64,000 nucleotides of DNA from assembly GCF_003952365.1 (NCBI RefSeq), contig NZ_CP034443.1, positions 3,775,001 through 3,839,000 of the forward strand, written 5' to 3'. The translations under genes and the position numbers were made by a program. Below, piece by piece: positions 1 through 64,000 of this stretch (its first letter is position 1; each line of letters opens with the position of its first letter). This DNA is from Mesorhizobium sp. M9A.F.Ca.ET.002.03.1.2 (GTDB lineage: Bacteria; Pseudomonadota; Alphaproteobacteria; Rhizobiales; Rhizobiaceae). A model generated the notes under the pieces. That model saw only the letters and a program-made list of their open reading frames with translations. It was not told where the DNA came from and ran no database searches.

Positions 1-368
1 GCGAGTGCTGCCCCTCCGGCAGCCGCGGCTCGGTAATCGCCGGCGACGGAGAGCGCACCGAGCGCGAACACGCCAAGGCCCGCTATCACGGCCGTAACGC
101 TGAAATCCTCGTCATGAGCAGCCTCGCGCGCCTTGTACCAGGCAAAGATCGCCGCGAAGGCGATGAAGCCGCCGACCAGCACGGAAACTGAGTCAAGCGC
201 CTCGGCCAGCGCTGCGAGGATGCCGCCGAGCAGGCCGGATATGCCGAACGTTCGAATTCCGGCCGTCCGGCTGTGAGCGGGTTCGTCCCGCTCGCGCCAG
301 CCGCGCTCCAACCCGACGAGGAGGCCTATTGCCAGCGCCAGTCCGAGCCGAGCGATAAGCGAATCCAT
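1..368 (-). CDS. MgtC/SapB (YhiD/DUF4010-like) family membrane protein, N-terminal part
   Basis: The reading frame opens with ATG at 366-368 and runs off the left edge, leaving about 122 residues. The start MDSLIARLGLALAIGLLVGLERGW, with its GLERG turn after the first membrane helix, is the typical N-terminus of MgtC/SapB-like inner-membrane proteins. Further hydrophobic helices follow at about residues 45-75 and 92-108. The family is linked to Mg2+ limitation or stress, but the substrate is not known. The gene follows trxC after only 12 bases, so it is probably the last gene of the P-type ATPase / trxC operon. The C-terminal part lies outside the window. Family call fairly sure, function open. 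Confidence 0.72.
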   Translation of the reverse strand, partial: MDSLIARLGLALAIGLLVGLERGWRERDEPAHSRTAGIRTFGISGLLGGILAALAEALDSVSVLVGGFIAFAAIFAWYKAREAAHDEDFSVTAVIAGLGVFALGALSVAGDYRAAAAGGAAL

Positions 369-380
369 GGTATTGGGCCT

Positions 381-836
381 TCAGGTCGCGGCTGTCGGCA
401 TGTGATCGCGAATCCACCTGACGATCTGCCCCGCCGTCATTGCGCCGGATGTGCGCGCAAGCTCGCGTCCGCCATGGAAGAGGATCATGGTCGGGATGCC
501 GCGAATGCCGAGCCTGGATGCTATAGCCTGCTCGTTGTCGGAATTGAGCTTGATCAGGCGGACATGCGGCTCCAGTTCGTTTGCTGCCGCCTCATATGCC
601 GGCGCCATCATCTTGCAAGGGCCGCACCACGGTGCCCAGACGTCGACGACAACGGGGAGGCTGCTTCGCTTGACCTGGCGATCGAAGGTCTGTGCGTCGA
701 CGTCTTCGGGCTGACCCGAGAACAGCTTGACGCCGCACTTTCCGCATTTCGCGTCCCCGGCATTGCGCGCTGGCGGCAGGCGATTAACCCCGCCGCATTT
801 GCTGCAAACCACCAGATTTTCCTGCACCATGGCCAT
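381..836 (-). CDS. trxC: Thioredoxin 2 (TrxC-like, N-terminal zinc ribbon)
   Basis: The 151-residue protein has two N-terminal CxxC pairs (C11/C14 and C31/C34) forming the zinc ribbon that separates thioredoxin 2 from thioredoxin 1. A thioredoxin fold follows with the active site WCGPCK (C71 and C74) and the cis-proline segment GIRGIPT. It is expected to reduce protein disulfides in the cytoplasm and is often tied to oxidative stress. The start could be ATG at 836 or the second ATG at 830. The upstream P-type ATPase ends at 857, so the two are almost certainly co-transcribed, and the MgtC-like gene follows 12 bases downstream. The linkage suggests redox upkeep during the switch to low oxygen. 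Confidence 0.93.
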   Translation of the reverse strand: MAMVQENLVVCSKCGGVNRLPPARNAGDAKCGKCGVKLFSGQPEDVDAQTFDRQVKRSSLPVVVDVWAPWCGPCKMMAPAYEAAANELEPHVRLIKLNSDNEQAIASRLGIRGIPTMILFHGGRELARTSGAMTAGQIVRWIRDHMPTAAT

Positions 837-856
837 TCACCCATTCGTATCATCAA

Positions 857-2710
857 TTATGCGCGTTCGGGACGCCCATCGCCAAGAGCGCGCAACGCGT
901 TGAGGATCACCGCTATGTCGATGCCCTCCTGAAGCAATGCTCCCGCCACAGGCGTGATCTGCCCCATGGCTGCCGCGGCCATGGCCGCGGCTGAGAGTGC
1001 CAGCCCGGCTATGATGCTCTGCAGGGCGATCATACGGGTGCGCTGCGCAATCCGGACCGCATCGGCGACCGGCTGCAGCCTGTCGGTCAGTACGATGACG
1101 TCCGCGGCCTCCGAGGATGCGCTGGCACCGCGCGCCCCCATGGCGACACCGACCGTTGCGGCCGCTAGCGCGGGGGCGTCGTTTATGCCGTCGCCGACCA
1201 TCATCGTTGGTGCCAACGCTTTCTCGGCCTCGACCGCCGCCACTTTCTCGGCAGGCATCGCATCTGCGACGATGGTATCGAGGGCGAGCAGGGCGGAAAC
1301 GCGCTTCGCCGCCACGCTATCGTCGCCTGTAAGCATGACCATACGTGTGATGCCGGCCGAGCGCAGGTTGCGGAGTGCATCATGGGCATCCACGCGTAGA
1401 GCGTCCCCGAAAGTGAATATACTGGCAAGTTGCCCATCGAGCGCTACAAAAACCCTGAGCACTGGCTCGTCCCGGTATCGCTTTTCACCGCTTTCCGCCC
1501 AACGAGGCAGCGGTTTGTCGGCCAGCACGAGTGCTCTCGATCCCACCGCGATCGATACCTTGTCGACCCGGCCTTTCAGGCCGGCACCGCGATACTCGTG
1601 AACACTGCATGGATGCGACAACACCAGATTTCGGCCACGGGCCGCCCGAATGATCGAGTCGGCGAGCACATGGTGCGAGGCCTGTTCCAGCGATGCCAAA
1701 AGCTGCAATAGGGTGTTGGCGTCACCGCCCGGTGCAGCATCGATTTCGATGAGCTCGGCGCCGCCAACGGTCAAGGTGCCCGTCTTGTCGAAAATCGCGG
1801 TCCGAACTTGCGCGAGGGCCTCCAGAGCCGCGCTGCCTTTCATCAGGATGCCGGCCCGCGCGGCGCGCGACACCCCGCCGATGAAGGCAACGGGAGCCGC
1901 GAGGATAAGCGGGCAGGGTGTCGCGACCACCAGCACGGCCAGCGCTCGGATCGGATCGCCGGAGACGTACCAGGCGGTGCCGGCAACCAACAAAGTGGCT
2001 GGCAGCAGGAACAAGGCAAAGCGGTCGGCCATGCGGATGAACGGTGCTTTCGCGGTCTGCGCCGCAGCGACCATGCGCACGATCGCAGCATAGGTGCTTT
2101 GTTCGGCCAAGGCCGAAGCGCGCATGCTGAAGGATTCTCCGGCATTGAGGGTGCCGCTGCGCAGCATATCGCCCGCGCGCCGCCGTTCCGTCAGCGGCTC
2201 GCCAGTTACCGCTGACTCGTCGAGAGAGGCCAAAGCATCGAGCAGGATCCCATCGACAGGCAGCAGTTCGCCGGCGCGCACCAGAAGTTCGTCGCCGACA
2301 GCAACCTGGTCCACGGAAATCGTGTCTGTTCCCTGTGTCGATTTGCGGTGCGCGACACGCGGCGACCGGTCGGTCAATGCCTTGAGATTCCGCTCCGCCC
2401 GGCCACGGGCAAAATCCTCGAGCACCGTGCCGCCGGCATACATGATCGCCACCACGACCGCGGCCAGCGGCTGGTCGAGCAGCAGTGCCGCGGACATCGA
2501 CACCAGCGCAATCGCATCGACGCCGAAGCGCCCGATCCAGAAGTCGCGCAATATGGAAATGGCGAGCGCCACCACCACGGGCAAGGTAGCCGTCGTCCAG
2601 ATAGTGCTGGCCTGAATGGAGCCATAGCCGGTTCGCCAGACGCCGATTCCAATGGCCAGGCCCAGCAAGGCGATGGCCAGCAACGCGCGCCGCAGGGCCG
2701 ACTCGTTCAT
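857..2710 (-). CDS. Heavy-metal translocating P1B-type ATPase with TPC motif and no HMA domain
   Basis: The 617-residue protein has paired N-terminal membrane helices, the actuator TGE motif (AVTGEPL), the transport-helix motif ATPCPLILA, the phosphorylation motif DKTGTLT and the hinge GDGINDAP, so it is a P1B metal-exporting ATPase. The intramembrane motif reads TPC rather than the CPC of Cu/Zn/Cd pumps, and no N-terminal CxxC metal-binding domain exists, so the metal cannot be named. The chosen ATG at 2710 begins the first hydrophobic segment; the open frame runs further upstream but enters the promoter region shared with the divergent acyl-CoA synthetase. An FNR/FixK-like box lies at 2815-2828. 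trxC and the MgtC-like gene follow. It is distinct from FixI encoded near 18 kb. Confidence 0.88.
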   Translation of the reverse strand: MNESALRRALLAIALLGLAIGIGVWRTGYGSIQASTIWTTATLPVVVALAISILRDFWIGRFGVDAIALVSMSAALLLDQPLAAVVVAIMYAGGTVLEDFARGRAERNLKALTDRSPRVAHRKSTQGTDTISVDQVAVGDELLVRAGELLPVDGILLDALASLDESAVTGEPLTERRRAGDMLRSGTLNAGESFSMRASALAEQSTYAAIVRMVAAAQTAKAPFIRMADRFALFLLPATLLVAGTAWYVSGDPIRALAVLVVATPCPLILAAPVAFIGGVSRAARAGILMKGSAALEALAQVRTAIFDKTGTLTVGGAELIEIDAAPGGDANTLLQLLASLEQASHHVLADSIIRAARGRNLVLSHPCSVHEYRGAGLKGRVDKVSIAVGSRALVLADKPLPRWAESGEKRYRDEPVLRVFVALDGQLASIFTFGDALRVDAHDALRNLRSAGITRMVMLTGDDSVAAKRVSALLALDTIVADAMPAEKVAAVEAEKALAPTMMVGDGINDAPALAAATVGVAMGARGASASSEAADVIVLTDRLQPVADAVRIAQRTRMIALQSIIAGLALSAAAMAAAAMGQITPVAGALLQEGIDIAVILNALRALGDGRPERA

Positions 2711-2814
2711 ACGATACCTTTCGATTCTGATCGGTGCCTGCCTGAGATCCGAATTTGCGAGCGCACGTGGCCTCGAGCTTGCGCAACCGCTAGTCGAGAT
2801 CGCCGGAAGAGGCT

Positions 2815-2828
2815 TTGATCCAACGCAA
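2815..2828. promoter_or_regulatory. FNR/FixK-like box (TTGA-N6-GCAA)
   Basis: The sequence TTGATCCAACGCAA lies in the divergent region between the P-type ATPase (start 2710) and the acyl-CoA synthetase (start 2880). One half-site is exact and the other carries the T-to-G change seen in some FixK/FnrN sites. It is 52 bases upstream of the + strand start, so it could serve one or both genes. Confidence 0.6.
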
Positions 2829-2879
2829 TGAACGGGCAAGATCGTTTGGCGATTATTACCATGAACGGGAGACCAGAGG

Positions 2880-5561
2880 GTGACCATCCGAAATCTCGAA
2901 TATGCGGTCGGCCCGAAGTCGGTTGCCGTCTTTGGCGCGTCCGTGCGTGACGGTTCCGTTGGCCGTGTCGTTTTCGACAACATCGTCAATGGCGGCTTCG
3001 AAGGCGAGATCTGGCCGGTCAATCCGAAATACTCGCAAGTGGCTGGTCGGCCCTGCTACGCGACGGCCGCCGACCTGCCAGGAATTCCCGACCTCGGCGT
3101 CATCGTGACGCCGCCGGAGACGGTTCCCGGCATCGTGCGCGAACTCGGTGAAAAGGGCACACGGGCGGCGGTCGTCATCACCGCCGGCCTGACGCGCGAG
3201 AACGGATTGCGCCAGGCGATGCTCGACGCTGCCAAGCCCACTCTTTTGCGCGTCATCGGTCCCAATACGCTCGGACTGATGATCCCGCCTGTAAAGCTCA
3301 ACGCCGGGTTCGCGCACATGGCAGCCAGGCCCGGCAACATCGCGCTGCTGTCGCAATCCGGCGCCATCGCCACATCGCTGATCGATTGGGCGGCGGACAA
3401 CAATGTCGGCTTCTCCCAGATCGTCTCGCTGGGCGACATGGCCGATGTCGATGTGGGAGACTGCCTCGACATGCTGGCGGGTGATGCGCGGACGCGGGCC
3501 ATCGTAATGTATCTCGAAACCATAACCAATCCGCGCAAATTTATGTCAGCGGCACGGGCGGCGGCGCGCATCAAGCCGGTCATCGCGATCAAGTCGGGCC
3601 GGCACGAGCAGTCCGCGAAAGCCGCGGCGACCCACACAGGCGCGCTGTCGGGCGCCGACCGGGTCATCGAGGCAGCACTGCAGCGCGCCGGCATCTTGCG
3701 CGTCAAGGGACTGGCCGAGTTGTTCGATGCCGCTGAAACGACCGCCCGTTTTGCTCCGCTCGAACGAGCCCGCGTCGGCATTGTGACCAATGGCGGCGGT
3801 GCCGGCGTGCTCGCCGTCGATCGGCTCATCGACTGCAAGGGCGAACTGGCCGCGTTTTCACCGGGAACGATGGCATGTCTGGACGCCGTGCTGCCGCCGA
3901 CCTGGTCGCATGCCAATCCGGCTGACATCATTGGCGATGCCCCGCCCGAGCGCTACAAGGCCGCGGTTGAAGCCGTCGCGGCCGATCCGGGAACCGACGT
4001 CGTTCTCGTGATGAACTGCCCAACGGGGCTCGGCTCACCGCTGGCCGCGGCGAGGGCGGTCGCCGAACTCACCGGGGAGGGCAAAATCGGCGGGAAACCG
4101 GTCATGACCTGCTGGCTTGGGGAAAGCACGGCACGCGACGGACGACGAATCCTGCAGGATGCCGGCGTGGCCAGTTTCGAGACGCCTGCCGACGCGTCAA
4201 CCGCGATCTCCTACCTGAGCGATTGGTCGCGGGCCCAGCGGTCGCTGATGCGCACGCCGTCGAGCCGCAGCGAGGACACGATCAGCGATCGTAAAGCCGT
4301 GCTTGCCATATTCAGGCAGGTTGCCACGGAGGGCCGACGAATGCTGACCGAGCCCGAAGCCAAGGCGGTGATCTCCGCCTATGGCATTCCGGTTCCCGAG
4401 ACCGTTGTCGTCAAAACCGCTGACGAAGCGGAAAAGGCTGCAGGCCGGCTTTTGAAGGAGTCGGATCAGGTCGTCGTCAAGCTGCTGTCGAAGGCGATCT
4501 CGCACAAGTCCGACATCGGCGGCGTGGTGCTCAACCTCGCGACCGCCGCCGCAGTCGGCGAGGCCGCCCGATCGATCGAGGCGCGCGTGCGCAAGCAAGC
4601 TCCGCAAGCCACTATCGAAGGCTATGCCGTCCAACCCATGATCGCGCGAAAACAGGCGCAGGAGCTCATCCTGGGCGTGAGTCACGATCCGATCTTCGGT
4701 CCGGCCATCCTGTTCGGTGCAGGCGGCGTCGCGGTCGAGGTGATGGACGATACGACGATGGCGTTGCCGCCACTCGACGATGTGCTTGCGGGCGACTTGA
4801 TCGAGCAGACGCGGATCGGCCGCTTGCTTGCCGGGTTCCGCGATCGCAAGCCGGCGGATCGTGGGGCAATCGTCACGGCGCTCAATGGGGTGTCGCAGAT
4901 GATTGTCGACTTTCCGTGCGTCGTCTCGTTGGACATCAATCCATTGCTGGCCGACGCCGACGGCGTCATCGCGCTCGATGCCCGCATCGAGATCGAGCCG
5001 GAGCGCGTGGAGGAGCAGGGGCCTAACCCCGCGCTCGCGATCAGGCCCTACCCGTCAGGTTGGGAAAGGGCGTTTTCGGCGGACGGTGGCCACTATTACA
5101 TCCGGCCGATCAAGCCGGCCGATATTGCGCTCTATCCGCAATTCCTCGCCAGCATATCGCCGAACGATCTGCGCCTGCGTTTCCTGTCGCCGCGCAAGAA
5201 TTTTTCGGACCAGATGCTGAAACGGCTCACCCAACTCGACTATGATCGCGACATGGCGTTCGTCGCGCTGGAAGCGAGCAGCGGCGCGCTGGCGGGTGTC
5301 AGTCGCCTCTCCTGCAATCCGGACCGCACCGTCGCCGAATACGCCCTGCTCGTGCGCACGGACCTGCAAGGCCATGGTCTTGGCTGGGAGTTGCTCAGCC
5401 AGATCGTCGATTATGCAAAGGCGGACGGGATCGGTCGGATCGAAGGCATGGTGCTCAGCGAAAACATCAGGATGCTGGCCATGTGCCGCGAATTCGGGTT
5501 TTCGATCGCGCATCATGCCAGCCAGTCAGGCCTGTCGCTGGCGACGCTGGACATCGGTTGA
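2880..5561 (+). CDS. ADP-forming acyl-CoA synthetase fused to a GNAT acetyltransferase domain
   Basis: The 893-residue protein begins with a CoA-binding Rossmann domain (about residues 8-130), then a succinyl-CoA-ligase-like domain (about 140-460), an ATP-grasp domain (about 480-700) and a C-terminal GNAT domain (about 725-890; the CoA-loop region contains GHGLGWELL). This architecture is that of ADP-forming acetate-CoA ligases and of Pat-type protein lysine acetyltransferases, in which the ligase part is often inactive. It may recover ATP from acetyl-CoA under anoxia or acetylate enzymes such as acetyl-CoA synthetase. The GTG start is preceded by GGGAGA at good spacing. The FNR/FixK-like box 52 bases upstream and the neighbouring genes favour a role at low oxygen. 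Confidence 0.88.
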   Translation: MTIRNLEYAVGPKSVAVFGASVRDGSVGRVVFDNIVNGGFEGEIWPVNPKYSQVAGRPCYATAADLPGIPDLGVIVTPPETVPGIVRELGEKGTRAAVVITAGLTRENGLRQAMLDAAKPTLLRVIGPNTLGLMIPPVKLNAGFAHMAARPGNIALLSQSGAIATSLIDWAADNNVGFSQIVSLGDMADVDVGDCLDMLAGDARTRAIVMYLETITNPRKFMSAARAAARIKPVIAIKSGRHEQSAKAAATHTGALSGADRVIEAALQRAGILRVKGLAELFDAAETTARFAPLERARVGIVTNGGGAGVLAVDRLIDCKGELAAFSPGTMACLDAVLPPTWSHANPADIIGDAPPERYKAAVEAVAADPGTDVVLVMNCPTGLGSPLAAARAVAELTGEGKIGGKPVMTCWLGESTARDGRRILQDAGVASFETPADASTAISYLSDWSRAQRSLMRTPSSRSEDTISDRKAVLAIFRQVATEGRRMLTEPEAKAVISAYGIPVPETVVVKTADEAEKAAGRLLKESDQVVVKLLSKAISHKSDIGGVVLNLATAAAVGEAARSIEARVRKQAPQATIEGYAVQPMIARKQAQELILGVSHDPIFGPAILFGAGGVAVEVMDDTTMALPPLDDVLAGDLIEQTRIGRLLAGFRDRKPADRGAIVTALNGVSQMIVDFPCVVSLDINPLLADADGVIALDARIEIEPERVEEQGPNPALAIRPYPSGWERAFSADGGHYYIRPIKPADIALYPQFLASISPNDLRLRFLSPRKNFSDQMLKRLTQLDYDRDMAFVALEASSGALAGVSRLSCNPDRTVAEYALLVRTDLQGHGLGWELLSQIVDYAKADGIGRIEGMVLSENIRMLAMCREFGFSIAHHASQSGLSLATLDIG

Positions 5562-5643
5562 AGCCTGAAGTGCATAGCGGACCGTTGCGCACCCTCGGGG
5601 TCAGGCCCGAGGGCAGGCTTTTGGGCGGCACGCATTATCGCCG

Positions 5644-7212
5644 TCAGGATGCTGTCTTGATTGGATCGCCCCGTGCGGAAGCAGAAGCGGCCGCGTCCGA
5701 AAAGTCCGCCAACTCCGCCGCGATGTCGGCGAGTTTTCGATCGGCGTCGACCTTGCGCCAGGCGGATGGGGCCGCATTTCGTTGCAATTGCCGCGACAGG
5801 ATATCGACGGTTGCGTCGGAAGGACCGCCACTGCGCTCGCTGACCCGTCGCCAAAGAACGAGCGGATCGGCCTCCAGCCAGAATCCGGCGAAAGCGACGG
5901 CCCTGTCGCTGGCCGCCTTCTCGATTCGGTTACGATCTGCCGGCCTGTCGAATACGGCGTCGGCGACCACCGAACCACCCTCGGAAAGGATCAGGCCGGC
6001 GCGCCATGCCATTTCGCCGTAGACGCGATCGGACACCTCCGGTCGGTAAGCCCTGTCCGGCAGTTTCGTTTCTGCAGGGACCCCATGCATGGCTTTGCGG
6101 ATGCGGTCGCTCTCGACAATGCGCGCACCGGGCGGCGAGCCGATATGTGCGGCGAGTGCCTCGGCGACGCTCGTCTTGCCGGAGCCGCTCAAGCCTCCGA
6201 TGGCGATCACCCGGGGTGACTTTGCCTGGAGAAGCGTTCGGGCGAGCTCGAAATAGGATCTGGCCTCGGCAGTCAGCCCGCCGGAAACAGCACTGCCTTC
6301 CTCTATCTGGGTTGCGATGACGTGCGCGCGCACCGCGGCCCGCACTGCCATGAAAAAGGGCAGCAGGATGAAGCCGTCCTCGTCGTCTGCTTCGTCGAGG
6401 TAGCGGTTCATCACCAGGTTGGCGAGTTCCGGAAAGCCGCGATGCCAAAGGTCCATCAGCAGGAAGGCCAGATCGTAAAGCATGTCGATGCTGGCGATCT
6501 GGTCATTGAATTCGATGCAATCGAAGAGGCGGGGTTCTCCATCGAAGAGGCAGATGTTGCGCAGATGCAGATCGCCGTGACATCGCCGGATCTTGCCTGC
6601 TGCCTCCCGCCGGTCGAGCAGCTCGGAATGACGGGCGAGGGCAGTACGGAAGGCCCCTGTGAAAGCCTTGATTTCGGCTCTATCGAAAACATGGCTGGTG
6701 GCAAAGCCAGCTTCGTTGATGTCGAGCACGCCTGCCAGGTTCGAGGATCCGCTGCCGCTGTGGATCACCGGCGCACCGCGATGATAGCGCACGATCATGC
6801 GCGCGACCGCCGTCATCAGCGCAGGCGTCAGTTCGCCGCCGGCTGCCATTCGGTCGAGGAGCTTCGACTGATCGAAGCGAACCATTTCGATCGCCGCATC
6901 GACCACTTCGCCGCTTCCGTCGAAGGCGAGCTTGCCGCCGGCCTCTCGCGTGACGCGCCGCACACCCAGATAGAGGCCGGGCGCGGTCTTGGCGTTGAGC
7001 TCCACCTCCTTCTCGCAAGCGGCGAGCCGCAGGGCCGGGGTCGAGAAGTCGACATAGGGAAGCTCGACGGCTCGCTTGATCTTGTAGGCGCGCCGGCCAA
7101 TCAGGAAGATACGCGAAATATGGGTTTCGATCGTCTCGACAGGCCCGGTCTCGCCATATGCGGCGGGATCGAGCAGAAACGCGATCGTGGCCTTTTGGTC
7201 GTCAACGATCAT
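5644..7212 (-). CDS. Aminoglycoside-phosphotransferase-like kinase fused to a P-loop ATP-binding domain
   Basis: The 522-residue protein has an N-terminal APH/choline-kinase-like half (about residues 30-320, with the catalytic-loop motif HGDLHLRN and a later DCIEF metal-binding segment) and a C-terminal P-loop half starting with a Walker A motif (GLSGSGKT). This two-part design matches the COG2187-COG0645 family, whose mycobacterial member Rv2004c belongs to the DosR dormancy regulon. The substrate is unknown. The ATG at 7212 is preceded by AGGAGA six bases away; the frame extends further upstream but overlaps the cytochrome gene. It lies 65 bases after the cytochrome c gene and probably shares its FNR-box promoter. 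Confidence 0.82.
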   Translation of the reverse strand: MIVDDQKATIAFLLDPAAYGETGPVETIETHISRIFLIGRRAYKIKRAVELPYVDFSTPALRLAACEKEVELNAKTAPGLYLGVRRVTREAGGKLAFDGSGEVVDAAIEMVRFDQSKLLDRMAAGGELTPALMTAVARMIVRYHRGAPVIHSGSGSSNLAGVLDINEAGFATSHVFDRAEIKAFTGAFRTALARHSELLDRREAAGKIRRCHGDLHLRNICLFDGEPRLFDCIEFNDQIASIDMLYDLAFLLMDLWHRGFPELANLVMNRYLDEADDEDGFILLPFFMAVRAAVRAHVIATQIEEGSAVSGGLTAEARSYFELARTLLQAKSPRVIAIGGLSGSGKTSVAEALAAHIGSPPGARIVESDRIRKAMHGVPAETKLPDRAYRPEVSDRVYGEMAWRAGLILSEGGSVVADAVFDRPADRNRIEKAASDRAVAFAGFWLEADPLVLWRRVSERSGGPSDATVDILSRQLQRNAAPSAWRKVDADRKLADIAAELADFSDAAASASARGDPIKTAS

Positions 7213-7277
7213 TGTCTGTCTCCTGTTGGCGTGCGGCCGCCGGCCAAAGGCGATATCGGAAGAAGCTCCGCCTGTGC

Positions 7278-7676
7278 CTATCGCTGCAGTCTCTGGACAT
7301 AACCGGCCAGTTCGTGGATCCGTTCCGTGGTGACGATTTCTCCGGCGTTTGGCCCATATTTCTTGGCGTCCCCGGGGAGAAATTGGCGGCCCCAAACCGG
7401 CATGTCGCGCTGGCCATGCTCAGGTAGGACGTAACGGCCATCGATCACCGCAAAAACGCGCCAATAGGGGAATTCGCCGCGATTTTGTTTGGAGAGCTGT
7501 GTCAGGTCGGCTGGACGCTTCAGCAACTCATCGCCCAAGGGGCCGTCGCCTTTGCCCTCGGGACCGTGGCAGACCGCGCAGGAGTTCAGATACTCCGCCT
7601 CGCCATAGCTCATTTCCTGTGCCGTGGACGCCTGGCAAGCCAAGGTTGCGAGAGCTGCCGCGATCAGGAGTTTCAT
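7278..7676 (-). CDS. Small periplasmic c-type cytochrome
   Basis: The protein of about 132 residues has an N-terminal signal peptide (MKLLIAAALATLACQASTAQ), one heme-binding CAVCH motif and a later methionine-containing segment (DMPVWG) that could give the distal heme ligand. It is a class I cytochrome c that probably passes electrons in the periplasm. The ATG at 7676 was chosen because it opens the signal peptide; a GTG four codons upstream is also possible. A perfect FNR box lies about 55 bases upstream at 7731-7744, and the kinase gene follows in the same direction. Its role in low-oxygen respiration is inferred from this context. Confidence 0.88.
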   Translation of the reverse strand: MKLLIAAALATLACQASTAQEMSYGEAEYLNSCAVCHGPEGKGDGPLGDELLKRPADLTQLSKQNRGEFPYWRVFAVIDGRYVLPEHGQRDMPVWGRQFLPGDAKKYGPNAGEIVTTERIHELAGYVQRLQR

Positions 7677-7730
7677 CTGCGTGTCCACCGGTTGATGGGC
7701 TGAAGCCTATAGTGTCGGCACCTGGTCACG

Positions 7731-7744
7731 TTGATACGGATCAA
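7731..7744. promoter_or_regulatory. FNR/FixK box, perfect TTGA-N6-TCAA
   Basis: TTGATACGGATCAA is an exact anaerobox 55 bases upstream of the cytochrome c start on the minus strand. It sits 20 bases from a second box that faces the Usp gene, so the divergent pair appears to be controlled by two sites. Confidence 0.8.
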
Positions 7745-7764
7745 ATGATGCGCTGCGACGTTCT

Positions 7765-7778
7765 TTGACTCAGCGCAA
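7765..7778. promoter_or_regulatory. FNR/FixK-like box (TTGA-N6-GCAA)
   Basis: TTGACTCAGCGCAA lies 72 bases upstream of the Usp start at 7851. It has the same GCAA variant half-site as the box at 2815-2828. Confidence 0.65.
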
Positions 7779-7850
7779 TGACCCCACCGAGCCGTCTCGT
7801 TACTGTTGCAATTGCGATTGGATCTTGATGCGAAAACGGGAGCAGCCACC

Positions 7851-8690
7851 ATGGCTTTCAAAAAAACGATACTTGCGGTTACGGGACCGAGCCAGGGTGA
7901 CGGTGATCTCAAACTCGCCGCCGATCTGTGCAACGAAATCGGCGCCCATCTTGCTGTTCTCGTCGTTGCCATTGCTGCGCCGCCACCAGTCGGAGAGTAT
8001 GCCGCGGTCGTTTCGCAAGCTTGGCTCGAGGAGCGTCAGGCCGACGAGGATCTGTTGAAGAAGCGAGCCGCTGCCGTGTCGGCTCTTCTCGCCGGCCGGG
8101 GGCTTTCGGCCGATGTCTCCAGCGAATATCCGGAAGCCGGCTGGGCCGACGAAACAATCGGCCGCCGTGCTCGCTACGCCGACGTTACGGTGGTTGGGCC
8201 GGAGTTGCTTGCCGGCGAAACGCTGAAAAGCAAAACGATCGAAGGCGCATTGTTTTCTTCGGGAAAGCCTTTGCTGCTCATCCCGCAGGGCGCGCGCCCG
8301 ACGCTGAAGCCGAAACGCGTGCTGATCGCCTGGGACGCCCGTCTGGAGTCATCGCGTGCCGTCCGCGAATCTCTCGACGTGCTGATAGGCGCCGATGAGG
8401 TGCACCTGGTCATGGTCGATCCGGTGGAGGACCAATACCACCATGGGGCGGAACCCGGAGCCGATGCCGCTGCCTATCTCGCGCGGCATGGCGTGAAAGT
8501 CATTGTCGACCGGCTGCCGAGCTTGAATCATTCAGTAGCCGACGTGCTTCGTCGGCACGCCGTCGACATCGCCGCCGACCTGATGGTCATGGGCGCCTAT
8601 GGTCATTCCCGGTTGCGCCAGCGCATCTTCGGCGGCGTCACCAACTCGATGCTTGAAGATCCGTCGATGCCGATCCTTATGGCGCGGTGA
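7851..8690 (+). CDS. Universal stress protein, tandem UspA domains
   Basis: The 279-residue protein holds two Usp domains (about residues 1-145 and 150-279). The second carries the ATP-binding signature G-x2-G-x9-G-(S/T), seen as GAYGHSRLRQRIFGGVT; the first is degenerate. Tandem Usp proteins bind ATP or AMP and are made in hypoxia or growth arrest, although their exact action is unsettled. The ATG at 7851 is preceded by GGGAG. A FixK/FNR-like box lies upstream, and at least two more Usp genes (one truncated) occur within 7 kb, all behind anaeroboxes. Confidence 0.92.
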   Translation: MAFKKTILAVTGPSQGDGDLKLAADLCNEIGAHLAVLVVAIAAPPPVGEYAAVVSQAWLEERQADEDLLKKRAAAVSALLAGRGLSADVSSEYPEAGWADETIGRRARYADVTVVGPELLAGETLKSKTIEGALFSSGKPLLLIPQGARPTLKPKRVLIAWDARLESSRAVRESLDVLIGADEVHLVMVDPVEDQYHHGAEPGADAAAYLARHGVKVIVDRLPSLNHSVADVLRRHAVDIAADLMVMGAYGHSRLRQRIFGGVTNSMLEDPSMPILMAR

Positions 8691-8792
8691 CGATCGAGGA
8701 CTGAAAACGGCTGGGCTGGCGCGATCTGCTGCCGGCCCTTGTTTTTGGAGGATTCGTCACGTGCTGTTCTGCGGCCTCGAACTGGAAAACAG

Positions 8793-9239
8793 CTACTCGA
8801 TTGCTTCCCGGCCCGACACCTGCTCGATGTGGATCCGGTAGAAAACGGGCGGCATGCTGTCCGAAACCGGGGGTGTAACCGGCTTGAGGGCGCCAGGCTC
8901 CCACCAGTCCGCGTGCTTGCTCAACACCGACCATGCATGATCGCACTGAACCTTATGGCCGATCCGATCCGGCAGCTCTTCGTACCGGCCATCGACAACC
9001 ACGCTTCTCCAGCCGCGCCCTTGGCCGTGCTCCTCGACCTGGACGCATACCAACGGATTGGCCCGCATCCAGTCGACCTTCTTGCCCGGCATGGAAAACG
9101 CATAGAGATGATTGTCCGCGTGGGCGTAGTTGACGCACACGACGTAGGGTTGCCCGTCCTTCGCGCATGCCAAGTGGCCGACACGATTGGCCGCCAGCAA
9201 TTTCGTGCATTCCAAGGCAGAAAGTGTGCGGATCAGCAT
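8793..9239 (-). CDS. Pyridoxamine 5'-phosphate oxidase-related flavin-binding protein
   Basis: The 148-residue protein starts with RTLSALECTKLLAANRVGHL and continues with GQPYVVCVNYA, the split-barrel pattern of the PNPOx-like / FMN-binding family (Pfam Pyridox_ox_2). Such small proteins bind FMN, F420 or heme and reduce unidentified substrates; this one is not the biosynthetic PdxH. Its start overlaps the end of the phosphoribosyltransferase gene by a few bases, so the two are translationally coupled. Similar flavin-fold and nitroreductase-like genes are common in hypoxia regulons. The exact reaction is unknown. Confidence 0.82.
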   Translation of the reverse strand: MLIRTLSALECTKLLAANRVGHLACAKDGQPYVVCVNYAHADNHLYAFSMPGKKVDWMRANPLVCVQVEEHGQGRGWRSVVVDGRYEELPDRIGHKVQCDHAWSVLSKHADWWEPGALKPVTPPVSDSMPPVFYRIHIEQVSGREAIE

Positions 9240-9973
9240 CGTTGCGATCTCCTATTTTTCTCGGCTATCCGTGTCGTTGTTTCTCTGACCGTGCCTGAGG
9301 CGCGCTTCTGATTTCGGTGCTGGCCGGCTTTTCGCGACTGGACGGCCTCGTCCACCGCGGCGATGACCTCGTCGTCGGAAAGCTGAGGGAAATACAGATA
9401 ATGGTAGCCAAGCGCGCGGAACTGCCCAGGCTGACTGAGGCAAACAACACGGTCGGCCTCCCGAGCGAGCTCAGCCACCGTGTCCCGCGGCGAAACAGGA
9501 ACCGCTACGATGATTTCCCGAGGTGACCGGCGCTTGAGCGCGCGGATCGCGACCTTCATCGTCGTGCCGGTCGCGGCCCCGTCATCCACGATGATCGCGG
9601 TCTTTCCGGCGACCGACAAGCGTCTGCATTTGCCCCGATATGCAGTGCGACGGCGTTCGAGTTCAGGGCGTTCAACGGCGATCAGTGCATCAAGATCGGC
9701 ATTGTCCAGCGAGTAGGCCTCAACAATCTCCCGGTTGAGCACTATGTCGGGTGGATCGCCGTCCACGATCGCTGCGACAGCCAGTTCCGGATTGCCCGGT
9801 GCGCCAACCTTGCGGACGATGAGCAGGTCGAGAGGCGCCCCCAGGGCTTTGGCCACTTCCACGGCGACAGGAACGCCGCCTCGCGGCAGCGCCAGCACCA
9901 CGGGCTGGCGCAGTTGAAGCTTGCCCAGTTCGGTGCCGAGCTTATCCCCGGCTTCCTGCCTGTCGCGGAACAT
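9233..9973 (-). CDS. Phosphoribosyltransferase-domain protein
   Basis: The 246-residue protein carries the PRPP-binding motif as AIIVDDGAATGTTM at about residues 145-158 and an N-terminal ALPRGGVPVA segment, typical of the COG1926 class of predicted phosphoribosyltransferases. The accepted base is unknown. The C-terminal tail of about 30 residues is basic and probably disordered. It overlaps the downstream flavin-binding gene and follows a truncated Usp gene that sits behind an FNR box at 10270-10283. The mycobacterial DosR member Rv0571c has a similar domain, which supports a role in low-oxygen survival, but only by analogy. Confidence 0.84.
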   Translation of the reverse strand: MFRDRQEAGDKLGTELGKLQLRQPVVLALPRGGVPVAVEVAKALGAPLDLLIVRKVGAPGNPELAVAAIVDGDPPDIVLNREIVEAYSLDNADLDALIAVERPELERRRTAYRGKCRRLSVAGKTAIIVDDGAATGTTMKVAIRALKRRSPREIIVAVPVSPRDTVAELAREADRVVCLSQPGQFRALGYHYLYFPQLSDDEVIAAVDEAVQSRKAGQHRNQKRASGTVRETTTRIAEKNRRSQRC

Positions 9974-10027
9974 CGATCAGTCCGCCGGCCAGAGTTGACG
10001 AAACGACGTCTTCATAGCGTGTTTTAC

Positions 10028-10213
10028 CTACACGATCTCGCCACGGGATACAGATATATGGCGGCCCAGGCGCTTGAACACCGCGTCGTTGCTCGCGACG
10101 TTGAAATCGACTTCGTCGGCCTCATGCCTTTGGGCCAGATCCCAAGCGAACGAGATACACGGTGCGGCGATGGCGTCCACATCCAGCTGAACCATAATCG
10201 TCTTGAAAGACAT
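10028..10213 (-). pseudogene. Truncated universal stress protein gene
   Basis: The first 30 codons (MSFKTIMVQLDVDAIAAP and following, then FAWDLAQRHEAD) match the N-terminus of tandem Usp proteins such as the intact one at 14817, but the frame ends after 61 codons and the rest of the gene is missing. It still lies 57 bases behind an FNR box, and the phosphoribosyltransferase follows after about 55 bases. The remnant may serve mainly as a leader for that operon. Whether the short peptide is made is unknown. Confidence 0.6.
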
Positions 10214-10269
10214 CGCCCTGGCCCCTTCTGCATCTGGCACGAGAACGCCACGAAAAAGGATCAACGGCC

Positions 10270-10283
10270 TTGATGCGTGTCAA
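10270..10283. promoter_or_regulatory. FNR/FixK box, perfect TTGA-N6-TCAA
   Basis: TTGATGCGTGTCAA lies upstream of the truncated Usp gene and its downstream phosphoribosyltransferase / flavin-binding pair on the minus strand. A second box 60 bases away faces the phasin gene. Confidence 0.75.
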
Positions 10284-10343
10284 AAGGGCAAGAGATCAGG
10301 GTGGTGCTGATTGTTCAGTGCCTTTGGCAAAGGTCGGTGCATG

Positions 10344-10357
10344 TTGACCTTGATCAA
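10344..10357. promoter_or_regulatory. FNR/FixK box, perfect TTGA-N6-TCAA
   Basis: TTGACCTTGATCAA lies 80 bases upstream of the phasin start at 10438. Confidence 0.78.
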
Positions 10358-10437
10358 CGACGCGTCGCGGGCTGGCGTTAGTGTTGTCGGGCAAACAGCC
10401 ACGTCCCGTAGCCACGGACCACAACGGAGCGACAATC

Positions 10438-10818
10438 ATGCAGACTCAACCCGAGCGGTCGCAATTCGCCCTGCAGCCCTCGCCGACGAGCAATGGCCAC
10501 CGGTTCCTTCTTGCCGCAGTGGATCTTCAGGCTCAGGCTTTCAAGGCAGTGATGCGCTACCAGATCGAGACGCATTCCTTCTTGAAACATCGCTGCGAGC
10601 AGAACGTCAAACTGGCGGACGATCTCGTCGCTGGCAACGAATTCAACGACGCCTTTGATGTGCTCAGCGCCTTCTTTCAGAACGCCACCTCGGACTATGT
10701 GATCGAGGCCGGCAAGGTCGCCTCAATCGGCTCCAAACTTGCCTCGGAAACAGCCAGGCACGTTCGTAGGGGAGCAGAGACCACGATTGAGGATTTGGCC
10801 GCAAGCACGGTGGGCTGA
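10438..10818 (+). CDS. Phasin-family protein
   Basis: The 126-residue protein is largely amphipathic helix. It contains the phasin-like stretch QAFKAVMRYQIETHSFLKHR followed by a region rich in Phe, Asp and Ala (FDVLSAFFQNATSDYVIEAGK). Phasins coat polyhydroxyalkanoate granules and control their size, and PHA is an electron sink when oxygen is low. The ATG at 10438 was chosen for its GGAG ribosome site; the frame opens earlier. A perfect FNR box 80 bases upstream suggests anaerobic induction. No PHA synthase is present nearby. The family call is good, but granule binding is inferred. Confidence 0.78.
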   Translation: MQTQPERSQFALQPSPTSNGHRFLLAAVDLQAQAFKAVMRYQIETHSFLKHRCEQNVKLADDLVAGNEFNDAFDVLSAFFQNATSDYVIEAGKVASIGSKLASETARHVRRGAETTIEDLAASTVG

Positions 10819-10864
10819 CCGATGGAGATCAAGCCGTCGATAGCCAGCCGGGCAGGCGTTCTCG

Positions 10865-11215
10865 ATGAAGCTTAGATTCCCGACCTCTGTTCCGGCGTAC
10901 GCTGCGCGTTCGGCAATCCTTACTGCAGCGTTTGGGCTGCTTACCGCGTGGGCGAACGCCGATCCTATATCGCGCGGAAAAGCGTTGCTTGAAGTCAATT
11001 GCGCTCGATGCCATGCGATTGGAAAAACAGACAAGAGCAGCCATCCCGACGCACCGGCATTTCGTACGCTCTCGCAGCGCTATCCGCTCACCGATCTGGA
11101 GGAGGCATTCGCCGAAGGCATTTCGACCGGCCATCCCGACATGCCCGAATGGGTTGCTAGCCCCGATCAGATTGAGGCAATCGTCGCCTATATCGGGAGC
11201 CTGCAGCAACCGTGA
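10865..11215 (+). CDS. Small periplasmic c-type cytochrome
   Basis: The 116-residue protein has a signal peptide (cleavage near AWANA), one CARCH heme site at about residues 46-50 and the segment HPDMPEW, which supplies a likely methionine ligand. It belongs to class I cytochrome c. It starts 46 bases after the phasin gene on the same strand and may be read from the same FNR-box promoter. It is a second candidate electron carrier to the cbb3 oxidase or nitrite reductase encoded further right; the actual partner is unknown. Confidence 0.88.
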   Translation: MKLRFPTSVPAYAARSAILTAAFGLLTAWANADPISRGKALLEVNCARCHAIGKTDKSSHPDAPAFRTLSQRYPLTDLEEAFAEGISTGHPDMPEWVASPDQIEAIVAYIGSLQQP

Positions 11216-11346
11216 CCGCTGCCTAGGCAGAGCAAGCGGATAGGGCGGGGCCGTTCTGGTCGATACTTTGCAGAAACACCCGCCCCGGGATGCGTGATCG
11301 ACCTGCGGCTGTTTGCGGCGCCAACAGCACAGCCGCAAGCGTTGGG

Positions 11347-11733
11347 CTATGGCAACATACGGTCGGCGGCCCGGAAGAATGTCCGTGCGTGCGCCACGAT
11401 CTGCGCTTCCGTGGGATGGTCCGCCGTTTCGACGCCGACAATGCGACCCTTCATATGTGGATGATGGCTGCGAACATGTTTGACCAGTTCGTCCTTTGCC
11501 GATCCCGGTCCTACGATCAGCCACTCCTTTGCCGGTTGCAGGGCGCTGACGATATCATGGTAAAAAGACTGGTTTTCCGGCGCGCGCTTTCCATCGATGG
11601 TTCCCGCCTTGTTGTGGGTTTGGTGATGCGTCAGCGTGGTTGCAAGCCTCAGGCTTTCGGCGGTCTCGCGATCGAAGAAGAATACCTTGGCTTCGCGATG
11701 GTCCAGCCACGCGACGGCATGTCGAGTCTGCAT
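11347..11733 (-). CDS. Conserved 'translational machinery' (eRF1 domain 3-like) protein
   Basis: The 128-residue protein begins HAVAWLDHREAKVFFFDRE and contains LIVGPGSAKDELVKHV, a pattern seen in short bacterial proteins annotated as translational machinery or host attachment-like proteins that share the fold of eRF1/Pelota domain 3. The role is not established; ribosome-linked stress protection is one idea. It lies in the anaerobic cluster and is followed on the same strand by nothing closer than the cytochrome gene. No anaerobox was found directly in front of it, and the lipoyl-like gene upstream may share its transcript. Confidence 0.6.
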   Translation of the reverse strand: MQTRHAVAWLDHREAKVFFFDRETAESLRLATTLTHHQTHNKAGTIDGKRAPENQSFYHDIVSALQPAKEWLIVGPGSAKDELVKHVRSHHPHMKGRIVGVETADHPTEAQIVAHARTFFRAADRMLP

Positions 11734-11799
11734 GTTGATACGTCCTTGGATTGCTGTTGAGATAAGGCATGGTCCTGAGCTGTCAGACGTCGAGCGCCC

Positions 11800-12054
11800 T
11801 CAGCCCGGCCGCGGCCTGTCGTCCAATGTTGCCAGAACCGAGCCAGGCTCGATAATGGCATTCACGGTGGCGACGATCGTCGCGCGTCCGGTTGCCGGCG
11901 CGACGATCTCGTGCAGCGCATCCTCAATTCGAACTTCCGCTATGCGCTCGCCAGCCTTGATCGCAGCACCGCTGGCGATGAACCACCGCTCCACGATGCC
12001 CTCCGGCAGCATGCTTGATGCCCATAGTGCTTCATCGATCTTGATATCCTGCAT
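11800..12054 (-). CDS. Lipoyl/biotinyl-like domain protein lacking the modified lysine
   Basis: The 84-residue protein is a single lipoyl-like hammerhead domain (ERWFIASGAAIKAGERIAEV, then HEIVAPATGRATIV). In functional lipoyl domains the turn reads E-x-D-K-A; here it reads IEDALHEI, with aspartate where the lipoylated or biotinylated lysine should be. It probably cannot carry the cofactor and may be a scaffold or binding module. The ATG at 12054 has a strong AAAGGAGAA ribosome site. A perfect FNR box lies about 50 bases upstream at 12104-12117, so it is likely induced at low oxygen. The function is unknown. Confidence 0.7.
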   Translation of the reverse strand: MQDIKIDEALWASSMLPEGIVERWFIASGAAIKAGERIAEVRIEDALHEIVAPATGRATIVATVNAIIEPGSVLATLDDRPRPG

Positions 12055-12103
12055 AGCGGTTCTCCTTTGAACCGGGACCATATCCCACCCGCCGAGGCGG
12101 TCA

Positions 12104-12117
12104 TTGATCACGATCAA
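12104..12117. promoter_or_regulatory. FNR/FixK box, perfect TTGA-N6-TCAA
   Basis: TTGATCACGATCAA lies 50 bases upstream of the lipoyl-like gene on the minus strand and is the most symmetric anaerobox in the window. Confidence 0.8.
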
Positions 12118-12188
12118 GGTATCGGTTCGGCATTCCCAGGCGGCGACACGCATAGCTGCAGGTCGATCTCGGCTAAGCAATTTCGGAA

Positions 12189-12202
12189 ATGATTCAAATC
12201 AA
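12189..12202. promoter_or_regulatory. FNR/FixK-like box with one mismatch
   Basis: ATGATTCAAATCAA differs from TTGA-N6-TCAA at one position and ends 34 bases before the start of the small + strand gene at 12237. Confidence 0.4.
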
Positions 12203-12236
12203 GGCGGGACCTGCCGCCTCTACGCATTATGCGACA

Positions 12237-12461
12237 ATGTGGAAACCAATTCTAAGCGCTCCGTTCGATCGGGATCTCGAACTCGCCGTCCTCAATGAAG
12301 ACGGCGAACACGCGCTTGTATTTCCCTGCATAAGGGGACGGGAGGGTTGGAAGAACGCCGCGACCGGCGCGCGGGTAGACATCCACCCGACCCACTGGCG
12401 CGACTGGACGTCGGAGAAGGTGCCGGCAAACGCCGACAAGTCCCTCGGCGAATTTCCCTAA
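12237..12461 (+). CDS. Small hypothetical protein
   Basis: I do not recognise this 74-residue protein. It begins MWKPILSAPFDRDLELAVLN and has a short Trp-rich end (HWRDWTS), a pattern resembling small phage-like or rhizobial proteins of unknown role. No signal peptide or membrane segment is seen. The upstream in-frame ATG at 12189 overlaps the putative FNR-like box, so 12237 is the better start, although no clear ribosome site precedes it. Its stop overlaps the last bases of fixJ, which is convergent. The coding call rests on codon use and the box in front. Confidence 0.55.
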   Translation: MWKPILSAPFDRDLELAVLNEDGEHALVFPCIRGREGWKNAATGARVDIHPTHWRDWTSEKVPANADKSLGEFP

Positions 12462-13069
12462 TATTTGGATTCCACGACCAATGCCATGCGCACGAGATGC
12501 GACAGGCTGCTCGCGCCCATTTTGCTCATCACATTGGCGCGGTGGATCTCGACAGTGCGCGGGCTGATGCCCAGGTCATAGGCGATCGTCTTGTTAGCCA
12601 AGCCTGACACAAGGCCATCCAGCACCTGTCGCTCCCGCTCCGACAGCGTCGACAGACGGCCGTTGATCTCCGCGGATTGAGGGTGAACCGCATGCACCGG
12701 GTTGCGGTTGTCCAATGCGGAGCGAATCGCATCGATCAGCAACTCGTCGTCAAACGGCTTTTCGATGAAATCGGCAGCACCCTCCTTCATCGCCTGAACG
12801 GCGAGCGCGACATCGGCGTGACCCGTCATGACAATGACCGGAAGCGTATGTCCACGGGTTCTGAGCTGCCGCAGGAACTCGATGCCGTCGATGCCGGGCA
12901 TACGCACATCGGTCACGATGCACCCATCGAGATTGCCTGTCGCCGTAGCCAGAAAAGCTGTCGCCGATTCGTACAGGCGCACAGCGAAATCAGCCGTCGC
13001 CAGGAGAAAACCAAGCGACTTGCGAACGTCCACGTCGTCGTCGACCACGTGCACAAGATTATCGGCCAT
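12458..13069 (-). CDS. fixJ: Response regulator FixJ
   Basis: The 203-residue protein has an N-terminal receiver domain ([12 protein letters not shown] acidic pocket, phosphoacceptor Asp in DVRMPGIDG, conserved Lys in IEKPF) and a C-terminal LuxR/FixJ-type helix-turn-helix ([12 protein letters not shown], then [18 protein letters not shown]). FixJ is phosphorylated by the oxygen sensor FixL and activates fixK-type genes at low oxygen. The ATG at 13069 overlaps the end of fixL by 11 bases, so the two are translationally coupled. The partner fixL is frameshifted in this sequence, so the input to FixJ may be lost unless another kinase acts. Confidence 0.92.
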
Positions 13070-14629
13070 CGGCGACCTCTTCTTTTTCAACGATGCGCAA
13101 GGTGAATCGGAAAGCGGTTCCTCCTGTCGGCATTGCTTCGGCCCAGATATGGCCGCCATGCGATTCGATGATAGTACGGCAAATGGAAAGGCCTACACCC
13201 ATACCCTGCTTCTTTGTTGTGACAAATGGTTGAAACAGCTGGGCCGAGACTTCAGGCGCGAGGCCGGTGCCGGTGTCGATCACACTCACCTCCGCCATGC
13301 CATCATCCCTGGCAACAGTCGTGACGTGCAGCTCGCGGCGAGGCGCTTCGTGCATGGCTTCCACGGCGTTGCGCATCAGGTTGAGCAGAACCTGCTGAAT
13401 CTGGATGCGGTCGGTCAAGACCAGTTCGGCGGCGGGATCAAGCCTGTAGCTGACGCGCACATCTATTTCTCTTGCCCCGACCAGGGCCAGGGACGCGGCC
13501 TCTTCGATCACTGACGGCAGGCGTTCGACCTGACGCTCGCTCTCGCCTCTTGCGACGAAGTCCCGAAGGTGGCGAATGACGTCTCCGGCCCGCAAGGCTT
13601 GGTCGGCCGCCTTTTCAACGGCCTCGCGCAGCATCGGTGCATTATCATCCGTGCTTTTTTCGAGAAGCCGTCGGCTGCCTTTGAGGTAATTCGTAATGGC
13701 CGTGAGCGGCTGGTTGATCTCATGCGCCAATGTCGAAGCCATTTCGCCGAGCGCGGTAAACCGCGCCATGTGGAGAAGCTCCAACTGCTGCTCCTGTATT
13801 CTGGCTTCCGCCCTGTGGCGTTCGGTCAAGTCGCGGCAGAAGCCGGTAAAGAAGCGGCCGGTGCCAGGATGCATCTCGCCGACGGAAAGCTCCATAGGAA
13901 AGGTCGAGCCATCCTTACGCATTCCGGTGACCGTGCGGCCGAGCCCGATGATCCGGCGCTCCCCGGTCGTCAGATAGCGGTGCAGATAGGCGTCATGCTC
14001 GTCGCGATAGGGGGCGGCATGAGCATTTTGACATTGCGGCCGATGACTTCGCCCGACTGGTAACCGAACAGCGTTTCGGCAGCCGTGCTGAAGGATTGAA
14101 TGCAACCTTGTTCGTCGATGACGACCATTGCATCGGGCACCGTCGCCAGGATCGAGCGCAGATGATCTTCGCGCAATTGAAGGGCAGCATTTGCAAAGGA
14201 AAGCTCGCTGACATCAGTGCCTTCGACGAAAATAGCCGTGACGCGGCCATCGTCGGCCTTGATGGGCTGATAGACGAAATCGAGGATGCGCTCTTCGGTC
14301 GGTCCCTCGTCCGTGTTGCGGAGGGCGATCTTGATACCCTGACCCCTGTAGGGCTCGCCGGTTTCGTACACCTGGTCGAGCAACTCATAAAAGCCTTGGC
14401 CTTCAAGCTCGGGCAGGGCCTCGCGCACCGACTTTCCAACTACTTGCCGGTGGCCGATCAGCCGCTGATAGGCAGCATTGGTCAACTCGAAGACGTGACC
14501 CGGCTCACGCAACAGCGTCATGAAACCCGGGGCCCGCTCGAACATCAGGGCCAGCCGGTCGCGCTCGGCCGCGGCCCGCTCTTCGTCGCGAACGCCGGTC
14601 GACAAGTCAGGTGTTCGTTTGTTGTCCAA
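13059..14629 (-). pseudogene. fixL: Oxygen sensor histidine kinase FixL, frameshifted
   Basis: Two overlapping frames together make a full FixL. Frame one (14629 down to about 14012) encodes an N-terminal PAS domain and the first half of the heme PAS domain ([17 protein letters not shown] to NVKMLMPPP). Frame two continues with [12 protein letters not shown], where H in EHDAY matches the heme-ligand histidine, then [10 protein letters not shown], where the Arg matches the O2-sensing Arg, then the phosphoacceptor LAHEINQPL and an ATPase domain ending at 13059. The break is a missing base in a run of five C (14010-14014 on the + strand), a few codons before the heme histidine. The TTG start at 14629 has AAAGGA upstream. 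It could be a real null allele, a phase-variable tract or a sequencing error. Confidence 0.88.
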
Positions 14630-14737
14630 ATGAAATCCTTTGATCGGGGAACCCGCGTCTAATTATCACTGATCTCTCTTCCCGCAATGCAAAACCGATC
14701 AAGGCAGGGAGTCGCAATTGAGTAAGCAGGTAGTTTT

Positions 14738-14751
14738 TTGACACGCATCAA
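14738..14751. promoter_or_regulatory. FNR/FixK box, perfect TTGA-N6-TCAA
   Basis: TTGACACGCATCAA lies 65 bases upstream of the Usp start at 14817, on the boundary with fixL. Confidence 0.78.
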
Positions 14752-14816
14752 GGCGCCGAGCGCCAGCCGATGCATTTCATCATTGCATTCAACCGCTCCA
14801 TCGAAAGGTGTCCGCA

Positions 14817-15629
14817 ATGTCCTACAAGTCGATCATCGTGAACCTCGCCGTGGATGCACCTCCCGCGGCCATGGTGAAGGTCGGGGTCGAGCTTGCGGAA
14901 CGGTTTGGAGCCCATCTTATGGGCCTGGCGGCAGCGGATGTCCCACCGCTGGTCGCGACCGGCGACGGCATGGTCTATGAAGGCGAGATCATGCAGATCC
15001 AGCGAACCGAGATCGAAAAGCGGCTTGCCGAACTGCGTGCTGAATTCGAGAGGCTGGTTCCGGCTTCGATCACGAGCGAATGGAGGCAGGCCGTCTGCAG
15101 CCCGACCCGCCTCCTCAGCGTTTCCGCCCGGGCAGCCGACCTCATCGTTACCGGCAGCGGGGATGGAGAAAATGTCTATCGCGCTGTGGATATCGGCAGC
15201 CTTGCTCTCGGCGCCGGCCGGCCGGTCTTGGTCGCGGCGAACAACATCGAACACGTTCCGGCAAGAACCGTGCTTGTTGCCTGGAAAGACACCAGGGAGG
15301 CGCGACGGGCGATGGCGGATGCACTGCCTTTTCTGACCAGGGCCAACGAGGTCGTCGTCGCCACGATAGATACCGACCGCGACGGAAGCATTCGTGATAG
15401 CCTCGCCGATGTCGCGGTCTTTCTTGAACGCCACGGCATCAAGGCGCGAACCGAAATGATTGCCGGCGAGGCCGATGGCGACCGGCTGTTGACACTCGCG
15501 CGCTCGATTCAGGCGGACCTGATCGTCTCCGGTGCCTATGGTCATAGCCGTCTGCGGGAATGGGCGTTCGGCGGCGTAACCCGTACGCTGATCGCACAGA
15601 GCGGCATCAATCGCTTCATGTCGTTTTGA
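14817..15629 (+). CDS. Universal stress protein, tandem UspA domains
   Basis: The 270-residue protein begins MSYKSIIVNLAVDAPPAAM and has two Usp domains (about 1-140 and 145-270); the second holds the nucleotide-binding pattern GAYGHSRLREWAFGGVT. It is the intact relative of the truncated gene at 10028-10213 and is less similar to the Usp at 7851. The ATG at 14817 is preceded by AAAGGTG. A perfect FNR box lies 65 bases upstream, so induction at low oxygen is likely. Usp proteins of this class support survival during growth arrest; the molecular role is not known. Confidence 0.92.
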   Translation: MSYKSIIVNLAVDAPPAAMVKVGVELAERFGAHLMGLAAADVPPLVATGDGMVYEGEIMQIQRTEIEKRLAELRAEFERLVPASITSEWRQAVCSPTRLLSVSARAADLIVTGSGDGENVYRAVDIGSLALGAGRPVLVAANNIEHVPARTVLVAWKDTREARRAMADALPFLTRANEVVVATIDTDRDGSIRDSLADVAVFLERHGIKARTEMIAGEADGDRLLTLARSIQADLIVSGAYGHSRLREWAFGGVTRTLIAQSGINRFMSF

Positions 15630-15733
15630 TGGGGTGTAGCCGGTCGCTCGACAGAGGGCGGGGCATCGACAGACGGAACATGTCCCGTTCAGCCTGCCTC
15701 CGATGATATGCTGCATGACGGAGGCGTGAGGCG

Positions 15734-16189
15734 ATGGCGAAGAAAAGTGCGGGCATCCTGCCTTACCGCAAGTCAACGAACGGGTTGCAGGTTTTGCTTG
15801 TCCACCCGGGCGGCCCGTTCTGGCAAAACCGCGATCTCGGGGCCTGGTCCATTGCCAAGGGCGAGTATGGCGACGACGAACAGCCTGAAGCCGCGGCGCG
15901 TCGCGAATTTGTGGAGGAAACCGGCTGGAAGCTCGAGGGAGCGCTGCTCCCCCTGGGAGAGCTGCGCCAGCGCGGAGGCAAGCTCATTACGGCCTTCGGC
16001 GTCGAAGACGATTTCGACACCGGCACTTTGCGAAGCAATATGTTCGAGATGGAATGGCCGCCGCGCAGCGGCCGCATGCGGTTCTTTCCGGAGATCGATC
16101 GCGCAGAGTGGTACGGCCTCGATGTGGCTCGGGAAAAGATGCTTGTCGGCCAGCGGCCCTTTCTCGACCGGCTTGTGGTGTCCGTCTAG
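15734..16189 (+). CDS. NUDIX hydrolase
   Basis: The 151-residue protein has a full Nudix box G-x5-E-x7-REUxEExGU, visible as GEYGDDEQPEAAARREFVEE followed by TGW. The start KKSAGILPYRKSTNGLQVLL and the later length match small cytosolic Nudix proteins of the MutT / diadenosine-polyphosphate hydrolase type. It would cleave a nucleoside diphosphate linked to another moiety; the substrate cannot be told. The ATG follows GGAGGCGTGAGGCG, a strong ribosome site. No anaerobox was found in front of it, and the CBS-BON gene is convergent 50 bases beyond. Confidence 0.88.
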   Translation: MAKKSAGILPYRKSTNGLQVLLVHPGGPFWQNRDLGAWSIAKGEYGDDEQPEAAARREFVEETGWKLEGALLPLGELRQRGGKLITAFGVEDDFDTGTLRSNMFEMEWPPRSGRMRFFPEIDRAEWYGLDVAREKMLVGQRPFLDRLVVSV

Positions 16190-16241
16190 AAGCCCCAAGG
16201 CCGACTCCTCCCGTCAGCTTGGTCGTGCTTGATCGCAATGC

Positions 16242-17009
16242 CTAAGAAACCAAAATGACGGACACCGGCCCGGCACAGAAGAGATTGTCTTTCACGGCTT
16301 TGACGCCGGCGACGTTTTCGGCCGCGACAATGGCTGCATGGCGCTCGCGTTCGTCGAAGATGGCGCCGCTCAGCTCCACGACACCTTTGTCCACAGTGAC
16401 GCTGATCATCTCGGTACTGGCCCATTTGTGAGCCGCCAGTTCGGCAATGATGTTCTGGCGGATCTGTTCGTCGCCCATGGCCGTCGAGGCCGTGCTCGGT
16501 TGGGCGCGAAGCAAGGCACGGAGAAGATCGGAGCGGGCAATAATGCCGACAACTTTCCCGCCGTCGACGACCGGGACGCGTTTGACGTGATGGCGCGTCA
16601 TCAGCTCGACGATCTCTCCGAGCGACGCGCTGGGGGATGCGGTGACGACGTCGTCTGACATCACCTCATCGACTCGCCGCCCATTGGCGTGGACATACTC
16701 ATCGGCAGCTCTTCCCGGACTGACGAAAAACTCCAGCCAGCGCGAGCGCTTGGCTTGCGTGTCGAGTTCTCCCCGGCGCAGGAAATCGCCTTCGCTGACA
16801 ATCCCCACCAGCGCGCCGTCATCGCGAATGACGGGAAGGCCGCTGATCTTTTTCGAGAGCATCAGCGCTGCCGCATCGGCGACCGACGCCGACGGTTTGA
16901 TCCCGATAACCGGTGTTGTCATTATGGCTTCGGCTTGCACGCCAACCTCCACAGATGCCTTTCCCTGTTTATCGAGGTCTTGTGCGCTACGTGCCTTGAT
17001 CTGAGTCAT
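16242..17009 (-). CDS. CBS-domain pair with C-terminal BON domain
   Basis: The 255-residue protein has two CBS domains (about residues 22-85, IMTTPVIGIKPSASVADAA, and about 110-165, VMSDDVVTASPSASLGEI) followed by a BON domain (about 185-255, VTVDKGVVELSGAIFDERER). CBS pairs bind adenosyl compounds such as AMP or SAM, and BON domains bind membranes or partner proteins, so an energy-sensing role is plausible. The ATG at 17009 was chosen over an upstream in-frame codon. It lies between the Nudix gene and fixS; no clear FNR box was found before it. The M. tuberculosis hypoxia protein HRP1 (Rv2626c) is also a CBS pair but lacks BON. Confidence 0.88.
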   Translation of the reverse strand: MTQIKARSAQDLDKQGKASVEVGVQAEAIMTTPVIGIKPSASVADAAALMLSKKISGLPVIRDDGALVGIVSEGDFLRRGELDTQAKRSRWLEFFVSPGRAADEYVHANGRRVDEVMSDDVVTASPSASLGEIVELMTRHHVKRVPVVDGGKVVGIIARSDLLRALLRAQPSTASTAMGDEQIRQNIIAELAAHKWASTEMISVTVDKGVVELSGAIFDERERHAAIVAAENVAGVKAVKDNLFCAGPVSVILVS

Positions 17010-17074
17010 TTCAGGGATCGGCCGACGACACAACCAGACGAGCGTAAGCCGTTCTCGCAGGATAGCCTCGCTCC

Positions 17075-17227
17075 TTAGCTCGGCCTGTCATCCGGATCGA
17101 TGAGGATCCGCTCGGCGGCTCCGTCGAGATCCTCGTATTGACCACTCCTCAAGGCCCACAGGAAGCCAAACAGCCCAAGCGCGCCGAGAAACAGAGCCAC
17201 CGGTATGAGATAGACGAGCGTCGTCAT
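17075..17227 (-). CDS. fixS: cbb3-type oxidase assembly protein FixS/CcoS
   Basis: The 50-residue protein begins MTTLVYLIPVALFLGALGLF, has one membrane helix and ends with an acidic tail (EDLDGAAERILID). The N-terminal helix followed by WALRSGQYEDLDG is the CcoS signature. CcoS is needed to put heme b and copper into the cbb3 oxidase. It is the last gene of fixGHIS, overlapping fixI by four bases (ATGA). Confidence 0.93.
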   Translation of the reverse strand: MTTLVYLIPVALFLGALGLFGFLWALRSGQYEDLDGAAERILIDPDDRPS

Positions 17228-19506
17228 GAGGATTGTGCCAATGAGCTGACGTTGGAATATCTGTCCTGCGGCGCAATCCTTTCCGGTGCGCTTGGCGCAA
17301 AGCCTTGCAGGCGCAGCGCATTTCCGATGACCAGCAGCGACGAGGCGGACATCGCGATCGCGGCGATCAACGGCGTGACATGCCCCAGAATGGCGATCGG
17401 CACGGCAACAGCGTTGTAGACGATCGCGATGGCGATGTTCTGGCGGATCAGCCCTCCGGCCTTGCGCGAGACGTCCACGGCAAGGGGTATTGCCAGGAGA
17501 CTTACGCGTAGGAACACGAAATCCGCGGCGTTGCGGCCAATGTCGGCGGCGGTGGCTGGAGCGATCGAGACATGTGCTGCGCCCAGCGCGGGCGTATCGT
17601 TGAGCCCGTCGCCAACCATCAGAACCTTGTGGCCGGCTCGCGCCAGCGCTTCGATGCGTTCGACCTTGCCGGAGGGAAGCAGCGCTGGAACAAAGCGGTC
17701 GATACCCAACATTCCGGCGACTTCGCCACAGGCGGCCGCAGTGTCGCCCGACAGCATTTCCACCGACACTTGAGCTTCGTTCAACTGCGCTAGGGCGGCC
17801 CCGGCATCGGCACGCAGCGCATCCTCGAAAACGAAGGACGCGACAATGATCCCGTCTTTCGCCAGGACTGTTCCGCCATGCCCGCTTTCGCCACCGGTTC
17901 GAGCCTTCCACCCGGCCCAGCCGCGCCGGCCAAGCCGCCAGGTGCTGCCCGCGGCGGTGGCTTCGACCCCAAAGCCGGGGTGCTCGCTGACGGATTCGAG
18001 GTTCGGCTGACCGGCAAAGCCCGCAGTGCCGGCTATGGCCCTTGAAAACGGGTGGCGGGAATGCGCGGCCATCGCAGCCGCGATTGCCAGCATGGCCGGA
18101 TCGATGGACGTCGCGTTGACGAGCCGGGGCTGTCCGAGCGTAAGCGTTCCCGTCTTGTCGAACACCGCCGTATCGATTGCCGCCAGGCGCTCCATGGCCG
18201 AACCGTCCTTGACCATGACGCCGCTTTCGAACAGACGCCGCGCCGCGACCACCTGCACGATCGGCACGGCGAGGCCGAGCGCACATGGGCATGTTATGAT
18301 GAGAACGGCGATGGCGATCGTCATTGCCCGGTGCCAGTCGCCGGTGGCCGCCATCCAGCCAAGGAACGTCACGAAGGCGGTCAGATGGACGACCGGAGCA
18401 TAGAGCGCTGAAACGCGGTCGGCGATACGGCGATAATGCGCGCGACCGCCCTCGGCGGCTTCCATGAGCCGAACCATTTCGGCCAGGAAGGAATCCTTCG
18501 CGGCGGCTGTGGCCTCGATGGTCAGCGGGCCGGTGATATTGAGCGTGCCGGCCTGCGCGGCTTCCCCCGACGTCACGGTTCTGGGTGTGCTCTCACCGGA
18601 GACCAGGGAACAGTCGAGGTCCGAAGTGCCTTGAATGACCTTGCCGTCGACGGGAATCCTTTCGCCGGCCGCGATCAGCAGATGCATGCCTGGTTCGATC
18701 TCGTCAACCGGCAGATAATCGCGCGAACCGTCGCCGCGCAGCACCATGGCGCCACGCGCTGCCAGCCGTGACAGGCCGTTGACCGCGGTCCGCGCACGCT
18801 CCCGCATCACGTGATCCAGTGTGCGGCCGATCAACAGGAAGAACAGCAGCGATACCGACGCGTCGAAATAAGCGTGGTCGCCATGGTTGATGGTCTCGTA
18901 GAGGCTCATCGCGTAGGCAAGCGAGACTCCAACCGCAATCGGCACGTCCATGTTCATGCGGCCGTGACGCAACGCATTCCAAGCCGAGCGGAAATAGATG
19001 CCACCGGCGAAGGCGAGCGCCGGGATGGCGATCAGCGCCGAGACCCAATGGAACAGGTCTCGGGTCGCGCCTTCGGCGCCGGACCAGACCGAGACCGAAA
19101 GCAGCATGATGTTGCCCGCCGCAAAGCCGGCGACCGCCACGGCCCGGATCAGCTCCGAAAGCGTTTTATCCTTCTCGCCAATCTCGGGGTCGAACAGATG
19201 CGCCGGGTAGCCCATCCGTCCAAGTGCGGCGACGAATGGCGGAACCTCATCTCCACGCCACCGGATCGATACCCGTTTCGTCGACAGGTTGACACGAGCG
19301 CCCTCGACGCGATCGAGCTTTCCGAGAGCCGTCTCGATCGTCTGGATGCAAGCTGCGCAGTGAACCGTCGGTACTGACAGATCGGTCTGGCGAAGGTCGC
19401 CGCCAAGCGAGCGGCTTGCCAGCCTGATCTCCTGGCTCGACGGCAGGGCGGATGTAATCCCGTTCAGATCCAGCGCTATTTCAGCGCCCGGCGCACAGCA
19501 GCTCAT
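17224..19506 (-). CDS. fixI: Copper-translocating P1B ATPase FixI/CcoI
   Basis: The 760-residue protein has an N-terminal heavy-metal domain with HCAACIQTIE, eight predicted helices, the CPC transport motif (ITCPCALGL), DKTGTLTLG and GDGLNDTPAL. It belongs to the CcoI/FixI branch (CtpA/CopA2 type), which exports Cu+ to the periplasm or membrane for cbb3 oxidase maturation. The N-terminus MSCCAPGAEI adds a Cys pair often seen in FixI. Its start overlaps fixH by four bases and its end overlaps fixS, so fixG-fixH-fixI-fixS is one coupled operon. It differs from the TPC-type ATPase at 857-2710. Confidence 0.95.
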   Translation of the reverse strand: MSCCAPGAEIALDLNGITSALPSSQEIRLASRSLGGDLRQTDLSVPTVHCAACIQTIETALGKLDRVEGARVNLSTKRVSIRWRGDEVPPFVAALGRMGYPAHLFDPEIGEKDKTLSELIRAVAVAGFAAGNIMLLSVSVWSGAEGATRDLFHWVSALIAIPALAFAGGIYFRSAWNALRHGRMNMDVPIAVGVSLAYAMSLYETINHGDHAYFDASVSLLFFLLIGRTLDHVMRERARTAVNGLSRLAARGAMVLRGDGSRDYLPVDEIEPGMHLLIAAGERIPVDGKVIQGTSDLDCSLVSGESTPRTVTSGEAAQAGTLNITGPLTIEATAAAKDSFLAEMVRLMEAAEGGRAHYRRIADRVSALYAPVVHLTAFVTFLGWMAATGDWHRAMTIAIAVLIITCPCALGLAVPIVQVVAARRLFESGVMVKDGSAMERLAAIDTAVFDKTGTLTLGQPRLVNATSIDPAMLAIAAAMAAHSRHPFSRAIAGTAGFAGQPNLESVSEHPGFGVEATAAGSTWRLGRRGWAGWKARTGGESGHGGTVLAKDGIIVASFVFEDALRADAGAALAQLNEAQVSVEMLSGDTAAACGEVAGMLGIDRFVPALLPSGKVERIEALARAGHKVLMVGDGLNDTPALGAAHVSIAPATAADIGRNAADFVFLRVSLLAIPLAVDVSRKAGGLIRQNIAIAIVYNAVAVPIAILGHVTPLIAAIAMSASSLLVIGNALRLQGFAPSAPERIAPQDRYSNVSSLAQSS

Positions 19507-20000
19507 TGCAGCGCTCCTTGCGAAATCATGATCCGGCGAACGTCGCGATAGGGCTCCGTCAGACCGGCATCGGCGTCGACTTCGACGATCCAGACGCCAT
19601 CCCTTGGCAAGTGCTGCGCGGCAAATTCCTGGTCCGAGGCGAGGGCGAGAGTGACGGCCCTGTCCCCGGCCTCGTAGGCGGGATGACGAAACAGTATCTT
19701 CACGCCATGCAAGGGAACCGGCTTGCCGGTGGCATCGCTCAAGCTGTAGCGGACCTCGCCCGAAGCGATCGTCAATTTGCCGGTCCAGCCGAGCGCCGCC
19801 TGCGCGCGCCCTTCCTCGGCCTTTCGGTTGAATTGCTGGCTGGCCACATAGGTGTTCTCGACGACCAGGCCGGTCCAGCTCGTGCTGGCGAGTGTCGCCA
19901 TCGTCAGATTGACCGCGATGATCACGCCGAAAAAAGCGAGAATGGTGACCAACATGTGCCTGCCGGTGAATTCGCGGGATTTTTGCGTGTTGGCGCTCAT
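19503..20000 (-). CDS. fixH: Nitrogen fixation / cbb3 assembly protein FixH
   Basis: The 165-residue protein has one N-terminal membrane helix (HMLVTILAFFGVIIAVNLTM) followed by a periplasmic domain with the FixH signature VENTYVASQQFN. FixH works with FixG and FixI in cbb3 oxidase assembly. A longer open frame in the same register runs back to 21092 but is the shadow of fixG; the ATG at 20000 overlaps the fixG stop by four bases (ATGA). Confidence 0.94.
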   Translation of the reverse strand: MSANTQKSREFTGRHMLVTILAFFGVIIAVNLTMATLASTSWTGLVVENTYVASQQFNRKAEEGRAQAALGWTGKLTIASGEVRYSLSDATGKPVPLHGVKILFRHPAYEAGDRAVTLALASDQEFAAQHLPRDGVWIVEVDADAGLTEPYRDVRRIMISQGALQ

Positions 20001-21562
20001 CTGGCGGTCTCCGGCGCGTTGAAAGTGGCTGTGTATTCGTCCGTTTCGAAACTCGCCTTGTCCTCGACGCGGAATTTGAACGTTTGCGTTGCGCTTCCGG
20101 CCTGGTCCGCCGGCTGGCGCACGAAAACCTTCAGCGTCTTCAGCCGGTCGGGTTCGACCGCGACGGCGAAGGACCGGTCTGCGGGAAGGTCGACACCAAC
20201 GACGCTCATTTCGGCTCCATGCAGGCCCTGCATCGTGACGACGATCGTCCTTGGCTCGGGGATCATGTTGAGCAGCTTGACGGTATAGCCGTTGCGGATC
20301 GAACCGTCTGACAGCGTAACGAATTGCGGATTGCGGTCGTGCAGAACGTTGACCTCGAGCCGGTCGCGGGTCAGCAGCGAATAGAGCAGCGCAAGGCCGA
20401 CCGCCGACCATGCGCCCATGTAGATGAAGGTGCGCAGCCGAAATATCTTGCGGATATGGAAATGGGCTAGTTTGTCGGAGAAAGCGCCGCCATCGGTCCG
20501 GACGAGCGACGGGTTCACCGAGCAAGAGCCGCCTGCGGTCGCCACCGCCATGTTGGCATTGTAATCGGACAGCGTTGCGTAGGAGATCAGGCCGCGCTCC
20601 TTGCCGAGTTTGTCCATGACGCCGTCGCAGGCATCGATACAGAGCGCGCAAGTGATGCATTCGAGCTGCTGGCCGTCGCGAATGTCGATCCCCATCGGGC
20701 AGACGGCGACACAGGCATTGCAATCGACGCAGTCTCCGACCAACTGCCCCGCGGCCTGGACCTTCTTGGCGTGACGCGACCGAGGTTCGCCGCGCCAGTC
20801 GTTGTAGGTCACAGTAAGCGAATTTTCGTCGAGCATGGCCGCCTGGATGCGCGGCCATGGGCACATGTAGGTGCAGACCTGCTCGCGCATCAGTCCGCCG
20901 AATGTGTAGGTGGTCGCCGTCAGCACGGCGATGGTGAAGTAGGCCACGGGCGCGGCGGTGCCGGTGAAGACCTCGCCAATCAGCGTTGGCGCATCGGCGA
21001 AATAGAAGATCCAGGCGCCACCGGTCGCTACCGCTATGATCAGCCAGATGGTGTGTTTCGATACACGCAGCGCAAGCTTGCGCGCGGTCCACGGTCCGGC
21101 GTCGAGCTTCATGCGGGCGTTACGATCCCCCTCGATCGCGCGCTCCACAACCAGAAACAGATCGACCCATACGGTTTGCGGGCAGGTATAGCCGCACCAA
21201 GCTCTGCCAACCGTGGATGTGATCAGGAAAAGGCCGATGCCGGCCATGACCAGAAGGCCGGCCACATAGTAGAATTCCTGCGGCCAAATCTCGATGAAGA
21301 AGAAATAGAAGCGGCGGTTGGCAAGATCGATCAGCACGGCCTGATCGGGAGCAAACGGACCTCGATCCCAGCGCAGCCAGGGCGTCAGATAATAGATGCC
21401 CAGCGTGATCGCCATCACCAGCCACTTGAAGCGGCGAAAACTGCCCGAAGCCCGCTTGGGGAAGATCTTCTTGCGCGGTGCATACAGCGGCTGGCGGACC
21501 TTTGCGGAGTTGACCGCCTCGGCTTCGAGCCGTTCTACCTGCGTGTTATCCAGCACGAGCAT
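19997..21562 (-). CDS. fixG: cbb3 oxidase accessory iron-sulfur protein FixG/CcoG
   Basis: The 521-residue protein has several N-terminal membrane helices, a WCGYTCPQ motif, and two 4Fe-4S clusters of ferredoxin type (CVDCNACVAVCP, then CITCALCIDACD). The C-terminal half is an Ig-like periplasmic domain (FixG_C). CcoG is a membrane Cu2+ reductase in cbb3 maturation. It heads the fixGHIS operon. A TTGA-N6-TCAA box lies 106 bases upstream at 21668-21681. Confidence 0.95.
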   Translation of the reverse strand: MLVLDNTQVERLEAEAVNSAKVRQPLYAPRKKIFPKRASGSFRRFKWLVMAITLGIYYLTPWLRWDRGPFAPDQAVLIDLANRRFYFFFIEIWPQEFYYVAGLLVMAGIGLFLITSTVGRAWCGYTCPQTVWVDLFLVVERAIEGDRNARMKLDAGPWTARKLALRVSKHTIWLIIAVATGGAWIFYFADAPTLIGEVFTGTAAPVAYFTIAVLTATTYTFGGLMREQVCTYMCPWPRIQAAMLDENSLTVTYNDWRGEPRSRHAKKVQAAGQLVGDCVDCNACVAVCPMGIDIRDGQQLECITCALCIDACDGVMDKLGKERGLISYATLSDYNANMAVATAGGSCSVNPSLVRTDGGAFSDKLAHFHIRKIFRLRTFIYMGAWSAVGLALLYSLLTRDRLEVNVLHDRNPQFVTLSDGSIRNGYTVKLLNMIPEPRTIVVTMQGLHGAEMSVVGVDLPADRSFAVAVEPDRLKTLKVFVRQPADQAGSATQTFKFRVEDKASFETDEYTATFNAPETAR

Positions 21563-21667
21563 CTCCAGTCGCGCAGCTTACGAATTCGGGGCGCGCGCAG
21601 TCGAATCCTGGCCGGTGCGCGAAATGCTGCGTTGGACAATCCTTGCCGCAGGGCAGGCTACCGCGCG

Positions 21668-21681
21668 TTGATGCAAGTCAA
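21668..21681. promoter_or_regulatory. FNR/FixK box, perfect TTGA-N6-TCAA
   Basis: TTGATGCAAGTCAA lies 106 bases upstream of fixG on the minus strand and is the likely FnrN/FixK site of the fixGHIS operon. Confidence 0.8.
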
Positions 21682-21703
21682 TTGCTGGACGCCGGAACGC
21701 AGT

Positions 21704-21728
21704 CGAGGCCCGGGCAAGCCGGGCCTCG
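21704..21728. terminator. Hairpin after fixP
   Basis: A perfect 10-base stem (CGAGGCCCGG with CCGGGCCTCG) encloses five bases 42 bases beyond the fixP stop. No T-run follows, so termination is possible but not certain. It separates fixNOQP from the fixG promoter. Confidence 0.5.
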
Positions 21729-21769
21729 TCGCCTTGGTGGTGAAGGGCCGAGAATAGGCCCCCCTTTTT

Positions 21770-22633
21770 CTATTCTCCACCACCTAGCGAATGAATGTAG
21801 ACCGTGAGCTCCTTGACCTTGGTCTCGCCGAGGCGGTCCGCCCAGGCCGGCATCACGCCGTGTTTGGGAGCGCGGACCTGCGCGGCGATGGCTGCTTCGC
21901 CGGATCCGTAGAGCCAGATCGCATTGGTCAGATCGGGCGCACCGAGCTCCTTGTTGCCTTTTGCATTATCGCCATGGCAGGCCACGCAGTTTTCCGCGAA
22001 AACCTGGGCGCCGGGCTCAACCAGACTTGCATTTTGAACCGGGCCGGACAGGCTGGCGACATAGGCGCTGACCTGTGCGATCTGGTCGCCGGTGATAATT
22101 TCGCCAAAAGCCGGCATTTCCGACAGGCGTGTCTCCGCAGCGGACGCGAAGCGGATGCCGTGCGTGATCGTTTGCTGGATCTGCTCGACCGTGCCGCCCC
22201 ACAGCCAGTCGTCGTCATTGAGGTTGGGAAAGCCCTTGGACCCCTGGGCTCCGGAGGCGTGGCACTGCACGCAATTGACCTTGTACGCAGCGCTGCCGGC
22301 GGCAACAGCGAATTCGCGCAACGCATCGTCGCCGGCAATCTCCGAGACGGTTTTCGATTGTACCGCCGCGGCATATTTGGCCTTGGCGAGTTCGGCAGCG
22401 GCAAGCTCGATCTTGACGTCGTTGCGGCTCGAATAGCCGAGCACGCCCTTGGTCGCCGAGGTCAGCATCGGCCATGCCGGATAGGCGATGGTGTAGGCGA
22501 TCGCCCACACAATGGTGATGTAGAACGTTATGACCCACCAGCGCGGAAGTGGGTTGTTGAGTTCCTTGATGCCGTCCCACTCGTGGCCGGTGGTGGCGAC
22601 GCCCGACACTTCGTCGATATGCTCGTTGCTCAT
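21770..22633 (-). CDS. fixP: cbb3-type cytochrome c oxidase subunit III (diheme cytochrome c)
   Basis: The 287-residue protein has one N-terminal membrane helix (about residues 33-55) and two heme-c sites, CVQCH at 121-125 and CVACH at 216-220, as in CcoP/FixP. It passes electrons from the bc1 complex or soluble cytochromes to the catalytic subunit. It is the last gene of fixNOQP and starts two bases after fixQ. The hairpin at 21704-21728 follows. Confidence 0.96.
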   Translation of the reverse strand: MSNEHIDEVSGVATTGHEWDGIKELNNPLPRWWVITFYITIVWAIAYTIAYPAWPMLTSATKGVLGYSSRNDVKIELAAAELAKAKYAAAVQSKTVSEIAGDDALREFAVAAGSAAYKVNCVQCHASGAQGSKGFPNLNDDDWLWGGTVEQIQQTITHGIRFASAAETRLSEMPAFGEIITGDQIAQVSAYVASLSGPVQNASLVEPGAQVFAENCVACHGDNAKGNKELGAPDLTNAIWLYGSGEAAIAAQVRAPKHGVMPAWADRLGETKVKELTVYIHSLGGGE

Positions 22634-22635
22634 GA

Positions 22636-22785
22636 TCAGTCGTCCTTGAGAGGGATCCGGGCGGCTTCATCGGCCTGCTTGCGGCTCCCGGGGCGGAACG
22701 CGAAGGCGACCGTGCCGACGAAGAAAAGTGCCATGGCAAGCAGGCCCCAACTGTCGGCGAACTCCCGCATCAAATTGTAATCCAT
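22636..22785 (-). CDS. fixQ: cbb3 oxidase subunit IV FixQ/CcoQ
   Basis: A 49-residue frame reads MDYNLMREFADSWGLLAMAL, then a single membrane helix and FRPGSRKQADEAARIPL. The pattern of Trp-Gly-Leu in the helix and the FRPGS-K-x-A-D-E-A-A tail is typical of CcoQ, which stabilises the cbb3 complex. It lies between fixO (11 bases) and fixP (2 bases) as in other rhizobia. Confidence 0.95.
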   Translation of the reverse strand: MDYNLMREFADSWGLLAMALFFVGTVAFAFRPGSRKQADEAARIPLKDD

Positions 22786-22796
22786 CGTCTTTCTCC

Positions 22797-23528
22797 TCAG
22801 CGGTAGCCGGCGGCTTCGTCGTAGGTCTTGAAATCGACCAGCGTGCCGAGCATCTGCAGGTAAGCGACCAGGGCGTCCATCTCGGTGACCTGTTGCAGGT
22901 TGCCGTCGAAGTCGCCGAGCTTGGCCTTCGGGTAGCGGCCCTCCAGGTCGGATGTGTCGGCATTGGGATTGGCCTGCGCCGTCAGATCATCTCCGGCGTG
23001 AGCGATCATGTCATCGGAGTAGGGGACGCCGACGCGCCGGTTTGCGATAAGGTGCGTCGAGAAGTCCTTCACGTCGATCGCCGTATCCTTCAGGAAGGCA
23101 TAGCTCGGCATGATCGATTCCGGCACCACCGAGCGCGGCTCGGCAAGGTGCTGAACGTGCCACTCATTCGAGTAGCGATCACCGACCCTGGCGAGGTCCG
23201 GCCCCGTGCGCTTCGATCCCCACTGGAACGGGTGATCGTACATCGACTCGGCCGCCAGGCTGTAGTGACCATAGCGCTCGACCTCGTCGCGGAACGGCCT
23301 GATCATCTGGCTGTGGCAGAGATAGCAGCCCTCACGCACATAGATGTTGCGTCCAGCGAGTTCGAGCGGCGAATAGGGCCGCATGCCTTCGACTTTCTCG
23401 ATCGTGTTGTCGAGATAGAAGAGCGGTGCGATTTCGACGATGCCGCCGACCGTCACCACCAGGAGGGAACCAACGAGAAGAAGCGTGGCGTTCTTCTCGA
23501 TGATCGCGTGTTTGTCCATCAAGCCCAT
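22797..23528 (-). CDS. fixO: cbb3-type cytochrome c oxidase subunit II (monoheme cytochrome c)
   Basis: The 243-residue protein has one membrane helix (about 15-35) and the heme site CYLCH at 68-72, followed by [10 protein letters not shown], typical of CcoO/FixO. The ATG at 23528 with AAGGAGCC upstream was chosen; the frame continues back into fixN. It forms the core of the cbb3 oxidase with FixN. It begins 11 bases after fixN ends. Confidence 0.96.
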
Positions 23529-23539
23529 TCTCTGGCTCC

Positions 23540-25150
23540 TTATTGTGCAGGCTGAAGGGCGGGGGCGGAGCCCGCTATCGGTTCCTCCTCGCGCTGGTAG
23601 CCGAGGATCGTCATGGTGATGTTCCAGGCCATGATCACGGCGCCGGCGAGATACATCGCGCCACCCACCGCGCGCATGACGTAGTAGGGATGCATGGCGG
23701 CCACAGTCTCGGCGAACGAGTAGACCAGGAAGCCCTGCTCGTCGTACTCGCGCCACATCAGGCCCTGCATGATACCGGAAACCCACATCACCGCGGCGTA
23801 GACGACGATCCCGAGGGTCGCCAGCCAGAAGTGCCAGGTGACGAGCCGCAGCGAATAGAGGCGATCACGGTTCCAGAGCTTCGGCACCATGTAATAGATC
23901 GCGCCGAATGAGATCATGCCTACCCAGCCGAGCGCGCCGGAATGGACATGCCCGATGGTCCAGTCCGTGTAGTGCGACAGCGAATTGACCGCCTTGATCG
24001 ACATCATCGGACCTTCGAAGGTCGACATGCCGTAGAAGGCGACTGCCATCACCATCATGCGAATGATCGGATCGGTGCGCAGCTTGTCCCAAGCGCCGGA
24101 CAGCGTCATCAGGCCGTTGATCATGCCGCCCCACGAGGGCATCCAAAGCATGATCGAAAACACCATGCCGAGAGTCTGCGCCCAGTCGGGCAGGGCGGTG
24201 TAATGGAGGTGGTGCGGACCTGCCCAGATGTAGAGGAAGATCAGCGCCCAGAAATGGATGATGGAGAGGCGGTAGGAATAGACCGGCCGGTTCGCCTGCT
24301 TGGGCACGAAGTAATACATCATGCCGAGGAAGCCAGCTGTGAGGAAGAAGCCGACCGCATTGTGGCCGTACCACCATTGCGTCAACGCGTCCTGTACGCC
24401 GGAGAAAGCGGAGTAGCTCTTCGAGCCCAGGAGCGAGACGGGCATCGACAGGTTGTTGACGACATGCAGCATCGCGATGGTGACGATGAAGGACAGATAG
24501 AACCAGTTGGCGACGTAGATATGCGGTTCCTTGCGCTTCAGGATGGTGCCGAGGAACAGGGCGAGATAGGCGACCCAGACGATGGTCAGCCACAGGTCCA
24601 CATACCATTCGGGCTCGGCGTATTCGCGGCTCTCGGTGATGCCGAGCAGGTAGCCGGTCGCAGCCATGACGATGAATAGCTGATAGCCCCAGAACACGAA
24701 CCAGGCGAGATTGCCGCCGAACAGCCGGGCGCGGCTGGTGCGCTGCACGACGTACATGGACGTGCAGATGAGCGCATTGCCGCCGAAGGCAAAAACGACG
24801 CCAGACGTATGCAATGGCCGCAGGCGGCCGAGGTTGAACCAGGGCTCGATGTTGAGATCCGGGTAGGCAAGCTGCAGCGCGATGACCACGCCGACAAGCA
24901 TGCCGACAACACCCCAGAACATGGTGGCGATGGCGCCGTAGCGGACTGGCCCATCCATGTAGGCGGAAGGATCGACCGGCGCTGCCGGCGCAAAGCTGGT
25001 GTTGCGCAGAAGGACGACGACGAAGCCAAGCAGCACGAGGAAAAGCACCCACATGTGCTGGCGAAACGGCTCGTCCACACCAAAGCCGGCCGCCACGAGC
25101 GCCAGGAAGGTGAAGACGCACATTACGACGATTTCCGTGCCAAATCTCAT
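23540..25150 (-). CDS. fixN: cbb3-type cytochrome c oxidase catalytic subunit I
   Basis: The 536-residue protein has about 12-14 membrane helices and the CcoN signatures [11 protein letters not shown] and the His-rich segments of the heme-copper oxidase superfamily ([33 protein letters not shown]). It reduces O2 to water with very high affinity, letting the cell respire at nanomolar oxygen. It starts with ATG at 25150, after an open frame that runs 13 codons further upstream. The FNR box at 25230-25243 lies 80 bases in front, which fits activation by FnrN or FixK. Confidence 0.97.
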
Positions 25151-25229
25151 GACATATCCCCGACTCGGATTCCGATGCGCGGACGCCAATCCGCAGCGAC
25201 ACCAATTCCGCGACTAGATCGCCGCCGCC

Positions 25230-25243
25230 TTGATCCAAATCAA
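25230..25243. promoter_or_regulatory. FNR/FixK box, perfect TTGA-N6-TCAA
   Basis: TTGATCCAAATCAA lies 80 bases before fixN and is the likely control site of fixNOQP. It also sits in front of the divergent hemerythrin gene. Confidence 0.85.
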
Positions 25244-25260
25244 AGCTGCACGGTTTTGGA

Positions 25261-25818
25261 TTGGGCAGCGTCGATCTCGAGAACGAATGGGAGGTTGCCA
25301 TCAAGGACGAGAAAGAGCCGGGGTCGTCGCTGTTCGAGGCAGGCCGCGAGGATTCGGTGCAAGCTGGCCGATCCGGCAGAGAGGCGGCCCCAAGCGCGGT
25401 GATGAAGCGCGCACACAGGGAAAAACTGCAGCTCTGTGATGCTCTGGAGGAAATCGCCGACGCCTTGCCGAACGTCGACCGCCTGATGTGCCTGGGCACA
25501 GCCAACGCAATCATCCCGTTGTTGCGCAATAGTCATCAGTATGAGGAGACGATCATCTTCCCCGCCTATGAGGCCGCTGCAGGCAGCAGCAATGCCAACC
25601 TTGCCTCGATAAGGCGATTGCGCGCCGAACATGTCGAAGATGAATGCTTTGCCGGCGAGGTGACTGAAATCCTGCTGGCGATCGGCCATGGCGAGACAGT
25701 CGGGAATGCCGAAGCCGTCGGCTTCATGCTGCGCGGTTTTTTCGAAAGCATGCGTCGGCACATCGCGTTCGAACGTGAGCACGTCTTGCCGGCGATCGGG
25801 ATCATCGATCAGGTCTAG
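25261..25818 (+). CDS. Hemerythrin HHE-domain protein
   Basis: The frame encodes up to 185 residues. The hemerythrin ligands are visible from residue 52 on: HREKLQLCDALEE, HQYEETIIFP, HVEDECF and HIAFEREHVLP, giving the pattern His, HxxxE, HxxxE, HxxxExxH. Such proteins bind a di-iron centre and act in O2 or NO sensing or storage. The start is unsure: TTG at 25261 lies only 17 bases from the FNR box, too close for a class II promoter that serves this strand, whereas ATG at 25402 (residue 48) would give a 138-residue single-domain protein. It is divergent from fixN. Confidence 0.8.
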   Translation: MGSVDLENEWEVAIKDEKEPGSSLFEAGREDSVQAGRSGREAAPSAVMKRAHREKLQLCDALEEIADALPNVDRLMCLGTANAIIPLLRNSHQYEETIIFPAYEAAAGSSNANLASIRRLRAEHVEDECFAGEVTEILLAIGHGETVGNAEAVGFMLRGFFESMRRHIAFEREHVLPAIGIIDQV

Positions 25819-25840
25819 GGCGGCGGACTTTCAAACCGCG

Positions 25841-25905
25841 CTCTATCTTTTTGTTTGAGCATCGGATTTTCCAAATCCGGTACCCACTTTTGGATCCGAT
25901 GCCCT
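25841..25905. repeat. Intergenic hairpin repeat (short form)
   Basis: The segment contains the inverted pair GCATCGGAT (25859-25867) and ATCCGATGC (25894-25902) with TCCAAATCCGGTACCCACTT between. It resembles the short hairpin repeats common in Mesorhizobium and relatives (GCAT-GATC-TTTTCC-GAAAACC type). It lies between the convergent hemerythrin and fnrN genes and may end their transcripts. Confidence 0.6.
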
Positions 25906-26638
25906 AGGCGCCGGAGCGTCGCTCCAGCCGGCTCAGGCTGTCGACCGTCACATGCCGGTTGTTCTCGATCCGGATCACGCCGTCCGTTCTCAGCCTGGTC
26001 ATCTGGCGGCTCACCGTCTCGATCGTCAGGCCCAGGAAATCGGCAATGTCGGCGCGTGTCAGCGGCAAATCGAAGGTCGCCGACTTGGCGGTGGGGTCAA
26101 CCGTGGGGTCGATATTCCTGGCGATCATCAGGAGAAAGCTCGCCACCTTTTCCGAAGCCGTCTTGCGTCCCAGCGTCACCATCCACTCGCGCGCTTCGTC
26201 GAGTTCGTTCAGCGTTTGCTTGAGCAGACGATGCTCGAGCTCCGGTGATTCCTTCATCATCCGGTCTATGGTCGCTTTCGGAAACGTGCACAGGGAAACG
26301 GCGGTCGCGGCCTCCGCATTGATCGCGCTTTCCACCTTGAACGGCCGTCCAAGAAAATCCGGCGCGAACTGTAGCCCGACGATCTGCTGGCGGCCATCCG
26401 AAAGGCTCTTTGTCAGCTTCACCACACCTGAAAGTACGTTCGAATAGCTGTCGACGGCCTCTGCGTCGCCTATCAGCTCCATCCCCGGCTCGATCTTGTG
26501 CCTCGACGAGGTCTTGGAGAGTCCGACCAGTTGGTCGGGATCGAGCGCACCGCAGACGCCGCGATGACGTGCTTCGCAAGACTGGCAAAGCACAGGAATG
26601 CCGGCGCTATGAACATCCTGCCGCACTGTCATCATCAT
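25904..26638 (-). CDS. fnrN: FnrN-type oxygen-sensing transcription regulator
   Basis: The 244-residue protein has the FNR cysteines C18, C21, C29 and C117 for an oxygen-labile 4Fe-4S cluster, a cAMP-binding-like effector domain and a C-terminal helix-turn-helix (TRADIADFLGLTIETVSRQM) with the E-x-x-S-R residues that read TTGA half-sites. FnrN activates fixNOQP, fixGHIS and hemN in rhizobia. The ATG at 26638 was chosen (MMM start); the frame extends upstream. The box at 26721-26734 in front of it suggests autoregulation. It is divergent from hemN. Confidence 0.93.
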   Translation of the reverse strand: MMMTVRQDVHSAGIPVLCQSCEARHRGVCGALDPDQLVGLSKTSSRHKIEPGMELIGDAEAVDSYSNVLSGVVKLTKSLSDGRQQIVGLQFAPDFLGRPFKVESAINAEAATAVSLCTFPKATIDRMMKESPELEHRLLKQTLNELDEAREWMVTLGRKTASEKVASFLLMIARNIDPTVDPTAKSATFDLPLTRADIADFLGLTIETVSRQMTRLRTDGVIRIENNRHVTVDSLSRLERRSGA

Positions 26639-26720
26639 TGTCCCGACGGAGCCAAAGTGCCGGCAAGATAGCATCGGCTGCTGAAAAATCGTTGCGGCAG
26701 TTTGTCCGCAGCTCTGCGCT

Positions 26721-26734
26721 TTGACCGAAATCAA
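26721..26734. promoter_or_regulatory. FNR box between fnrN and hemN, perfect TTGA-N6-TCAA
   Basis: TTGACCGAAATCAA lies 83 bases before fnrN and 59 bases before hemN. It is placed for autocontrol of fnrN and activation of hemN. Confidence 0.82.
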
Positions 26735-26792
26735 GGCTTTGGCTCGCTAACGCGATCAAAGTTCCAACCATGCAAACACAGTGGATGGCGAC

Positions 26793-28142
26793 ATGCGACC
26801 GCAATTAGCTGCAAGGCTTGGCGAGAATGTCCCGCGCTACACCAGCTACCCGACTGCACCGCATTTCCATTCGGGCGTCGACGCCGCCGTTTACCGAGGC
26901 TGGTTGGAGGCGCTCGAAAACGGTGACGAGATTTCGCTGTACCTGCACATCCCTTACTGCGACAGGCTCTGCTGGTTCTGTGCATGCCATACCAAGCAGA
27001 CGCGTCAGTATGGCCCGGTAACCGCATATCTCCGCTCGCTGCATGCTGAAATCGCGACGGTTGCCCGCTTCGTGAGCGGCAAGGGCCGTGTCCGCGCAGT
27101 CCATTTCGGTGGCGGCTCGCCGACCATGCTGAAGCCCGAGGATATGATGGCGCTGGGAACTGTCCTGCGGGACAGCTTCGATTTTCTTGCGGACGCCAAG
27201 GTCAGCGTCGAAATCGACCCCAATGACATGGATGAGGCACGCCTCGACGCACTCGCCGAAATCGGCATGACGCGGGCGAGCCTCGGCGTGCAGGATTTCG
27301 ATCCGAAGGTGCAGAAGGCGATCAACCGCGAGCAGAGCTTTTTGCAGACCAAGGCGGTTGTCGACGGCGTTCGCTCACGCGGCGTAGGGTCCGTGAACCT
27401 CGATCTGCTTTACGGCCTGCCGCATCAGACCAGGGAGAGCGTCTGTTCCACCGTGGCGCAGGCGCTGACTCTGGAACCGGACCGGATGGCGCTTTTCGGC
27501 TACGCGCATGTGCCCTGGTTCAAGAAGCATCAGACGATGATCGACGAGGCATGGTTGCCGGGTCCGGCCGAACGGTTCGCGCAATCGCAAATCGCCGCCT
27601 GTCTGATGTTGAACGCGGGATACGAAGCCGTTGGCTTCGACCATTTCGCCAAGCCGGACGACGTGCTGGCAGTTGCATCCCGCGGTGGCGCCCTGCATCG
27701 CAACTTTCAGGGCTACACCGAGGATCGCTGCGAGACATTGATCGGACTTGGCCCTTCATCTATCGGCCGTTTTCGCCAGGGCTATGTACAGAACATGCCT
27801 TCGACCGCCGAATACGGACGCATGGTCGCAGATGGCGGGCTGGCCGCTGTCCGCGGCATCGCGTTCTCCGACGACGATCGCGTTCGCGGCTGGGTCATCG
27901 AGCGGCTGATGTGCGATTTCGCCTTTTCCGGCCGCGAGGCGATCGCCCGTTTTGGCGATGCGGCAGTGTCCGTGATTGGTGACGCGGTCGCCATTGCCCA
28001 AACCGATCAGGATGGGCTGTTTGAGCGTTCCGGTGATGTTTTCCTGGTGACCGACAGCGGCCGTCCGTTTGTCAGGTCGATCGCGGCCAGGTTCGATCAT
28101 TATCTCGCGGCCGGCCAAGCCAGGCATTCGGCGGCTGTTTGA
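26793..28142 (+). CDS. hemN: Oxygen-independent coproporphyrinogen III dehydrogenase
   Basis: The 449-residue protein has the radical-SAM motif HIPYCDRLCWFC (C-x3-C-x2-C) followed by a further cysteine, then GGGSPTML and the HemN C-terminal domain. It converts coproporphyrinogen III to protoporphyrinogen IX without O2 and so keeps heme synthesis going for the cbb3 oxidase. ATG at 26793 after GGATGG was preferred to a GTG four codons upstream. It is divergent from fnrN, sharing the anaerobox. Confidence 0.95.
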   Translation: MRPQLAARLGENVPRYTSYPTAPHFHSGVDAAVYRGWLEALENGDEISLYLHIPYCDRLCWFCACHTKQTRQYGPVTAYLRSLHAEIATVARFVSGKGRVRAVHFGGGSPTMLKPEDMMALGTVLRDSFDFLADAKVSVEIDPNDMDEARLDALAEIGMTRASLGVQDFDPKVQKAINREQSFLQTKAVVDGVRSRGVGSVNLDLLYGLPHQTRESVCSTVAQALTLEPDRMALFGYAHVPWFKKHQTMIDEAWLPGPAERFAQSQIAACLMLNAGYEAVGFDHFAKPDDVLAVASRGGALHRNFQGYTEDRCETLIGLGPSSIGRFRQGYVQNMPSTAEYGRMVADGGLAAVRGIAFSDDDRVRGWVIERLMCDFAFSGREAIARFGDAAVSVIGDAVAIAQTDQDGLFERSGDVFLVTDSGRPFVRSIAARFDHYLAAGQARHSAAV

Positions 28143-28155
28143 GCGCTTCTCCGAT

Positions 28156-28587
28156 TCAGAAATGCTCCCCGGCCTTGAACGGGCCGATCCGGGTTCCGGC
28201 CGCGACCAGATAGGCGGTCGACCAGCCTATGAGCAGGAAGCCGTTCACGCCCTCGAGGGCCGCCAGCACGCGCCATGCATGAGCGGGTACGATGTCGCCA
28301 TAGCCGACTGTCGAAAAGGTAATGGTCGAGAAGTACAGGGCGGTTTCGAAGTCGGCAAAGATATCGAGCAACAGGTAAAGCCCCGCCCAGAGCCAGACCT
28401 CCGTCGTCATGATGGCGAAGAGGCCCATCACCACGCTGATCATCGCGACCGCTCGGCTGCGCCGTCCATGCATGCGAAACCGCGCAACAAGATGGCCCAT
28501 CACATGGGTGACGGCGATCAGGCCAAAGGTGTGGACCAGGACCGTCAGGCTTATGACCACGGTGCCGATGAGCAGATTGAGAACCAT
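28156..28587 (-). CDS. Small two-helix potassium channel-family protein
   Basis: The 143-residue protein has several hydrophobic helices and the K+ filter motif TFSTVGYGDI between the last two (about residues 85-112), so it belongs to the Ion_trans_2 family. It lacks any regulatory cytosolic domain. It may conduct K+ or set membrane potential during low-oxygen growth, but this is inferred. The start ATG at 28587 replaces a much longer open frame that runs through the divergent globin gene. A box of form TTGC-N6-TCAA lies upstream at 28621-28634. Confidence 0.83.
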   Translation of the reverse strand: MVLNLLIGTVVISLTVLVHTFGLIAVTHVMGHLVARFRMHGRRSRAVAMISVVMGLFAIMTTEVWLWAGLYLLLDIFADFETALYFSTITFSTVGYGDIVPAHAWRVLAALEGVNGFLLIGWSTAYLVAAGTRIGPFKAGEHF

Positions 28588-28620
28588 GCGCGGAAAGTAT
28601 CGATCGCAACGCGCCTTTCC

Positions 28621-28634
28621 TTGCGCAAAATCAA
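28621..28634. promoter_or_regulatory. FNR/FixK-like box (TTGC-N6-TCAA)
   Basis: TTGCGCAAAATCAA ends 34 bases before the K+ channel start on the minus strand. One half-site is exact and the other has C in place of A, a change tolerated in some FixK/NnrR sites. Confidence 0.4.
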
Positions 28635-28697
28635 TCCGACCGGTGAACGCTGGGCAGCCACGCGGCTTTGGCAGACAACAGCCCGACGATCGGGATA

Positions 28698-28720
28698 AAC
28701 ATACATTGACAATATATCTT
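28698..28720. promoter_or_regulatory. NsrR-like palindrome before globin gene
   Basis: The 23-base sequence has the arms AACATACATT and AATATATCTT around GAC. It resembles the NsrR consensus arms (AANATGCATT and AATGCATNTT). It lies 101 bases before the globin start at 28822, and nsrR itself lies downstream. It is a candidate NO-responsive operator. Confidence 0.55.
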
Positions 28721-28821
28721 TTACGTGGGATGCCGGCTGATCTGCCGACCAGGACTTTCTTCGAAAGCAAGTTCATCGGTTGCTGTCGCAGGTTGACTGC
28801 AAGCACAACAGGAGCACGCAC

Positions 28822-29286
28822 ATGGCCGTGAATGATCGGAGCAGGAGAACGATCGTCATCGACGGGGCCCCGTTGCCGGACGTGCTTGACGAGACCATGG
28901 TCCGCTCTGTGGTTCACGGCTTCTATGACGAAATTCGCCGCGACGAACTTCTCGGCCCAATTTTCCACGACAGGATCGAGCCTAGCGACTGGCCGCGCCA
29001 TCTGGCGAAGATGTGCGACTTCTGGTCCGCGACACTGCTGCGGACGTCCCGATATGAAGGTCGGCCATTGCCGCCACACCTGGTGATTCCCGGCCTTGGC
29101 GAGGCGCATTTCCGGCGTTGGCTGAAGCTGTTTCGCGCAACGGTGCGCCGCATCTGCCCGCCCGAGATTGCAGCGCTGTTCATGGATCGCGCGCTGCGCA
29201 TCGCTCACAGTTTCCGCCTCGCGGTCGCCTTCAACCACGGCGAGACCACGATGGGCATAGAACCAATCGTCGAGAAAGACCTGTGA
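28822..29286 (+). CDS. Group 3 truncated hemoglobin
   Basis: The 154-residue protein fits the TrHbIII (Ctb-like) pattern: FYDEIRRDELLGPIFHDRI, then KMCDFWSATLL and a Phe/Tyr/Trp-rich core with the proximal His region AHFRRWLKLF. Such globins bind NO or O2 and are tied to NO stress in Campylobacter. The ATG at 28822 follows AGGAG. The NsrR-like palindrome lies upstream, and an NsrR-like gene follows 55 bases downstream, suggesting an NO-detoxification pair under its own repressor. Confidence 0.88.
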   Translation: MAVNDRSRRTIVIDGAPLPDVLDETMVRSVVHGFYDEIRRDELLGPIFHDRIEPSDWPRHLAKMCDFWSATLLRTSRYEGRPLPPHLVIPGLGEAHFRRWLKLFRATVRRICPPEIAALFMDRALRIAHSFRLAVAFNHGETTMGIEPIVEKDL

Positions 29287-29341
29287 TGCGGGAATAGGCT
29301 GGCCTCTGTAAAGGCGCCGTGATTCATCGGAGGAACCATTC

Positions 29342-29803
29342 GTGCGGCTGACCAACTTCTCGGACTACGCCTTGAGGATGCTGATGTACGCCGCCTCTGC
29401 CGACGACCGCCTGATCACGATCGAGGAGGTCGCACGCACTTTCAACGTGTCCAAGACGCACCTCAACAAGGTCGCCAATACCCTGACGCGCGGTGGCTAC
29501 CTGAAAGCGGTCCGCGGCCGTTCGGGTGGGCTTACCCTCGGGCGTCGGCCCGAGATGATCCGCATAGGCGATATCGTGCGCCTAACCGAGCCGGATTTCG
29601 CGCTTGTGGAGTGCTTCGCCACTGGAAACCAATGCGTGGTCACCGGCTCCTGCAAGCTTTCAGGCATGTTTGGCGAAGCGATGATCGCCTTCCAGAGCGT
29701 CCTCGACGGTTATACTCTGGCCGATATCATCCTGATGCCCCACGACTTTCTCGGCGGGCCGCCTGCGCCCCGCGGCTCCGGCGTGGCGCTAAACCGTAGC
29801 TAA
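29342..29803 (+). CDS. nsrR: Rrf2-family NO-responsive repressor, NsrR-like
   Basis: The 153-residue protein has an N-terminal winged helix (MRLTNFSDYALRMLMY and IEEVARTFNVSKTHLNKV) and three cysteines C91, C98 and C104 in ECFATGNQCVVTGSC, the spacing used by NsrR to hold a [4Fe-4S] or [2Fe-2S] cluster. NsrR loses repression when NO attacks the cluster. The GTG start follows GGAGGAA. It lies behind the globin gene as a probable operon, and the palindrome at 28698-28720 may be its autocontrol site. Confidence 0.85.
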   Translation: MRLTNFSDYALRMLMYAASADDRLITIEEVARTFNVSKTHLNKVANTLTRGGYLKAVRGRSGGLTLGRRPEMIRIGDIVRLTEPDFALVECFATGNQCVVTGSCKLSGMFGEAMIAFQSVLDGYTLADIILMPHDFLGGPPAPRGSGVALNRS

Positions 29804-29878
29804 GGGGGCTCGACCTGCAACTTCAATGCCACGTGATCCACCCGCTGCCAATCCGCTTTCCTCGAATGGAGACGAGCC

Positions 29879-30022
29879 ATGACTGAGCCGAAGAAGGACG
29901 ATACGCCGATAACCAACCATTTCGAGTCGGGCATCGATCTGGACAATACCTTGCTCCCGATGCTGATCGGCGGGCTCGTTCTGATTGTCGTCGGGGCGAT
30001 AGCGGTCATGACGTTTGTCTAG
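29879..30022 (+). CDS. Small single-pass membrane protein
   Basis: The frame encodes 47 residues: a charged start (MTEPKKDDTPITNHFESGID), then one membrane helix (MLIGGLVLIVVGAIAVM). It has GGAG in front of ATG. I do not recognise the family. It lies between nsrR and the DUF1858 gene on the same strand, so it may belong to the NO-response transcript. It is short, so expression needs testing. Confidence 0.6.
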   Translation: MTEPKKDDTPITNHFESGIDLDNTLLPMLIGGLVLIVVGAIAVMTFV

Positions 30023-30108
30023 CCCGCGATCAGCCGCAATGCTTCGGGTTCGCAACGAGGGCGGCGTTGGGGAGCTATGATGACGCTTGCAATCGAGGAG
30101 GCTCGATC

Positions 30109-30324
30109 GTGAACGAGCGCGGTTCGATCGATCCCGACATGGTCGTCGACGAGATCATGCGGAAATGGCCGGCAACGGTGGTTGTGGTGCTGAGATACAG
30201 GATGCATTGTGTCGGTTGCCCGATCGGTACCTTCCATACCGTGGCTGAGGCGTGCCGCGAACATCTGATCAACGAGACGGATTTCCTGTTGGATCTGGAA
30301 ACGGCTGTTCGAGCGGGCAGGTGA
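30109..30324 (+). CDS. DUF1858 (ScdA N-terminal-like) domain protein
   Basis: The 71-residue protein starts at GTG after GAGGAGG and contains DMVVDEIMRKWPATVVVVL, then CVGCPI and HTVAEAC, the DUF1858 pattern with a CxxC pair. DUF1858 occurs at the N-terminus of the ScdA/YtfE/RIC di-iron repair proteins for NO-damaged Fe-S clusters and as a stand-alone peptide beside Hcp-like genes. Here it lies behind globin-nsrR and a small membrane peptide, which fits an NO-stress role. The exact activity is unknown. Confidence 0.82.
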   Translation: MNERGSIDPDMVVDEIMRKWPATVVVVLRYRMHCVGCPIGTFHTVAEACREHLINETDFLLDLETAVRAGR

Positions 30325-30407
30325 CGGTCAGCCCTTGGTTCGGCTCTCCGAGAGCACCCAAGCCGATGCGCGTCCTTGACCGTGACTGAGCAAGCGGCTG
30401 TTGCCGA

Positions 30408-30482
30408 TCGTCCGGTATGCACGAAGAACGAATGGGCCTCGGTTTCCTGCTCGAAGATCGCGGAGTCCTTGGCATAGCCAAG
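30408..30482 (-). pseudogene. Remnant of an NnrR/Crp-type regulator
   Basis: A short stretch of the minus-strand frame reads [20 protein letters not shown] and then VHTGR, which resembles the effector-domain start of Crp/Fnr regulators of the NnrR type (KDS-IFEQ-x-EAHSFF). The rest of the domain and the helix-turn-helix are missing. It sits in the 306-base gap before the pseudoazurin gene, next to an NnrR-like site, and suggests decay or loss of a local nnrR copy. Confidence 0.4.
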
Positions 30483-30542
30483 CGGATGTCCTGACGGCTT
30501 ACGGTTCCGCATCTGTCGTGCGGAAGGCCTTCTTACCCAAGT

Positions 30543-30556
30543 TTGCGCCAGCGCAA
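30543..30556. promoter_or_regulatory. NnrR-like box before pseudoazurin
   Basis: TTGCGCCAGCGCAA (TTGCG-N4-CGCAA) lies 74 bases before the pseudoazurin start. It is the exact reverse complement of the site before nirK at 34515-34528, so the same regulator should bind both. Confidence 0.75.
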
Positions 30557-30630
30557 ATTCTCCCGGGGCAGATCAGGCTAAATGGCATGGAACGGCCAAA
30601 TGCCGCGAAGACGAAACAAAGGACAAATCG

Positions 30631-31068
30631 ATGAAGCTCTCTATCCTGGCTGCCGCAATCTCCATCCTCGCGCTCGCCGGCGGCGCAAGCGCTGAGGAGC
30701 ATGTGGTGCAGATGCTCAACAAGGGCGAAAAAGGCGCGATGGTCTTCCAGCCGGCCTTCGTCCAGGCTGCGCCCGGTGACACCGTCAAGTTCGTACCGAC
30801 CGACAAGACCCACGACGCCCAGTCGATCAAGGGCATGATCCCGGATGGCGCAGAACCGTTCAAGGGAAAAACGAACGAGGAAATCACCGTCACGCTGACC
30901 CAGGAGGGTGTCTACGGCGTCAAATGCGCGCCTCACTACGGCATGGGCATGGTCGCGCTGATCGCTGTCGGCAAGCCGGTCAACCTCGATGCGGCCACGG
31001 CGGTCAAGCATACCGGGAAAGCAAAGAAGGTGTTCGCGGATCTGCTCAGCCAGGTTCCGGCCAACTGA
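30631..31068 (+). CDS. Pseudoazurin (type 1 blue copper protein)
   Basis: The 145-residue protein has a signal peptide (cleavage after GGASA) and the type-1 copper motif CAPHYGMGM (Cys, His and Met ligands) with the upstream His in KTHDAQ. Pseudoazurin carries electrons from the bc1 complex to copper nitrite reductase. An NnrR-like site lies in front, and nnrS follows on the same strand. The link to nirK at 33.3 kb is direct: nirK is the electron acceptor of this family. Confidence 0.93.
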
Positions 31069-31174
31069 TCAGTCACCGATATAGCCATGCCTGCCAGATG
31101 TACGGGCAGGTTGGGGTCGGACGGACCGAGGGGCGGCGGTTCATCCGGCCCTTTTTCATTTGGAGACACAAATC

Positions 31175-32350
31175 ATGGGAATTCCACGTCTTCGGGCCTA
31201 CTCCGGGCCTGCGTTTCTTTCTTACGGATTCAGGCCGTTCTTTTTCCTCGGGGCGCTTCAGGCCGGGCTCTCCGTCGTGCTTTGGCTGCCAATTTATGCG
31301 GGTGAACTCGATGCTCACAGTGCGCTTGTTCCGGTCGATTGGCATGTGCACGAGATGCTGTTCGGCTATCTGCCGGCGATCGTTACCGGGTTCCTGCTGA
31401 CCGCGATCCCGAACTGGACCGGCCGGCTGCCCGTGCAAGGTCCACCATTGCTGGCACTGGTTGTTCTCTGGATTGCCGGACGCGCCGCCGCCTTCTTCTC
31501 GGCGGATATCGGCTGGGCAGCAGCCGCTGTGATCGACGTGGCGTTTCTGCTTGCGGTCACGGCTGCGGCGGCCCGCGAAATCGTCGCGGGAAGGAACTGG
31601 CGCAATCTCAAAGTGTTGCTGCCGCTCGCCGTTCTGGCCTGCGCCAACGGTGCGTTCCACGTGGAGGCGCATCTGCAGGGCATATCGGACATCAGCCGCA
31701 GGCTCGGCATTGCCGCGGCGATCATCCTCATCTCGCTCATCGGCGGGCGCATCATTCCAAGCTTCACGCGCAACTGGCTCGTCCGCGAAAACCCGGGCAG
31801 GCTTCCGGCGCCCTTCGATCGTTTTGACATGGCGTCGATCGCCGTCTCCATCGCCGCGCTGGGAGCATGGACGGTCATCCCGGACAGCAATATCTCCGGA
31901 TTGCTCATGGCGATCGCCGCAATCTGCCAGGCATGGCGTTTGTCGCGCTGGGCGGGAGAGCGCACCACGCGGGATCCGCTCGTGCTCGTGCTCCATGTCG
32001 CATACGCCTTTGTGCCGGTCGGTCTTGCCTTGGTCTCGGCGTCGATATTCTTTCCCGACGCGGTGCCCGCGGCGGCGGGATTCCACGCCCTTGGCGCCGG
32101 CGCGATCGGCTCGATGACGCTCGCCGTAATGGCTCGCGCAACGCTCGGACACACGGGGCGCGAGCTCAAGGCAAGAAGAGGAACGTTGTTTGTCTTCGCG
32201 GCCATCCTTCTCGCGGGATCGTCGAGAACCCTGGGCGCCTTCGTCCCTTATGACGCGGTGATCCATCTGGCCGGCGCTGCATGGGTGGCGGCATTTGCCG
32301 GGTTCATCCTGGTCTATGGAACCGCGTTGATGACGCCAAGGGCGCGGTGA
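31175..32350 (+). CDS. nnrS: NnrS family multi-spanning heme/copper membrane protein
   Basis: The 391-residue protein begins MGIPRLRAYSGPAFLSYGFRP and has about 12 membrane helices with the NnrS signatures VHEMLFGYLPAIVTGFLLTA and GGRIIPSFTRNW. NnrS proteins bind heme and copper and protect against nitrosative stress linked to denitrification. The ATG at 31175 follows GGAG. It lies 106 bases after pseudoazurin and probably shares its NnrR-controlled transcript. Confidence 0.93.
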   Translation: MGIPRLRAYSGPAFLSYGFRPFFFLGALQAGLSVVLWLPIYAGELDAHSALVPVDWHVHEMLFGYLPAIVTGFLLTAIPNWTGRLPVQGPPLLALVVLWIAGRAAAFFSADIGWAAAAVIDVAFLLAVTAAAAREIVAGRNWRNLKVLLPLAVLACANGAFHVEAHLQGISDISRRLGIAAAIILISLIGGRIIPSFTRNWLVRENPGRLPAPFDRFDMASIAVSIAALGAWTVIPDSNISGLLMAIAAICQAWRLSRWAGERTTRDPLVLVLHVAYAFVPVGLALVSASIFFPDAVPAAAGFHALGAGAIGSMTLAVMARATLGHTGRELKARRGTLFVFAAILLAGSSRTLGAFVPYDAVIHLAGAAWVAAFAGFILVYGTALMTPRAR

Positions 32351-32412
32351 GGCGGGTGGGTGCAGACCGGTGCGGCCACGATCGAAAGGCGCGGGGGGCC
32401 GCTACCTATTTG

Positions 32413-33291
32413 TCAGATGATCCCCAGGCGGCTGAGGATCCTTTTCGCCCACCCCGGTCGGTCCCGCACCAACCTGAACCCCAGATTGTCGGGAGGCGTC
32501 CCAACGGCGCAGCCTCCGCTTTTGCCGTCACTGACGAAGTTCGACATGTAGGTTCGGTGAAATCCCTCGACGACATGGACGCCGCAATTGTCGATGGAAT
32601 GCGCAACACCAATTCCATCTGCCGCGAACGTCGCGCGGACATAGCATGTCGATGTCCACTCCCAGACGTTGCCGGAAAGATCGGCGAGGCCCCGGGAATT
32701 CACGCCGAAGGAGCCTCGGCTCCTCGGCAAGGGGTCCGGCCTGCGATTGAGTGCGACCTCGGCCTTGTAGCTGGTAAGCCAACGCCTGGCGGGGTTGTTG
32801 GCGTCGTCTTCCACCCCCTCGAATTCGCCCGTGAAGCGCTCCGCCGCGGCAAACGCCCACTCCTCGTCGGATGGCAGCCGCCAGTGATCGCCGGTCGCCT
32901 CCGAATACCACCGCGCGTAGGCGTCGGCATCGAAATAGCTCACTCCGGTTACGGGAGCATCGTCCGGGATCGCGCGTGCCTCCTGTGGCGGTTGGCATCC
33001 GCCGGCCGCCACGCAGTCCGCGTAGTCGGCCGCGCTGACCTGATAGGTCATGATCTCTAGAGGCTTGTTGAACTCCCGCTTAAGGTGGGGATTGCGTTGC
33101 GGTCGCCCGTCCTTCAGGAACTCGCCCGGCACGGGATAGACGATCGAACCGGGAAGCAGGGAAACGGTCATGGCCGCGGGGTAGGACTGTCGATGTCCAC
33201 CCCAATCGCCGACGGCTTGTATCGACAAGCCCACCGGAACCGCTGCGGCCGCCATGGCGACGGATGCAAACCTTGGGACGTGGAGCGGCAT
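32413..33291 (-). CDS. nirV: NirV, formylglycine-generating-enzyme-like protein
   Basis: The 292-residue protein has an N-terminal membrane or signal helix and an FGE-sulfatase fold (VTGVSYFDADAYARWYSEAT, then WRLPSDEEWAFAAAERF, and LADLSGNVWEWTS). NirV commonly follows nirK in denitrifiers and is thought to help its maturation, although its action is not shown. It starts 51 bases after the nirK stop on the same strand, so the two should be co-transcribed. Confidence 0.9.
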   Translation of the reverse strand: MPLHVPRFASVAMAAAAVPVGLSIQAVGDWGGHRQSYPAAMTVSLLPGSIVYPVPGEFLKDGRPQRNPHLKREFNKPLEIMTYQVSAADYADCVAAGGCQPPQEARAIPDDAPVTGVSYFDADAYARWYSEATGDHWRLPSDEEWAFAAAERFTGEFEGVEDDANNPARRWLTSYKAEVALNRRPDPLPRSRGSFGVNSRGLADLSGNVWEWTSTCYVRATFAADGIGVAHSIDNCGVHVVEGFHRTYMSNFVSDGKSGGCAVGTPPDNLGFRLVRDRPGWAKRILSRLGII

Positions 33292-33342
33292 GGCATTTGT
33301 CCATGCCCGGACAGCGACGCTGTCCGGGCGATTGCGACATCG

Positions 33343-34449
33343 TCAGTTCGTGGCGACGGGTTTCGGGGCCTCGACCTGCGTCATCAGGTCGTCATTCCAC
33401 TCGCCCTCGACCATGAAATGAGCCGTCGCTCCGAGTTCCACGGCCTCGATCAGATTGTGGTTGACGTAGGCGTAGACGCCCGGCTGCAGGAAGGTGTAGA
33501 GCGCCGCGCCCGCCGATCCGCCGCGAATGAACCAGGTTTCCAGATCCTTGGCCGGCGGGTTGGCGAATTTGCCCTGTTCCCAGACGTAGTCGCCGTGTCC
33601 TCCGATCAGGTGCGGGCGCGTATCGCGATTGGCCTGCGAATGGACGATCAACACCGTTTCGCCGACTTTCGCCTTCATCGCGTTGTCGCCGGTCAACGAC
33701 CCGGCCTTGCCGTTGAACACCACATGCGTCGGAATCAGTCCGCGCATCACTCTTATCACGTCGTCGTAACCGTCGCCGGCCGTTTCATAGCTCTTGAAGT
33801 TGCCCTTCTCATCACGCGGGATGTAGAAGTCGTTCTCGCCGATATAGAAGATATTGTCGTATTTGACCGGCTTGCCCTCGTCGTTCTTCAGGCCATCTCG
33901 CGGCAGGACCATGATCGCGCCGCTCATGCCGGATACGACATGCCAGGGGATCATCGAGCCGCCGGGCGCGCAGTGATAGACGAACGTTCCCGTTCGGGTT
34001 GCCTTGAAGCGCAGGGTCACCTGTTCGCCGGGATTGACCAGCGTGAGTTCGCCGCCGCCCAGCGCTCCGGTTGCGGCATGGAAATCGATGTTGTGGGCGA
34101 GCGTGTTGGTATCCGGATTGATGAGCGTCAGTTCGACGTAATCGTCCTGGTGCACAACCATCAGCGGGCCGGGAACCGAGCCGTTGTAGGTCATCGCATT
34201 GAGCGTCGTGCCGTCGGCGTCGATGACAACAGGCTTCTCTTCGATCGTCATGGTGAATTCGACGATCTTCGGGCCTCCCTTGGCAACCTGATCGTGCGGA
34301 TGGACGAACGGCGGCGCCACGAGCTTGATCCTCTCGCGGGCAAGCGTGCCGATGTCCGCCTGGGCGGCCGTTGCGGAAAATGCGGGCATCGCCGCCACGG
34401 CGGCCGCGCCAATCGCTGCGCCGAAGAGGGCTTCGCGTCGCGTGAGCAT
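33343..34449 (-). CDS. nirK: Copper-containing nitrite reductase
   Basis: The 368-residue protein has a Tat signal ([19 protein letters not shown]) and two cupredoxin domains. The type-1 site (FVYHCAPGG with later Met) and the type-2 His residues ([25 protein letters not shown]) are visible. It reduces nitrite to NO in the periplasm, fed by pseudoazurin. The ATG follows AGGAGA. The NnrR-like site 66 bases upstream at 34515-34528 supports NO- and low-oxygen control. NirV follows. No nor genes are in this window, so NO removal may rely on the globin, NnrS and genes elsewhere. Confidence 0.97.
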
Positions 34450-34514
34450 TTTAGTCTCCTATCTCTCAATCGTTGCTGATGAGAGGAAACTACCGGACGT
34501 GAGGCGCCTTTTCT

Positions 34515-34528
34515 TTGCGCTGGCGCAA
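34515..34528. promoter_or_regulatory. NnrR-like box before nirK
   Basis: TTGCGCTGGCGCAA lies 66 bases before nirK. It is the exact reverse complement of the pseudoazurin site at 30543-30556. Confidence 0.75.
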
Positions 34529-34640
34529 ATTGGATGAAGGCGTGTCGCAGGACGGCGGGCGCCGTTCGAACTTGCGCCGCGCTTTTGTGGGGTTCCAGGC
34601 GCGTAGCGAGTTTCGGGAACCACTAAGTATTTGTTTTTTC

Positions 34641-34717
34641 TGGTCGGAGTGGCAGGATTTGAACCTGCGACCCCATCGTCCCGAACGATGTGCGCTACCA
34701 GGCTGCGCTACACTCCG
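34641..34717 (-). tRNA. tRNA-Pro (anticodon CGG)
   Basis: A 77-base cloverleaf on the minus strand has a 7-base acceptor stem (CGGAGTG with CACTCCG), a D-loop AGCCTGGT, an anticodon stem CATCG/CGATG with loop TTCGGGA, and a T-loop GGTTCAAATCC, ending in an encoded CCA. The CGG anticodon reads CCG proline codons. It lies between nirK and the phosphomannomutase gene, with its 3' end facing nirK. Confidence 0.97.
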
Positions 34718-34920
34718 TGACCAGACCGCGGGCTTATAGCCGCCGCACTTCGTTCCTGCAAGCGTCAATGGCGGTGCTATTGTCGCATTTCTTGCGCTTT
34801 CGCCTTAAGGTCATACAGGTTTCAGTTTCCCGAGGGATAAACACGGCTTAAAGGCTCGTGTAATACGCGTCGGCCACCTGCCTTGAAACACTCTGGTTCC
34901 AGTCACTTGGAGTTGCTGTC

Positions 34921-36441
34921 TTGCCCCTGAAGATCGTTAGCGAAGCCCGTCCCAACACCTTCGAGTTCGAAACCTCGGCGCTGATCAAGCCGTCCGGCTT
35001 TCGTGAGTATGATGCGCGCTGGTGGTTCGGCCACCCGGCCTCGGCGGAGCCGCCGGAGCTCAACCTGATCGGTGTCCAGGCGCTCGGCATGGGGCTCGGC
35101 ACGCTGATCCGGCGCCTGGGCGCCGGGCCGGATATCGTGACCGGACATGATTTCCGTTCCTATTCACTGGCGATCAAGCTGGCGCTGGTTTCCGGACTGA
35201 TGGCCGCCGGCGCGCGGGTTAGAGATATCGGGCTGGCGCTGTCGCCGATGGCCTATTTCGCCCAGTTCGCGCTCGACGCGCCGTCCGTCGCCATGGTCAC
35301 CGCTTCGCACAACGAGAACGGCTGGAGCGGCGTCAAGATGGGGGCTGCGCGTCCCCTGACCTTCGGTCCGGAGGAAATGAGCGCATTGAAGACGATCGTG
35401 CTTGCGGGCGACTTCGATCTTGTCGGCGGCGGCTCGTATGACTTCGTTCCGGATTTCCGCAAAACCTACCTGGACGACCTGACCCGGGACAAGCGCATAT
35501 CGAGGAAGCTCAAGGTGGTCGCCGCTTGTGGCAACGGCACCGCCGGGGCCTTTGCGCCTGAGGCGCTGGAACGGATCGGTTGCGAGGTGATCCCGCTGGA
35601 TGTCGAGCTCGATCATACGTTTCCGAACTACAATCCCAACCCCGAAGACATGAAGATGCTGCACGCGATTCGCGACAAGGTGCTGGAAACAGGGGCCGAT
35701 GTCGGACTTGGCTTCGACGGCGACGGCGACCGCTGCGGCGTAGTCGACAATGAAGGCAACGAGATCTTCGCCGACAAGGTCGGCGTCATGCTCGCGCGCG
35801 ACATCGTGCGCCTTTATCCGGGTTCGACCTTCGTCGTCGACGTCAAGTCGACCGGATTGTTCAACACCGATGCCGCGTTGCGCGCCGATGGCGCCGTCAC
35901 CGACTACTGGAAGACCGGCCACTCCTATATAAAGCGGCGCGTGGCCGAACTCGGCGCCATCGCCGGTTTCGAGAAATCCGGTCATTTCTTCTTCAACCCG
36001 CCGATCGGGCGCGGCTATGACGATGGTCTCATCACAGCCATCGCTATCTGCCAGATGCTCGATCGCAGCCCGACGAGCAGCATGGCCGATCTCTATCGCG
36101 ACCTGCCGCTGACCTTCGGCACGCCGACCATGTCACCGCACTGCGCCGACGAGCTGAAATATGGCGTCGTCGAGCGTGTCGTGTCCGACTTCCAGGCGAT
36201 GAAGCAGGACGGCGCCATCTTCGCCGGCCAGAAGATCGCCGAGCTGATCACCGTCAACGGCGTTCGCGTCGTTGCAGAGGACGGCACCTGGGGTCTGGTG
36301 CGGGCGTCATCGAACAAGCCGGAGCTTGTCGTGGTGGTGGAAAGCCCAGTGTCGTCCGAGCGGCGCCGGCAAATGTTCGAAGCCGTCGATGCGGTGCTGC
36401 GCCGCAGCCCGGAGGTCGGCGCCTACAACCAGACTTTCTAG
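34921..36441 (+). CDS. Phosphomannomutase/phosphoglucomutase
   Basis: The 506-residue protein has the four alpha-D-phosphohexomutase domains: the phosphoserine loop TASHNENGWSGVKMG, the metal loop FDGDGDRCGVVD, the sugar-binding segment GFEKSGHFFFN and the C-terminal phosphate-binding loop (VRASSNKPELVVVVE). It interconverts hexose-1- and 6-phosphates for surface polysaccharide precursors. It begins with TTG at 34921; no nearer ATG fits the N-terminus. It stands alone after the tRNA, and a hairpin follows at 36446-36472. Confidence 0.93.
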   Translation: MPLKIVSEARPNTFEFETSALIKPSGFREYDARWWFGHPASAEPPELNLIGVQALGMGLGTLIRRLGAGPDIVTGHDFRSYSLAIKLALVSGLMAAGARVRDIGLALSPMAYFAQFALDAPSVAMVTASHNENGWSGVKMGAARPLTFGPEEMSALKTIVLAGDFDLVGGGSYDFVPDFRKTYLDDLTRDKRISRKLKVVAACGNGTAGAFAPEALERIGCEVIPLDVELDHTFPNYNPNPEDMKMLHAIRDKVLETGADVGLGFDGDGDRCGVVDNEGNEIFADKVGVMLARDIVRLYPGSTFVVDVKSTGLFNTDAALRADGAVTDYWKTGHSYIKRRVAELGAIAGFEKSGHFFFNPPIGRGYDDGLITAIAICQMLDRSPTSSMADLYRDLPLTFGTPTMSPHCADELKYGVVERVVSDFQAMKQDGAIFAGQKIAELITVNGVRVVAEDGTWGLVRASSNKPELVVVVESPVSSERRRQMFEAVDAVLRRSPEVGAYNQTF

Positions 36442-36445
36442 ATTC

Positions 36446-36472
36446 GCCTTTCGTCGCATCGCGACGAAAGGC
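36446..36472. terminator. Hairpin between convergent genes
   Basis: A perfect 12-base stem (GCCTTTCGTCGC with GCGACGAAAGGC) encloses three bases just after the phosphomannomutase stop. It faces the end of the convergent NmrA-like gene and may act on both strands, although no T-run follows. Confidence 0.6.
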
Positions 36473-36544
36473 ATAAGAGAGGCGGACCCCAGCATCTGCC
36501 GTGTTCCGCCTCCGGATTCCATCGACCCATACACCCAAGTGAAC

Positions 36545-37426
36545 TCAGGTGGCTGACTGCACAAGCACGTTCCAGTCGAACGCCCGTGCCCAGTCGGCAA
36601 AACTGTGCCAGCGGACCTCCTGGAAATCCCTGTGCAAGGCAGCGATATCGACGTCGTAGCCGACGCGGTCGAACCACTCGAACATGAGTGCTGCATCCTC
36701 GCTCTGCTGGCGGGCCGCGGCGATCGGGATTTCGTGGTAGCCGATCGGGCGGCCAATGGCTTGCGACAGGATCTTCGCCTGGTCTTCGCCGGACAATTCG
36801 TCCCCGGCGAAATCGAAACGCTTGCCGAACACGCGCTCGCGCCGCTCGGCCAGGGCGGCAACGAAGGCTCCGATGTCGGCCAGGGCGACCAGCTGGAGGA
36901 CACGTTTGGCAGGCATCGCAAAGGCATGCGTGCCTTGGCTGAGCGTGCCGATCGACCACGGCGCGACGACATTCTCCATGAAGGCAACCGGTGCGCTGAT
37001 CGTGTAGGGGATGCCGAGCCGCTCGACATGCTGCTCGACGAGATATTTGCTTTCGAAATGCGGGATGCCGGTCTTCTTGTCGGCATCGGCAACGGATGAA
37101 TAGATCAGATGCCCGACCCCGGCAGTCTTCGCCGCATCGGCGGCAAGGATCCCCTGGCGGGTTTCCTCTGCCATGCCAGCCTCGTAGCTATTGCCCATCA
37201 GGAACATGGTATCGACGTCACTTGCCGCCTCCACGACGGAAGCCGAGTCACCGAGATCGCCGGCTACGATTTCAGCACCCGCCGACACCAGCTGCCGTGC
37301 GCCATCGCTGTCCGGCTTGCGGGTCAGTGCCTTGACGCGATGTCCCTTCGACAGCAGGGCGCGCGCAACCGCGCCGCCTTGCTGGCCGGTGGCACCGGTA
37401 ACCAGAACGCTTTGTTTGGTTGTCAT
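36545..37426 (-). CDS. NmrA-like NAD(P)-binding oxidoreductase
   Basis: The 293-residue protein has an N-terminal GATGQQGGAVARAL Rossmann motif and an atypical SDR pattern without the YxxxK catalytic pair, matching NmrA/HSCARG-like NAD(P)H-binding proteins. It may sense or use NAD(P)H; the substrate is unknown. It is divergent from a LysR-type regulator at 37526, a common arrangement in which the LysR protein controls its neighbour. Confidence 0.85.
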   Translation of the reverse strand: MTTKQSVLVTGATGQQGGAVARALLSKGHRVKALTRKPDSDGARQLVSAGAEIVAGDLGDSASVVEAASDVDTMFLMGNSYEAGMAEETRQGILAADAAKTAGVGHLIYSSVADADKKTGIPHFESKYLVEQHVERLGIPYTISAPVAFMENVVAPWSIGTLSQGTHAFAMPAKRVLQLVALADIGAFVAALAERRERVFGKRFDFAGDELSGEDQAKILSQAIGRPIGYHEIPIAAARQQSEDAALMFEWFDRVGYDVDIAALHRDFQEVRWHSFADWARAFDWNVLVQSAT

Positions 37427-37525
37427 ATGTTTGCTCCTTCTTTTTCAGGTGGAGCAAAATTAGGGTCTGTCACATTGATGCGTAATTGCCTATAATTGGA
37501 AAACTTTGTCCCATATTTGGATACA

Positions 37526-38425
37526 ATGCTCGATCTCAACGATATCGTCGTGTTCGCTCGCGTCGTCGAGGCCGGCAGCTTCACCGCTGCCGCGCGCCTG
37601 CTCGCCATGCCGAAGACAACGGTCAGTCGGCGCGTTGCCGCACTCGAACGCGAGGTCGGGGTTCGCCTCCTGCAGCGCACGACACGCAGCCTCAACATGA
37701 CGGACGCTGGGCGCCTCTATTACGAGCAGAGCAGCCAGGCGCTGCGGACGCTCGAGGACGCAAATCTGCGCCTCGCCGAAGCAAGAGCGGAGCCATCGGG
37801 CACGATCCGCATTTCGGCTCCCGTCGGGTTCGGCGGCTATTTCCTTACCCAGGCCGTGGTCGACTTTCTTGCGATGTATCCGAAAACCAAGGTCGAGCTA
37901 CGCCTGACCGACGACCAGCTCAATCTGGTCGAGGACGGCATAGACCTCGCTTTCCGCACCGGGGTCCTTCAGGATTCCACGCTGATTGCCCGCAAACTTG
38001 GCCCTACGCACAGGCTGCTCTGCGCCAGCCCGGACTATCTCGCAAGGCACGGGATGCCGGAAAGCCTGGCGGATCTCACGCACCACCAGTGCGTCATCGC
38101 CGGCCCTTCGACCTCGGGCGCTCATTGGGTGCTGGACGGGCCGCACGGCCAGGAAACGGCCACGGTGGCTGGGCGTTTTGCCGCCAATGAAATGCAGGCG
38201 GTCGTTGCGGCGGCGGTCACTGGTTTCGGCGTCGCCCAATTGCCCCACAGCATCGCCGAAGCGCTCATCAACGAGGGGCGGCTGCGCCGCGTTCTTCCGG
38301 ACTACACGACACCGGCGGGCGGGCTGCATGTCCTCTATCCGAGCAGCCGGCATCTTTCGCCCATCGTCAAGGCCTTCATCGAGCTGGCGGCCGAGCGGAT
38401 TTCCAATCGGGTAAACACCGCTTGA
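37526..38425 (+). CDS. LysR-family transcription regulator
   Basis: The 299-residue protein has an N-terminal winged helix (DIVVFARVVEAGSFTAAARL and TVSRRVAALEREVG) and a type-2 periplasmic-binding-like effector domain. It belongs to the CrgA/AaeR-type branch judging from the EPSGTIRISAPVGFG linker. It is divergent from the NmrA-like gene and probably controls it. The effector is unknown. Confidence 0.9.
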   Translation: MLDLNDIVVFARVVEAGSFTAAARLLAMPKTTVSRRVAALEREVGVRLLQRTTRSLNMTDAGRLYYEQSSQALRTLEDANLRLAEARAEPSGTIRISAPVGFGGYFLTQAVVDFLAMYPKTKVELRLTDDQLNLVEDGIDLAFRTGVLQDSTLIARKLGPTHRLLCASPDYLARHGMPESLADLTHHQCVIAGPSTSGAHWVLDGPHGQETATVAGRFAANEMQAVVAAAVTGFGVAQLPHSIAEALINEGRLRRVLPDYTTPAGGLHVLYPSSRHLSPIVKAFIELAAERISNRVNTA

Positions 38426-38462
38426 AGGCATGCGTGGTACCCAATCCACCCACGTCTGGGCC

Positions 38463-39926
38463 TCAGTACGGGCTCGCCACGTCGCCGGTCTCGACATACA
38501 CCGACTTCAACTGCGAATAGAGCGCCAGCGCGGCAAGCGAGTTCTCCCGCCCGATGCCCGACTGCTTGAAGCCGCCGAACGGGATCTCGACCGGCGTCAG
38601 ATTGTAGGCGTTGATCCAGCAGGTGCCGGCCTGCAACTCGGCGATGACGCGGTGCGCGCGCGGCAAATCGCGCGTGAAGACGCCCGCGGCAAGGCCGAAT
38701 TCCGTGTCGTTGGCGCGGTCGATCACCTCGTCCTCGCCGTGGAATTTCAGCACGCTCATCACCGGCCCGAAAATCTCCTCGCGCGCGATGCGCATGGTGT
38801 CAGTGACACCGGTGAAGACCGTCGGCTCGACAAAGAAGCCGCCTTGGAAACCCTGCAACGAAGGCACGTTGCCGCCGCAGGCGAGCACGGCACCATCCTG
38901 CTTGCCGGCCTCGATATAGCCAATGACCTTTTCATGCTGCGCCTTGTTGACCAGCGGCCCCATCTGCGTTTCCGGGTCGAGCGGATCGCCGATGCGGATC
39001 TTCTTCGTCCGCTCGACGAGCCGTTCGACGAAGCGGTCATGGATGCCTTTCTGTACGAACACCCGCGTGCCGTTGGAGCAGATCTGGCCGGTGGAGTAAA
39101 AGTTGCCGAGCATGGCGCCGCCAATGGCGTTTTCCAGATCGGCATCGTCGAAGACGATCAGCGGCGACTTGCCGCCGAGCTCCATGGTGGCGTGCTTCAT
39201 CTTCGAGCCGGCGAGCGACAGCACCTTGCGGCCGGTCGGCACCGAGCCGGTCACCGAGACTTTGGCGACGACATCGTGCCCGACGAGGCCGGCGCCGACA
39301 TCACCATAGCCTTGCACCACGTTGAACAGGCCGTCGGGCAGGCCGGCCTCGGTGTAGATTTCGGCCAGCGCCAGCGCCGACAGCGGCGTGTTCTCCGACG
39401 GCTTGAACACCATGGCGTTGCCCATGGCGAGCGCTGGTGCCGATTTCCAGCCGGCGATCTGGATCGGGTAGTTCCAGGCGCCGATGCCGACGCAGACGCC
39501 GAGTGCCTCGCGCCGCGTGTAGGCAAAGGGTCCGCCGAGGTCGACGGCCTCGCCATTGTAGGCAGCGACCGCGCCACCGAAATATTCCAGGCAATCCGCG
39601 GCCGACGGCGCATCCGCCACCAGCGTCTCCTGGATCGCCTTGCCGGTATCCAGCGTCTCGATTCGCGCCAGGTCGGCGTTGCGCGCGCGCAATATGTCGG
39701 CGGCGCGGCGCAGGATGCGTCCGCGCTCCACCGGCTTCAGCCGCGCCCAGGCTGGCTGCGCGGTGCGCGCGGCCTCGATCGCGAGTTCCAGCACGTTCGG
39801 CGTCGCCGAACGCAGCATGGCGATGGTCTCGCCGGTTGCCGGATAGATGACCGGCAGCGGCGCACCCTGCTCGTCGTCGATGTAGCGTCCGTTGACATAG
39901 TGCGATGCCGTTGGCTGGGCGCGCAT
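38463..39926 (-). CDS. betB: Betaine aldehyde dehydrogenase
   Basis: The 487-residue protein has the aldehyde dehydrogenase signatures: NAD-binding GSVPTGRKV, catalytic glutamate in MELGGKSP, and catalytic cysteine in [12 protein letters not shown]. It oxidises betaine aldehyde to glycine betaine. The ATG at 39926 follows GGAG; an upstream TTG is also in frame. It is the last gene of the betI-betC-dehydratase-betA-betB operon, 56 bases after betA. Confidence 0.94.
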
Positions 39927-39981
39927 GGTTGTCTCCAATTTTCTTTCGCGGCATGCGGACGTTTTATCCGGCCAACATGGC

Positions 39982-41634
39982 CTATCTGTCCGACGCCTGC
40001 CAGCGCGGATTGATCCATGGCTCCTGGTTGGACGGCGCCAGCGGCGTGCGGCCGAGAATGTGGTCGGCGGCCTTTTCGCCGGTCATGATCGACGGCGCGT
40101 TGAGATTGCCGTTGGTGACGCGCGGGAAGATCGAGGAATCGGCGACCCGCAATCCCTCGACGCCGATGACACGGCATTCCGGGTCGACGACGCTCATCGG
40201 ATCATCGGTGCGGCCTATCCTGCAGGTGCCGCAAGGGTGGTAGGCACTTTCGGCGTGATCGCGGATGAAGGCATCGAGATCGTCGTCCGACTGCACGTGC
40301 GAGCCCGGCGAGATCTCCTTGCCGCGATAAGGGTCGAATGCCGACTGGCCGAAGATCTCGCGCGTCAGCCGGATGCAGTGGCGGAACTCGGTCCAGTCGT
40401 CCGGATGCGACATGTAGTTGAAGCGGATCACCGGCTTCAACTTGGGATCGGGCGAGCGCAGCGTGACGGAACCCCGCGACTTCGATCGCATCGGCCCGAC
40501 ATGCGCCTGGAAACCGTGCGCCTTCGCCGCCGCCTTGCCGTCATAGCGGACCGCCGCCGGGATGAAGTGATACTGGATGTCGGGATAGTCGACACCGGCG
40601 CGCGAGCGCACGAAGGCCGCCGCCTCGAAATGGTTGGTCGCGCCGAGACCCGACTTGAAGAACAGCCACTGCGCGCCGATCATTGCCTTGGAGAAGGGAT
40701 TCAGCACCGAATTCAGCGTGATCGGCTGCGTTGATTCCTGCTGGATATAAAGCTCCAAATGGTCCTGCAGGTTGCGGCCGACGCCGAGCCGGTCGGCGAT
40801 CACCTGGATGCCGTGTTCCCTGAGATGTTCGGCCGGGCCGATGCCGGACAGCATCAGGATCTTGGGCGAATTGATCGAGGATGCGGCAACGATCACTTCA
40901 CGTCGCGCCTTGACCACCTGAATCCGTTTGCGCGCTTCGATCTCGACACCGGTGGCGCGTTGATTCTCGATGATCACCCGCCGGGCGAAACCCTTGACCA
41001 GGCTCACATTTTTCCGCCTGAGCGCCGGCCGGAGATAGGCGCTTGCCGCCGACCAGCGGCGGCCGCCGCGAATGGTCTGCTCCATCGGCCCGAAACCTTC
41101 CTGCTTCGCGCCGTTGTAGTCGTCGGTCAGCTCGAAACCGGCCTGACGGCCTGCCTCGACGAAGGCGCCGTAGAGCGGATTGGTCCGCGAGCCACGCTGC
41201 ACGGTCAGCGGGCCGCCGTGGCCGCGCCAGCCATTCTCGCCGCCGTTGGCGTCCTCCATGCGCTTGAAGTAGGGCAGCACGTCGGCGAAGCTCCAGCCGG
41301 CCGCGCCCTGTTCGGCCCAATGGTCGAAATCGCGGGCGTGGCCGCGTACATAGACCATGCCGTTGATCGAGGACGAGCCGCCGATGACCTTGCCGCGCGG
41401 CGTCGCCAGTACGCGGCCGCCGAGATGCGGCTCCGGCGCGCTGGCAAATCCCCAGTCGTAGAGGCTCATGTTGAGCGGGATCGACAGCGCCGACGGCATC
41501 TGGATCAGCGGCCCGATGTCGCTGCCGCCAAATTCGATGACGATCACCGAATGCTTGCCGTCCTCCGAAAGCCGGTAGGCCATGGCCGAGCCGGCCGAGC
41601 CGGAGCCGATGATGACGAAATCCGCTTCAAGCAT
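39982..41634 (-). CDS. betA: Choline dehydrogenase
   Basis: The 550-residue protein is a GMC oxidoreductase with the FAD-binding [15 protein letters not shown] motif at the N-terminus, the GMC signature [15 protein letters not shown] and the C-terminal active-site segment [10 protein letters not shown]. It oxidises choline to betaine aldehyde at the membrane. Its start overlaps the end of the upstream dehydratase gene by eight bases. It belongs to the choline-sulfate utilisation operon. Confidence 0.95.
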
Positions 41635-42628
41635 GGTTCATATGCGCCATAAAGTCGGCGAGCGAGACGTTGCCGCCGGTAGCCACAACAAGGACGGTCT
41701 TGCCGGCCAAGTCCACCTTGCCGCCGAGCAGCGCTGCCAGCGACGCCGCGCCCGAAGGCTCAAGCACCAGCTTCATCCGTTCGAAGGCGATCCGCATTGC
41801 CCGCCGCACCGAAGCGTCATCGACGGTGACGCCGCGAACACCAGCTGTCTTGACCGCCGCGAACGGCGCTTCACCCGGCTTGCGTGCCATCAGGCCGTCG
41901 CAGATCGATTTCGGCCCGATCGGCATCGTCTCGATGGCGCCGTGCCTGAGCGAAGAACCCATGCCATCGAACCCTTCCGGCTCGACGCCGATGATTTCAG
42001 TCGCCGGCGAGAGATAGTGGAAGGCAAGCGAGACGCCGCCGATCAGGCCGCCGCCGCCGACCGCGCAGAACAGCAGGTCGGCTTGCGCGCCCTTGGCTGC
42101 CAACTGGTCGAGCGCCTCAAGCCCAGCGCCGGCCTGGCCGGCGACGATCTCCGGATCGTCGAAAGGATGCAGCAGGGTGAGTTTCTCGGTCTCGGCGATC
42201 TCACGCGCTCGTACGGCCGCGACTTCCTCACGCGCACGCTCGCCATGGTCGGTCAGCACGACACGCGCGCCATAGCCTGCTGTGGCGTCGCGTTTGGCGG
42301 CAGGTGCATCGATCGGCATGACGATGGTGACGGGGATGCCGAGCGCCTGGCCGGCCGCGGCCAGCCCTTGCGCGAAATTGCCGGAGGAATAGGCGACGAC
42401 GCCTGTCCTCGCCTCTTCGGGCGACAGCCGCTTCAATCGCCAATAGGCGCCGCGCACCTTGAAGGAGCCGGCCCATTGCAGCGACTCCGGCTTGACGAAG
42501 ACGCGGGCGGCGCCCGTCTCCGCGGCGAGTGCCGCCGATTCCAGCAGCGGCGTGATCTGCGTCGCCTTGCCGGTGACGGCATAGGCCTGCCTGAGGTGGT
42601 CGAGGGAGGGGACGAAGGTTGTCATCAT
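41627..42628 (-). CDS. PLP-dependent threonine/serine dehydratase-like protein
   Basis: The 333-residue protein has the PLP lysine in GSFKVRGA, the Ser/Gly phosphate loop [10 protein letters not shown] and the fold II architecture of threonine dehydratase and hydroxyectoine-utilisation dehydratase (EutB-like). It could deaminate threonine, serine or a related amino acid. The gene overlaps betC by four bases and betA by eight, so it is built into the choline operon. Why a dehydratase is needed there is unclear: disposal of serine or glycine products from betaine demethylation is one idea. Confidence 0.85.
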
Positions 42629-44154
42629 TCGCCTCGCGGATACCGCTTGCTCTCTTCGAGATTGTCAAGGTTCATGTGGTTGCGCATGTAGCGTTCCGAA
42701 GCCTTCTGCAGCGGCTGGAATTCCCAGGGGTAGTGGGTGCCGTTACGCAGCGCCGGATAGACCACCCAGCGGCGCGCCTGGCTGACGCGCACGGCGGCGT
42801 CGAAGGCGGCCATGTCCCAGCGCGCCCGGACCTTGTCGCTGAACGCTGCCAGCAGCGAGGCATGCGCCGGATCGGCGGCGAGATTGGTCAGCTCCCGCGG
42901 ATCCGATTCAAGATCAAACAGTTGCGGCGGATCGATCTCGCAATGGATGAATTTGTAGCGGCCCTCGCGGATCGCCACCATCGGCGCGTTGGAGCCTTCC
43001 GCCGCATATTCCATCAGCACCGGTGCGGTGCGGGTCTTCCCGTCGAGCAGCGGCAGCAGAGACTGGCCGTCGGTCCACGGCGCAATCGCGCTCATATCGA
43101 TGCCGGCGAGGTCGCAAAGCGTCGGCGTCACGTCGAGATTGGAGACCGGCGCGTCGATCAGGGCGGCTGGGACGTCCTTTCCGGCGATCATCAGCGGCAC
43201 CCGCGCCGAGCCTTCGAAAAAGCACATCTTGAACCACAGACCGCGCTCGCCGAGCATGTCGCCGTGATCCGAGCAGAACAGGATGATCGTGTCGTCGAGC
43301 ATTCGCGTGCGCTCGAGCACCGACAGCAATTCGCCGACCTTGTCGTCGAGATAGGAGATGTTGGCGAAATAGCCGCGCCTTGCGCGGCGAGTCTGCTCCG
43401 GGGTGATATCGAAACTGTCGTAGTCGCTGGCCCGGTAGAGCCGCTGCGAATGCGGGTCCTGTTCGTCATAAGGGATGAAGCCCACTTCAGGCTCGAGCGC
43501 CGGGCAGTTCTCGTAAAGATCCCAATAGCGCCGCCGGGCGACATAGGGATCGTGCGGATGGGTGAAGGAAACGGTCAGGCACCAGGGCCGGCGCGCCGCA
43601 TCGTCGGAAACGCGGGCGAAATCATAGAGCTTCTGCGCCGCGTGGAAGGCGACCTCGTCGTCATACTCCATCTGGTTGGTGATCTCGGCGACGCCGGCGC
43701 CAGCCACGGAACCGAGATTGTGATACCACCAGTCGATCCGCTCGCCGGGCTTGCGATAATCCGGCGTCCAGCCGAAATCGGCGGGATAGATGTCGGTGGT
43801 CAGCCGTTCCTCGAAGCCGTGCAACTGGTCCGGCCCGACGAAATGCATCTTGCCGGAGAGACAGGTGTGGTAGCCGGCGGCGCGCAGATGATGCGCGTAG
43901 GTCGGGATCGACGAGGCGAATTCGGCGGCATTGTCATAGACCTCGGTGCGCGACGGCAACTGGCCGCTCATGAACGAGGCGCGGCCCGGCGCGCAGAGCG
44001 GCGAGGCGGTGTAGTTGTTGCAAAAGCGCGCCGAGCGGGCGGCGAGCGCCTTCAGATGCGGCGCATGCAGGAAGTCAGCCGGTCCATCCGGAAACAACGT
44101 TCCGTTGAGCTGATCGACCATGATGATCAGGATATTGGGTCGCTTGGTCGTCAC
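42625..44154 (-). CDS. betC: Choline sulfatase
   Basis: The 509-residue protein begins [19 protein letters not shown], with the sulfatase Cys-x-Pro-x-Arg motif as C54-A-P-G-R, where the Cys becomes formylglycine. The end carries the choline-sulfatase C-terminal domain ([18 protein letters not shown]). It splits choline-O-sulfate to choline and sulfate for osmoprotection or carbon and sulfur supply. It follows betI with a four-base overlap. Confidence 0.95.
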
Positions 44155-44741
44155 TGTGCGTTCCGCCGGCTCAGTTTGGTTTCGAGATAATCCTCGATCA
44201 GTGCGATCGCGGTCGCGGCATTGGGCACGCCGTCCTTCAGCGCGCGCCTAATATAGAGCCCGTCGATCAGCGCAGCCGTCGCCTCGGCGACGCGGTCGGC
44301 TTCGCTTCTCGGCAGGATACCGGTCAGTCCGCTCAACAGATTGGAATGCAGGCGCCTCGCATAGACCTTGAGCAGCCGGCGCAGCGCCGGCGATTTCTGC
44401 GCCTCGACATAGAAGGCGAGCCAGGCGGCGATGGTTTCGGCCTGGAACTGGACGTCGGAGAAATTGACGGCGACCACGGCCGAAACGCGCTGGCGTGCCG
44501 TGCTGGTCGATCGAAGCGCCCGCCGCATGTCGGCGGTCAGCTCGGCCAGGATGTGCCGCATCGTCGCCAGCAAAAGCTCGTCCTTGGCGCCGAAATAGTG
44601 ATGGGCAAGCGCCGAGGACACGCCGGCGCGCCCGGCGATTTCCGACATCGTCACGTCAAGCGAACCGCGCTCGCCGATCGCCGAGATCGTCGCGTCGATG
44701 AGCGCCCTGCGGCGCAATGGCTCCATTCCGACTTTCGGCAT
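44151..44741 (-). CDS. betI: TetR-family repressor BetI
   Basis: The 196-residue protein starts [20 protein letters not shown] and has the TetR helix-turn-helix ([20 protein letters not shown]) and the BetI C-terminal domain. Choline is the known effector of BetI. The ATG at 44741 follows GGAGC. A site matching the E. coli BetI operator pattern lies 36 bases upstream at 44777-44793. It heads the betI-betC-dehydratase-betA-betB operon. Confidence 0.93.
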
Positions 44742-44776
44742 TCTTGCTCCGGCCTTTTGCAACGAGCTTATTTTTT

Positions 44777-44793
44777 ATTGACGGATCAATCAA
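44777..44793. promoter_or_regulatory. BetI-like operator
   Basis: Read on the minus strand the site is TTGATTGATCCGTCAAT, with arms TTGATTG and TCAAT at the same five-base spacing as the E. coli BetI site. It lies directly before betI, so the operon is probably autoregulated and induced by choline. Confidence 0.65.
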
Positions 44794-45297
44794 CAAAAAT
44801 CCGGCTCGATTTTGGTGCCGAGACCATTCGGTCAACATCAAGCGTTCCAACATCAAGTGACCCTCAGCGAGCTGGGCGCAGCGGACATTAGAGTCTTTTA
44901 AAGGGAGGCAACGCGTGGGAGATTGCCGTTCGGCATGGCTCTGCTGAACGGCCTTTTGGCGGACAAAGCTGCCGTTCGCTACGTGGACGAGCAGGCAGCT
45001 ATCGCTTTATCATCCAGACGATTGCCGTCTTGTACCCGGCGTTCTCAAGGACCGGAGGCACTTTCATCGCGATGTCGACCCCGCCGTAAATCTTTGCAGC
45101 CAGATCCCTCCGAGATCCACGTCGCCACGATTCTGCGCAACACCCAAGCAATTCAGTCCTTCAAGCCACACGGCCATAAACCTTCGGACCCGAGCAATGA
45201 GAAACGGGGAAATCGTCATAGCCTGGGCCTTTCGCCGCCATGCTACCATGTTACGGGGCAGGGAAGCTGATAGGTACCGGGCCGGCCGTCTGGTCGC
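44794..45297. other. Gene-poor stretch with possible gene remnants
   Basis: About 500 bases between betI and the metallo-beta-lactamase-fold gene hold no convincing gene. On the minus strand near 45014-45115 a frame reads KIYGGVDIAMKVPPVLENAG and ends WMIKR-stop, which looks like fused ends of a VOC (glyoxalase-fold) gene, but it is too short to be sure. Confidence 0.4.
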
Positions 45298-46233
45298 TCA
45301 TCCCGCTGCCGGCTCATAGCCGTACGCTTCACCCCGGCGCACCACGCGACCGATTCCCGGCCAGCCAAGGTGCGCGCCGGCGATCCACGTTCCCGCCTCG
45401 GCCGCGTCACGAAAAACCTTTAAGCGGGTTGCGCGTGCCGTCGCCTGATCGTCGTCATAGCCCCAACTGAACGTGGGATTGCCGAACTGCAAAGCCGGCA
45501 CATGAACGACGTCCCCGAAGAACAGGAAACTGTCCTCGCCGGTGTCAAACGTGTAGCCGGTATGACCGGGAGCATGACCCGGCAAGGCGACGGCCTTCAA
45601 TCGCTCGGCCACCTGGTCACCATTCCGGACAGGCCTAAGCAGCGGCCGGAACTGCGCGAGGTGCGCCTTGGCGAAGAAGCTCTCCACAGCTGCCTCGGGA
45701 ATCACGATCGTCCTCAAGTTCGGAAACAGCACGCGGCCATCGGGGGTCAAAAGCCCGTACACATGATCCTGATGGGTGTGGGTGAGCGCCAGGGTCTTGA
45801 TCGAAGCCGGGTCGATACTGGCCTCCGCCATGGTTTGCTCAAGACGCCCCACTGTGGAGGCCCAGCCTCCTCCTCCGCTGTCGATCAGAACGCCGTCAAC
45901 GCCAGGACCTGCAAGGGCGAAGCAATTGACTGACAGGCGAAGCGGCCCTGCCTCCGCAGCTTGTGGAACGGGGTTATTCTGCGAGTCCCGCAAAAGGTCC
46001 GCCGGCATCTCGATGTAGCCGTCCGAGAGCGACCAGATGCGCCATGCTCCAGACGTACCGCTGAGAACGTTGTCGCTGTGGGATGTCACGATCACTGGGC
46101 TACCTCCCGGAAGTGTATTTTCTGCCTTCGCTGCCTTCGCAGTTGCGGGTGAACCTGCAACTGTGCCGCTAACCATAGACAAGGCCACTGCGCCAAAGAG
46201 GTCGCGTCGGGACATACCGCTCTTCACACGCAT
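45298..46233 (-). CDS. Tat-exported metallo-beta-lactamase-fold hydrolase
   Basis: The 311-residue protein has a Tat signal (MSRRDLFGAVALSMVSGTVA) and the zinc motif THTHQDHVYG with later GHAPGHTGY, FFGDVVH and the C-terminal His, the MBL fold of lactonase and quorum-quenching or alkylsulfatase relatives. The substrate is not known. The ATG at 46233 gives the twin-arginine leader seven residues in. It is divergent from an AraC-family regulator, which is likely to control it. Confidence 0.85.
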   Translation of the reverse strand: MRVKSGMSRRDLFGAVALSMVSGTVAGSPATAKAAKAENTLPGGSPVIVTSHSDNVLSGTSGAWRIWSLSDGYIEMPADLLRDSQNNPVPQAAEAGPLRLSVNCFALAGPGVDGVLIDSGGGGWASTVGRLEQTMAEASIDPASIKTLALTHTHQDHVYGLLTPDGRVLFPNLRTIVIPEAAVESFFAKAHLAQFRPLLRPVRNGDQVAERLKAVALPGHAPGHTGYTFDTGEDSFLFFGDVVHVPALQFGNPTFSWGYDDDQATARATRLKVFRDAAEAGTWIAGAHLGWPGIGRVVRRGEAYGYEPAAG

Positions 46234-46396
46234 GGCATTTCCCTGAAACTGGTCCGCGCTAGGCACGACCATAAGACCGACACACGTGCACCGCCGCTTG
46301 ACATCTCTCAAGGGCTGCCGAGAAAATCCAAAGAGGCTTGGCACCGTGAAGCTCTGGGGTCGGCCGGTGACAAGGAGATTTCCGCTGTCGAACCAA

Positions 46397-47446
46397 ATGA
46401 CGGTTTCGCCGGTAGCAGACCCGCTGATCCTGGCCGCTGCGGCGCGCGGTGTTCAACGTGCGATCACCGCAGCCGGCGTCAATTCGCATCGTGTCCTCGA
46501 ACTTGCAGGCGTCGATCCGGCCAGGATCGCCGATCCCTTGCTGCGTCTCGAGCTCGGGGATTTTTGCCGGTTGTTCGACGTCGCAGCCCGCGAGACCGGT
46601 GACGATTTTTTCGGCGCACGTTTTGGACAGGCGTTGATGACGCCGCAGCACTTCAACGCGGTTAGCAAGCTGGTGGTCAGTGCCTCGACGGTTTGCGATG
46701 CTCTTGCGGCGCTTGCGGAGAATTACCGCTGGATCCAGGAAAACTCGAGGCTGCAATTCACTGTCCATCGGGGTTTCGCTTCGCTGGAATATCAGATCTG
46801 TGACGCCCGCATCTTGCACAAGCATCAGGACGCCGAGTTGACCATCGCTGCCCTCTGCGGCCTCATTCGGCACTTTCTCGGTTCCGCATGGCAGCCATCT
46901 GAAACGCATTTCGAACATGGGCGGGGCGGCTTGCGAAGGGACTACCAAAGAGTTTTTGGAGAGACCGTCTTCGATCAGAATACAAATGCAATTCTGATCG
47001 ATTCGGCGTTGCTCGACCGGCCAATGCCCCAACAAAATGCGCGCGCCTTCGCCGAGTTTCGCGCCTTAATCCGCCACCAGCTCGCTTCTATGGACCGTGA
47101 AGTCGACCTGCGCAGCAACCGGGACAGCCGGCTGAGTCTGCTCGCACATATGATCGAAAGCCAGTACAAGGTTGGCGATGCATCCATCGGTGCTGTGGCC
47201 AAGCGCGTTGGCCTCACGGTGCATGGTCTTCGCAGGCAACTGAAGGACTGCGGCGTGGCCTATGACGAGCTCGTCCTGACCGTGCGGCAGACCGCGGCGA
47301 GACGCTACGTGGAGAACTCCGATTACGATTTGACGACCATCGCGCTCATGCTCGGCTATTCGGAGCTCAGCGCCTTCAGTCGGGCGTTCAAACGCTGGCA
47401 CGGCCAAAGCCCGAGCGCGCTGCGAAGTCATGCTGCCGGTCGTTAA
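46397..47446 (+). CDS. AraC-family transcription regulator
   Basis: The 349-residue protein has an N-terminal Arabinose_bd-like domain (GVNSHRVLELAGVDPARIAD) and a C-terminal AraC helix-turn-helix pair (IGAVAKRVGLTVHGLRRQL and LTTIALMLGYSELSAFSRAF). The ligand is unknown. The start is uncertain: ATG at 46397 has its AAGGAGA 18 bases away, whereas a CTG would be at better spacing, and the frame runs further upstream. It is divergent from the exported hydrolase. Confidence 0.85.
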   Translation: MTVSPVADPLILAAAARGVQRAITAAGVNSHRVLELAGVDPARIADPLLRLELGDFCRLFDVAARETGDDFFGARFGQALMTPQHFNAVSKLVVSASTVCDALAALAENYRWIQENSRLQFTVHRGFASLEYQICDARILHKHQDAELTIAALCGLIRHFLGSAWQPSETHFEHGRGGLRRDYQRVFGETVFDQNTNAILIDSALLDRPMPQQNARAFAEFRALIRHQLASMDREVDLRSNRDSRLSLLAHMIESQYKVGDASIGAVAKRVGLTVHGLRRQLKDCGVAYDELVLTVRQTAARRYVENSDYDLTTIALMLGYSELSAFSRAFKRWHGQSPSALRSHAAGR

Positions 47447-47571
47447 CGCATGCAACCGGGCATGGATTGTGTGCGCCAGGCACTTCACGAAGCCTGGAAA
47501 ACGGTTCATACATGAACAATATAACAGGGATCGTACCGCGACGGACGTGCTAGTCTTCGCGGAGAACGGAG

Positions 47572-48744
47572 ATGACCATGACAGCATGCATCGTCGGCTG
47601 GGCGCATTCGCGCTTCGGCAAGCTCGAAGGCGAGACACTGGAGTGCCTGATCACCAAGGTTGCGACCGACGCGCTCGACCACGCCGGCATCGGTCCGGAC
47701 GAGGTCGACGAGATCGTGCTCGGCCACTTCAATGCCGGCTTTTCCGCGCAGGATTTCACCGCAAGCCTGGTCCTGCAGGCCGACGACCGGCTGCGTTTCA
47801 AGCCGGCGACGCGCGTCGAAAACGCCTGCGCCACCGGCTCGGCCGCAGTCAGGCAAGGCATCCGCGCCATCGACGCCAATGCGGCGCGCATCGTGCTGGT
47901 GGTCGGTGCCGAGCAGATGACGACGACGCCTGGTCCCGAAATCGGCAAGAACCTTCTCAAGGCCTCGTATCTGCCGGAAGAAGGCGACACGCCGGCCGGC
48001 TTCGCCGGCGTCTTCGGCAAGATCGCGCAGGCCTATTTCCAGCGCTACGGCGACCAGTCCGACGCGCTGGCGATGATCGCCGCCAAGAACCACAAGAACG
48101 GCGTCGACAATCCCTACGCTCAGATGCGCAAGGATTTCGGCTACGAGTTCTGCCGGCACGAAAGCGAGAAGAACCCCTTCGTCGCCGGCCCTTTGAAGCG
48201 CACCGACTGTTCGCTGGTGTCGGACGGCGCCGCCGCCCTTGTCCTTGCCGACACGGCGACGGCGCTGAAGATGCGCCGCGCGGTCGCCTTCCGCGCCAAC
48301 GAGCATGTGCAGGATTTCCTGCCGATGTCGAAGCGCGACATCTTGGCGTTCGAAGGCTGCGAGCATGCCTGGAACCAGGCTCTGAAGAAGGCCGGTGTGA
48401 CGCTCGACGATCTGTCCTTCGTCGAGACGCATGACTGCTTCACTATCGCCGAGCTGATCGAATATGAGGCGATGGGCCTGGCGAAACCGGGCGAGGGCGC
48501 AAAACTGGCGCTGGACGGCGAGACGGCGAAGGACGGCCGGCTGCCGGTCAATCCGTCCGGCGGGCTGAAGGCCAAGGGCCACCCGATCGGCGCTACCGGC
48601 GTGTCAATGCACGTGCTGAGCGCCATGCAGCTTGTCGGCGAGGCCGGCGGCATCCAGGTGCCGGGAGCAAAGCTTGGCGGCATCTTCAACATGGGGGGTG
48701 CCGCGGTCGCCAACTACGTTTCCATTCTCGATCGGATCAGATAG
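47572..48744 (+). CDS. Thiolase / acetyl-CoA acetyltransferase-like
   Basis: The 390-residue protein carries the thiolase acyl-binding Cys in VENACATGSAAV, the C-terminal active segments NPSGGLKAKGHPIGATG and a later GGIFNMGGAAVANY. It lies in the SCP2-like thiolase branch (acetyl-CoA C-acetyltransferase / lipid-transfer type). The natural acyl chain is unknown. The ATG is in the pair ATGACCATG after GGAG. The asparaginase gene follows after a hairpin repeat. Confidence 0.9.
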   Translation: MTMTACIVGWAHSRFGKLEGETLECLITKVATDALDHAGIGPDEVDEIVLGHFNAGFSAQDFTASLVLQADDRLRFKPATRVENACATGSAAVRQGIRAIDANAARIVLVVGAEQMTTTPGPEIGKNLLKASYLPEEGDTPAGFAGVFGKIAQAYFQRYGDQSDALAMIAAKNHKNGVDNPYAQMRKDFGYEFCRHESEKNPFVAGPLKRTDCSLVSDGAAALVLADTATALKMRRAVAFRANEHVQDFLPMSKRDILAFEGCEHAWNQALKKAGVTLDDLSFVETHDCFTIAELIEYEAMGLAKPGEGAKLALDGETAKDGRLPVNPSGGLKAKGHPIGATGVSMHVLSAMQLVGEAGGIQVPGAKLGGIFNMGGAAVANYVSILDRIR

Positions 48745-48761
48745 AAACCGGCCCGCATTAC

Positions 48762-48858
48762 AGCGCCGCGCACCTTTCCGGCGCGCAAAGGACGCTGGAA
48801 CATTTTGATTTTGCGCATGACCTCGAAAGTCCGATTTCCGATTTTCGAGGTCATGCGC
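48762..48858. repeat. Intergenic hairpin repeat, copy A
   Basis: The ~97-base element has GCGCCGCGC and CGCGCAAAGGACGCT at its left and an exact 16-base stem (48813-48828 pairing with 48843-48858, GCGCATGACCTCGAAA). It has the layout of a repeated Mesorhizobium-type intergenic element, also seen at 56526 and 60713. Confidence 0.85.
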
Positions 48859-48871
48859 GAGTGGGGAATTC

Positions 48872-49876
48872 ATGGCAAATCCGGTTCTGGTCGAAGTCTT
48901 GCGCGGCGCGGTGGTCGAGAGCGCCCATCGTGGCGCCGTTGCGGTTTTCGACGCCGACGGCAAGCCGTTGCTGGAGATCGGCGATACGGCACGCCCCGTG
49001 TTCCCGCGCTCGGCGGTCAAAGCGATCCAGGCGCTGCCGCTGGTCGAGAGCGGCGCCGCCGATGCCTATGGCTTCGGCGATCGGGAATTGGCGCTTGCCT
49101 GCGCCTCGCATTCCGGCGAACCCGCGCATGTCGAACTGGCGCGCGCGATGCTGGCGAAAGCCGGCCTCGACCGGACCGCGTTGGAGTGCGGCGCGCATTG
49201 GCCGTCGAGCCACGACGCGACGGTTGCGCTCGCCCGCGCCGGAGGCTTGCCGAACGCGCTGCACAACAATTGTTCGGGCAAGCATGCGGGCTTCCTCTGC
49301 ACCTGCGTCCACGCCGGCATCGCCCATCGCGGCTATGTCAAATCAGGCCATGCCTCGCAAGAGATGGTGCGCGACGCGATGCAAGCGGTGACGGGTGCCG
49401 TCCATGACGCCGGTCATTGCGGCACCGACGGCTGCTCGATCCCAACCTATGCCGTGCCGCTGCGCAGCTTCGCGCTCGGCTTTGCCCGCATGGCGACCGG
49501 CGTCGGTTTTGAGCCCGTGCGCGCCAAGGCCGCGAAGCGGCTGCTTTCCGCCTGCATGGCCGAGCCCTTTTTTGTCGCCGGCACTGGCCGAACCGATGTC
49601 GCGCTGATGGAGGCCGCGCCCGGCCGGATTTTTGTCAAGGGGGGAGCTGAAGGCGTCTATTGCGCCGCACTTCCGGAGCTTGGCCTCGGCATTGCGCTGA
49701 AATGCGATGACGGCGCCGGCCGCGCGGCCGAATCCATGGTTGCCGCGGTCATTGCCAAGCTGCTGCATGCGGACGAGGTCCTGGCCGCGAAGCTGCTCGA
49801 ACTGGCAAACGCGCCCATCGAAAGCCGGATCGGCACCAAGGTCGGCGCTGTCAGGCCCACTGCCGCACTGGGTTGA
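48872..49876 (+). CDS. ansA: Rhizobial-type L-asparaginase (AnsA/ReAV class)
   Basis: The 334-residue protein has the residues of the R. etli ReAV class: Ser47 and Lys50 in FPRSAVKAIQAL, the metal Cys134 in NNCSGKH, and Cys in HCGTDGC. This class differs from bacterial type I/II asparaginases. It deaminates asparagine. It follows repeat copy A and ends 11 bases before the convergent exported beta-helix gene. Confidence 0.88.
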   Translation: MANPVLVEVLRGAVVESAHRGAVAVFDADGKPLLEIGDTARPVFPRSAVKAIQALPLVESGAADAYGFGDRELALACASHSGEPAHVELARAMLAKAGLDRTALECGAHWPSSHDATVALARAGGLPNALHNNCSGKHAGFLCTCVHAGIAHRGYVKSGHASQEMVRDAMQAVTGAVHDAGHCGTDGCSIPTYAVPLRSFALGFARMATGVGFEPVRAKAAKRLLSACMAEPFFVAGTGRTDVALMEAAPGRIFVKGGAEGVYCAALPELGLGIALKCDDGAGRAAESMVAAVIAKLLHADEVLAAKLLELANAPIESRIGTKVGAVRPTAALG

Positions 49877-49886
49877 GAACGAGCTT

Positions 49887-51263
49887 TCAGCTCACATGAT
49901 TGCGCTCGACGGTCAGATGCGCATAGCCGGCACTGCCTGACGAGGCGAGGTCGCCGGTCACCGGCTCGGCCCAGCGGTGGCCGACGATCGCGCCGTTTTG
50001 GGCGCCGTCGATGACATTGTCGGAGATGACCGCCGTCCCGGCGCCCTCGACCACGGTGACGGCGATGCCGGTTCCGGCCTTGTGGATGATGTTTGCGGTG
50101 GCGACCACGTTGCGCATGAACGGCCCCCAGCCGATGTGCATGCCGTAGAGCGGCGCATTCTCGATGACGTTACCGGAAACGGCGGTATCCGCCTCGACGC
50201 TGATGCCGACGCCGAAACCAGGCGCATCGGCAGGGTAGGGGCCTGACGTCGAGAGGTTGCGGACGATGTTTCCGGAACACACGCCCATGCGGCCGCCCTC
50301 GTTGAAATTGACGATCGAGATGCCATTGGCGGCGCCATCGACGATGTTGTTGCCGACGACCGCTCCTTCGAAGGAGAATTCGCAATAGAGCGCCGTTTCA
50401 CCCGACCGCGAGCAGGTGTTGCCGGTGACATGCAGATTGCTGGCGCTGTTGGCGCGGATCGCCGAAAACGCGCAGTCCGCGACGATATTGCCCGAGATGA
50501 TGACGTTGCCGGCGCGGAACGCATTGATGCCGCTGCCGTTCTGGCCGGTCCCGCCGTTGCGCGCCTGGATGCGTTCGACGCGGTTGCCGCTGACGATGGT
50601 GCCGTCCTCGGCCGCTTGCCAGCGATGCACGAGGATACCGCCATTGGCGCAGTCGGACACCGTGTTGCCCGATATCTCCAGGCCGGCGGCTTCGACCGAA
50701 TAGATGCCGGCGTCGGCCGCGCCGGATATTTCCGAGCGTTCGATGCGGCCTGAAGCGTGCTCGAGCGCCAACCCACTCTTGCCGCTGCCGGTGATCTGGC
50801 AATTGTCGATGACGAGATGGTTGACGCGGCGGAGGTCGAGCAGGCCTTGCGCGTAGTCGCCCATCCAGCGGTTGGTGCCGTCGAACACCAGTCCGGTGAA
50901 TTCGATATGCTCGGCCTGTTCTGCCATGAGCAGATGGCCGTTGCCGCCATAGACGATCCGCGATGCGCCCGGCACGCCGGAAAGTCTGATACGTTTGGGC
51001 AGCGACAGGTTGGATACGATATAGGTTCCCGGCGGCAGGAACACCGGCATGTCGCGGTCGTTTGCGTCGCGCAGCAGCCTGGCGAAGGCTTTGCTTTGGT
51101 CGTCAAGCGCACCGGGCTGCACGCCGAGGTCGGCAGCGTTGATCGAGCCGCGCATCGAGGCATTCTCGACGCCGGGCAGGCTGGCCGCCGCTGCCTTGCC
51201 GAGCGAGAGGCCCATGACGGCAAAGCCGGCGGTTTGCGTAAGCAAATTTCGTCTGTTCAACAT
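49887..51263 (-). CDS. Tat-exported right-handed beta-helix protein (TIGR03808-like)
   Basis: The 458-residue protein has a Tat leader (MLNRRNLLTQTAGFAVMGLS) and then a long run of parallel beta-helix repeats with ISGN, VSGN and SDN turns, pointing to a pectate-lyase-like fold. The protein resembles the TIGR03808 family of Tat-translocated repeat proteins found in rhizobia. No enzymatic function is known. Start ATG at 51263. Confidence 0.83.
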   Translation of the reverse strand: MLNRRNLLTQTAGFAVMGLSLGKAAAASLPGVENASMRGSINAADLGVQPGALDDQSKAFARLLRDANDRDMPVFLPPGTYIVSNLSLPKRIRLSGVPGASRIVYGGNGHLLMAEQAEHIEFTGLVFDGTNRWMGDYAQGLLDLRRVNHLVIDNCQITGSGKSGLALEHASGRIERSEISGAADAGIYSVEAAGLEISGNTVSDCANGGILVHRWQAAEDGTIVSGNRVERIQARNGGTGQNGSGINAFRAGNVIISGNIVADCAFSAIRANSASNLHVTGNTCSRSGETALYCEFSFEGAVVGNNIVDGAANGISIVNFNEGGRMGVCSGNIVRNLSTSGPYPADAPGFGVGISVEADTAVSGNVIENAPLYGMHIGWGPFMRNVVATANIIHKAGTGIAVTVVEGAGTAVISDNVIDGAQNGAIVGHRWAEPVTGDLASSGSAGYAHLTVERNHVS

Positions 51264-51384
51264 CGGTACAGATTCCCAGCGTTCGGCCGTCACGCCGCAG
51301 GAATCGTGCCAGACCATATCGGCCCCGGGTTCGGTTTGCCGGCAATGGCTTGTGAAGTCGCCGCGCGAGGCCTAAGTTCGACGA

Positions 51385-51858
51385 ATGAGCAGAGCCTTCA
51401 CGCGCGAAGAGGATAGCGAAAACGCCATCGCCGGCATCGGCGAGCGGCCGATCAGCCAGCACCGCAATCTGGTGACGGAACGCGGCCTGGCACTGATCGA
51501 CGCCGAACTGGCTGCTCTGCGCGATGACCTGGGCAGGGCGGAGAAGAGGGCCGACCGCGAGCGCATTGCGCTCATCTCGCGCGACCTGCGCTACTGGACC
51601 GCGCGGCGTGAAAGCGCCGAGCTTTCCGTGCCGGAATCGGGCAGCGACCTGGTTCGCTTCGGCATGGGTGTCACGCTGGAAGGCGACAACGGCAGGAAGG
51701 TCCATTGGAAGATCGTCGGCGAGGATGAGGCCGATCCGGCCAAGGGGACCATTTCCCACGTGTCGCCGATGGCCGTAGCCTTGTATGGTAAGAAGGTCGG
51801 CGAAATTGCCGTGGTGAACGGCAAGGAATGGGAAATCGTCAAGCTCTCGGATAGTTAG
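51385..51858 (+). CDS. GreA/GreB-family transcription-elongation-like protein
   Basis: The 157-residue protein has an N-terminal coiled-coil region (ALIDAELAALRDDLGRAEKR) and a C-terminal Gre domain (VRFGMGVTLEGDNGRKVHWK to KVGEIAVVNGKEWEIV). It is shorter and less basic than housekeeping GreA and lacks the DFVEN-type tip acids seen in GreA, so it may be a GreA/GreB-like protein of the nucleoside-diphosphate-kinase-regulator class. It is divergent from the beta-helix gene. Confidence 0.8.
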   Translation: MSRAFTREEDSENAIAGIGERPISQHRNLVTERGLALIDAELAALRDDLGRAEKRADRERIALISRDLRYWTARRESAELSVPESGSDLVRFGMGVTLEGDNGRKVHWKIVGEDEADPAKGTISHVSPMAVALYGKKVGEIAVVNGKEWEIVKLSDS

Positions 51859-51929
51859 GCTCTGTCCCGATATCGTTAGGCAACGTTCCGTTACCCTGGC
51901 CCGCCGGCATATCAAAAGCCTGGCGGTAA

Positions 51930-52307
51930 CTAACGCTCGACATGGTCGCGGAAGAACGCCGCCGCTCCCACCTCGTCGACGTCGCCGGCGGCGACCATCA
52001 GCACCAGTTGAATGATGTCCGCTTGCTCGGCTTCGACACTCAGCCCGTTGAAATAAAGAAAAAGATCGGTTGCGGCAAAAGCGGTGCGCTTGTTGCCGTC
52101 AATGAATGGATGGTTCTTGGCGATGCCGAAAAGATAGGCGGATGCGAGTTCGCAGAGGTCGGGTACGCCATAAATCTCGCGCTGCTGAGGCCGGTAGAGC
52201 GCCGACTCCAGCATCCCTTCGTCACGGATCCCCGGCGCACCGCCGTGAAGGCGCAACTGCTCGGCGTGAAGCGCCTCCACGAATTCTCGCGAATGATACT
52301 CGGTCAT
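51930..52307 (-). CDS. doc: Doc-type Fic toxin
   Basis: The 125-residue protein has the Doc/Fic motif HPFIDGNKRT and the N-terminal EYHSREFVEALHAEQL of death-on-curing toxins. Doc phosphorylates elongation factor Tu. It overlaps its upstream antitoxin gene by four bases (ATGA), as in type II toxin-antitoxin operons. Confidence 0.93.
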   Translation of the reverse strand: MTEYHSREFVEALHAEQLRLHGGAPGIRDEGMLESALYRPQQREIYGVPDLCELASAYLFGIAKNHPFIDGNKRTAFAATDLFLYFNGLSVEAEQADIIQLVLMVAAGDVDEVGAAAFFRDHVER

Positions 52308-52534
52308 TTCGCGAGCGCACGGTAGGCAACCTCATATTTCTTCATCCGCTCGCGCGCGATCTTCATCTTGCGCTCGAACTCTTCGGCGGTGTCCTCGGTG
52401 CGGCGCAGGCGAAGCTCCTCGCCCTCCTGCACGATGACAATGCTGTCGCCGGCTCGCAGGTTCAGACGATCGAGCAACTCCTTGGGCAGAATGACGCCTT
52501 CGGAATTTCCGATCTTGCGGATGGTCGTGTTCAT
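52304..52534 (-). CDS. AbrB/MazE-type antitoxin
   Basis: The 76-residue protein begins MNTTIRKIGNSEGVILPKEL, an AbrB/SpoVT swapped-hairpin DNA-binding domain, with a C-terminal helical toxin-binding tail. It is paired with a Doc toxin rather than with Phd, the usual partner. Two exact direct repeats in front (52547 and 52581) are its likely operator. Confidence 0.9.
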   Translation of the reverse strand: MNTTIRKIGNSEGVILPKELLDRLNLRAGDSIVIVQEGEELRLRRTEDTAEEFERKMKIARERMKKYEVAYRALAK

Positions 52535-52546
52535 GGATGCTGCACC

Positions 52547-52602
52547 TTGTTGCAACGGGGATTATAACGCCAGCCGAGCGTTGTTGCAACAGATATTATA
52601 AC
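52547..52602. promoter_or_regulatory. Toxin-antitoxin operator (two direct repeats)
   Basis: The pattern TTGTTGCAAC-N4-ATTATAAC occurs exactly twice, at 52547-52568 and 52581-52602, 34 bases apart. This is close to three helical turns, so two antitoxin dimers could bind on one face. Each GTTGCAAC is a palindrome. Confidence 0.75.
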
Positions 52603-52652
52603 TAGCAACAATCCACGAAGCAGCCAATGTCCGCGATTAGCCGTAGCATCCC

Positions 52653-52903
52653 TCCTTTCGTCATCCACGGGCGGAGCAGGAGCGAAGCGAACTGCGCAGA
52701 CCCGAGGATCCATTCCGTGACGCATGTGGCGGATCAAAGCGGCGCAGAACCAGGCGCTACCGCCCGGTGTCGCGAAGCTCGAAGCGGGCAGACGATCAGG
52801 CGACCATCCTGATGCGTCGCGTCCTCGGCGACGTTACGGAATGGATCCTCGGGTCTCCGCTGCGTCGCCCCGCTCCTTGCTTCGCCCGTGGATGACGAAG
52901 GGA
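52653..52903. repeat. Large imperfect inverted repeat
   Basis: Two arms of about 70 bases (52653-52722 and 52832-52903) are near reverse complements: TCGTCATCCACGGGCGGAGC and the end GAGGATCCATTCCGT match GATGACGA...ACGGAATGGATCCTC. The 110-base centre has no gene. It resembles palindromic intergenic repeats of rhizobia. It fills the gap between the antitoxin and methylmalonyl-CoA mutase genes. Confidence 0.7.
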
Positions 52904-52947
52904 AGGGGCGGCCAATCGTGGACATGGCCGCGCTTCATTAGAATAAC

Positions 52948-55064
<2,117 letters not shown>

Positions 55065-55068
<4 letters not shown>

Positions 55069-56507
55069 GGTGCTGCTCCGATCGATTGATCGATACGGAT
55101 CGGAAACAGCGGCTCGCACACCGCCACGCTCTCGGTGACGGCGGGCCGCCGCTCCGCCACCAGCGTTTCGACCGGACGCTCGGTTTTCGGCGGGTGAAGC
55201 GTCGTGCCGATGATGGTCCGTTCGCCTGCCTGGTAGGCGGCATGGCGGCGGGCGGAGGCCGCCTGGACCCGTTTCTGGATGTGTCCTCGCTGCAGGCTGG
55301 ACAGCACGCCGCCTTCCGCCTCGATCCGCTGGAATTCCGCCCAGGCCGCTTCGCAGAGGCCCAAAGTCAGCGCTTCAACGGCACCCGAACCGCAGGCAGG
55401 GTCGGCGACATGATCGATATGGCTTTCGTTGGCCATGATCAGTTGCGTATTGCGGGCGACACGACGGGCAAAACCCGCCGGCAGGCCATGCGCGATCGTG
55501 TGCGGCAGGATCGAGATCGAATCCGCTCCGCCGGCCGCTGCGGCAAACCCGGCGATCGCGGTGCGCAGGATGTTCGTCTCCGGATCCGCTAAAGTCATCA
55601 TGCGGAAGGATGTCTCGGCATGGATGTTGGCGGTGACGGCGGGGATCGAGCAGGCCTCCTGAACACGCGCCCACAGCCTGCGCAAGGCCCTGATCTTGGC
55701 CATCGACACGAACTGGTCCTGGTCGACGCTCAGTGCGAAGCCGATATGGGGCGCTGCATAGACAAGCGGTTGGCGCGCCTCCTCGAACATCCGGAGATAG
55801 GAGACCGCCGAAGCCATCATGGTGCCCAGCTCCTGCGCTTCGGTGGCGCCGGCATTGTGGAAGACGCGTCCGTCTGCCTCCAGCAGAACCCCGGGCACGC
55901 CCATCGAGAAGAAATGCGCCAGGGACTGCGGCATCGACGCCTGCAGGGCTTCGATCGACATGCGCAACCGGCCGGTTCCGGCAAAGATCGCCGCCGGATC
56001 GATGCCGAAGGAAAGGTTGAGCTTTGCCGGATCTGACCGGCGCTTGCTCAAGAACGCAACCAGCCAGTCGGCCACGGCGCGGCTCCAGGGATGCGCGTCG
56101 ATGCGGACCTGGATGCGGTTGAGCGGCACGCCGTCCAGCACGGTCTCCAGCGCCTCGGCAGTCCTCGGCAGGCCGTAGCCGAACGCATTCGGCGCGCCTT
56201 CGAAGACAAGCGACAATCCGGTGGCCCCCTGTGCGACGTCTTCCAGGGCCTGGGCTTTGGCCCGGCCGATATCCGGATCGTCGATACGCTGGCTGACGAT
56301 CCACGGCGATTTGGGATTTGCCCGCGCGAGAGGCTCCGCGGTGACCGAACGATCATAGAGCGGTTCGATGCGGATGGCGTCGTCGGTATGGGATACGAGC
56401 TTTTCCTCGAAGGATCCGCCGGCCAAGGCTTTTTCCACAAGGGCCAGCCACCGCTGCCGGTCAGGGTTCGGAACTTCAGCATCCTGGATCAAGGCACCGA
56501 CGCCCAT
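55065..56507 (-). CDS. Methylmalonyl-CoA mutase, small subunit
   Basis: The 480-residue protein is the catalytically inactive barrel of the alpha-beta mutase: it shares the mutase barrel fold ([20 protein letters not shown]) but lacks the DGHDRG cobalamin motif. It pairs with the large subunit encoded immediately downstream. The ATG at 56507 follows GAGGAAAAG; the open frame continues into the repeat upstream. Confidence 0.9.
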
Positions 56508-56525
56508 CCGCTTTTCCTCGTCTAT

Positions 56526-56625
56526 AGCGCCTCGCGTCCTTTGGACGCGCAAAGGACACTGCAGCACTTTTGATCTTGCGCATTATCCCCAGCGGAAATC
56601 GATTCCGATTTCCGGGGTCATGCGC
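56526..56625. repeat. Intergenic hairpin repeat, copy B
   Basis: The element has GCGCCTCGCGTCC, GGACGCGCAAAGGAC and GCAGCACTTTTGATCTTGCG, then an imperfect stem ending CCGGGGTCATGCGC. It is a copy of the element at 48762 and 60713. The rest of the gap up to 56872 shows no gene. Confidence 0.85.
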
Positions 56626-56872
56626 TTGTCGGCCGCATAGGCCTGGAACGTCAGTCTACGGTTCCCCGTCCCATATCACAATGCAACACGCGTCCCGCGA
56701 CGATGGACCGCCAACCGATTGCCAAAGACGCGCAAAATCCGCAAGCTTCAAAAACCCATTTTCGGCCATAGCCATTGTCGCTGCGCAATGACGTCTTTAT
56801 ACCTGCGGCGAGCCCCGCAACTTTCAATACGTCAGGGCTTTCGACACTTCAGGTTTGCGGAGAACCCGACAC

Positions 56873-58417
56873 ATGGCTGACGACACCAGTATTTTCTTAG
56901 GAGCCAGCCGCAAGCCCGATGATAGCTACCAGCGCGCTGAAAACCTGCTGCTTCAGTACGGCAATCGTCATGGTCTGGTCACCGGCGCGACCGGCACCGG
57001 CAAAACCGTGAGCTTGCAGATTTTGGCGGAAGGCTTCTCCAATGCGGGCGTGCCGGTCTTTTGCGCCGACATCAAGGGCGATCTGTCAGGTATCGCGATG
57101 ATGGGCACGGCACAGGATTTCCTGGTCAAGCGAGCCGAGCAGGTCAAGCTCGACCCCTACCAGTTCCAGGAATTCCCGGTCATCTTCTGGGATCTGTTCG
57201 GCGAGCAGGGCCATCCGATCCGCGCCACCGTCTCGGAAATGGGGCCGCTGCTTCTGTCGCGCCTGATGAACCTCTCCGAGGCGCAGGAAGGCATCATGAA
57301 CATCGCCTTCCGCATCGCCGACGAGGAAGGCTTGTTGCTGCTGGACCTGAAGGACCTGCAGGCGCTTCTTGCCAACATAGCCGAACGCGCCGAAGAAATC
57401 GGCGCTCGCTACGGCAATGTGACGAAGCCTTCGGTCGGCGCGATCCAACGCACGCTGCTGGTTCTGGAGCAGCAGGGAGCGACGAATTTCTTCGGAGAGC
57501 CGGCGTTGCGGATCGCCGACATGATGCGCACCACCCGCGACGGACGCGGCGCGATCAGCGTGCTGGCCGCCGACAAGCTGATGATGAATCCCCGGCTCTA
57601 TGCGACATTCCTCTTGTGGCTGATGTCGGAATTGTTCGAGGAATTGCCCGAAGTCGGCGACCCCGATAAGCCAAAGCTGGTCTTCTTCTTCGACGAGGCG
57701 CACCTTCTGTTCGACGATGCGCCGAAGGTGCTGATTGACCGGGTCGAGCAGGTGGTCCGGCTGATCCGTTCTAAGGGCGTCGGCGTCTACTTCGTCACCC
57801 AGAATCCGCTGGATATCCCTGAAACGGTCCTGGCCCAGCTCGGCAATCGGGTGCAGCATGCACTTCGCGCCTACACGCCGCGAGAGCAGAAGGCCGTGAG
57901 AACGGCTGCCGAGACGTTCAGGCCCAATCCCGACTTCGACTGTGCAACGGTGATCACGCAACTCGGCACCGGCGAAGCGCTGGTCTCGACGCTGGAAGCC
58001 AAAGGTGCTCCGTCCATGGTCCAGCGGACGCTGATTCGTCCGCCGTCTTCGCGCCTTGGTCCGATCTCACCCGACGAGCGCCGCAAGCTGATCGCCGAGA
58101 GCCCGGTTGCGGGACAGTACGACCAGACCATCGATCGTGAATCGGCATTCGAGATACTGCAGAAGAAGGCCAAGGCCGCTCAGGACGCGGAGGCGCAGCA
58201 GCAGGAGAGCGGCCGCTCCCGCTGGACCATTCCAGGCTTCGGCAATGACGATCCGGTTCCCCAGACTGCCGGCGGCAGGCGAGCACCGGCGCCGCGACCG
58301 TCCAATCGACAGACGGTGGCGGAGGCGGCGATCAAATCGGTGGTTCGCTCGGTCGGCTCGTCCGTGGGACGGGCGATCGTCCGCGGCATTCTCGGCAGCC
58401 TGGCCAGGGGACGATGA
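56873..58417 (+). CDS. HerA-like P-loop ATPase (DUF853)
   Basis: The 514-residue protein has a Walker A motif GATGTGKT, a Walker B motif LVFFFDEAH and the DUF853 pattern ([20 protein letters not shown] and later [16 protein letters not shown]). It belongs to the HerA/FtsK-type ATPase family and may move DNA or protein polymers; its task is not known. The ATG at 56873 is preceded by a weak site. It is convergent with the remains of a methyltransferase gene, which ends at its stop codon. Confidence 0.85.
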
Positions 58418-58419
58418 AC

Positions 58420-58963
58420 GGGTCGCCGCCGCGCGCCTGGAGCGCCGCGACAAAGAGCTCACGATAACGATCGACGGCCGGGCAGGGCGGATCGCAGAAC
58501 TGGCCGGTAGAGTCGATGTCCTCAACGATCAGTACGCCGCCGGGCGCCAGCGCCGCCCTCGCTCTCGATAGCATTTCCTCCGGCCTCGCGAGATGCGTAA
58601 GAACGAACCGGATATAGACCAACGCGGCGCCCGAGACGGACCACGGATCGAGCACGCTGGCCTTGTGCAACTCGACATTGGCGAGGCCGCGGTTCGCCAT
58701 CTCGTCGCGAGCCGCCGCCAGCTTCTCTTCGTCGAGATCGAATCCGACGACGCGGCCGTTTGAACCGACCCGAGCCGCTAGCTCGAAGCTGACGTCACCA
58801 CCGCCGCAACCGGCGTCCAGCGCCAACATTCCGTTCAGCGGTTCGAAGCGGTCGAGAAGTGCTGGGTTGCCGGCGCCAGCACGCGCGAAATGAGGGCGAG
58901 CCGCGACCGCCCTTCCTCGCCACCCTTGATGATGTACGTCCGGAGTTCCTCAGCCTTGGCCAT
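58420..58963 (-). pseudogene. SAM-dependent methyltransferase, frameshifted and truncated
   Basis: From ATG at 58963 the frame reads MAKAEELRTYIIKGGEEGRS and hits a stop near 58840, while a second frame gives LDRFEPLNGMLALDAGCGGG, the SAM-binding motif, and runs on to the end. One base is missing near 58855. At the other end the homology stops at [19 protein letters not shown], exactly at the stop codon of the convergent HerA-like gene, so the C-terminal part is lost. Confidence 0.75.
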
Positions 58964-59271
58964 GGGGCTTCCCAATTACCATTGACGCTGCCGTTCCGCC
59001 AGCATCGGTGCCAAGCCGCCCGCCTCCTTCCACAGCAGCGTGCCATAAGGCGCAGCCGGCGATCAACAACGATGCTCCCCATTGTTACAGGCGTAACCAA
59101 ATTGCGTGTCGATGAAATCATTCCGTAGCGAGATTCCGAGACAACGACGTTCTCGACATGAGAGTAACGGAGCGCGAAGGAACTCTCCCCTTTTGTTCAC
59201 GCACGGCCGAACAGCCCGAAGACATCCGCGCGGCACGCTCCCAACCCGCAAACTCGAAATGGGAGACCAAA

Positions 59272-59505
59272 ATGGCTCACACGGAAACTCGCACCGTCCG
59301 CGACGCATCCAGACGCCGCTTGTTTGAGTCCAGGCTGAAAAGCGTAGCAATACTGATCGTTACCTTCAGGGGGTGGCGGCGGAACGTTGCAAGACGCAGG
59401 GCACTAGCAGATCTGACGCCCCATCAGCTGAAGGACATCGGTCATCCGGAGGCCCAGGACGTCGTTAAGGCAGCTCTGATCACGAACTTGATGTCGATGA
59501 GGTAA
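59272..59505 (+). CDS. DUF1127 small basic protein
   Basis: The 77-residue basic protein has the DUF1127 core WRRNVARRRALADLTPHQLK with DIGHPEAQ. Small proteins with this domain in Rhizobiales can act in RNA binding, phosphate or stress responses. The ATG at 59272 follows GGGAG. The rest of the gap before it (58964-59271) shows no other gene. Confidence 0.85.
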   Translation: MAHTETRTVRDASRRRLFESRLKSVAILIVTFRGWRRNVARRRALADLTPHQLKDIGHPEAQDVVKAALITNLMSMR

Positions 59506-59717
59506 GATCAGCGCACCAACTGCGCAAAGTGTCAGTTGCCCGGCCAGTGATCGACCCAAACAACCGCGACACTAGGCTGTTTCCGTGCGGGCCACGGGCT
59601 GTCGCTGGTGGCGTTTGCCGCATAGTCGGACTCAAAAATGGGCACCAATTTTGGGAGTGCTCACACAAAAACCAGCCGGAGCAGTGAAAATCCGCTGCTC
59701 CAGCGCTTTCGACCAGC

Positions 59718-60539
59718 TCAGAAGATCGAGTCCGAGATCGTTCTTGCCGCGCCGAGCAGAATCGATCCTTCCGGCACGCCGTCATCGATCGGAATGGCCC
59801 TCCGGTTCGTTGCCGGCACTGGTTGGCCGACACCGGCGGTAACGATTACTGGTGTTTTGTTGGGCACACGGTCGTAGAGATCGATGATGTCCTGATTTAT
59901 CAGGCGAACACAGCCGGATGATACCGATTTGCCTATCGAGTTCCACTCCGGCGAGCCGTGCAGTCGGTAAAGCGTGTCCTGGTTGCCCTGGAACAGATAC
60001 AGCGCTCGCGCGCCGAGCGGATTGGTGAGCCCGCCGGGCTGGCCGCCATTGTCGGCGCTGTATTTTGCGAGCTCGGGCTGGCGGGCGATCATTTCGCCCG
60101 GCGGGGTCCATTTCGGCCATTTCTGCTTCCACTGGACGACGGCGTCTCCCGACCATTCGAAGCCGGCGCGACCCAGCCCAACACCATAACGGATGGCTTG
60201 TCCGCCGGGACGCACGAGATAGAGGTGGTGGCCGGCCGTATCGACGACGATGGTGCCAGGCTTCTCGCCGGTCGGATCGGGAACGATCTGGCGCAGGAAT
60301 TGCGGGTCAATTTTCTCGAAGGGTATGCCCGGGAGGTCGAACCCGCCGTCGCTGACCGGGGCGTACATCGTTGCATAGTCCAGGAGCGGCGGCTCGACAT
60401 TGGCTGGAAACGGCGGCTCGACCGGCCGCCGTGCCGTCGTGGTGCAGGCCGAAACCGCAATCGAGGCGGCGCCGAGCGCTGCGGCGTTGAGAAAGCCGCG
60501 GCGGCTCAGGCGACGGGATTCGATTTCGGTTGTGAACAT
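59718..60539 (-). CDS. L,D-transpeptidase (YkuD family), Tat-lipoprotein type
   Basis: The 273-residue protein has a Tat-like leader with SRRGFLNAA and a lipobox-like SAC (residue about 31), and the YkuD catalytic motif HGSPEWNSIGKSVSSGCVRL with His, Ser, Gly and Cys. It cross-links peptidoglycan or attaches lipoproteins to it in the periplasm. It stands alone, upstream of a repeat. Confidence 0.92.
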   Translation of the reverse strand: MFTTEIESRRLSRRGFLNAAALGAASIAVSACTTTARRPVEPPFPANVEPPLLDYATMYAPVSDGGFDLPGIPFEKIDPQFLRQIVPDPTGEKPGTIVVDTAGHHLYLVRPGGQAIRYGVGLGRAGFEWSGDAVVQWKQKWPKWTPPGEMIARQPELAKYSADNGGQPGGLTNPLGARALYLFQGNQDTLYRLHGSPEWNSIGKSVSSGCVRLINQDIIDLYDRVPNKTPVIVTAGVGQPVPATNRRAIPIDDGVPEGSILLGAARTISDSIF

Positions 60540-60712
60540 GGTTGCCTTTTTTAAGTCTCAAGTCGAAACAAAACATGAATACGCTGACCGGTACGGCGCC
60601 AGCCCTATCAATGCCCGGCGCGATAGGCGGTTCCGATTCTGGCCTGAGGGTGGACAAACAAAGGCAAAGCTGTGACGGCACCATCGCTGTTGCGCCGGGG
60701 CAACAGGCCTAA

Positions 60713-60860
60713 AGCGCCGCGCGTCCATTTGGACGCGTAAGGACGCTTTAGCACTTTTACTTTGCGCATGATCCTTTCCAAGAATCGATTCCGATTTTTG
60801 GGGTCATGCGCTAAGCAGGTTCCGCAAAAGTGTCCCGCGGTTTTGCGACAAGAACCTGCG
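60713..60860. repeat. Intergenic hairpin repeat, copy C (extended)
   Basis: The element starts GCGCCGCGCGTCCATTTGG and carries the GCGCATGATCC to GGGGTCATGCGC hairpin. It continues with TAAGCAGGTTCCGCAAAAGT and TTTTGCGACAAGAACCTGC, a second hairpin that reappears inverted at 62645. It fills the gap between the L,D-transpeptidase and haloacid dehalogenase genes. Confidence 0.85.
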
Positions 60861-60900
60861 ATAAGCAAAGACCTAAGCAGACGAAGCAAGCGAAGTCTGC

Positions 60901-61563
60901 TTAGCCTGCGGCCAGCAGGCCTTCGAGCGAGGGTAGGATCAGGGCCGGCGGAAAGTCCCGATATTCCTCGGGCTGGTTGGAGCGGTTGATCCAGACTGTC
61001 CGGAAGCCGAACTTGGTGGCGCCGGCGACGTCCCATCGGTTGGATGACTGAAAGGACACAGCATCCGGATAGAGGCGCCAGCCTGTGGTGACCATGTCGT
61101 AGACCGACGGGTCGGTCTTGAAGCGCTTGACGGCATCGACGGAATAGATGTCGTCCAGAACCTGGTCGAGCGCGGCGGACTTGACCGCCGCTTCCAGCAT
61201 TTCAGGCGAGCCGTTGGAGAGGATCGCCAGTTTCGCGCCCGACGCCTTGAGCGCCTTGAGCACGGCCGGCACCTCCGGATAGCAGTCCAGCCGCCAATAG
61301 GCGTCGAGCAGCTTGGCTCTGAGCCCCTTGTCCGCGGAGGGAACCTTGCGCAGGGCGAAATCGAGCGCCTGTTCGGTGAGTTGCCAGAAATCGGCATAGG
61401 CGCCCATCAGCGTCCTCACCCAGGAGTATTCCAATTGCTTGGCGCGCCAGATCTCCGACAGGAGCTGGCCGTCCGGTCCGATCTGGTCGGCATGACGGCG
61501 TACGGCGGCATGCACGTCGAACAGCGTGCCGTAGGCGTCGAAAACGTAAGCCGCATGATGCAT
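60901..61563 (-). CDS. Haloacid dehalogenase, type II
   Basis: The 220-residue protein has the HAD motifs FDAYGTLFD, SNGSP (motif II), the Lys in RFKTDPSVYD, and SNRWDVAGA (motif IV). This is the L-2-haloacid dehalogenase branch. It could hydrolyse 2-haloacids, but housekeeping phosphatase-like activity is possible. ATG at 61563 is the start; the frame continues upstream. It overlaps no gene, and the aminotransferase on the other strand starts 158 bases away. Confidence 0.9.
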   Translation of the reverse strand: MHHAAYVFDAYGTLFDVHAAVRRHADQIGPDGQLLSEIWRAKQLEYSWVRTLMGAYADFWQLTEQALDFALRKVPSADKGLRAKLLDAYWRLDCYPEVPAVLKALKASGAKLAILSNGSPEMLEAAVKSAALDQVLDDIYSVDAVKRFKTDPSVYDMVTTGWRLYPDAVSFQSSNRWDVAGATKFGFRTVWINRSNQPEEYRDFPPALILPSLEGLLAAG

Positions 61564-61720
61564 GGTGACAGTTTTGCGGCGCGGCAGGGCAAGGCGCAAG
61601 CACAGATTGCAATGCACATGCCGCTGGCCTCAACAAATCTCGGCCATGCCGGTTGACGGCAGACGCCAAAGCATCTTCCAATGGCGACACGGGACAGTTC
61701 TAAAAACGCGGAACCAAGCG

Positions 61721-62599
61721 ATGACACTGGCGACTGCGGCGCAATCCGCGACATGGACCTTCGTGGATGGCGACTGGTATGAAGGCAACGTCGCCATTCT
61801 GGGGCCGCGCAGCCACGCCATGTGGCTCGGCACCAGCGTGTTCGACGGCGCCCGCTGGTTCGAGGGCGTCGCCCCCGACCTCGACCGCCATGCCGCAAGG
61901 GTCAACGCTTCGGCGATCGCGCTTGGTCTCAAGCCGTCCATGAGCACCGAAAAGATCGTCGGGCTGACCTGGGACGGGTTGAAGAAGTTCGACGGCAAGA
62001 CGGCGGTTTACATAAGGCCGATGTACTGGGCCGAGCATGGCGGCTACATGGGCGTGCCGGCAGATCCGGCCTCGACCCGTTTCTGCCTTTGCCTCTACGA
62101 ATCGCCGATGATCTCGCCGGCGGGCTTTTCGGTCACCGTCTCGCCGTTCAGGCGCCCGACCATCGAAACCATGCCGACCAACGCCAAGGCCGGCTGCCTC
62201 TATCCCAACAACGGCCGTGCCATCCTCGAAGCCAAGATGCGCGGCTTCGACAACGCCCTGGTGCTGGACATGCTGGGCAATGTCGCCGAGACCGGAACCT
62301 CGAACATTTTCCTGGTCAAGGACGGTCATGTCCTGACGCCGGCGCCGAACGGCACGTTCCTGTCCGGCATCACCCGCTCGCGGACGATGACGCTGCTTGG
62401 CGAGTATGGGTTCAAGACCACCGAGAAGACGCTGTCGGTGCGCGACTTCCTCGAAGCGGACGAGATCTTCTCGACGGGAAACCATTCGAAAGTCGTGCCG
62501 GTGACCCGCATCGAGGATCGCAATCTCCAGCCAGGCCCCGTGGCCAAGAAGGCGCGCGAACTCTATTGGGATTGGGCGCATTCGACTTCGGCCGGCTGA
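61721..62599 (+). CDS. ilvE: Class IV aminotransferase (branched-chain type)
   Basis: The 292-residue protein has the fold-type IV PLP lysine (NAKAGCLYPNNGRAILEAK) and the class IV signature EIFSTGNHSKVVPV with EADE. It matches branched-chain aminotransferase relatives, but the sequence also resembles D-amino-acid or 4-amino-4-deoxychorismate class enzymes; the substrate is not sure. ATG at 61721. A perfect palindrome follows at 62604-62635. Confidence 0.85.
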   Translation: MTLATAAQSATWTFVDGDWYEGNVAILGPRSHAMWLGTSVFDGARWFEGVAPDLDRHAARVNASAIALGLKPSMSTEKIVGLTWDGLKKFDGKTAVYIRPMYWAEHGGYMGVPADPASTRFCLCLYESPMISPAGFSVTVSPFRRPTIETMPTNAKAGCLYPNNGRAILEAKMRGFDNALVLDMLGNVAETGTSNIFLVKDGHVLTPAPNGTFLSGITRSRTMTLLGEYGFKTTEKTLSVRDFLEADEIFSTGNHSKVVPVTRIEDRNLQPGPVAKKARELYWDWAHSTSAG

Positions 62600-62603
62600 C
62601 TGG

Positions 62604-62635
62604 CCAGGCGGCGTTGGCGCGCCAACGCCGCCTGG
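62604..62635. terminator. Perfect palindrome, possible terminator
   Basis: A 32-base perfect palindrome lies five bases after the aminotransferase stop, followed by TTTCT. It can form a 14-base hairpin and probably ends the transcript. Confidence 0.7.
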
Positions 62636-62644
62636 TTTCTCGTT

Positions 62645-62697
62645 CGATGCAGGTTCTTGTCGGAAAACCGTGTGACACTTTTCCGGAACCTGCTTAG
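62645..62697. repeat. Inverted part-copy of repeat C
   Basis: The stretch GCAGGTTCTTGTCGGAAAAC to GTGACACTTTTCCGGAACCT is the inverted form of the second half of repeat C (60811-60860). It forms a hairpin and lies just before the promoter region of sodB. Confidence 0.75.
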
Positions 62698-62795
62698 AAG
62701 GGAACCGGCGCTTCATTCCGGAGTTGTTCCACATCAATCCAGACCTATGTTAGTCCGGTATCGACACCGGATTTTTTCCACGAGGAGTACGACCG

Positions 62796-63392
62796 ATGGC
62801 TTTTGAATTGCCCGCCTTGCCCTATGACTATGAGGCCCTGCAGCCTTACATGTCGAAGGAGACGCTGGAGTACCATCACGACAAGCACCACAAGGCCTAT
62901 GTCGACAACGGCAACAAGCTGGCTGCCGAAGCCGGCCTGGGTGATTTGTCGGTCGAGGACGTTGTAAAACAGTCCTTCGGCAAGAATGCCGGGCTCTTCA
63001 ACAATGCCGCCCAGCACTACAACCACATCCATTTCTGGAAGTGGATGAAGAAGGGCGGCGGCGGCAACAAACTGCCGGGCGCGCTGCAAAAGGCATTCGA
63101 CAGCGACCTTGGCGGCTACGACAAGTTCAAGGCGGATTTCATCGCCGCCGGAACAACCCAGTTCGGTTCGGGCTGGGCCTGGGTTTCGGTCAAGGACGGC
63201 AAGCTGGCGATCTCGAAGACGCCGAACGGCGAGAACCCGCTGGTCCATGGCGCGACGCCGATCCTGGGCGTCGATGTCTGGGAGCATTCCTATTACATCG
63301 ACTATCGCAACGCCCGCCCGAAATATCTCGAAGCCTTCGTCGACAGTCTCATCGACTGGGACCATGTCCTCGAGCTCTACGAAAAGGCCTAG
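62796..63392 (+). CDS. sodB: Iron/manganese superoxide dismutase
   Basis: The 198-residue protein has the FeSOD/MnSOD ligands His in HHDKHHKAYV, His in AQHYNHIHFW and Asp and His in DVWEHSYYIDY. Residue patterns (NAAQHYNH and GTTQFGSGW) suggest the iron or cambialistic type. It removes superoxide in the cytoplasm. A terminator follows at 63409-63433. Confidence 0.95.
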   Translation: MAFELPALPYDYEALQPYMSKETLEYHHDKHHKAYVDNGNKLAAEAGLGDLSVEDVVKQSFGKNAGLFNNAAQHYNHIHFWKWMKKGGGGNKLPGALQKAFDSDLGGYDKFKADFIAAGTTQFGSGWAWVSVKDGKLAISKTPNGENPLVHGATPILGVDVWEHSYYIDYRNARPKYLEAFVDSLIDWDHVLELYEKA

Positions 63393-63408
63393 GCCGGTCC
63401 GATTTGCA

Positions 63409-63433
63409 GAAAAGCCCCGCCCCGGGGCTTTTC
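63409..63433 (+). terminator. Rho-independent terminator of sodB
   Basis: A 10-base stem GAAAAGCCCC / GGGGCTTTTC with a five-base loop (GCCCC) is followed directly by TTTT. Confidence 0.88.
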
Positions 63434-63598
63434 TTTTGGCTCAAGATCGGCCGCCCTTTTCCCAACACCAGAACGACTGTCGCAAAAATTCACACAAGCG
63501 TGAGGCGAATTTCCGGAATTTTTAAGCCACCTTTGCCGTTATCGATGCGTTGCGGAAATGCCTTCACCCCGAAACGTCTTCGCCATGGAGCCAGTTGA

Positions 63599-64000
63599 AT
63601 GAGAAAGCTTATCCTCGCCATCTCGATGCTCGCCTTCGCCGGGTCAGCGGCACTTGCCGATCCGATCCTGGATCGGCAGGCCCTGATGAAGGAACGTGGC
63701 AAGATCGCCGGCGGATTGTCGAAAGTGGTCAAGGGCGAAAACCCTTTCGATGCCGCTGCCGTGATGACGTCGTTGCAGGCGCTTCAGGCTAATGCTGAGA
63801 AATTCGACGCCGAGGCTCTTTTCCCGGCGGGCAGCGAGACCGGCAACGACACCACGGCTGCTCCCAAGATCTGGCAAGACATGGCCGGCTTCAAGGCAAC
63901 TCACGACAAGTATCTCGCCGACGTCAAGGCTGCGGTCGCCGCCGCCCCCGCGGACGTCGATGCCTTGAAGGTGCAGTTCAACACCATCGGCGGCGATTGC
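63599..64000 (+). CDS. Cytochrome c'-like class II c-type cytochrome, N-terminal part
   Basis: The first 134 residues include a signal peptide (MRKLILAISMLAFAGSAALA) and an alpha-helical domain (DPILDRQALMKERGKIAGGL). The window ends at GGDC, where the CxxCH heme site should start near the C-terminus. This layout is class II cytochrome c (c'/c556), often tied to NO binding or photosynthetic-type electron transfer. GGAG precedes ATG. The end of the gene lies beyond the window. Confidence 0.85.
   Translation, partial: MRKLILAISMLAFAGSAALADPILDRQALMKERGKIAGGLSKVVKGENPFDAAAVMTSLQALQANAEKFDAEALFPAGSETGNDTTAAPKIWQDMAGFKATHDKYLADVKAAVAAAPADVDALKVQFNTIGGDC

Follow-up and report, generated by a model that had tools for sequence, protein, structure and literature searches.

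The chromosome of a Mesorhizobium, a soil bacterium akin to the symbionts of legumes, carries a stress-gene cluster adjoining the genes of a cbb3 oxidase (ccoNOP, ccoG). We propose that this cluster forms the accessory half of a low-oxygen island in Mesorhizobium that is under FNR/FixK-type control, a reading to which we assign a probability of about 0.8. The sequences directly show which genes and boxes are present, how far they are conserved in selected relatives and that the gene classes recur elsewhere; from these data we infer induction, binding, operons and function. Functionally the cluster would probably resemble the DosR regulon of Mycobacterium tuberculosis and the lxa locus of Burkholderia cenocepacia, without itself being a DosR regulon.

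Gene Content of the Cluster

The window, by which we mean the whole stretch of 64,000 nucleotides analysed, contains a cluster larger than the segment 857..17009 that a sequence-only reading had described as a proteobacterial analogue of the DosR regulon. It extends leftward to arcD-arcA-argF and takes in, on the right, ccoG, ccoP, ccoO, ccoN, the gene of an FnrN-type regulator and, last, hemN. All genes named in that reading were recovered by Pfam or NCBIfam profiles: two Usps, the APH/P-loop kinase, a phosphoribosyltransferase (PRT), a PPOX protein, a P-type ATPase, a CBS-pair protein and FixJ. Its count of two intact Usps and one broken Usp was confirmed by Pfam and by alignment to relatives. 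Some gene starts were assigned by such alignments.

On the left side of the cluster, the gene of TrxC, a Zn-ribbon thioredoxin 85% identical to the copy in a syntenic Mesorhizobium plasmid cluster (381..836, minus strand; PF00085, PF21352), is followed by those of a heavy-metal P1B-type ATPase (857..2740, minus; TIGR01525, 468.7 bits, over cut-off; start near 2740 inferred from a 617-aa relative), an ADP-forming acyl-CoA synthetase-GNAT acetyltransferase fusion (2880..5561, plus; PF13549, PF13607, PF13380, PF00583), an APH-like kinase with a P-loop (AAA_33) domain (5644..7212, minus; PF01636 with PF13671, and full-length relatives) and a small cytochrome c (7278..7688, minus; PF00034 over and PF13442 just under cut-off). 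Next come Usp1 (7851..8690, plus; PF00582; start inferred by alignment), a PPOX flavin-fold protein (8793..9239, minus; Pyridox_ox_2, PF12900) that matches M. loti Mll6688 (PDB 2HQ9) over its full length with 280 bits, and a free-standing PRT of the TT1426 class (9233..9973, minus; PF00156; 137 bits against PDB 1WD5). The broken Usp (9980..10213, minus), recognized by alignment to relatives, consists of a Usp N-terminus and a DUF2267 C-terminus; a relative holds Usp fragments, hemA and DUF2267 at this position.

Further to the right lie the genes of a phasin-like protein (10438..10818, plus; PF09361), another small cytochrome c (10865..11215, plus; PF00034), an uncharacterised 128-aa protein without a Pfam family (11347..11733, minus), with relatives in Mesorhizobium, Bradyrhizobium, Variovorax and Nostoc plasmids, and a small biotinyl/lipoyl-domain protein (11800..12054, minus; PF00364). 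The FixLJ system placed beside the cluster by the earlier reading is there in part: the FixJ response regulator (12458..13069, minus; NF006900, 301.9 bits, over cut-off; start by alignment) is present, but fixL (13062..14545, minus) is split as assembled into two frames (14009-14545 and 13062-14015) by a break in the haem-PAS domain. Usp2 (14817..15629, plus; PF00582; start inferred) and a NUDIX hydrolase (15734..16189, plus; PF00293) precede a CBS-CBS-BON protein (16242..17033, minus; two PF00571 domains, PF04972), whose gene shares a strand with the ccoG-fixI genes and lies downstream of them. The ccoG-fixI genes comprise a copper-type P1B ATPase in the fixI/ccoI position, from which we take its name (17224..19506; TIGR01511, 517.3 bits), and ccoG/fixG (19997..21562; TIGR02745, 555.1 bits). 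The cbb3 oxidase subunits III (ccoP/fixP, 21770..22633; TIGR00782, 358 bits), II (ccoO/fixO, 22797..23786; TIGR00781, 390 bits) and I (ccoN/fixN, 23540..25189; TIGR00780, 787.1 bits) follow; all five genes are on the minus strand with scores over cut-off, and the coordinates of ccoO and ccoN are those of open reading frames counted from the first start codon. Beyond the regulator gene lies hemN, for an oxygen-independent coproporphyrinogen III oxidase (26781..28142, plus; TIGR00538, 403.1 bits, over cut-off).

FNR/FixK Boxes and the Probable Oxygen Sensor

A motif scan of the window returned 11 FNR/FixK boxes with at most one mismatch, against a mean of 1.06 in shuffled sequence (none of 100 shuffles reached 11). 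The stretch from 7.7 to 26.7 kb accounts for ten of them, including one inside ccoN. Exact boxes number 20 in the whole genome, and 5 of these are found within 28 kb. Boxes occupy the gaps before cytochrome c/Usp1 (exact, 7731..7744), before the PRT and phasin genes (two boxes at 10270 and 10344, one mismatch each, spanning 10270..10357), and before the lipoyl protein (exact, 12104..12117), fixL/Usp2 (one mismatch, 14738..14751), ccoG (21668) and ccoN (exact, 25230..25243); the box at 26721 is at the start of the FnrN-type regulator gene. The left end, with the P-type ATPase and the acyl-CoA synthetase, has a two-mismatch box at 2815 as its sole box.

Boxes at promoters and regulator and cbb3 genes nearby characterize an alphaproteobacterial FNR/FixK low-oxygen regulon, and both are present here. 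A DosR regulon is controlled by DosR through DosR boxes and has a DosS/DosT GAF-haem kinase with DosR; instead, we find FNR/FixK boxes at promoters, and FixJ with a split PAS-type FixL. A short DosR-like motif gave no match in the window (3.97 expected) and a modest enrichment in actinobacterial kinase loci (182 versus 72.5/Mb; best 80 of 408 relatives). The 20-bp DosR box is insensitive, since it was absent at three mismatches even from actinobacterial kinase loci.

The FnrN/FnrL-type regulator (25904..26734, minus; NF045989, 235.8 bits, below the cut-off of 300) contains C-x2-C-x7-C plus a central cysteine, the pattern of a direct oxygen sensor, and the genome encodes a second copy (79%). 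This regulator is the more likely controller of the cluster. FixLJ as the established sensor was rejected, given the split FixL and the presence of the FnrN-type regulator; the genome's next best FixL match scored only 147 bits. With FixL split in the assembly, FixLJ signalling may no longer operate in this strain.

In the scheme that we envisage, a drop in oxygen would be sensed by the FnrN-type regulator, perhaps assisted by FixJ-driven FixK where FixL is intact. Binding to the predicted boxes would turn on the cbb3 oxidase and its maturation genes, and the Usps, small cytochromes c, phasin, APH/P-loop kinase, PRT-PPOX pair and CBS-BON protein would be co-induced. The likely task of these accessory proteins would be to keep energy, nucleotide and redox balance during limited respiration.

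Comparison with Known Low-Oxygen Systems

The cluster resembles the FixK2/FNR regulon of Bradyrhizobium and other Alphaproteobacteria in its FNR/FixK boxes, cbb3, fixG/fixI, Usp, CBS, phasin and PPOX genes (PMC6515984, PMC2908626, both cited in part). According to the cited part of PMC6515984, microoxia raises Usp, CBS, PPOX, pfkB, nitroreductase and phasin in B. diazoefficiens, some of them FixK2 targets, and that of PMC2908626 assigns uspA to the core alphaproteobacterial FNR regulon. In Bradyrhizobium, Usp blr2761 and CBS blr2762 lie beside fixNOQP, as judged by locus number from the same portions of these sources (PMC6515984, PMC2908626). Unlike in the Bradyrhizobium regulon, the stress genes, kinase and PRT are grouped here as a single block, adjacent to fix genes and an FnrN-type regulator; the split FixL, as assembled, also sets this cluster apart from the regulon of Bradyrhizobium and other Alphaproteobacteria. 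The low-oxygen locus lxa, which its authors liken to DosR, shares with our cluster the character of a low-oxygen island, several Usps, a cytochrome c, a BON protein and a flavin protein (a flavin/nitro-reductase in lxa), a likeness of description rather than of sequence (PMC6127331, cited in part). With 50 genes, six Usps, a heat shock protein, phosphofructokinase and phbB, lxa has features of its own, and the cited part of its report does not mention a cbb3 neighbourhood (PMC6127331). As far as these partial sources go, a proteobacterial DosR analogue is already published with lxa (PMC6127331), and so is the induction of many of these classes by microoxia in Bradyrhizobium (PMC6515984).

A plasmid of Mesorhizobium sp. 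B2-1-1 shares the order trxC, P-type ATPase, acyl-CoA synthetase-GNAT, kinase, cytochrome c, Usp, PPOX and PRT, which continues with phasin, cytochrome c, lipoyl protein, FixJ, FixL and Usp. Its own are hemA, DUF2267, DUF302 and mgtA; its FixL is in one frame, and its PRT is annotated as two pieces.

The M. tuberculosis DosR regulon includes Usps, Rv2004c and the putative phosphoribosyltransferase Rv0571c (PMC5309233, cited in part), and these have counterparts by class in our cluster. Control by DosR with DosS/DosT is its own. We assign Rv2004c to the APH/P-loop kinases and Rv2030c to a class of PRT. The claimed class-by-class likeness was supported for kinase, PRT, PPOX and Usp but not for the P-type ATPase and CBS-BON protein. 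Our comparison covered M. bohemicum, M. tusciae and other mycobacteria, and from M. tuberculosis itself Rv2626c alone. In these genomes, relatives of the kinase (30-31% identity) and of the PRT (39-49%) sit in DosR-like loci, next to DosR/DosS-like genes, Usp, pfkB and Hsp20. Mycobacterial PRTs are partly fused to hydrolase or esterase domains, whereas the PRT here is free-standing. PPOX relatives are 27-37% identical, and the top match lies within 25 kb of PRT or kinase in four of six genomes. Neither Usp1 nor Usp2 had a pairwise match in the mycobacteria compared; the family profile does detect mycobacterial Usps.

The best mycobacterial relatives of the P-type ATPase are not beside PRT or kinase (in one genome the distance to PRT is 174 kb, and in two they lie on different contigs). 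As a DosR-class match this ATPase is unsupported, judged on the positions of these relatives in a comparison that did not include CtpF; counter-cases are a 34% identical heavy-metal ATPase near the kinase in Mycobacterium sp. SM1 and one beside the kinase in R. qingshengii. HRP1 structures are 133-aa CBS chains without BON, an architecture from which the CBS-CBS-BON protein differs. A convincing match to it was absent from the mycobacteria compared, and Rv2626c ranks 36th of 59 at 35 bits; the special HRP1 likeness proposed earlier was rejected on this rank.

Recurrence and Origin of the Gene Set

The expected recurrence was borne out: the classes occur together in unrelated genomes, PRT and Usp sharing loci that bear FNR boxes across the Pseudomonadota, and kinase and Usp sharing loci across the Actinomycetota. 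Controls were 20 alphaproteobacterial and 20 actinobacterial stretches, and a kinase neighbourhood was the fetched stretch, up to 10 kb per side. A Usp lies near the kinase in 17 of 40 alphaproteobacterial loci (12 of 52 full-length matches outside the own genome were dropped because of short contigs or because 40 seemed enough) and in 69 of the best 80 of 408 actinobacterial relatives, against 0/20 in either control. The actinobacterial query was a three-row alignment; a nine-row kinase alignment gave no conserved stretch. PRT is not enriched near the kinase (1/40 alphaproteobacterial loci; 1/80 actinobacterial, best 80 of 408), and three of the 40 alphaproteobacterial kinase loci hold at least two classes, Usp alone being enriched.

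Around PRT outside the genus, for which all 29 full-length matches were fetched and 6 partial ones left out, at least two of seven classes occur in 9/29 loci of the phylum versus 0/20 controls (p = 0.005), controls that are few and mostly from other genomes. Singly, Usp, PEP synthase and P-type ATPase differ at p < 0.05; Hsp20, APH, CBS and pfkB in the phylum do not. Five of the 29 loci have an APH match, some of which need not hold the P-loop domain since the proteins are shorter (L281 and L284, about 360-380 aa). FNR boxes reach 185/Mb at PRT+Usp loci, a subset picked after the data were seen, versus 27.5 in controls and 29.8 at PRT loci without Usp. The surrounding set is absent around PRT in Paracoccus, Nostoc and Halobaculum. 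Within Mesorhizobium, 36 of 61 genomes (own included) match the PRT; 11 loci were chosen from these for long contigs and intact PRT and are therefore not a fair sample. All 11 hold at least two other classes, with boxes at 315/Mb versus 27.5/Mb in controls. Since PRT has no match in 25 of the 61 genomes and is fragmentary in some, this part of the cluster is dispensable.

Taken as a whole, the classes recur and some proteins are similar, so the DosR comparison did not collapse; the "shared module" of the sequence-only reading was nevertheless too strong a term, as the PRT trees give no transfer and Usp alone is enriched near the alphaproteobacterial kinase. A true DosR-type module, common to mycobacteria by descent or transfer, with control today by FNR in rhizobia and by DosR in mycobacteria, would explain the DosR-like surroundings of the kinase, PRT and PPOX relatives. 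It would also fit Rhizobium sp. NLR16a, where a protein combining PRT, hydrolase and erythromycin-esterase domains has a PPOX protein as its neighbour. In the first PRT tree, which speaks against a common module, 38 of the 43 proteobacterial rows group apart from every actinobacterial row (97/93); the other five are unplaced outside the main proteobacterial group, a split that the second tree does not resolve. In topology tests, with groups named after tree inspection, a clade of the Mesorhizobium PRT with actinobacterial PRT-esterases (p-AU 0.0009) and one of rhizobial with actinobacterial PRT-esterases (2e-6) were rejected, but rhizobial with actinobacterial PRT-hydrolases (0.06), compatible with a common origin of the PRT-hydrolase forms, and a single actinobacterial clade (0.33) were not. 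Trees and tests together reject a recent PRT transfer from mycobacteria. With Usps, P-type ATPase and CBS-BON protein also lacking a special mycobacterial partner, a common module is already weakened and appears improbable.

PRT-esterase fusions seem to have arisen independently in the two phyla, which is consistent with a separate recruitment of the same families into the low-oxygen regulons of each, driven by a common physiological need. We regard the odds of such parallel assembly as about even. The Usp-kinase association in both phyla and the box density at PRT+Usp loci argue for it; the general abundance of Usps, the small number of alphaproteobacterial kinase loci with further classes, the missing PRT-kinase association, the three classes that differ singly around PRT and the few PRT controls argue against it. 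Alternatively, this could be an ordinary FNR/FixK regulon whose likeness to DosR arose by chance, since Usps and flavoproteins are large families and any anaerobic regulon would look alike. The unrelated Usps and CBS-BON protein agree with chance, as does uspA as a core FNR member (PMC2908626, cited in part), but the rarer kinase, PRT and PPOX classes match too and recurrence exceeds controls; we consider a chance likeness conceivable though less than probable.

The gene sets of the two phyla seem to have come together separately, under different oxygen sensors. Tentatively, a toolkit of APH/P-loop kinase, TT1426-type PRT, PPOX and Usp, often with Hsp20, pfkB and PEP synthase, might have been assembled more than once, DosR-like in Actinomycetota and under FNR/FixK in Pseudomonadota; we found no published account of parallel assembly in two phyla. 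Separate PRT-erythromycin-esterase fusions in both would suggest that these uncharacterised proteins take part in a single common biochemical step of survival under anoxia. In the cited part of PMC5309233, the DosR proteins listed as not yet characterised include Rv0571c, Rv2030c and four Usps. Should these classes recur in harmless soil bacteria governed by a different oxygen switch, such bacteria would offer a place to look for the function that the classes have in common. Mesorhizobium, for which the structure of a close relative of the PPOX protein has been solved (2HQ9), would be a convenient system.

Gene Content and Regulation

Every entry in the gene list of the sequence-only reading was found in the window, which spans 3775001-3839000 of a 6.4 Mb host genome assembled as one contig. 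The kinase combines APH and AAA_33 domains; its closest relative is 95% identical, and Mesorhizobium proteins reach up to 90%, so we treat the host as a Mesorhizobium. The flavin-fold protein (PPOX) aligns along its full length with M. loti Mll6688 (structure 2HQ9), the phosphoribosyltransferase (PRT) resembles TT1426 (structure 1WD5), and the CBS protein has the architecture CBS-CBS-BON. The P-type ATPase belongs to the heavy-metal P1B pumps, and the acyl-CoA synthetase carries a fused GNAT domain. The right flank codes for a copper-type ATPase followed by ccoG, ccoP, ccoO, and ccoN, every one scoring above its own NCBIfam cut-off. The stretch directly left of the window (3755001-3775000) contains the arginine deiminase genes arcD, arcA, and argF, as well as MgtC-like pieces whose frames are shifted; two exact FNR boxes are close by. 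A 128-aa protein without a Pfam family (11347-11733) has relatives in Bradyrhizobium, Variovorax, and Nostoc plasmids, and is found near fixJ in one relative.

With TTGATNNNNATCAA as the FNR/FixK box and at most one mismatch allowed, we counted 11 boxes in the window compared to a mean of 1.06 in 100 shuffled sequences, none of which reached 11. Ten of these boxes lie at 7.7-26.7 kb, where one falls within ccoN, another coincides with the beginning of a small ORF, and the rest precede cluster genes. The whole genome holds 20 exact boxes, three of them in the window and another two just left of it. A short DosR-like motif had no match in the window (3.97 expected). The regulator encoded at 25904-26734 finds its best match in FnrL (236 bits, below the cut-off of 300) and contains C-x2-C-x7-C plus a central cysteine, a pattern that we take to mark a direct oxygen sensor. 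A second copy elsewhere in the genome is 79% identical, and no other Crp/Fnr relative exceeds 36% identity. Taken together, the boxes and this FnrN-type regulator suggest a cluster that is best read as being under FnrN control. FixLJ would form an upstream branch, possibly dead in this strain.

As assembled, fixL (13062-14545) consists of two overlapping frames with the break inside the haem-PAS domain, and this split may be a sequencing or assembly error. The genome contains no other close FixL copy (next match: 147 bits). FixL occupies a single frame in 9 of 11 fetched Mesorhizobium relatives, the loci of which had been selected for long contigs and an intact PRT; one of the remaining two has only a lower-scoring FixL match, and the other has none. 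The broken third Usp (9980-10213, minus strand) has a Usp-like start and a DUF2267-like end. Mesorhizobium sp. B2-1-1 has a syntenic cluster on a plasmid, in which the interval between phasin and PRT holds Usp fragments, hemA, and DUF2267. By comparison with this cluster, 9980-10213 looks like a deletion scar, with hemA apparently lost as well.

Comparison with Mycobacteria

We compared the proteins of the window with those of M. bohemicum, M. tusciae, and further mycobacteria other than M. tuberculosis. PRT is 39-49% identical to proteins from seven mycobacteria, and the search returned matches in 10 of 10 genomes or records, of which one (Pseudonocardia) was weak. The kinase reaches 30-31% at best, and the PPOX matches are weak (about 30-37%). 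In four of six mycobacterial genomes, no more than 25 kb separate the best PPOX match from PRT or the kinase; in the fifth, the second-best match is that close by coordinates, and in the sixth the best match is on a separate contig. Three genomes encode relatives of the P-type ATPase with 48-50% identity; one of these lies 174 kb away from PRT, and the other two are not on the PRT contig. M. sp. SM1 encodes a 34% relative near the kinase. The CBS-BON protein gave no convincing match in mycobacteria. The intact Usp1 found no match in six genomes in a search run without a positive control, and at E 0.01 neither Usp1 nor Usp2 matched the loci fetched from mycobacteria and Pseudonocardia; the Usp family profile does detect Usps in those loci. 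The gene order in M. bohemicum is PRT-esterase, pfkB, Usp, Usp, DosR-like regulator, GAF kinase, GNAT, Usps, kinase.

Recurrence in Other Genomes

To score co-location we used family profiles, self-built from few seed proteins and not curated, with controls drawn mostly from other genomes. Around the kinase, the fetched stretches covered up to 10 kb per side. Among the best 80 of 408 actinobacterial kinase relatives, 69 have a Usp in this range (controls: 0/20, p = 1.6e-13) and 50 have at least two further classes (controls: 2/20). The corresponding alphaproteobacterial counts are 17/40 for Usp (controls: 0/20, p = 2.3e-4) and only 3/40 for at least two further classes (p = 0.29). Around 29 PRT loci from across the phylum, outside Mesorhizobium, and relative to 20 alphaproteobacterial controls, we found Usp in 10 (controls: 0, p = 0.002), P-type ATPase and PEP synthase in 6 each (0, p = 0.03), Hsp20 and APH in 5 each (0, p = 0.06), CBS in 7 (1, p = 0.08), and pfkB in 3 (0, p = 0.20). 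At least two of seven classes are present at 9 of these 29 loci (0/20 controls, p = 0.005) and at all 11 selected Mesorhizobium loci. By a post hoc split, PRT loci with Usp contain 185 FNR boxes per Mb (at most one mismatch) compared to 29.8 without Usp and 27.5 in controls; alphaproteobacterial kinase loci contain 62.

Individual loci illustrate these associations. On Rhodococcus sp. DK17 pDK1 the kinase adjoins GNAT and pfkB, and the surrounding 15 kb also encode a GAF kinase, a regulator, Usps, CBS proteins, and Hsp20. Sphingobium TomTYG65 combines Usp, PAS kinase, FixJ, PRT, phosphofructokinase, and P-type ATPase; Ensifer adhaerens combines Hsp20, Usps, GroEL, kinase, alcohol dehydrogenase, and PRT. 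In Rhizobium sp. NLR16a, a PRT-hydrolase-esterase fusion adjoins a PPOX protein 44% identical to that of the window. Within Mesorhizobium, a PRT match was present in 36 of 61 genomes, several as fragments only, and because of this distribution the PRT part of the cluster seems to have been lost repeatedly.

Descent of PRT and Its Esterase Fusions

PRT fused to an erythromycin-esterase domain occurs in Rhizobium and mycobacteria (fetched loci L333, 9980-12625, and L231, 14837-16939). A PRT tree of 61 rows has a branch (97/93) that sets 38 of the 43 proteobacterial rows apart, with no actinobacterial row on their side; the remaining five sit near the base without placement, and the Mesorhizobium rows group together. 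A second tree with fusion types labelled (65 rows) sets the rhizobial PRT-hydrolase-esterases apart from the actinobacterial fusions and leaves the deep branches open. From these tree positions, the simplest reading is that the fusion to the esterase arose separately in Rhizobium and mycobacteria. Possibly, the fusion is instead old and has been lost many times since. The fusion proteins of Rhizobium and M. bohemicum are 43% identical in the PRT part and 45% in the esterase part.

Topology tests rejected grouping the actinobacterial PRT-esterases with either the rhizobial PRT-hydrolase-esterases (p-AU 2e-6) or the Mesorhizobium PRT (p-AU 0.0009). Grouping the rhizobial PRT-hydrolase-esterases with actinobacterial PRT-hydrolases (p-AU 0.06) and a single actinobacterial PRT clade (p-AU 0.33) were not rejected.

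Conclusions

A 2018 article (PMC6127331) likens the lxa locus of Burkholderia to the DosR regulon, so the general idea was already known. Titles and abstract openings of openly licensed literature, a limited sample, yielded no rhizobial cluster set beside the DosR regulon and no report of parallel PRT fusions. DosR regulon members are listed in PMC5309233, uspA is part of the core alphaproteobacterial FNR regulon (PMC2908626), and microoxia raises Usp, CBS, PPOX, pfkB, nitroreductase, PEP synthase, and phasin in B. diazoefficiens, some of these genes being FixK2 targets (PMC6515984).

The sequence-only reading had proposed a proteobacterial analogue of the mycobacterial DosR dormancy regulon. 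This interpretation is partly right: judged from sequence, the cluster is predicted to work like the DosR regulon and belongs to the FNR/FixK kind. The chief interest of this finding is that the same uncharacterised protein classes recur across two phyla.
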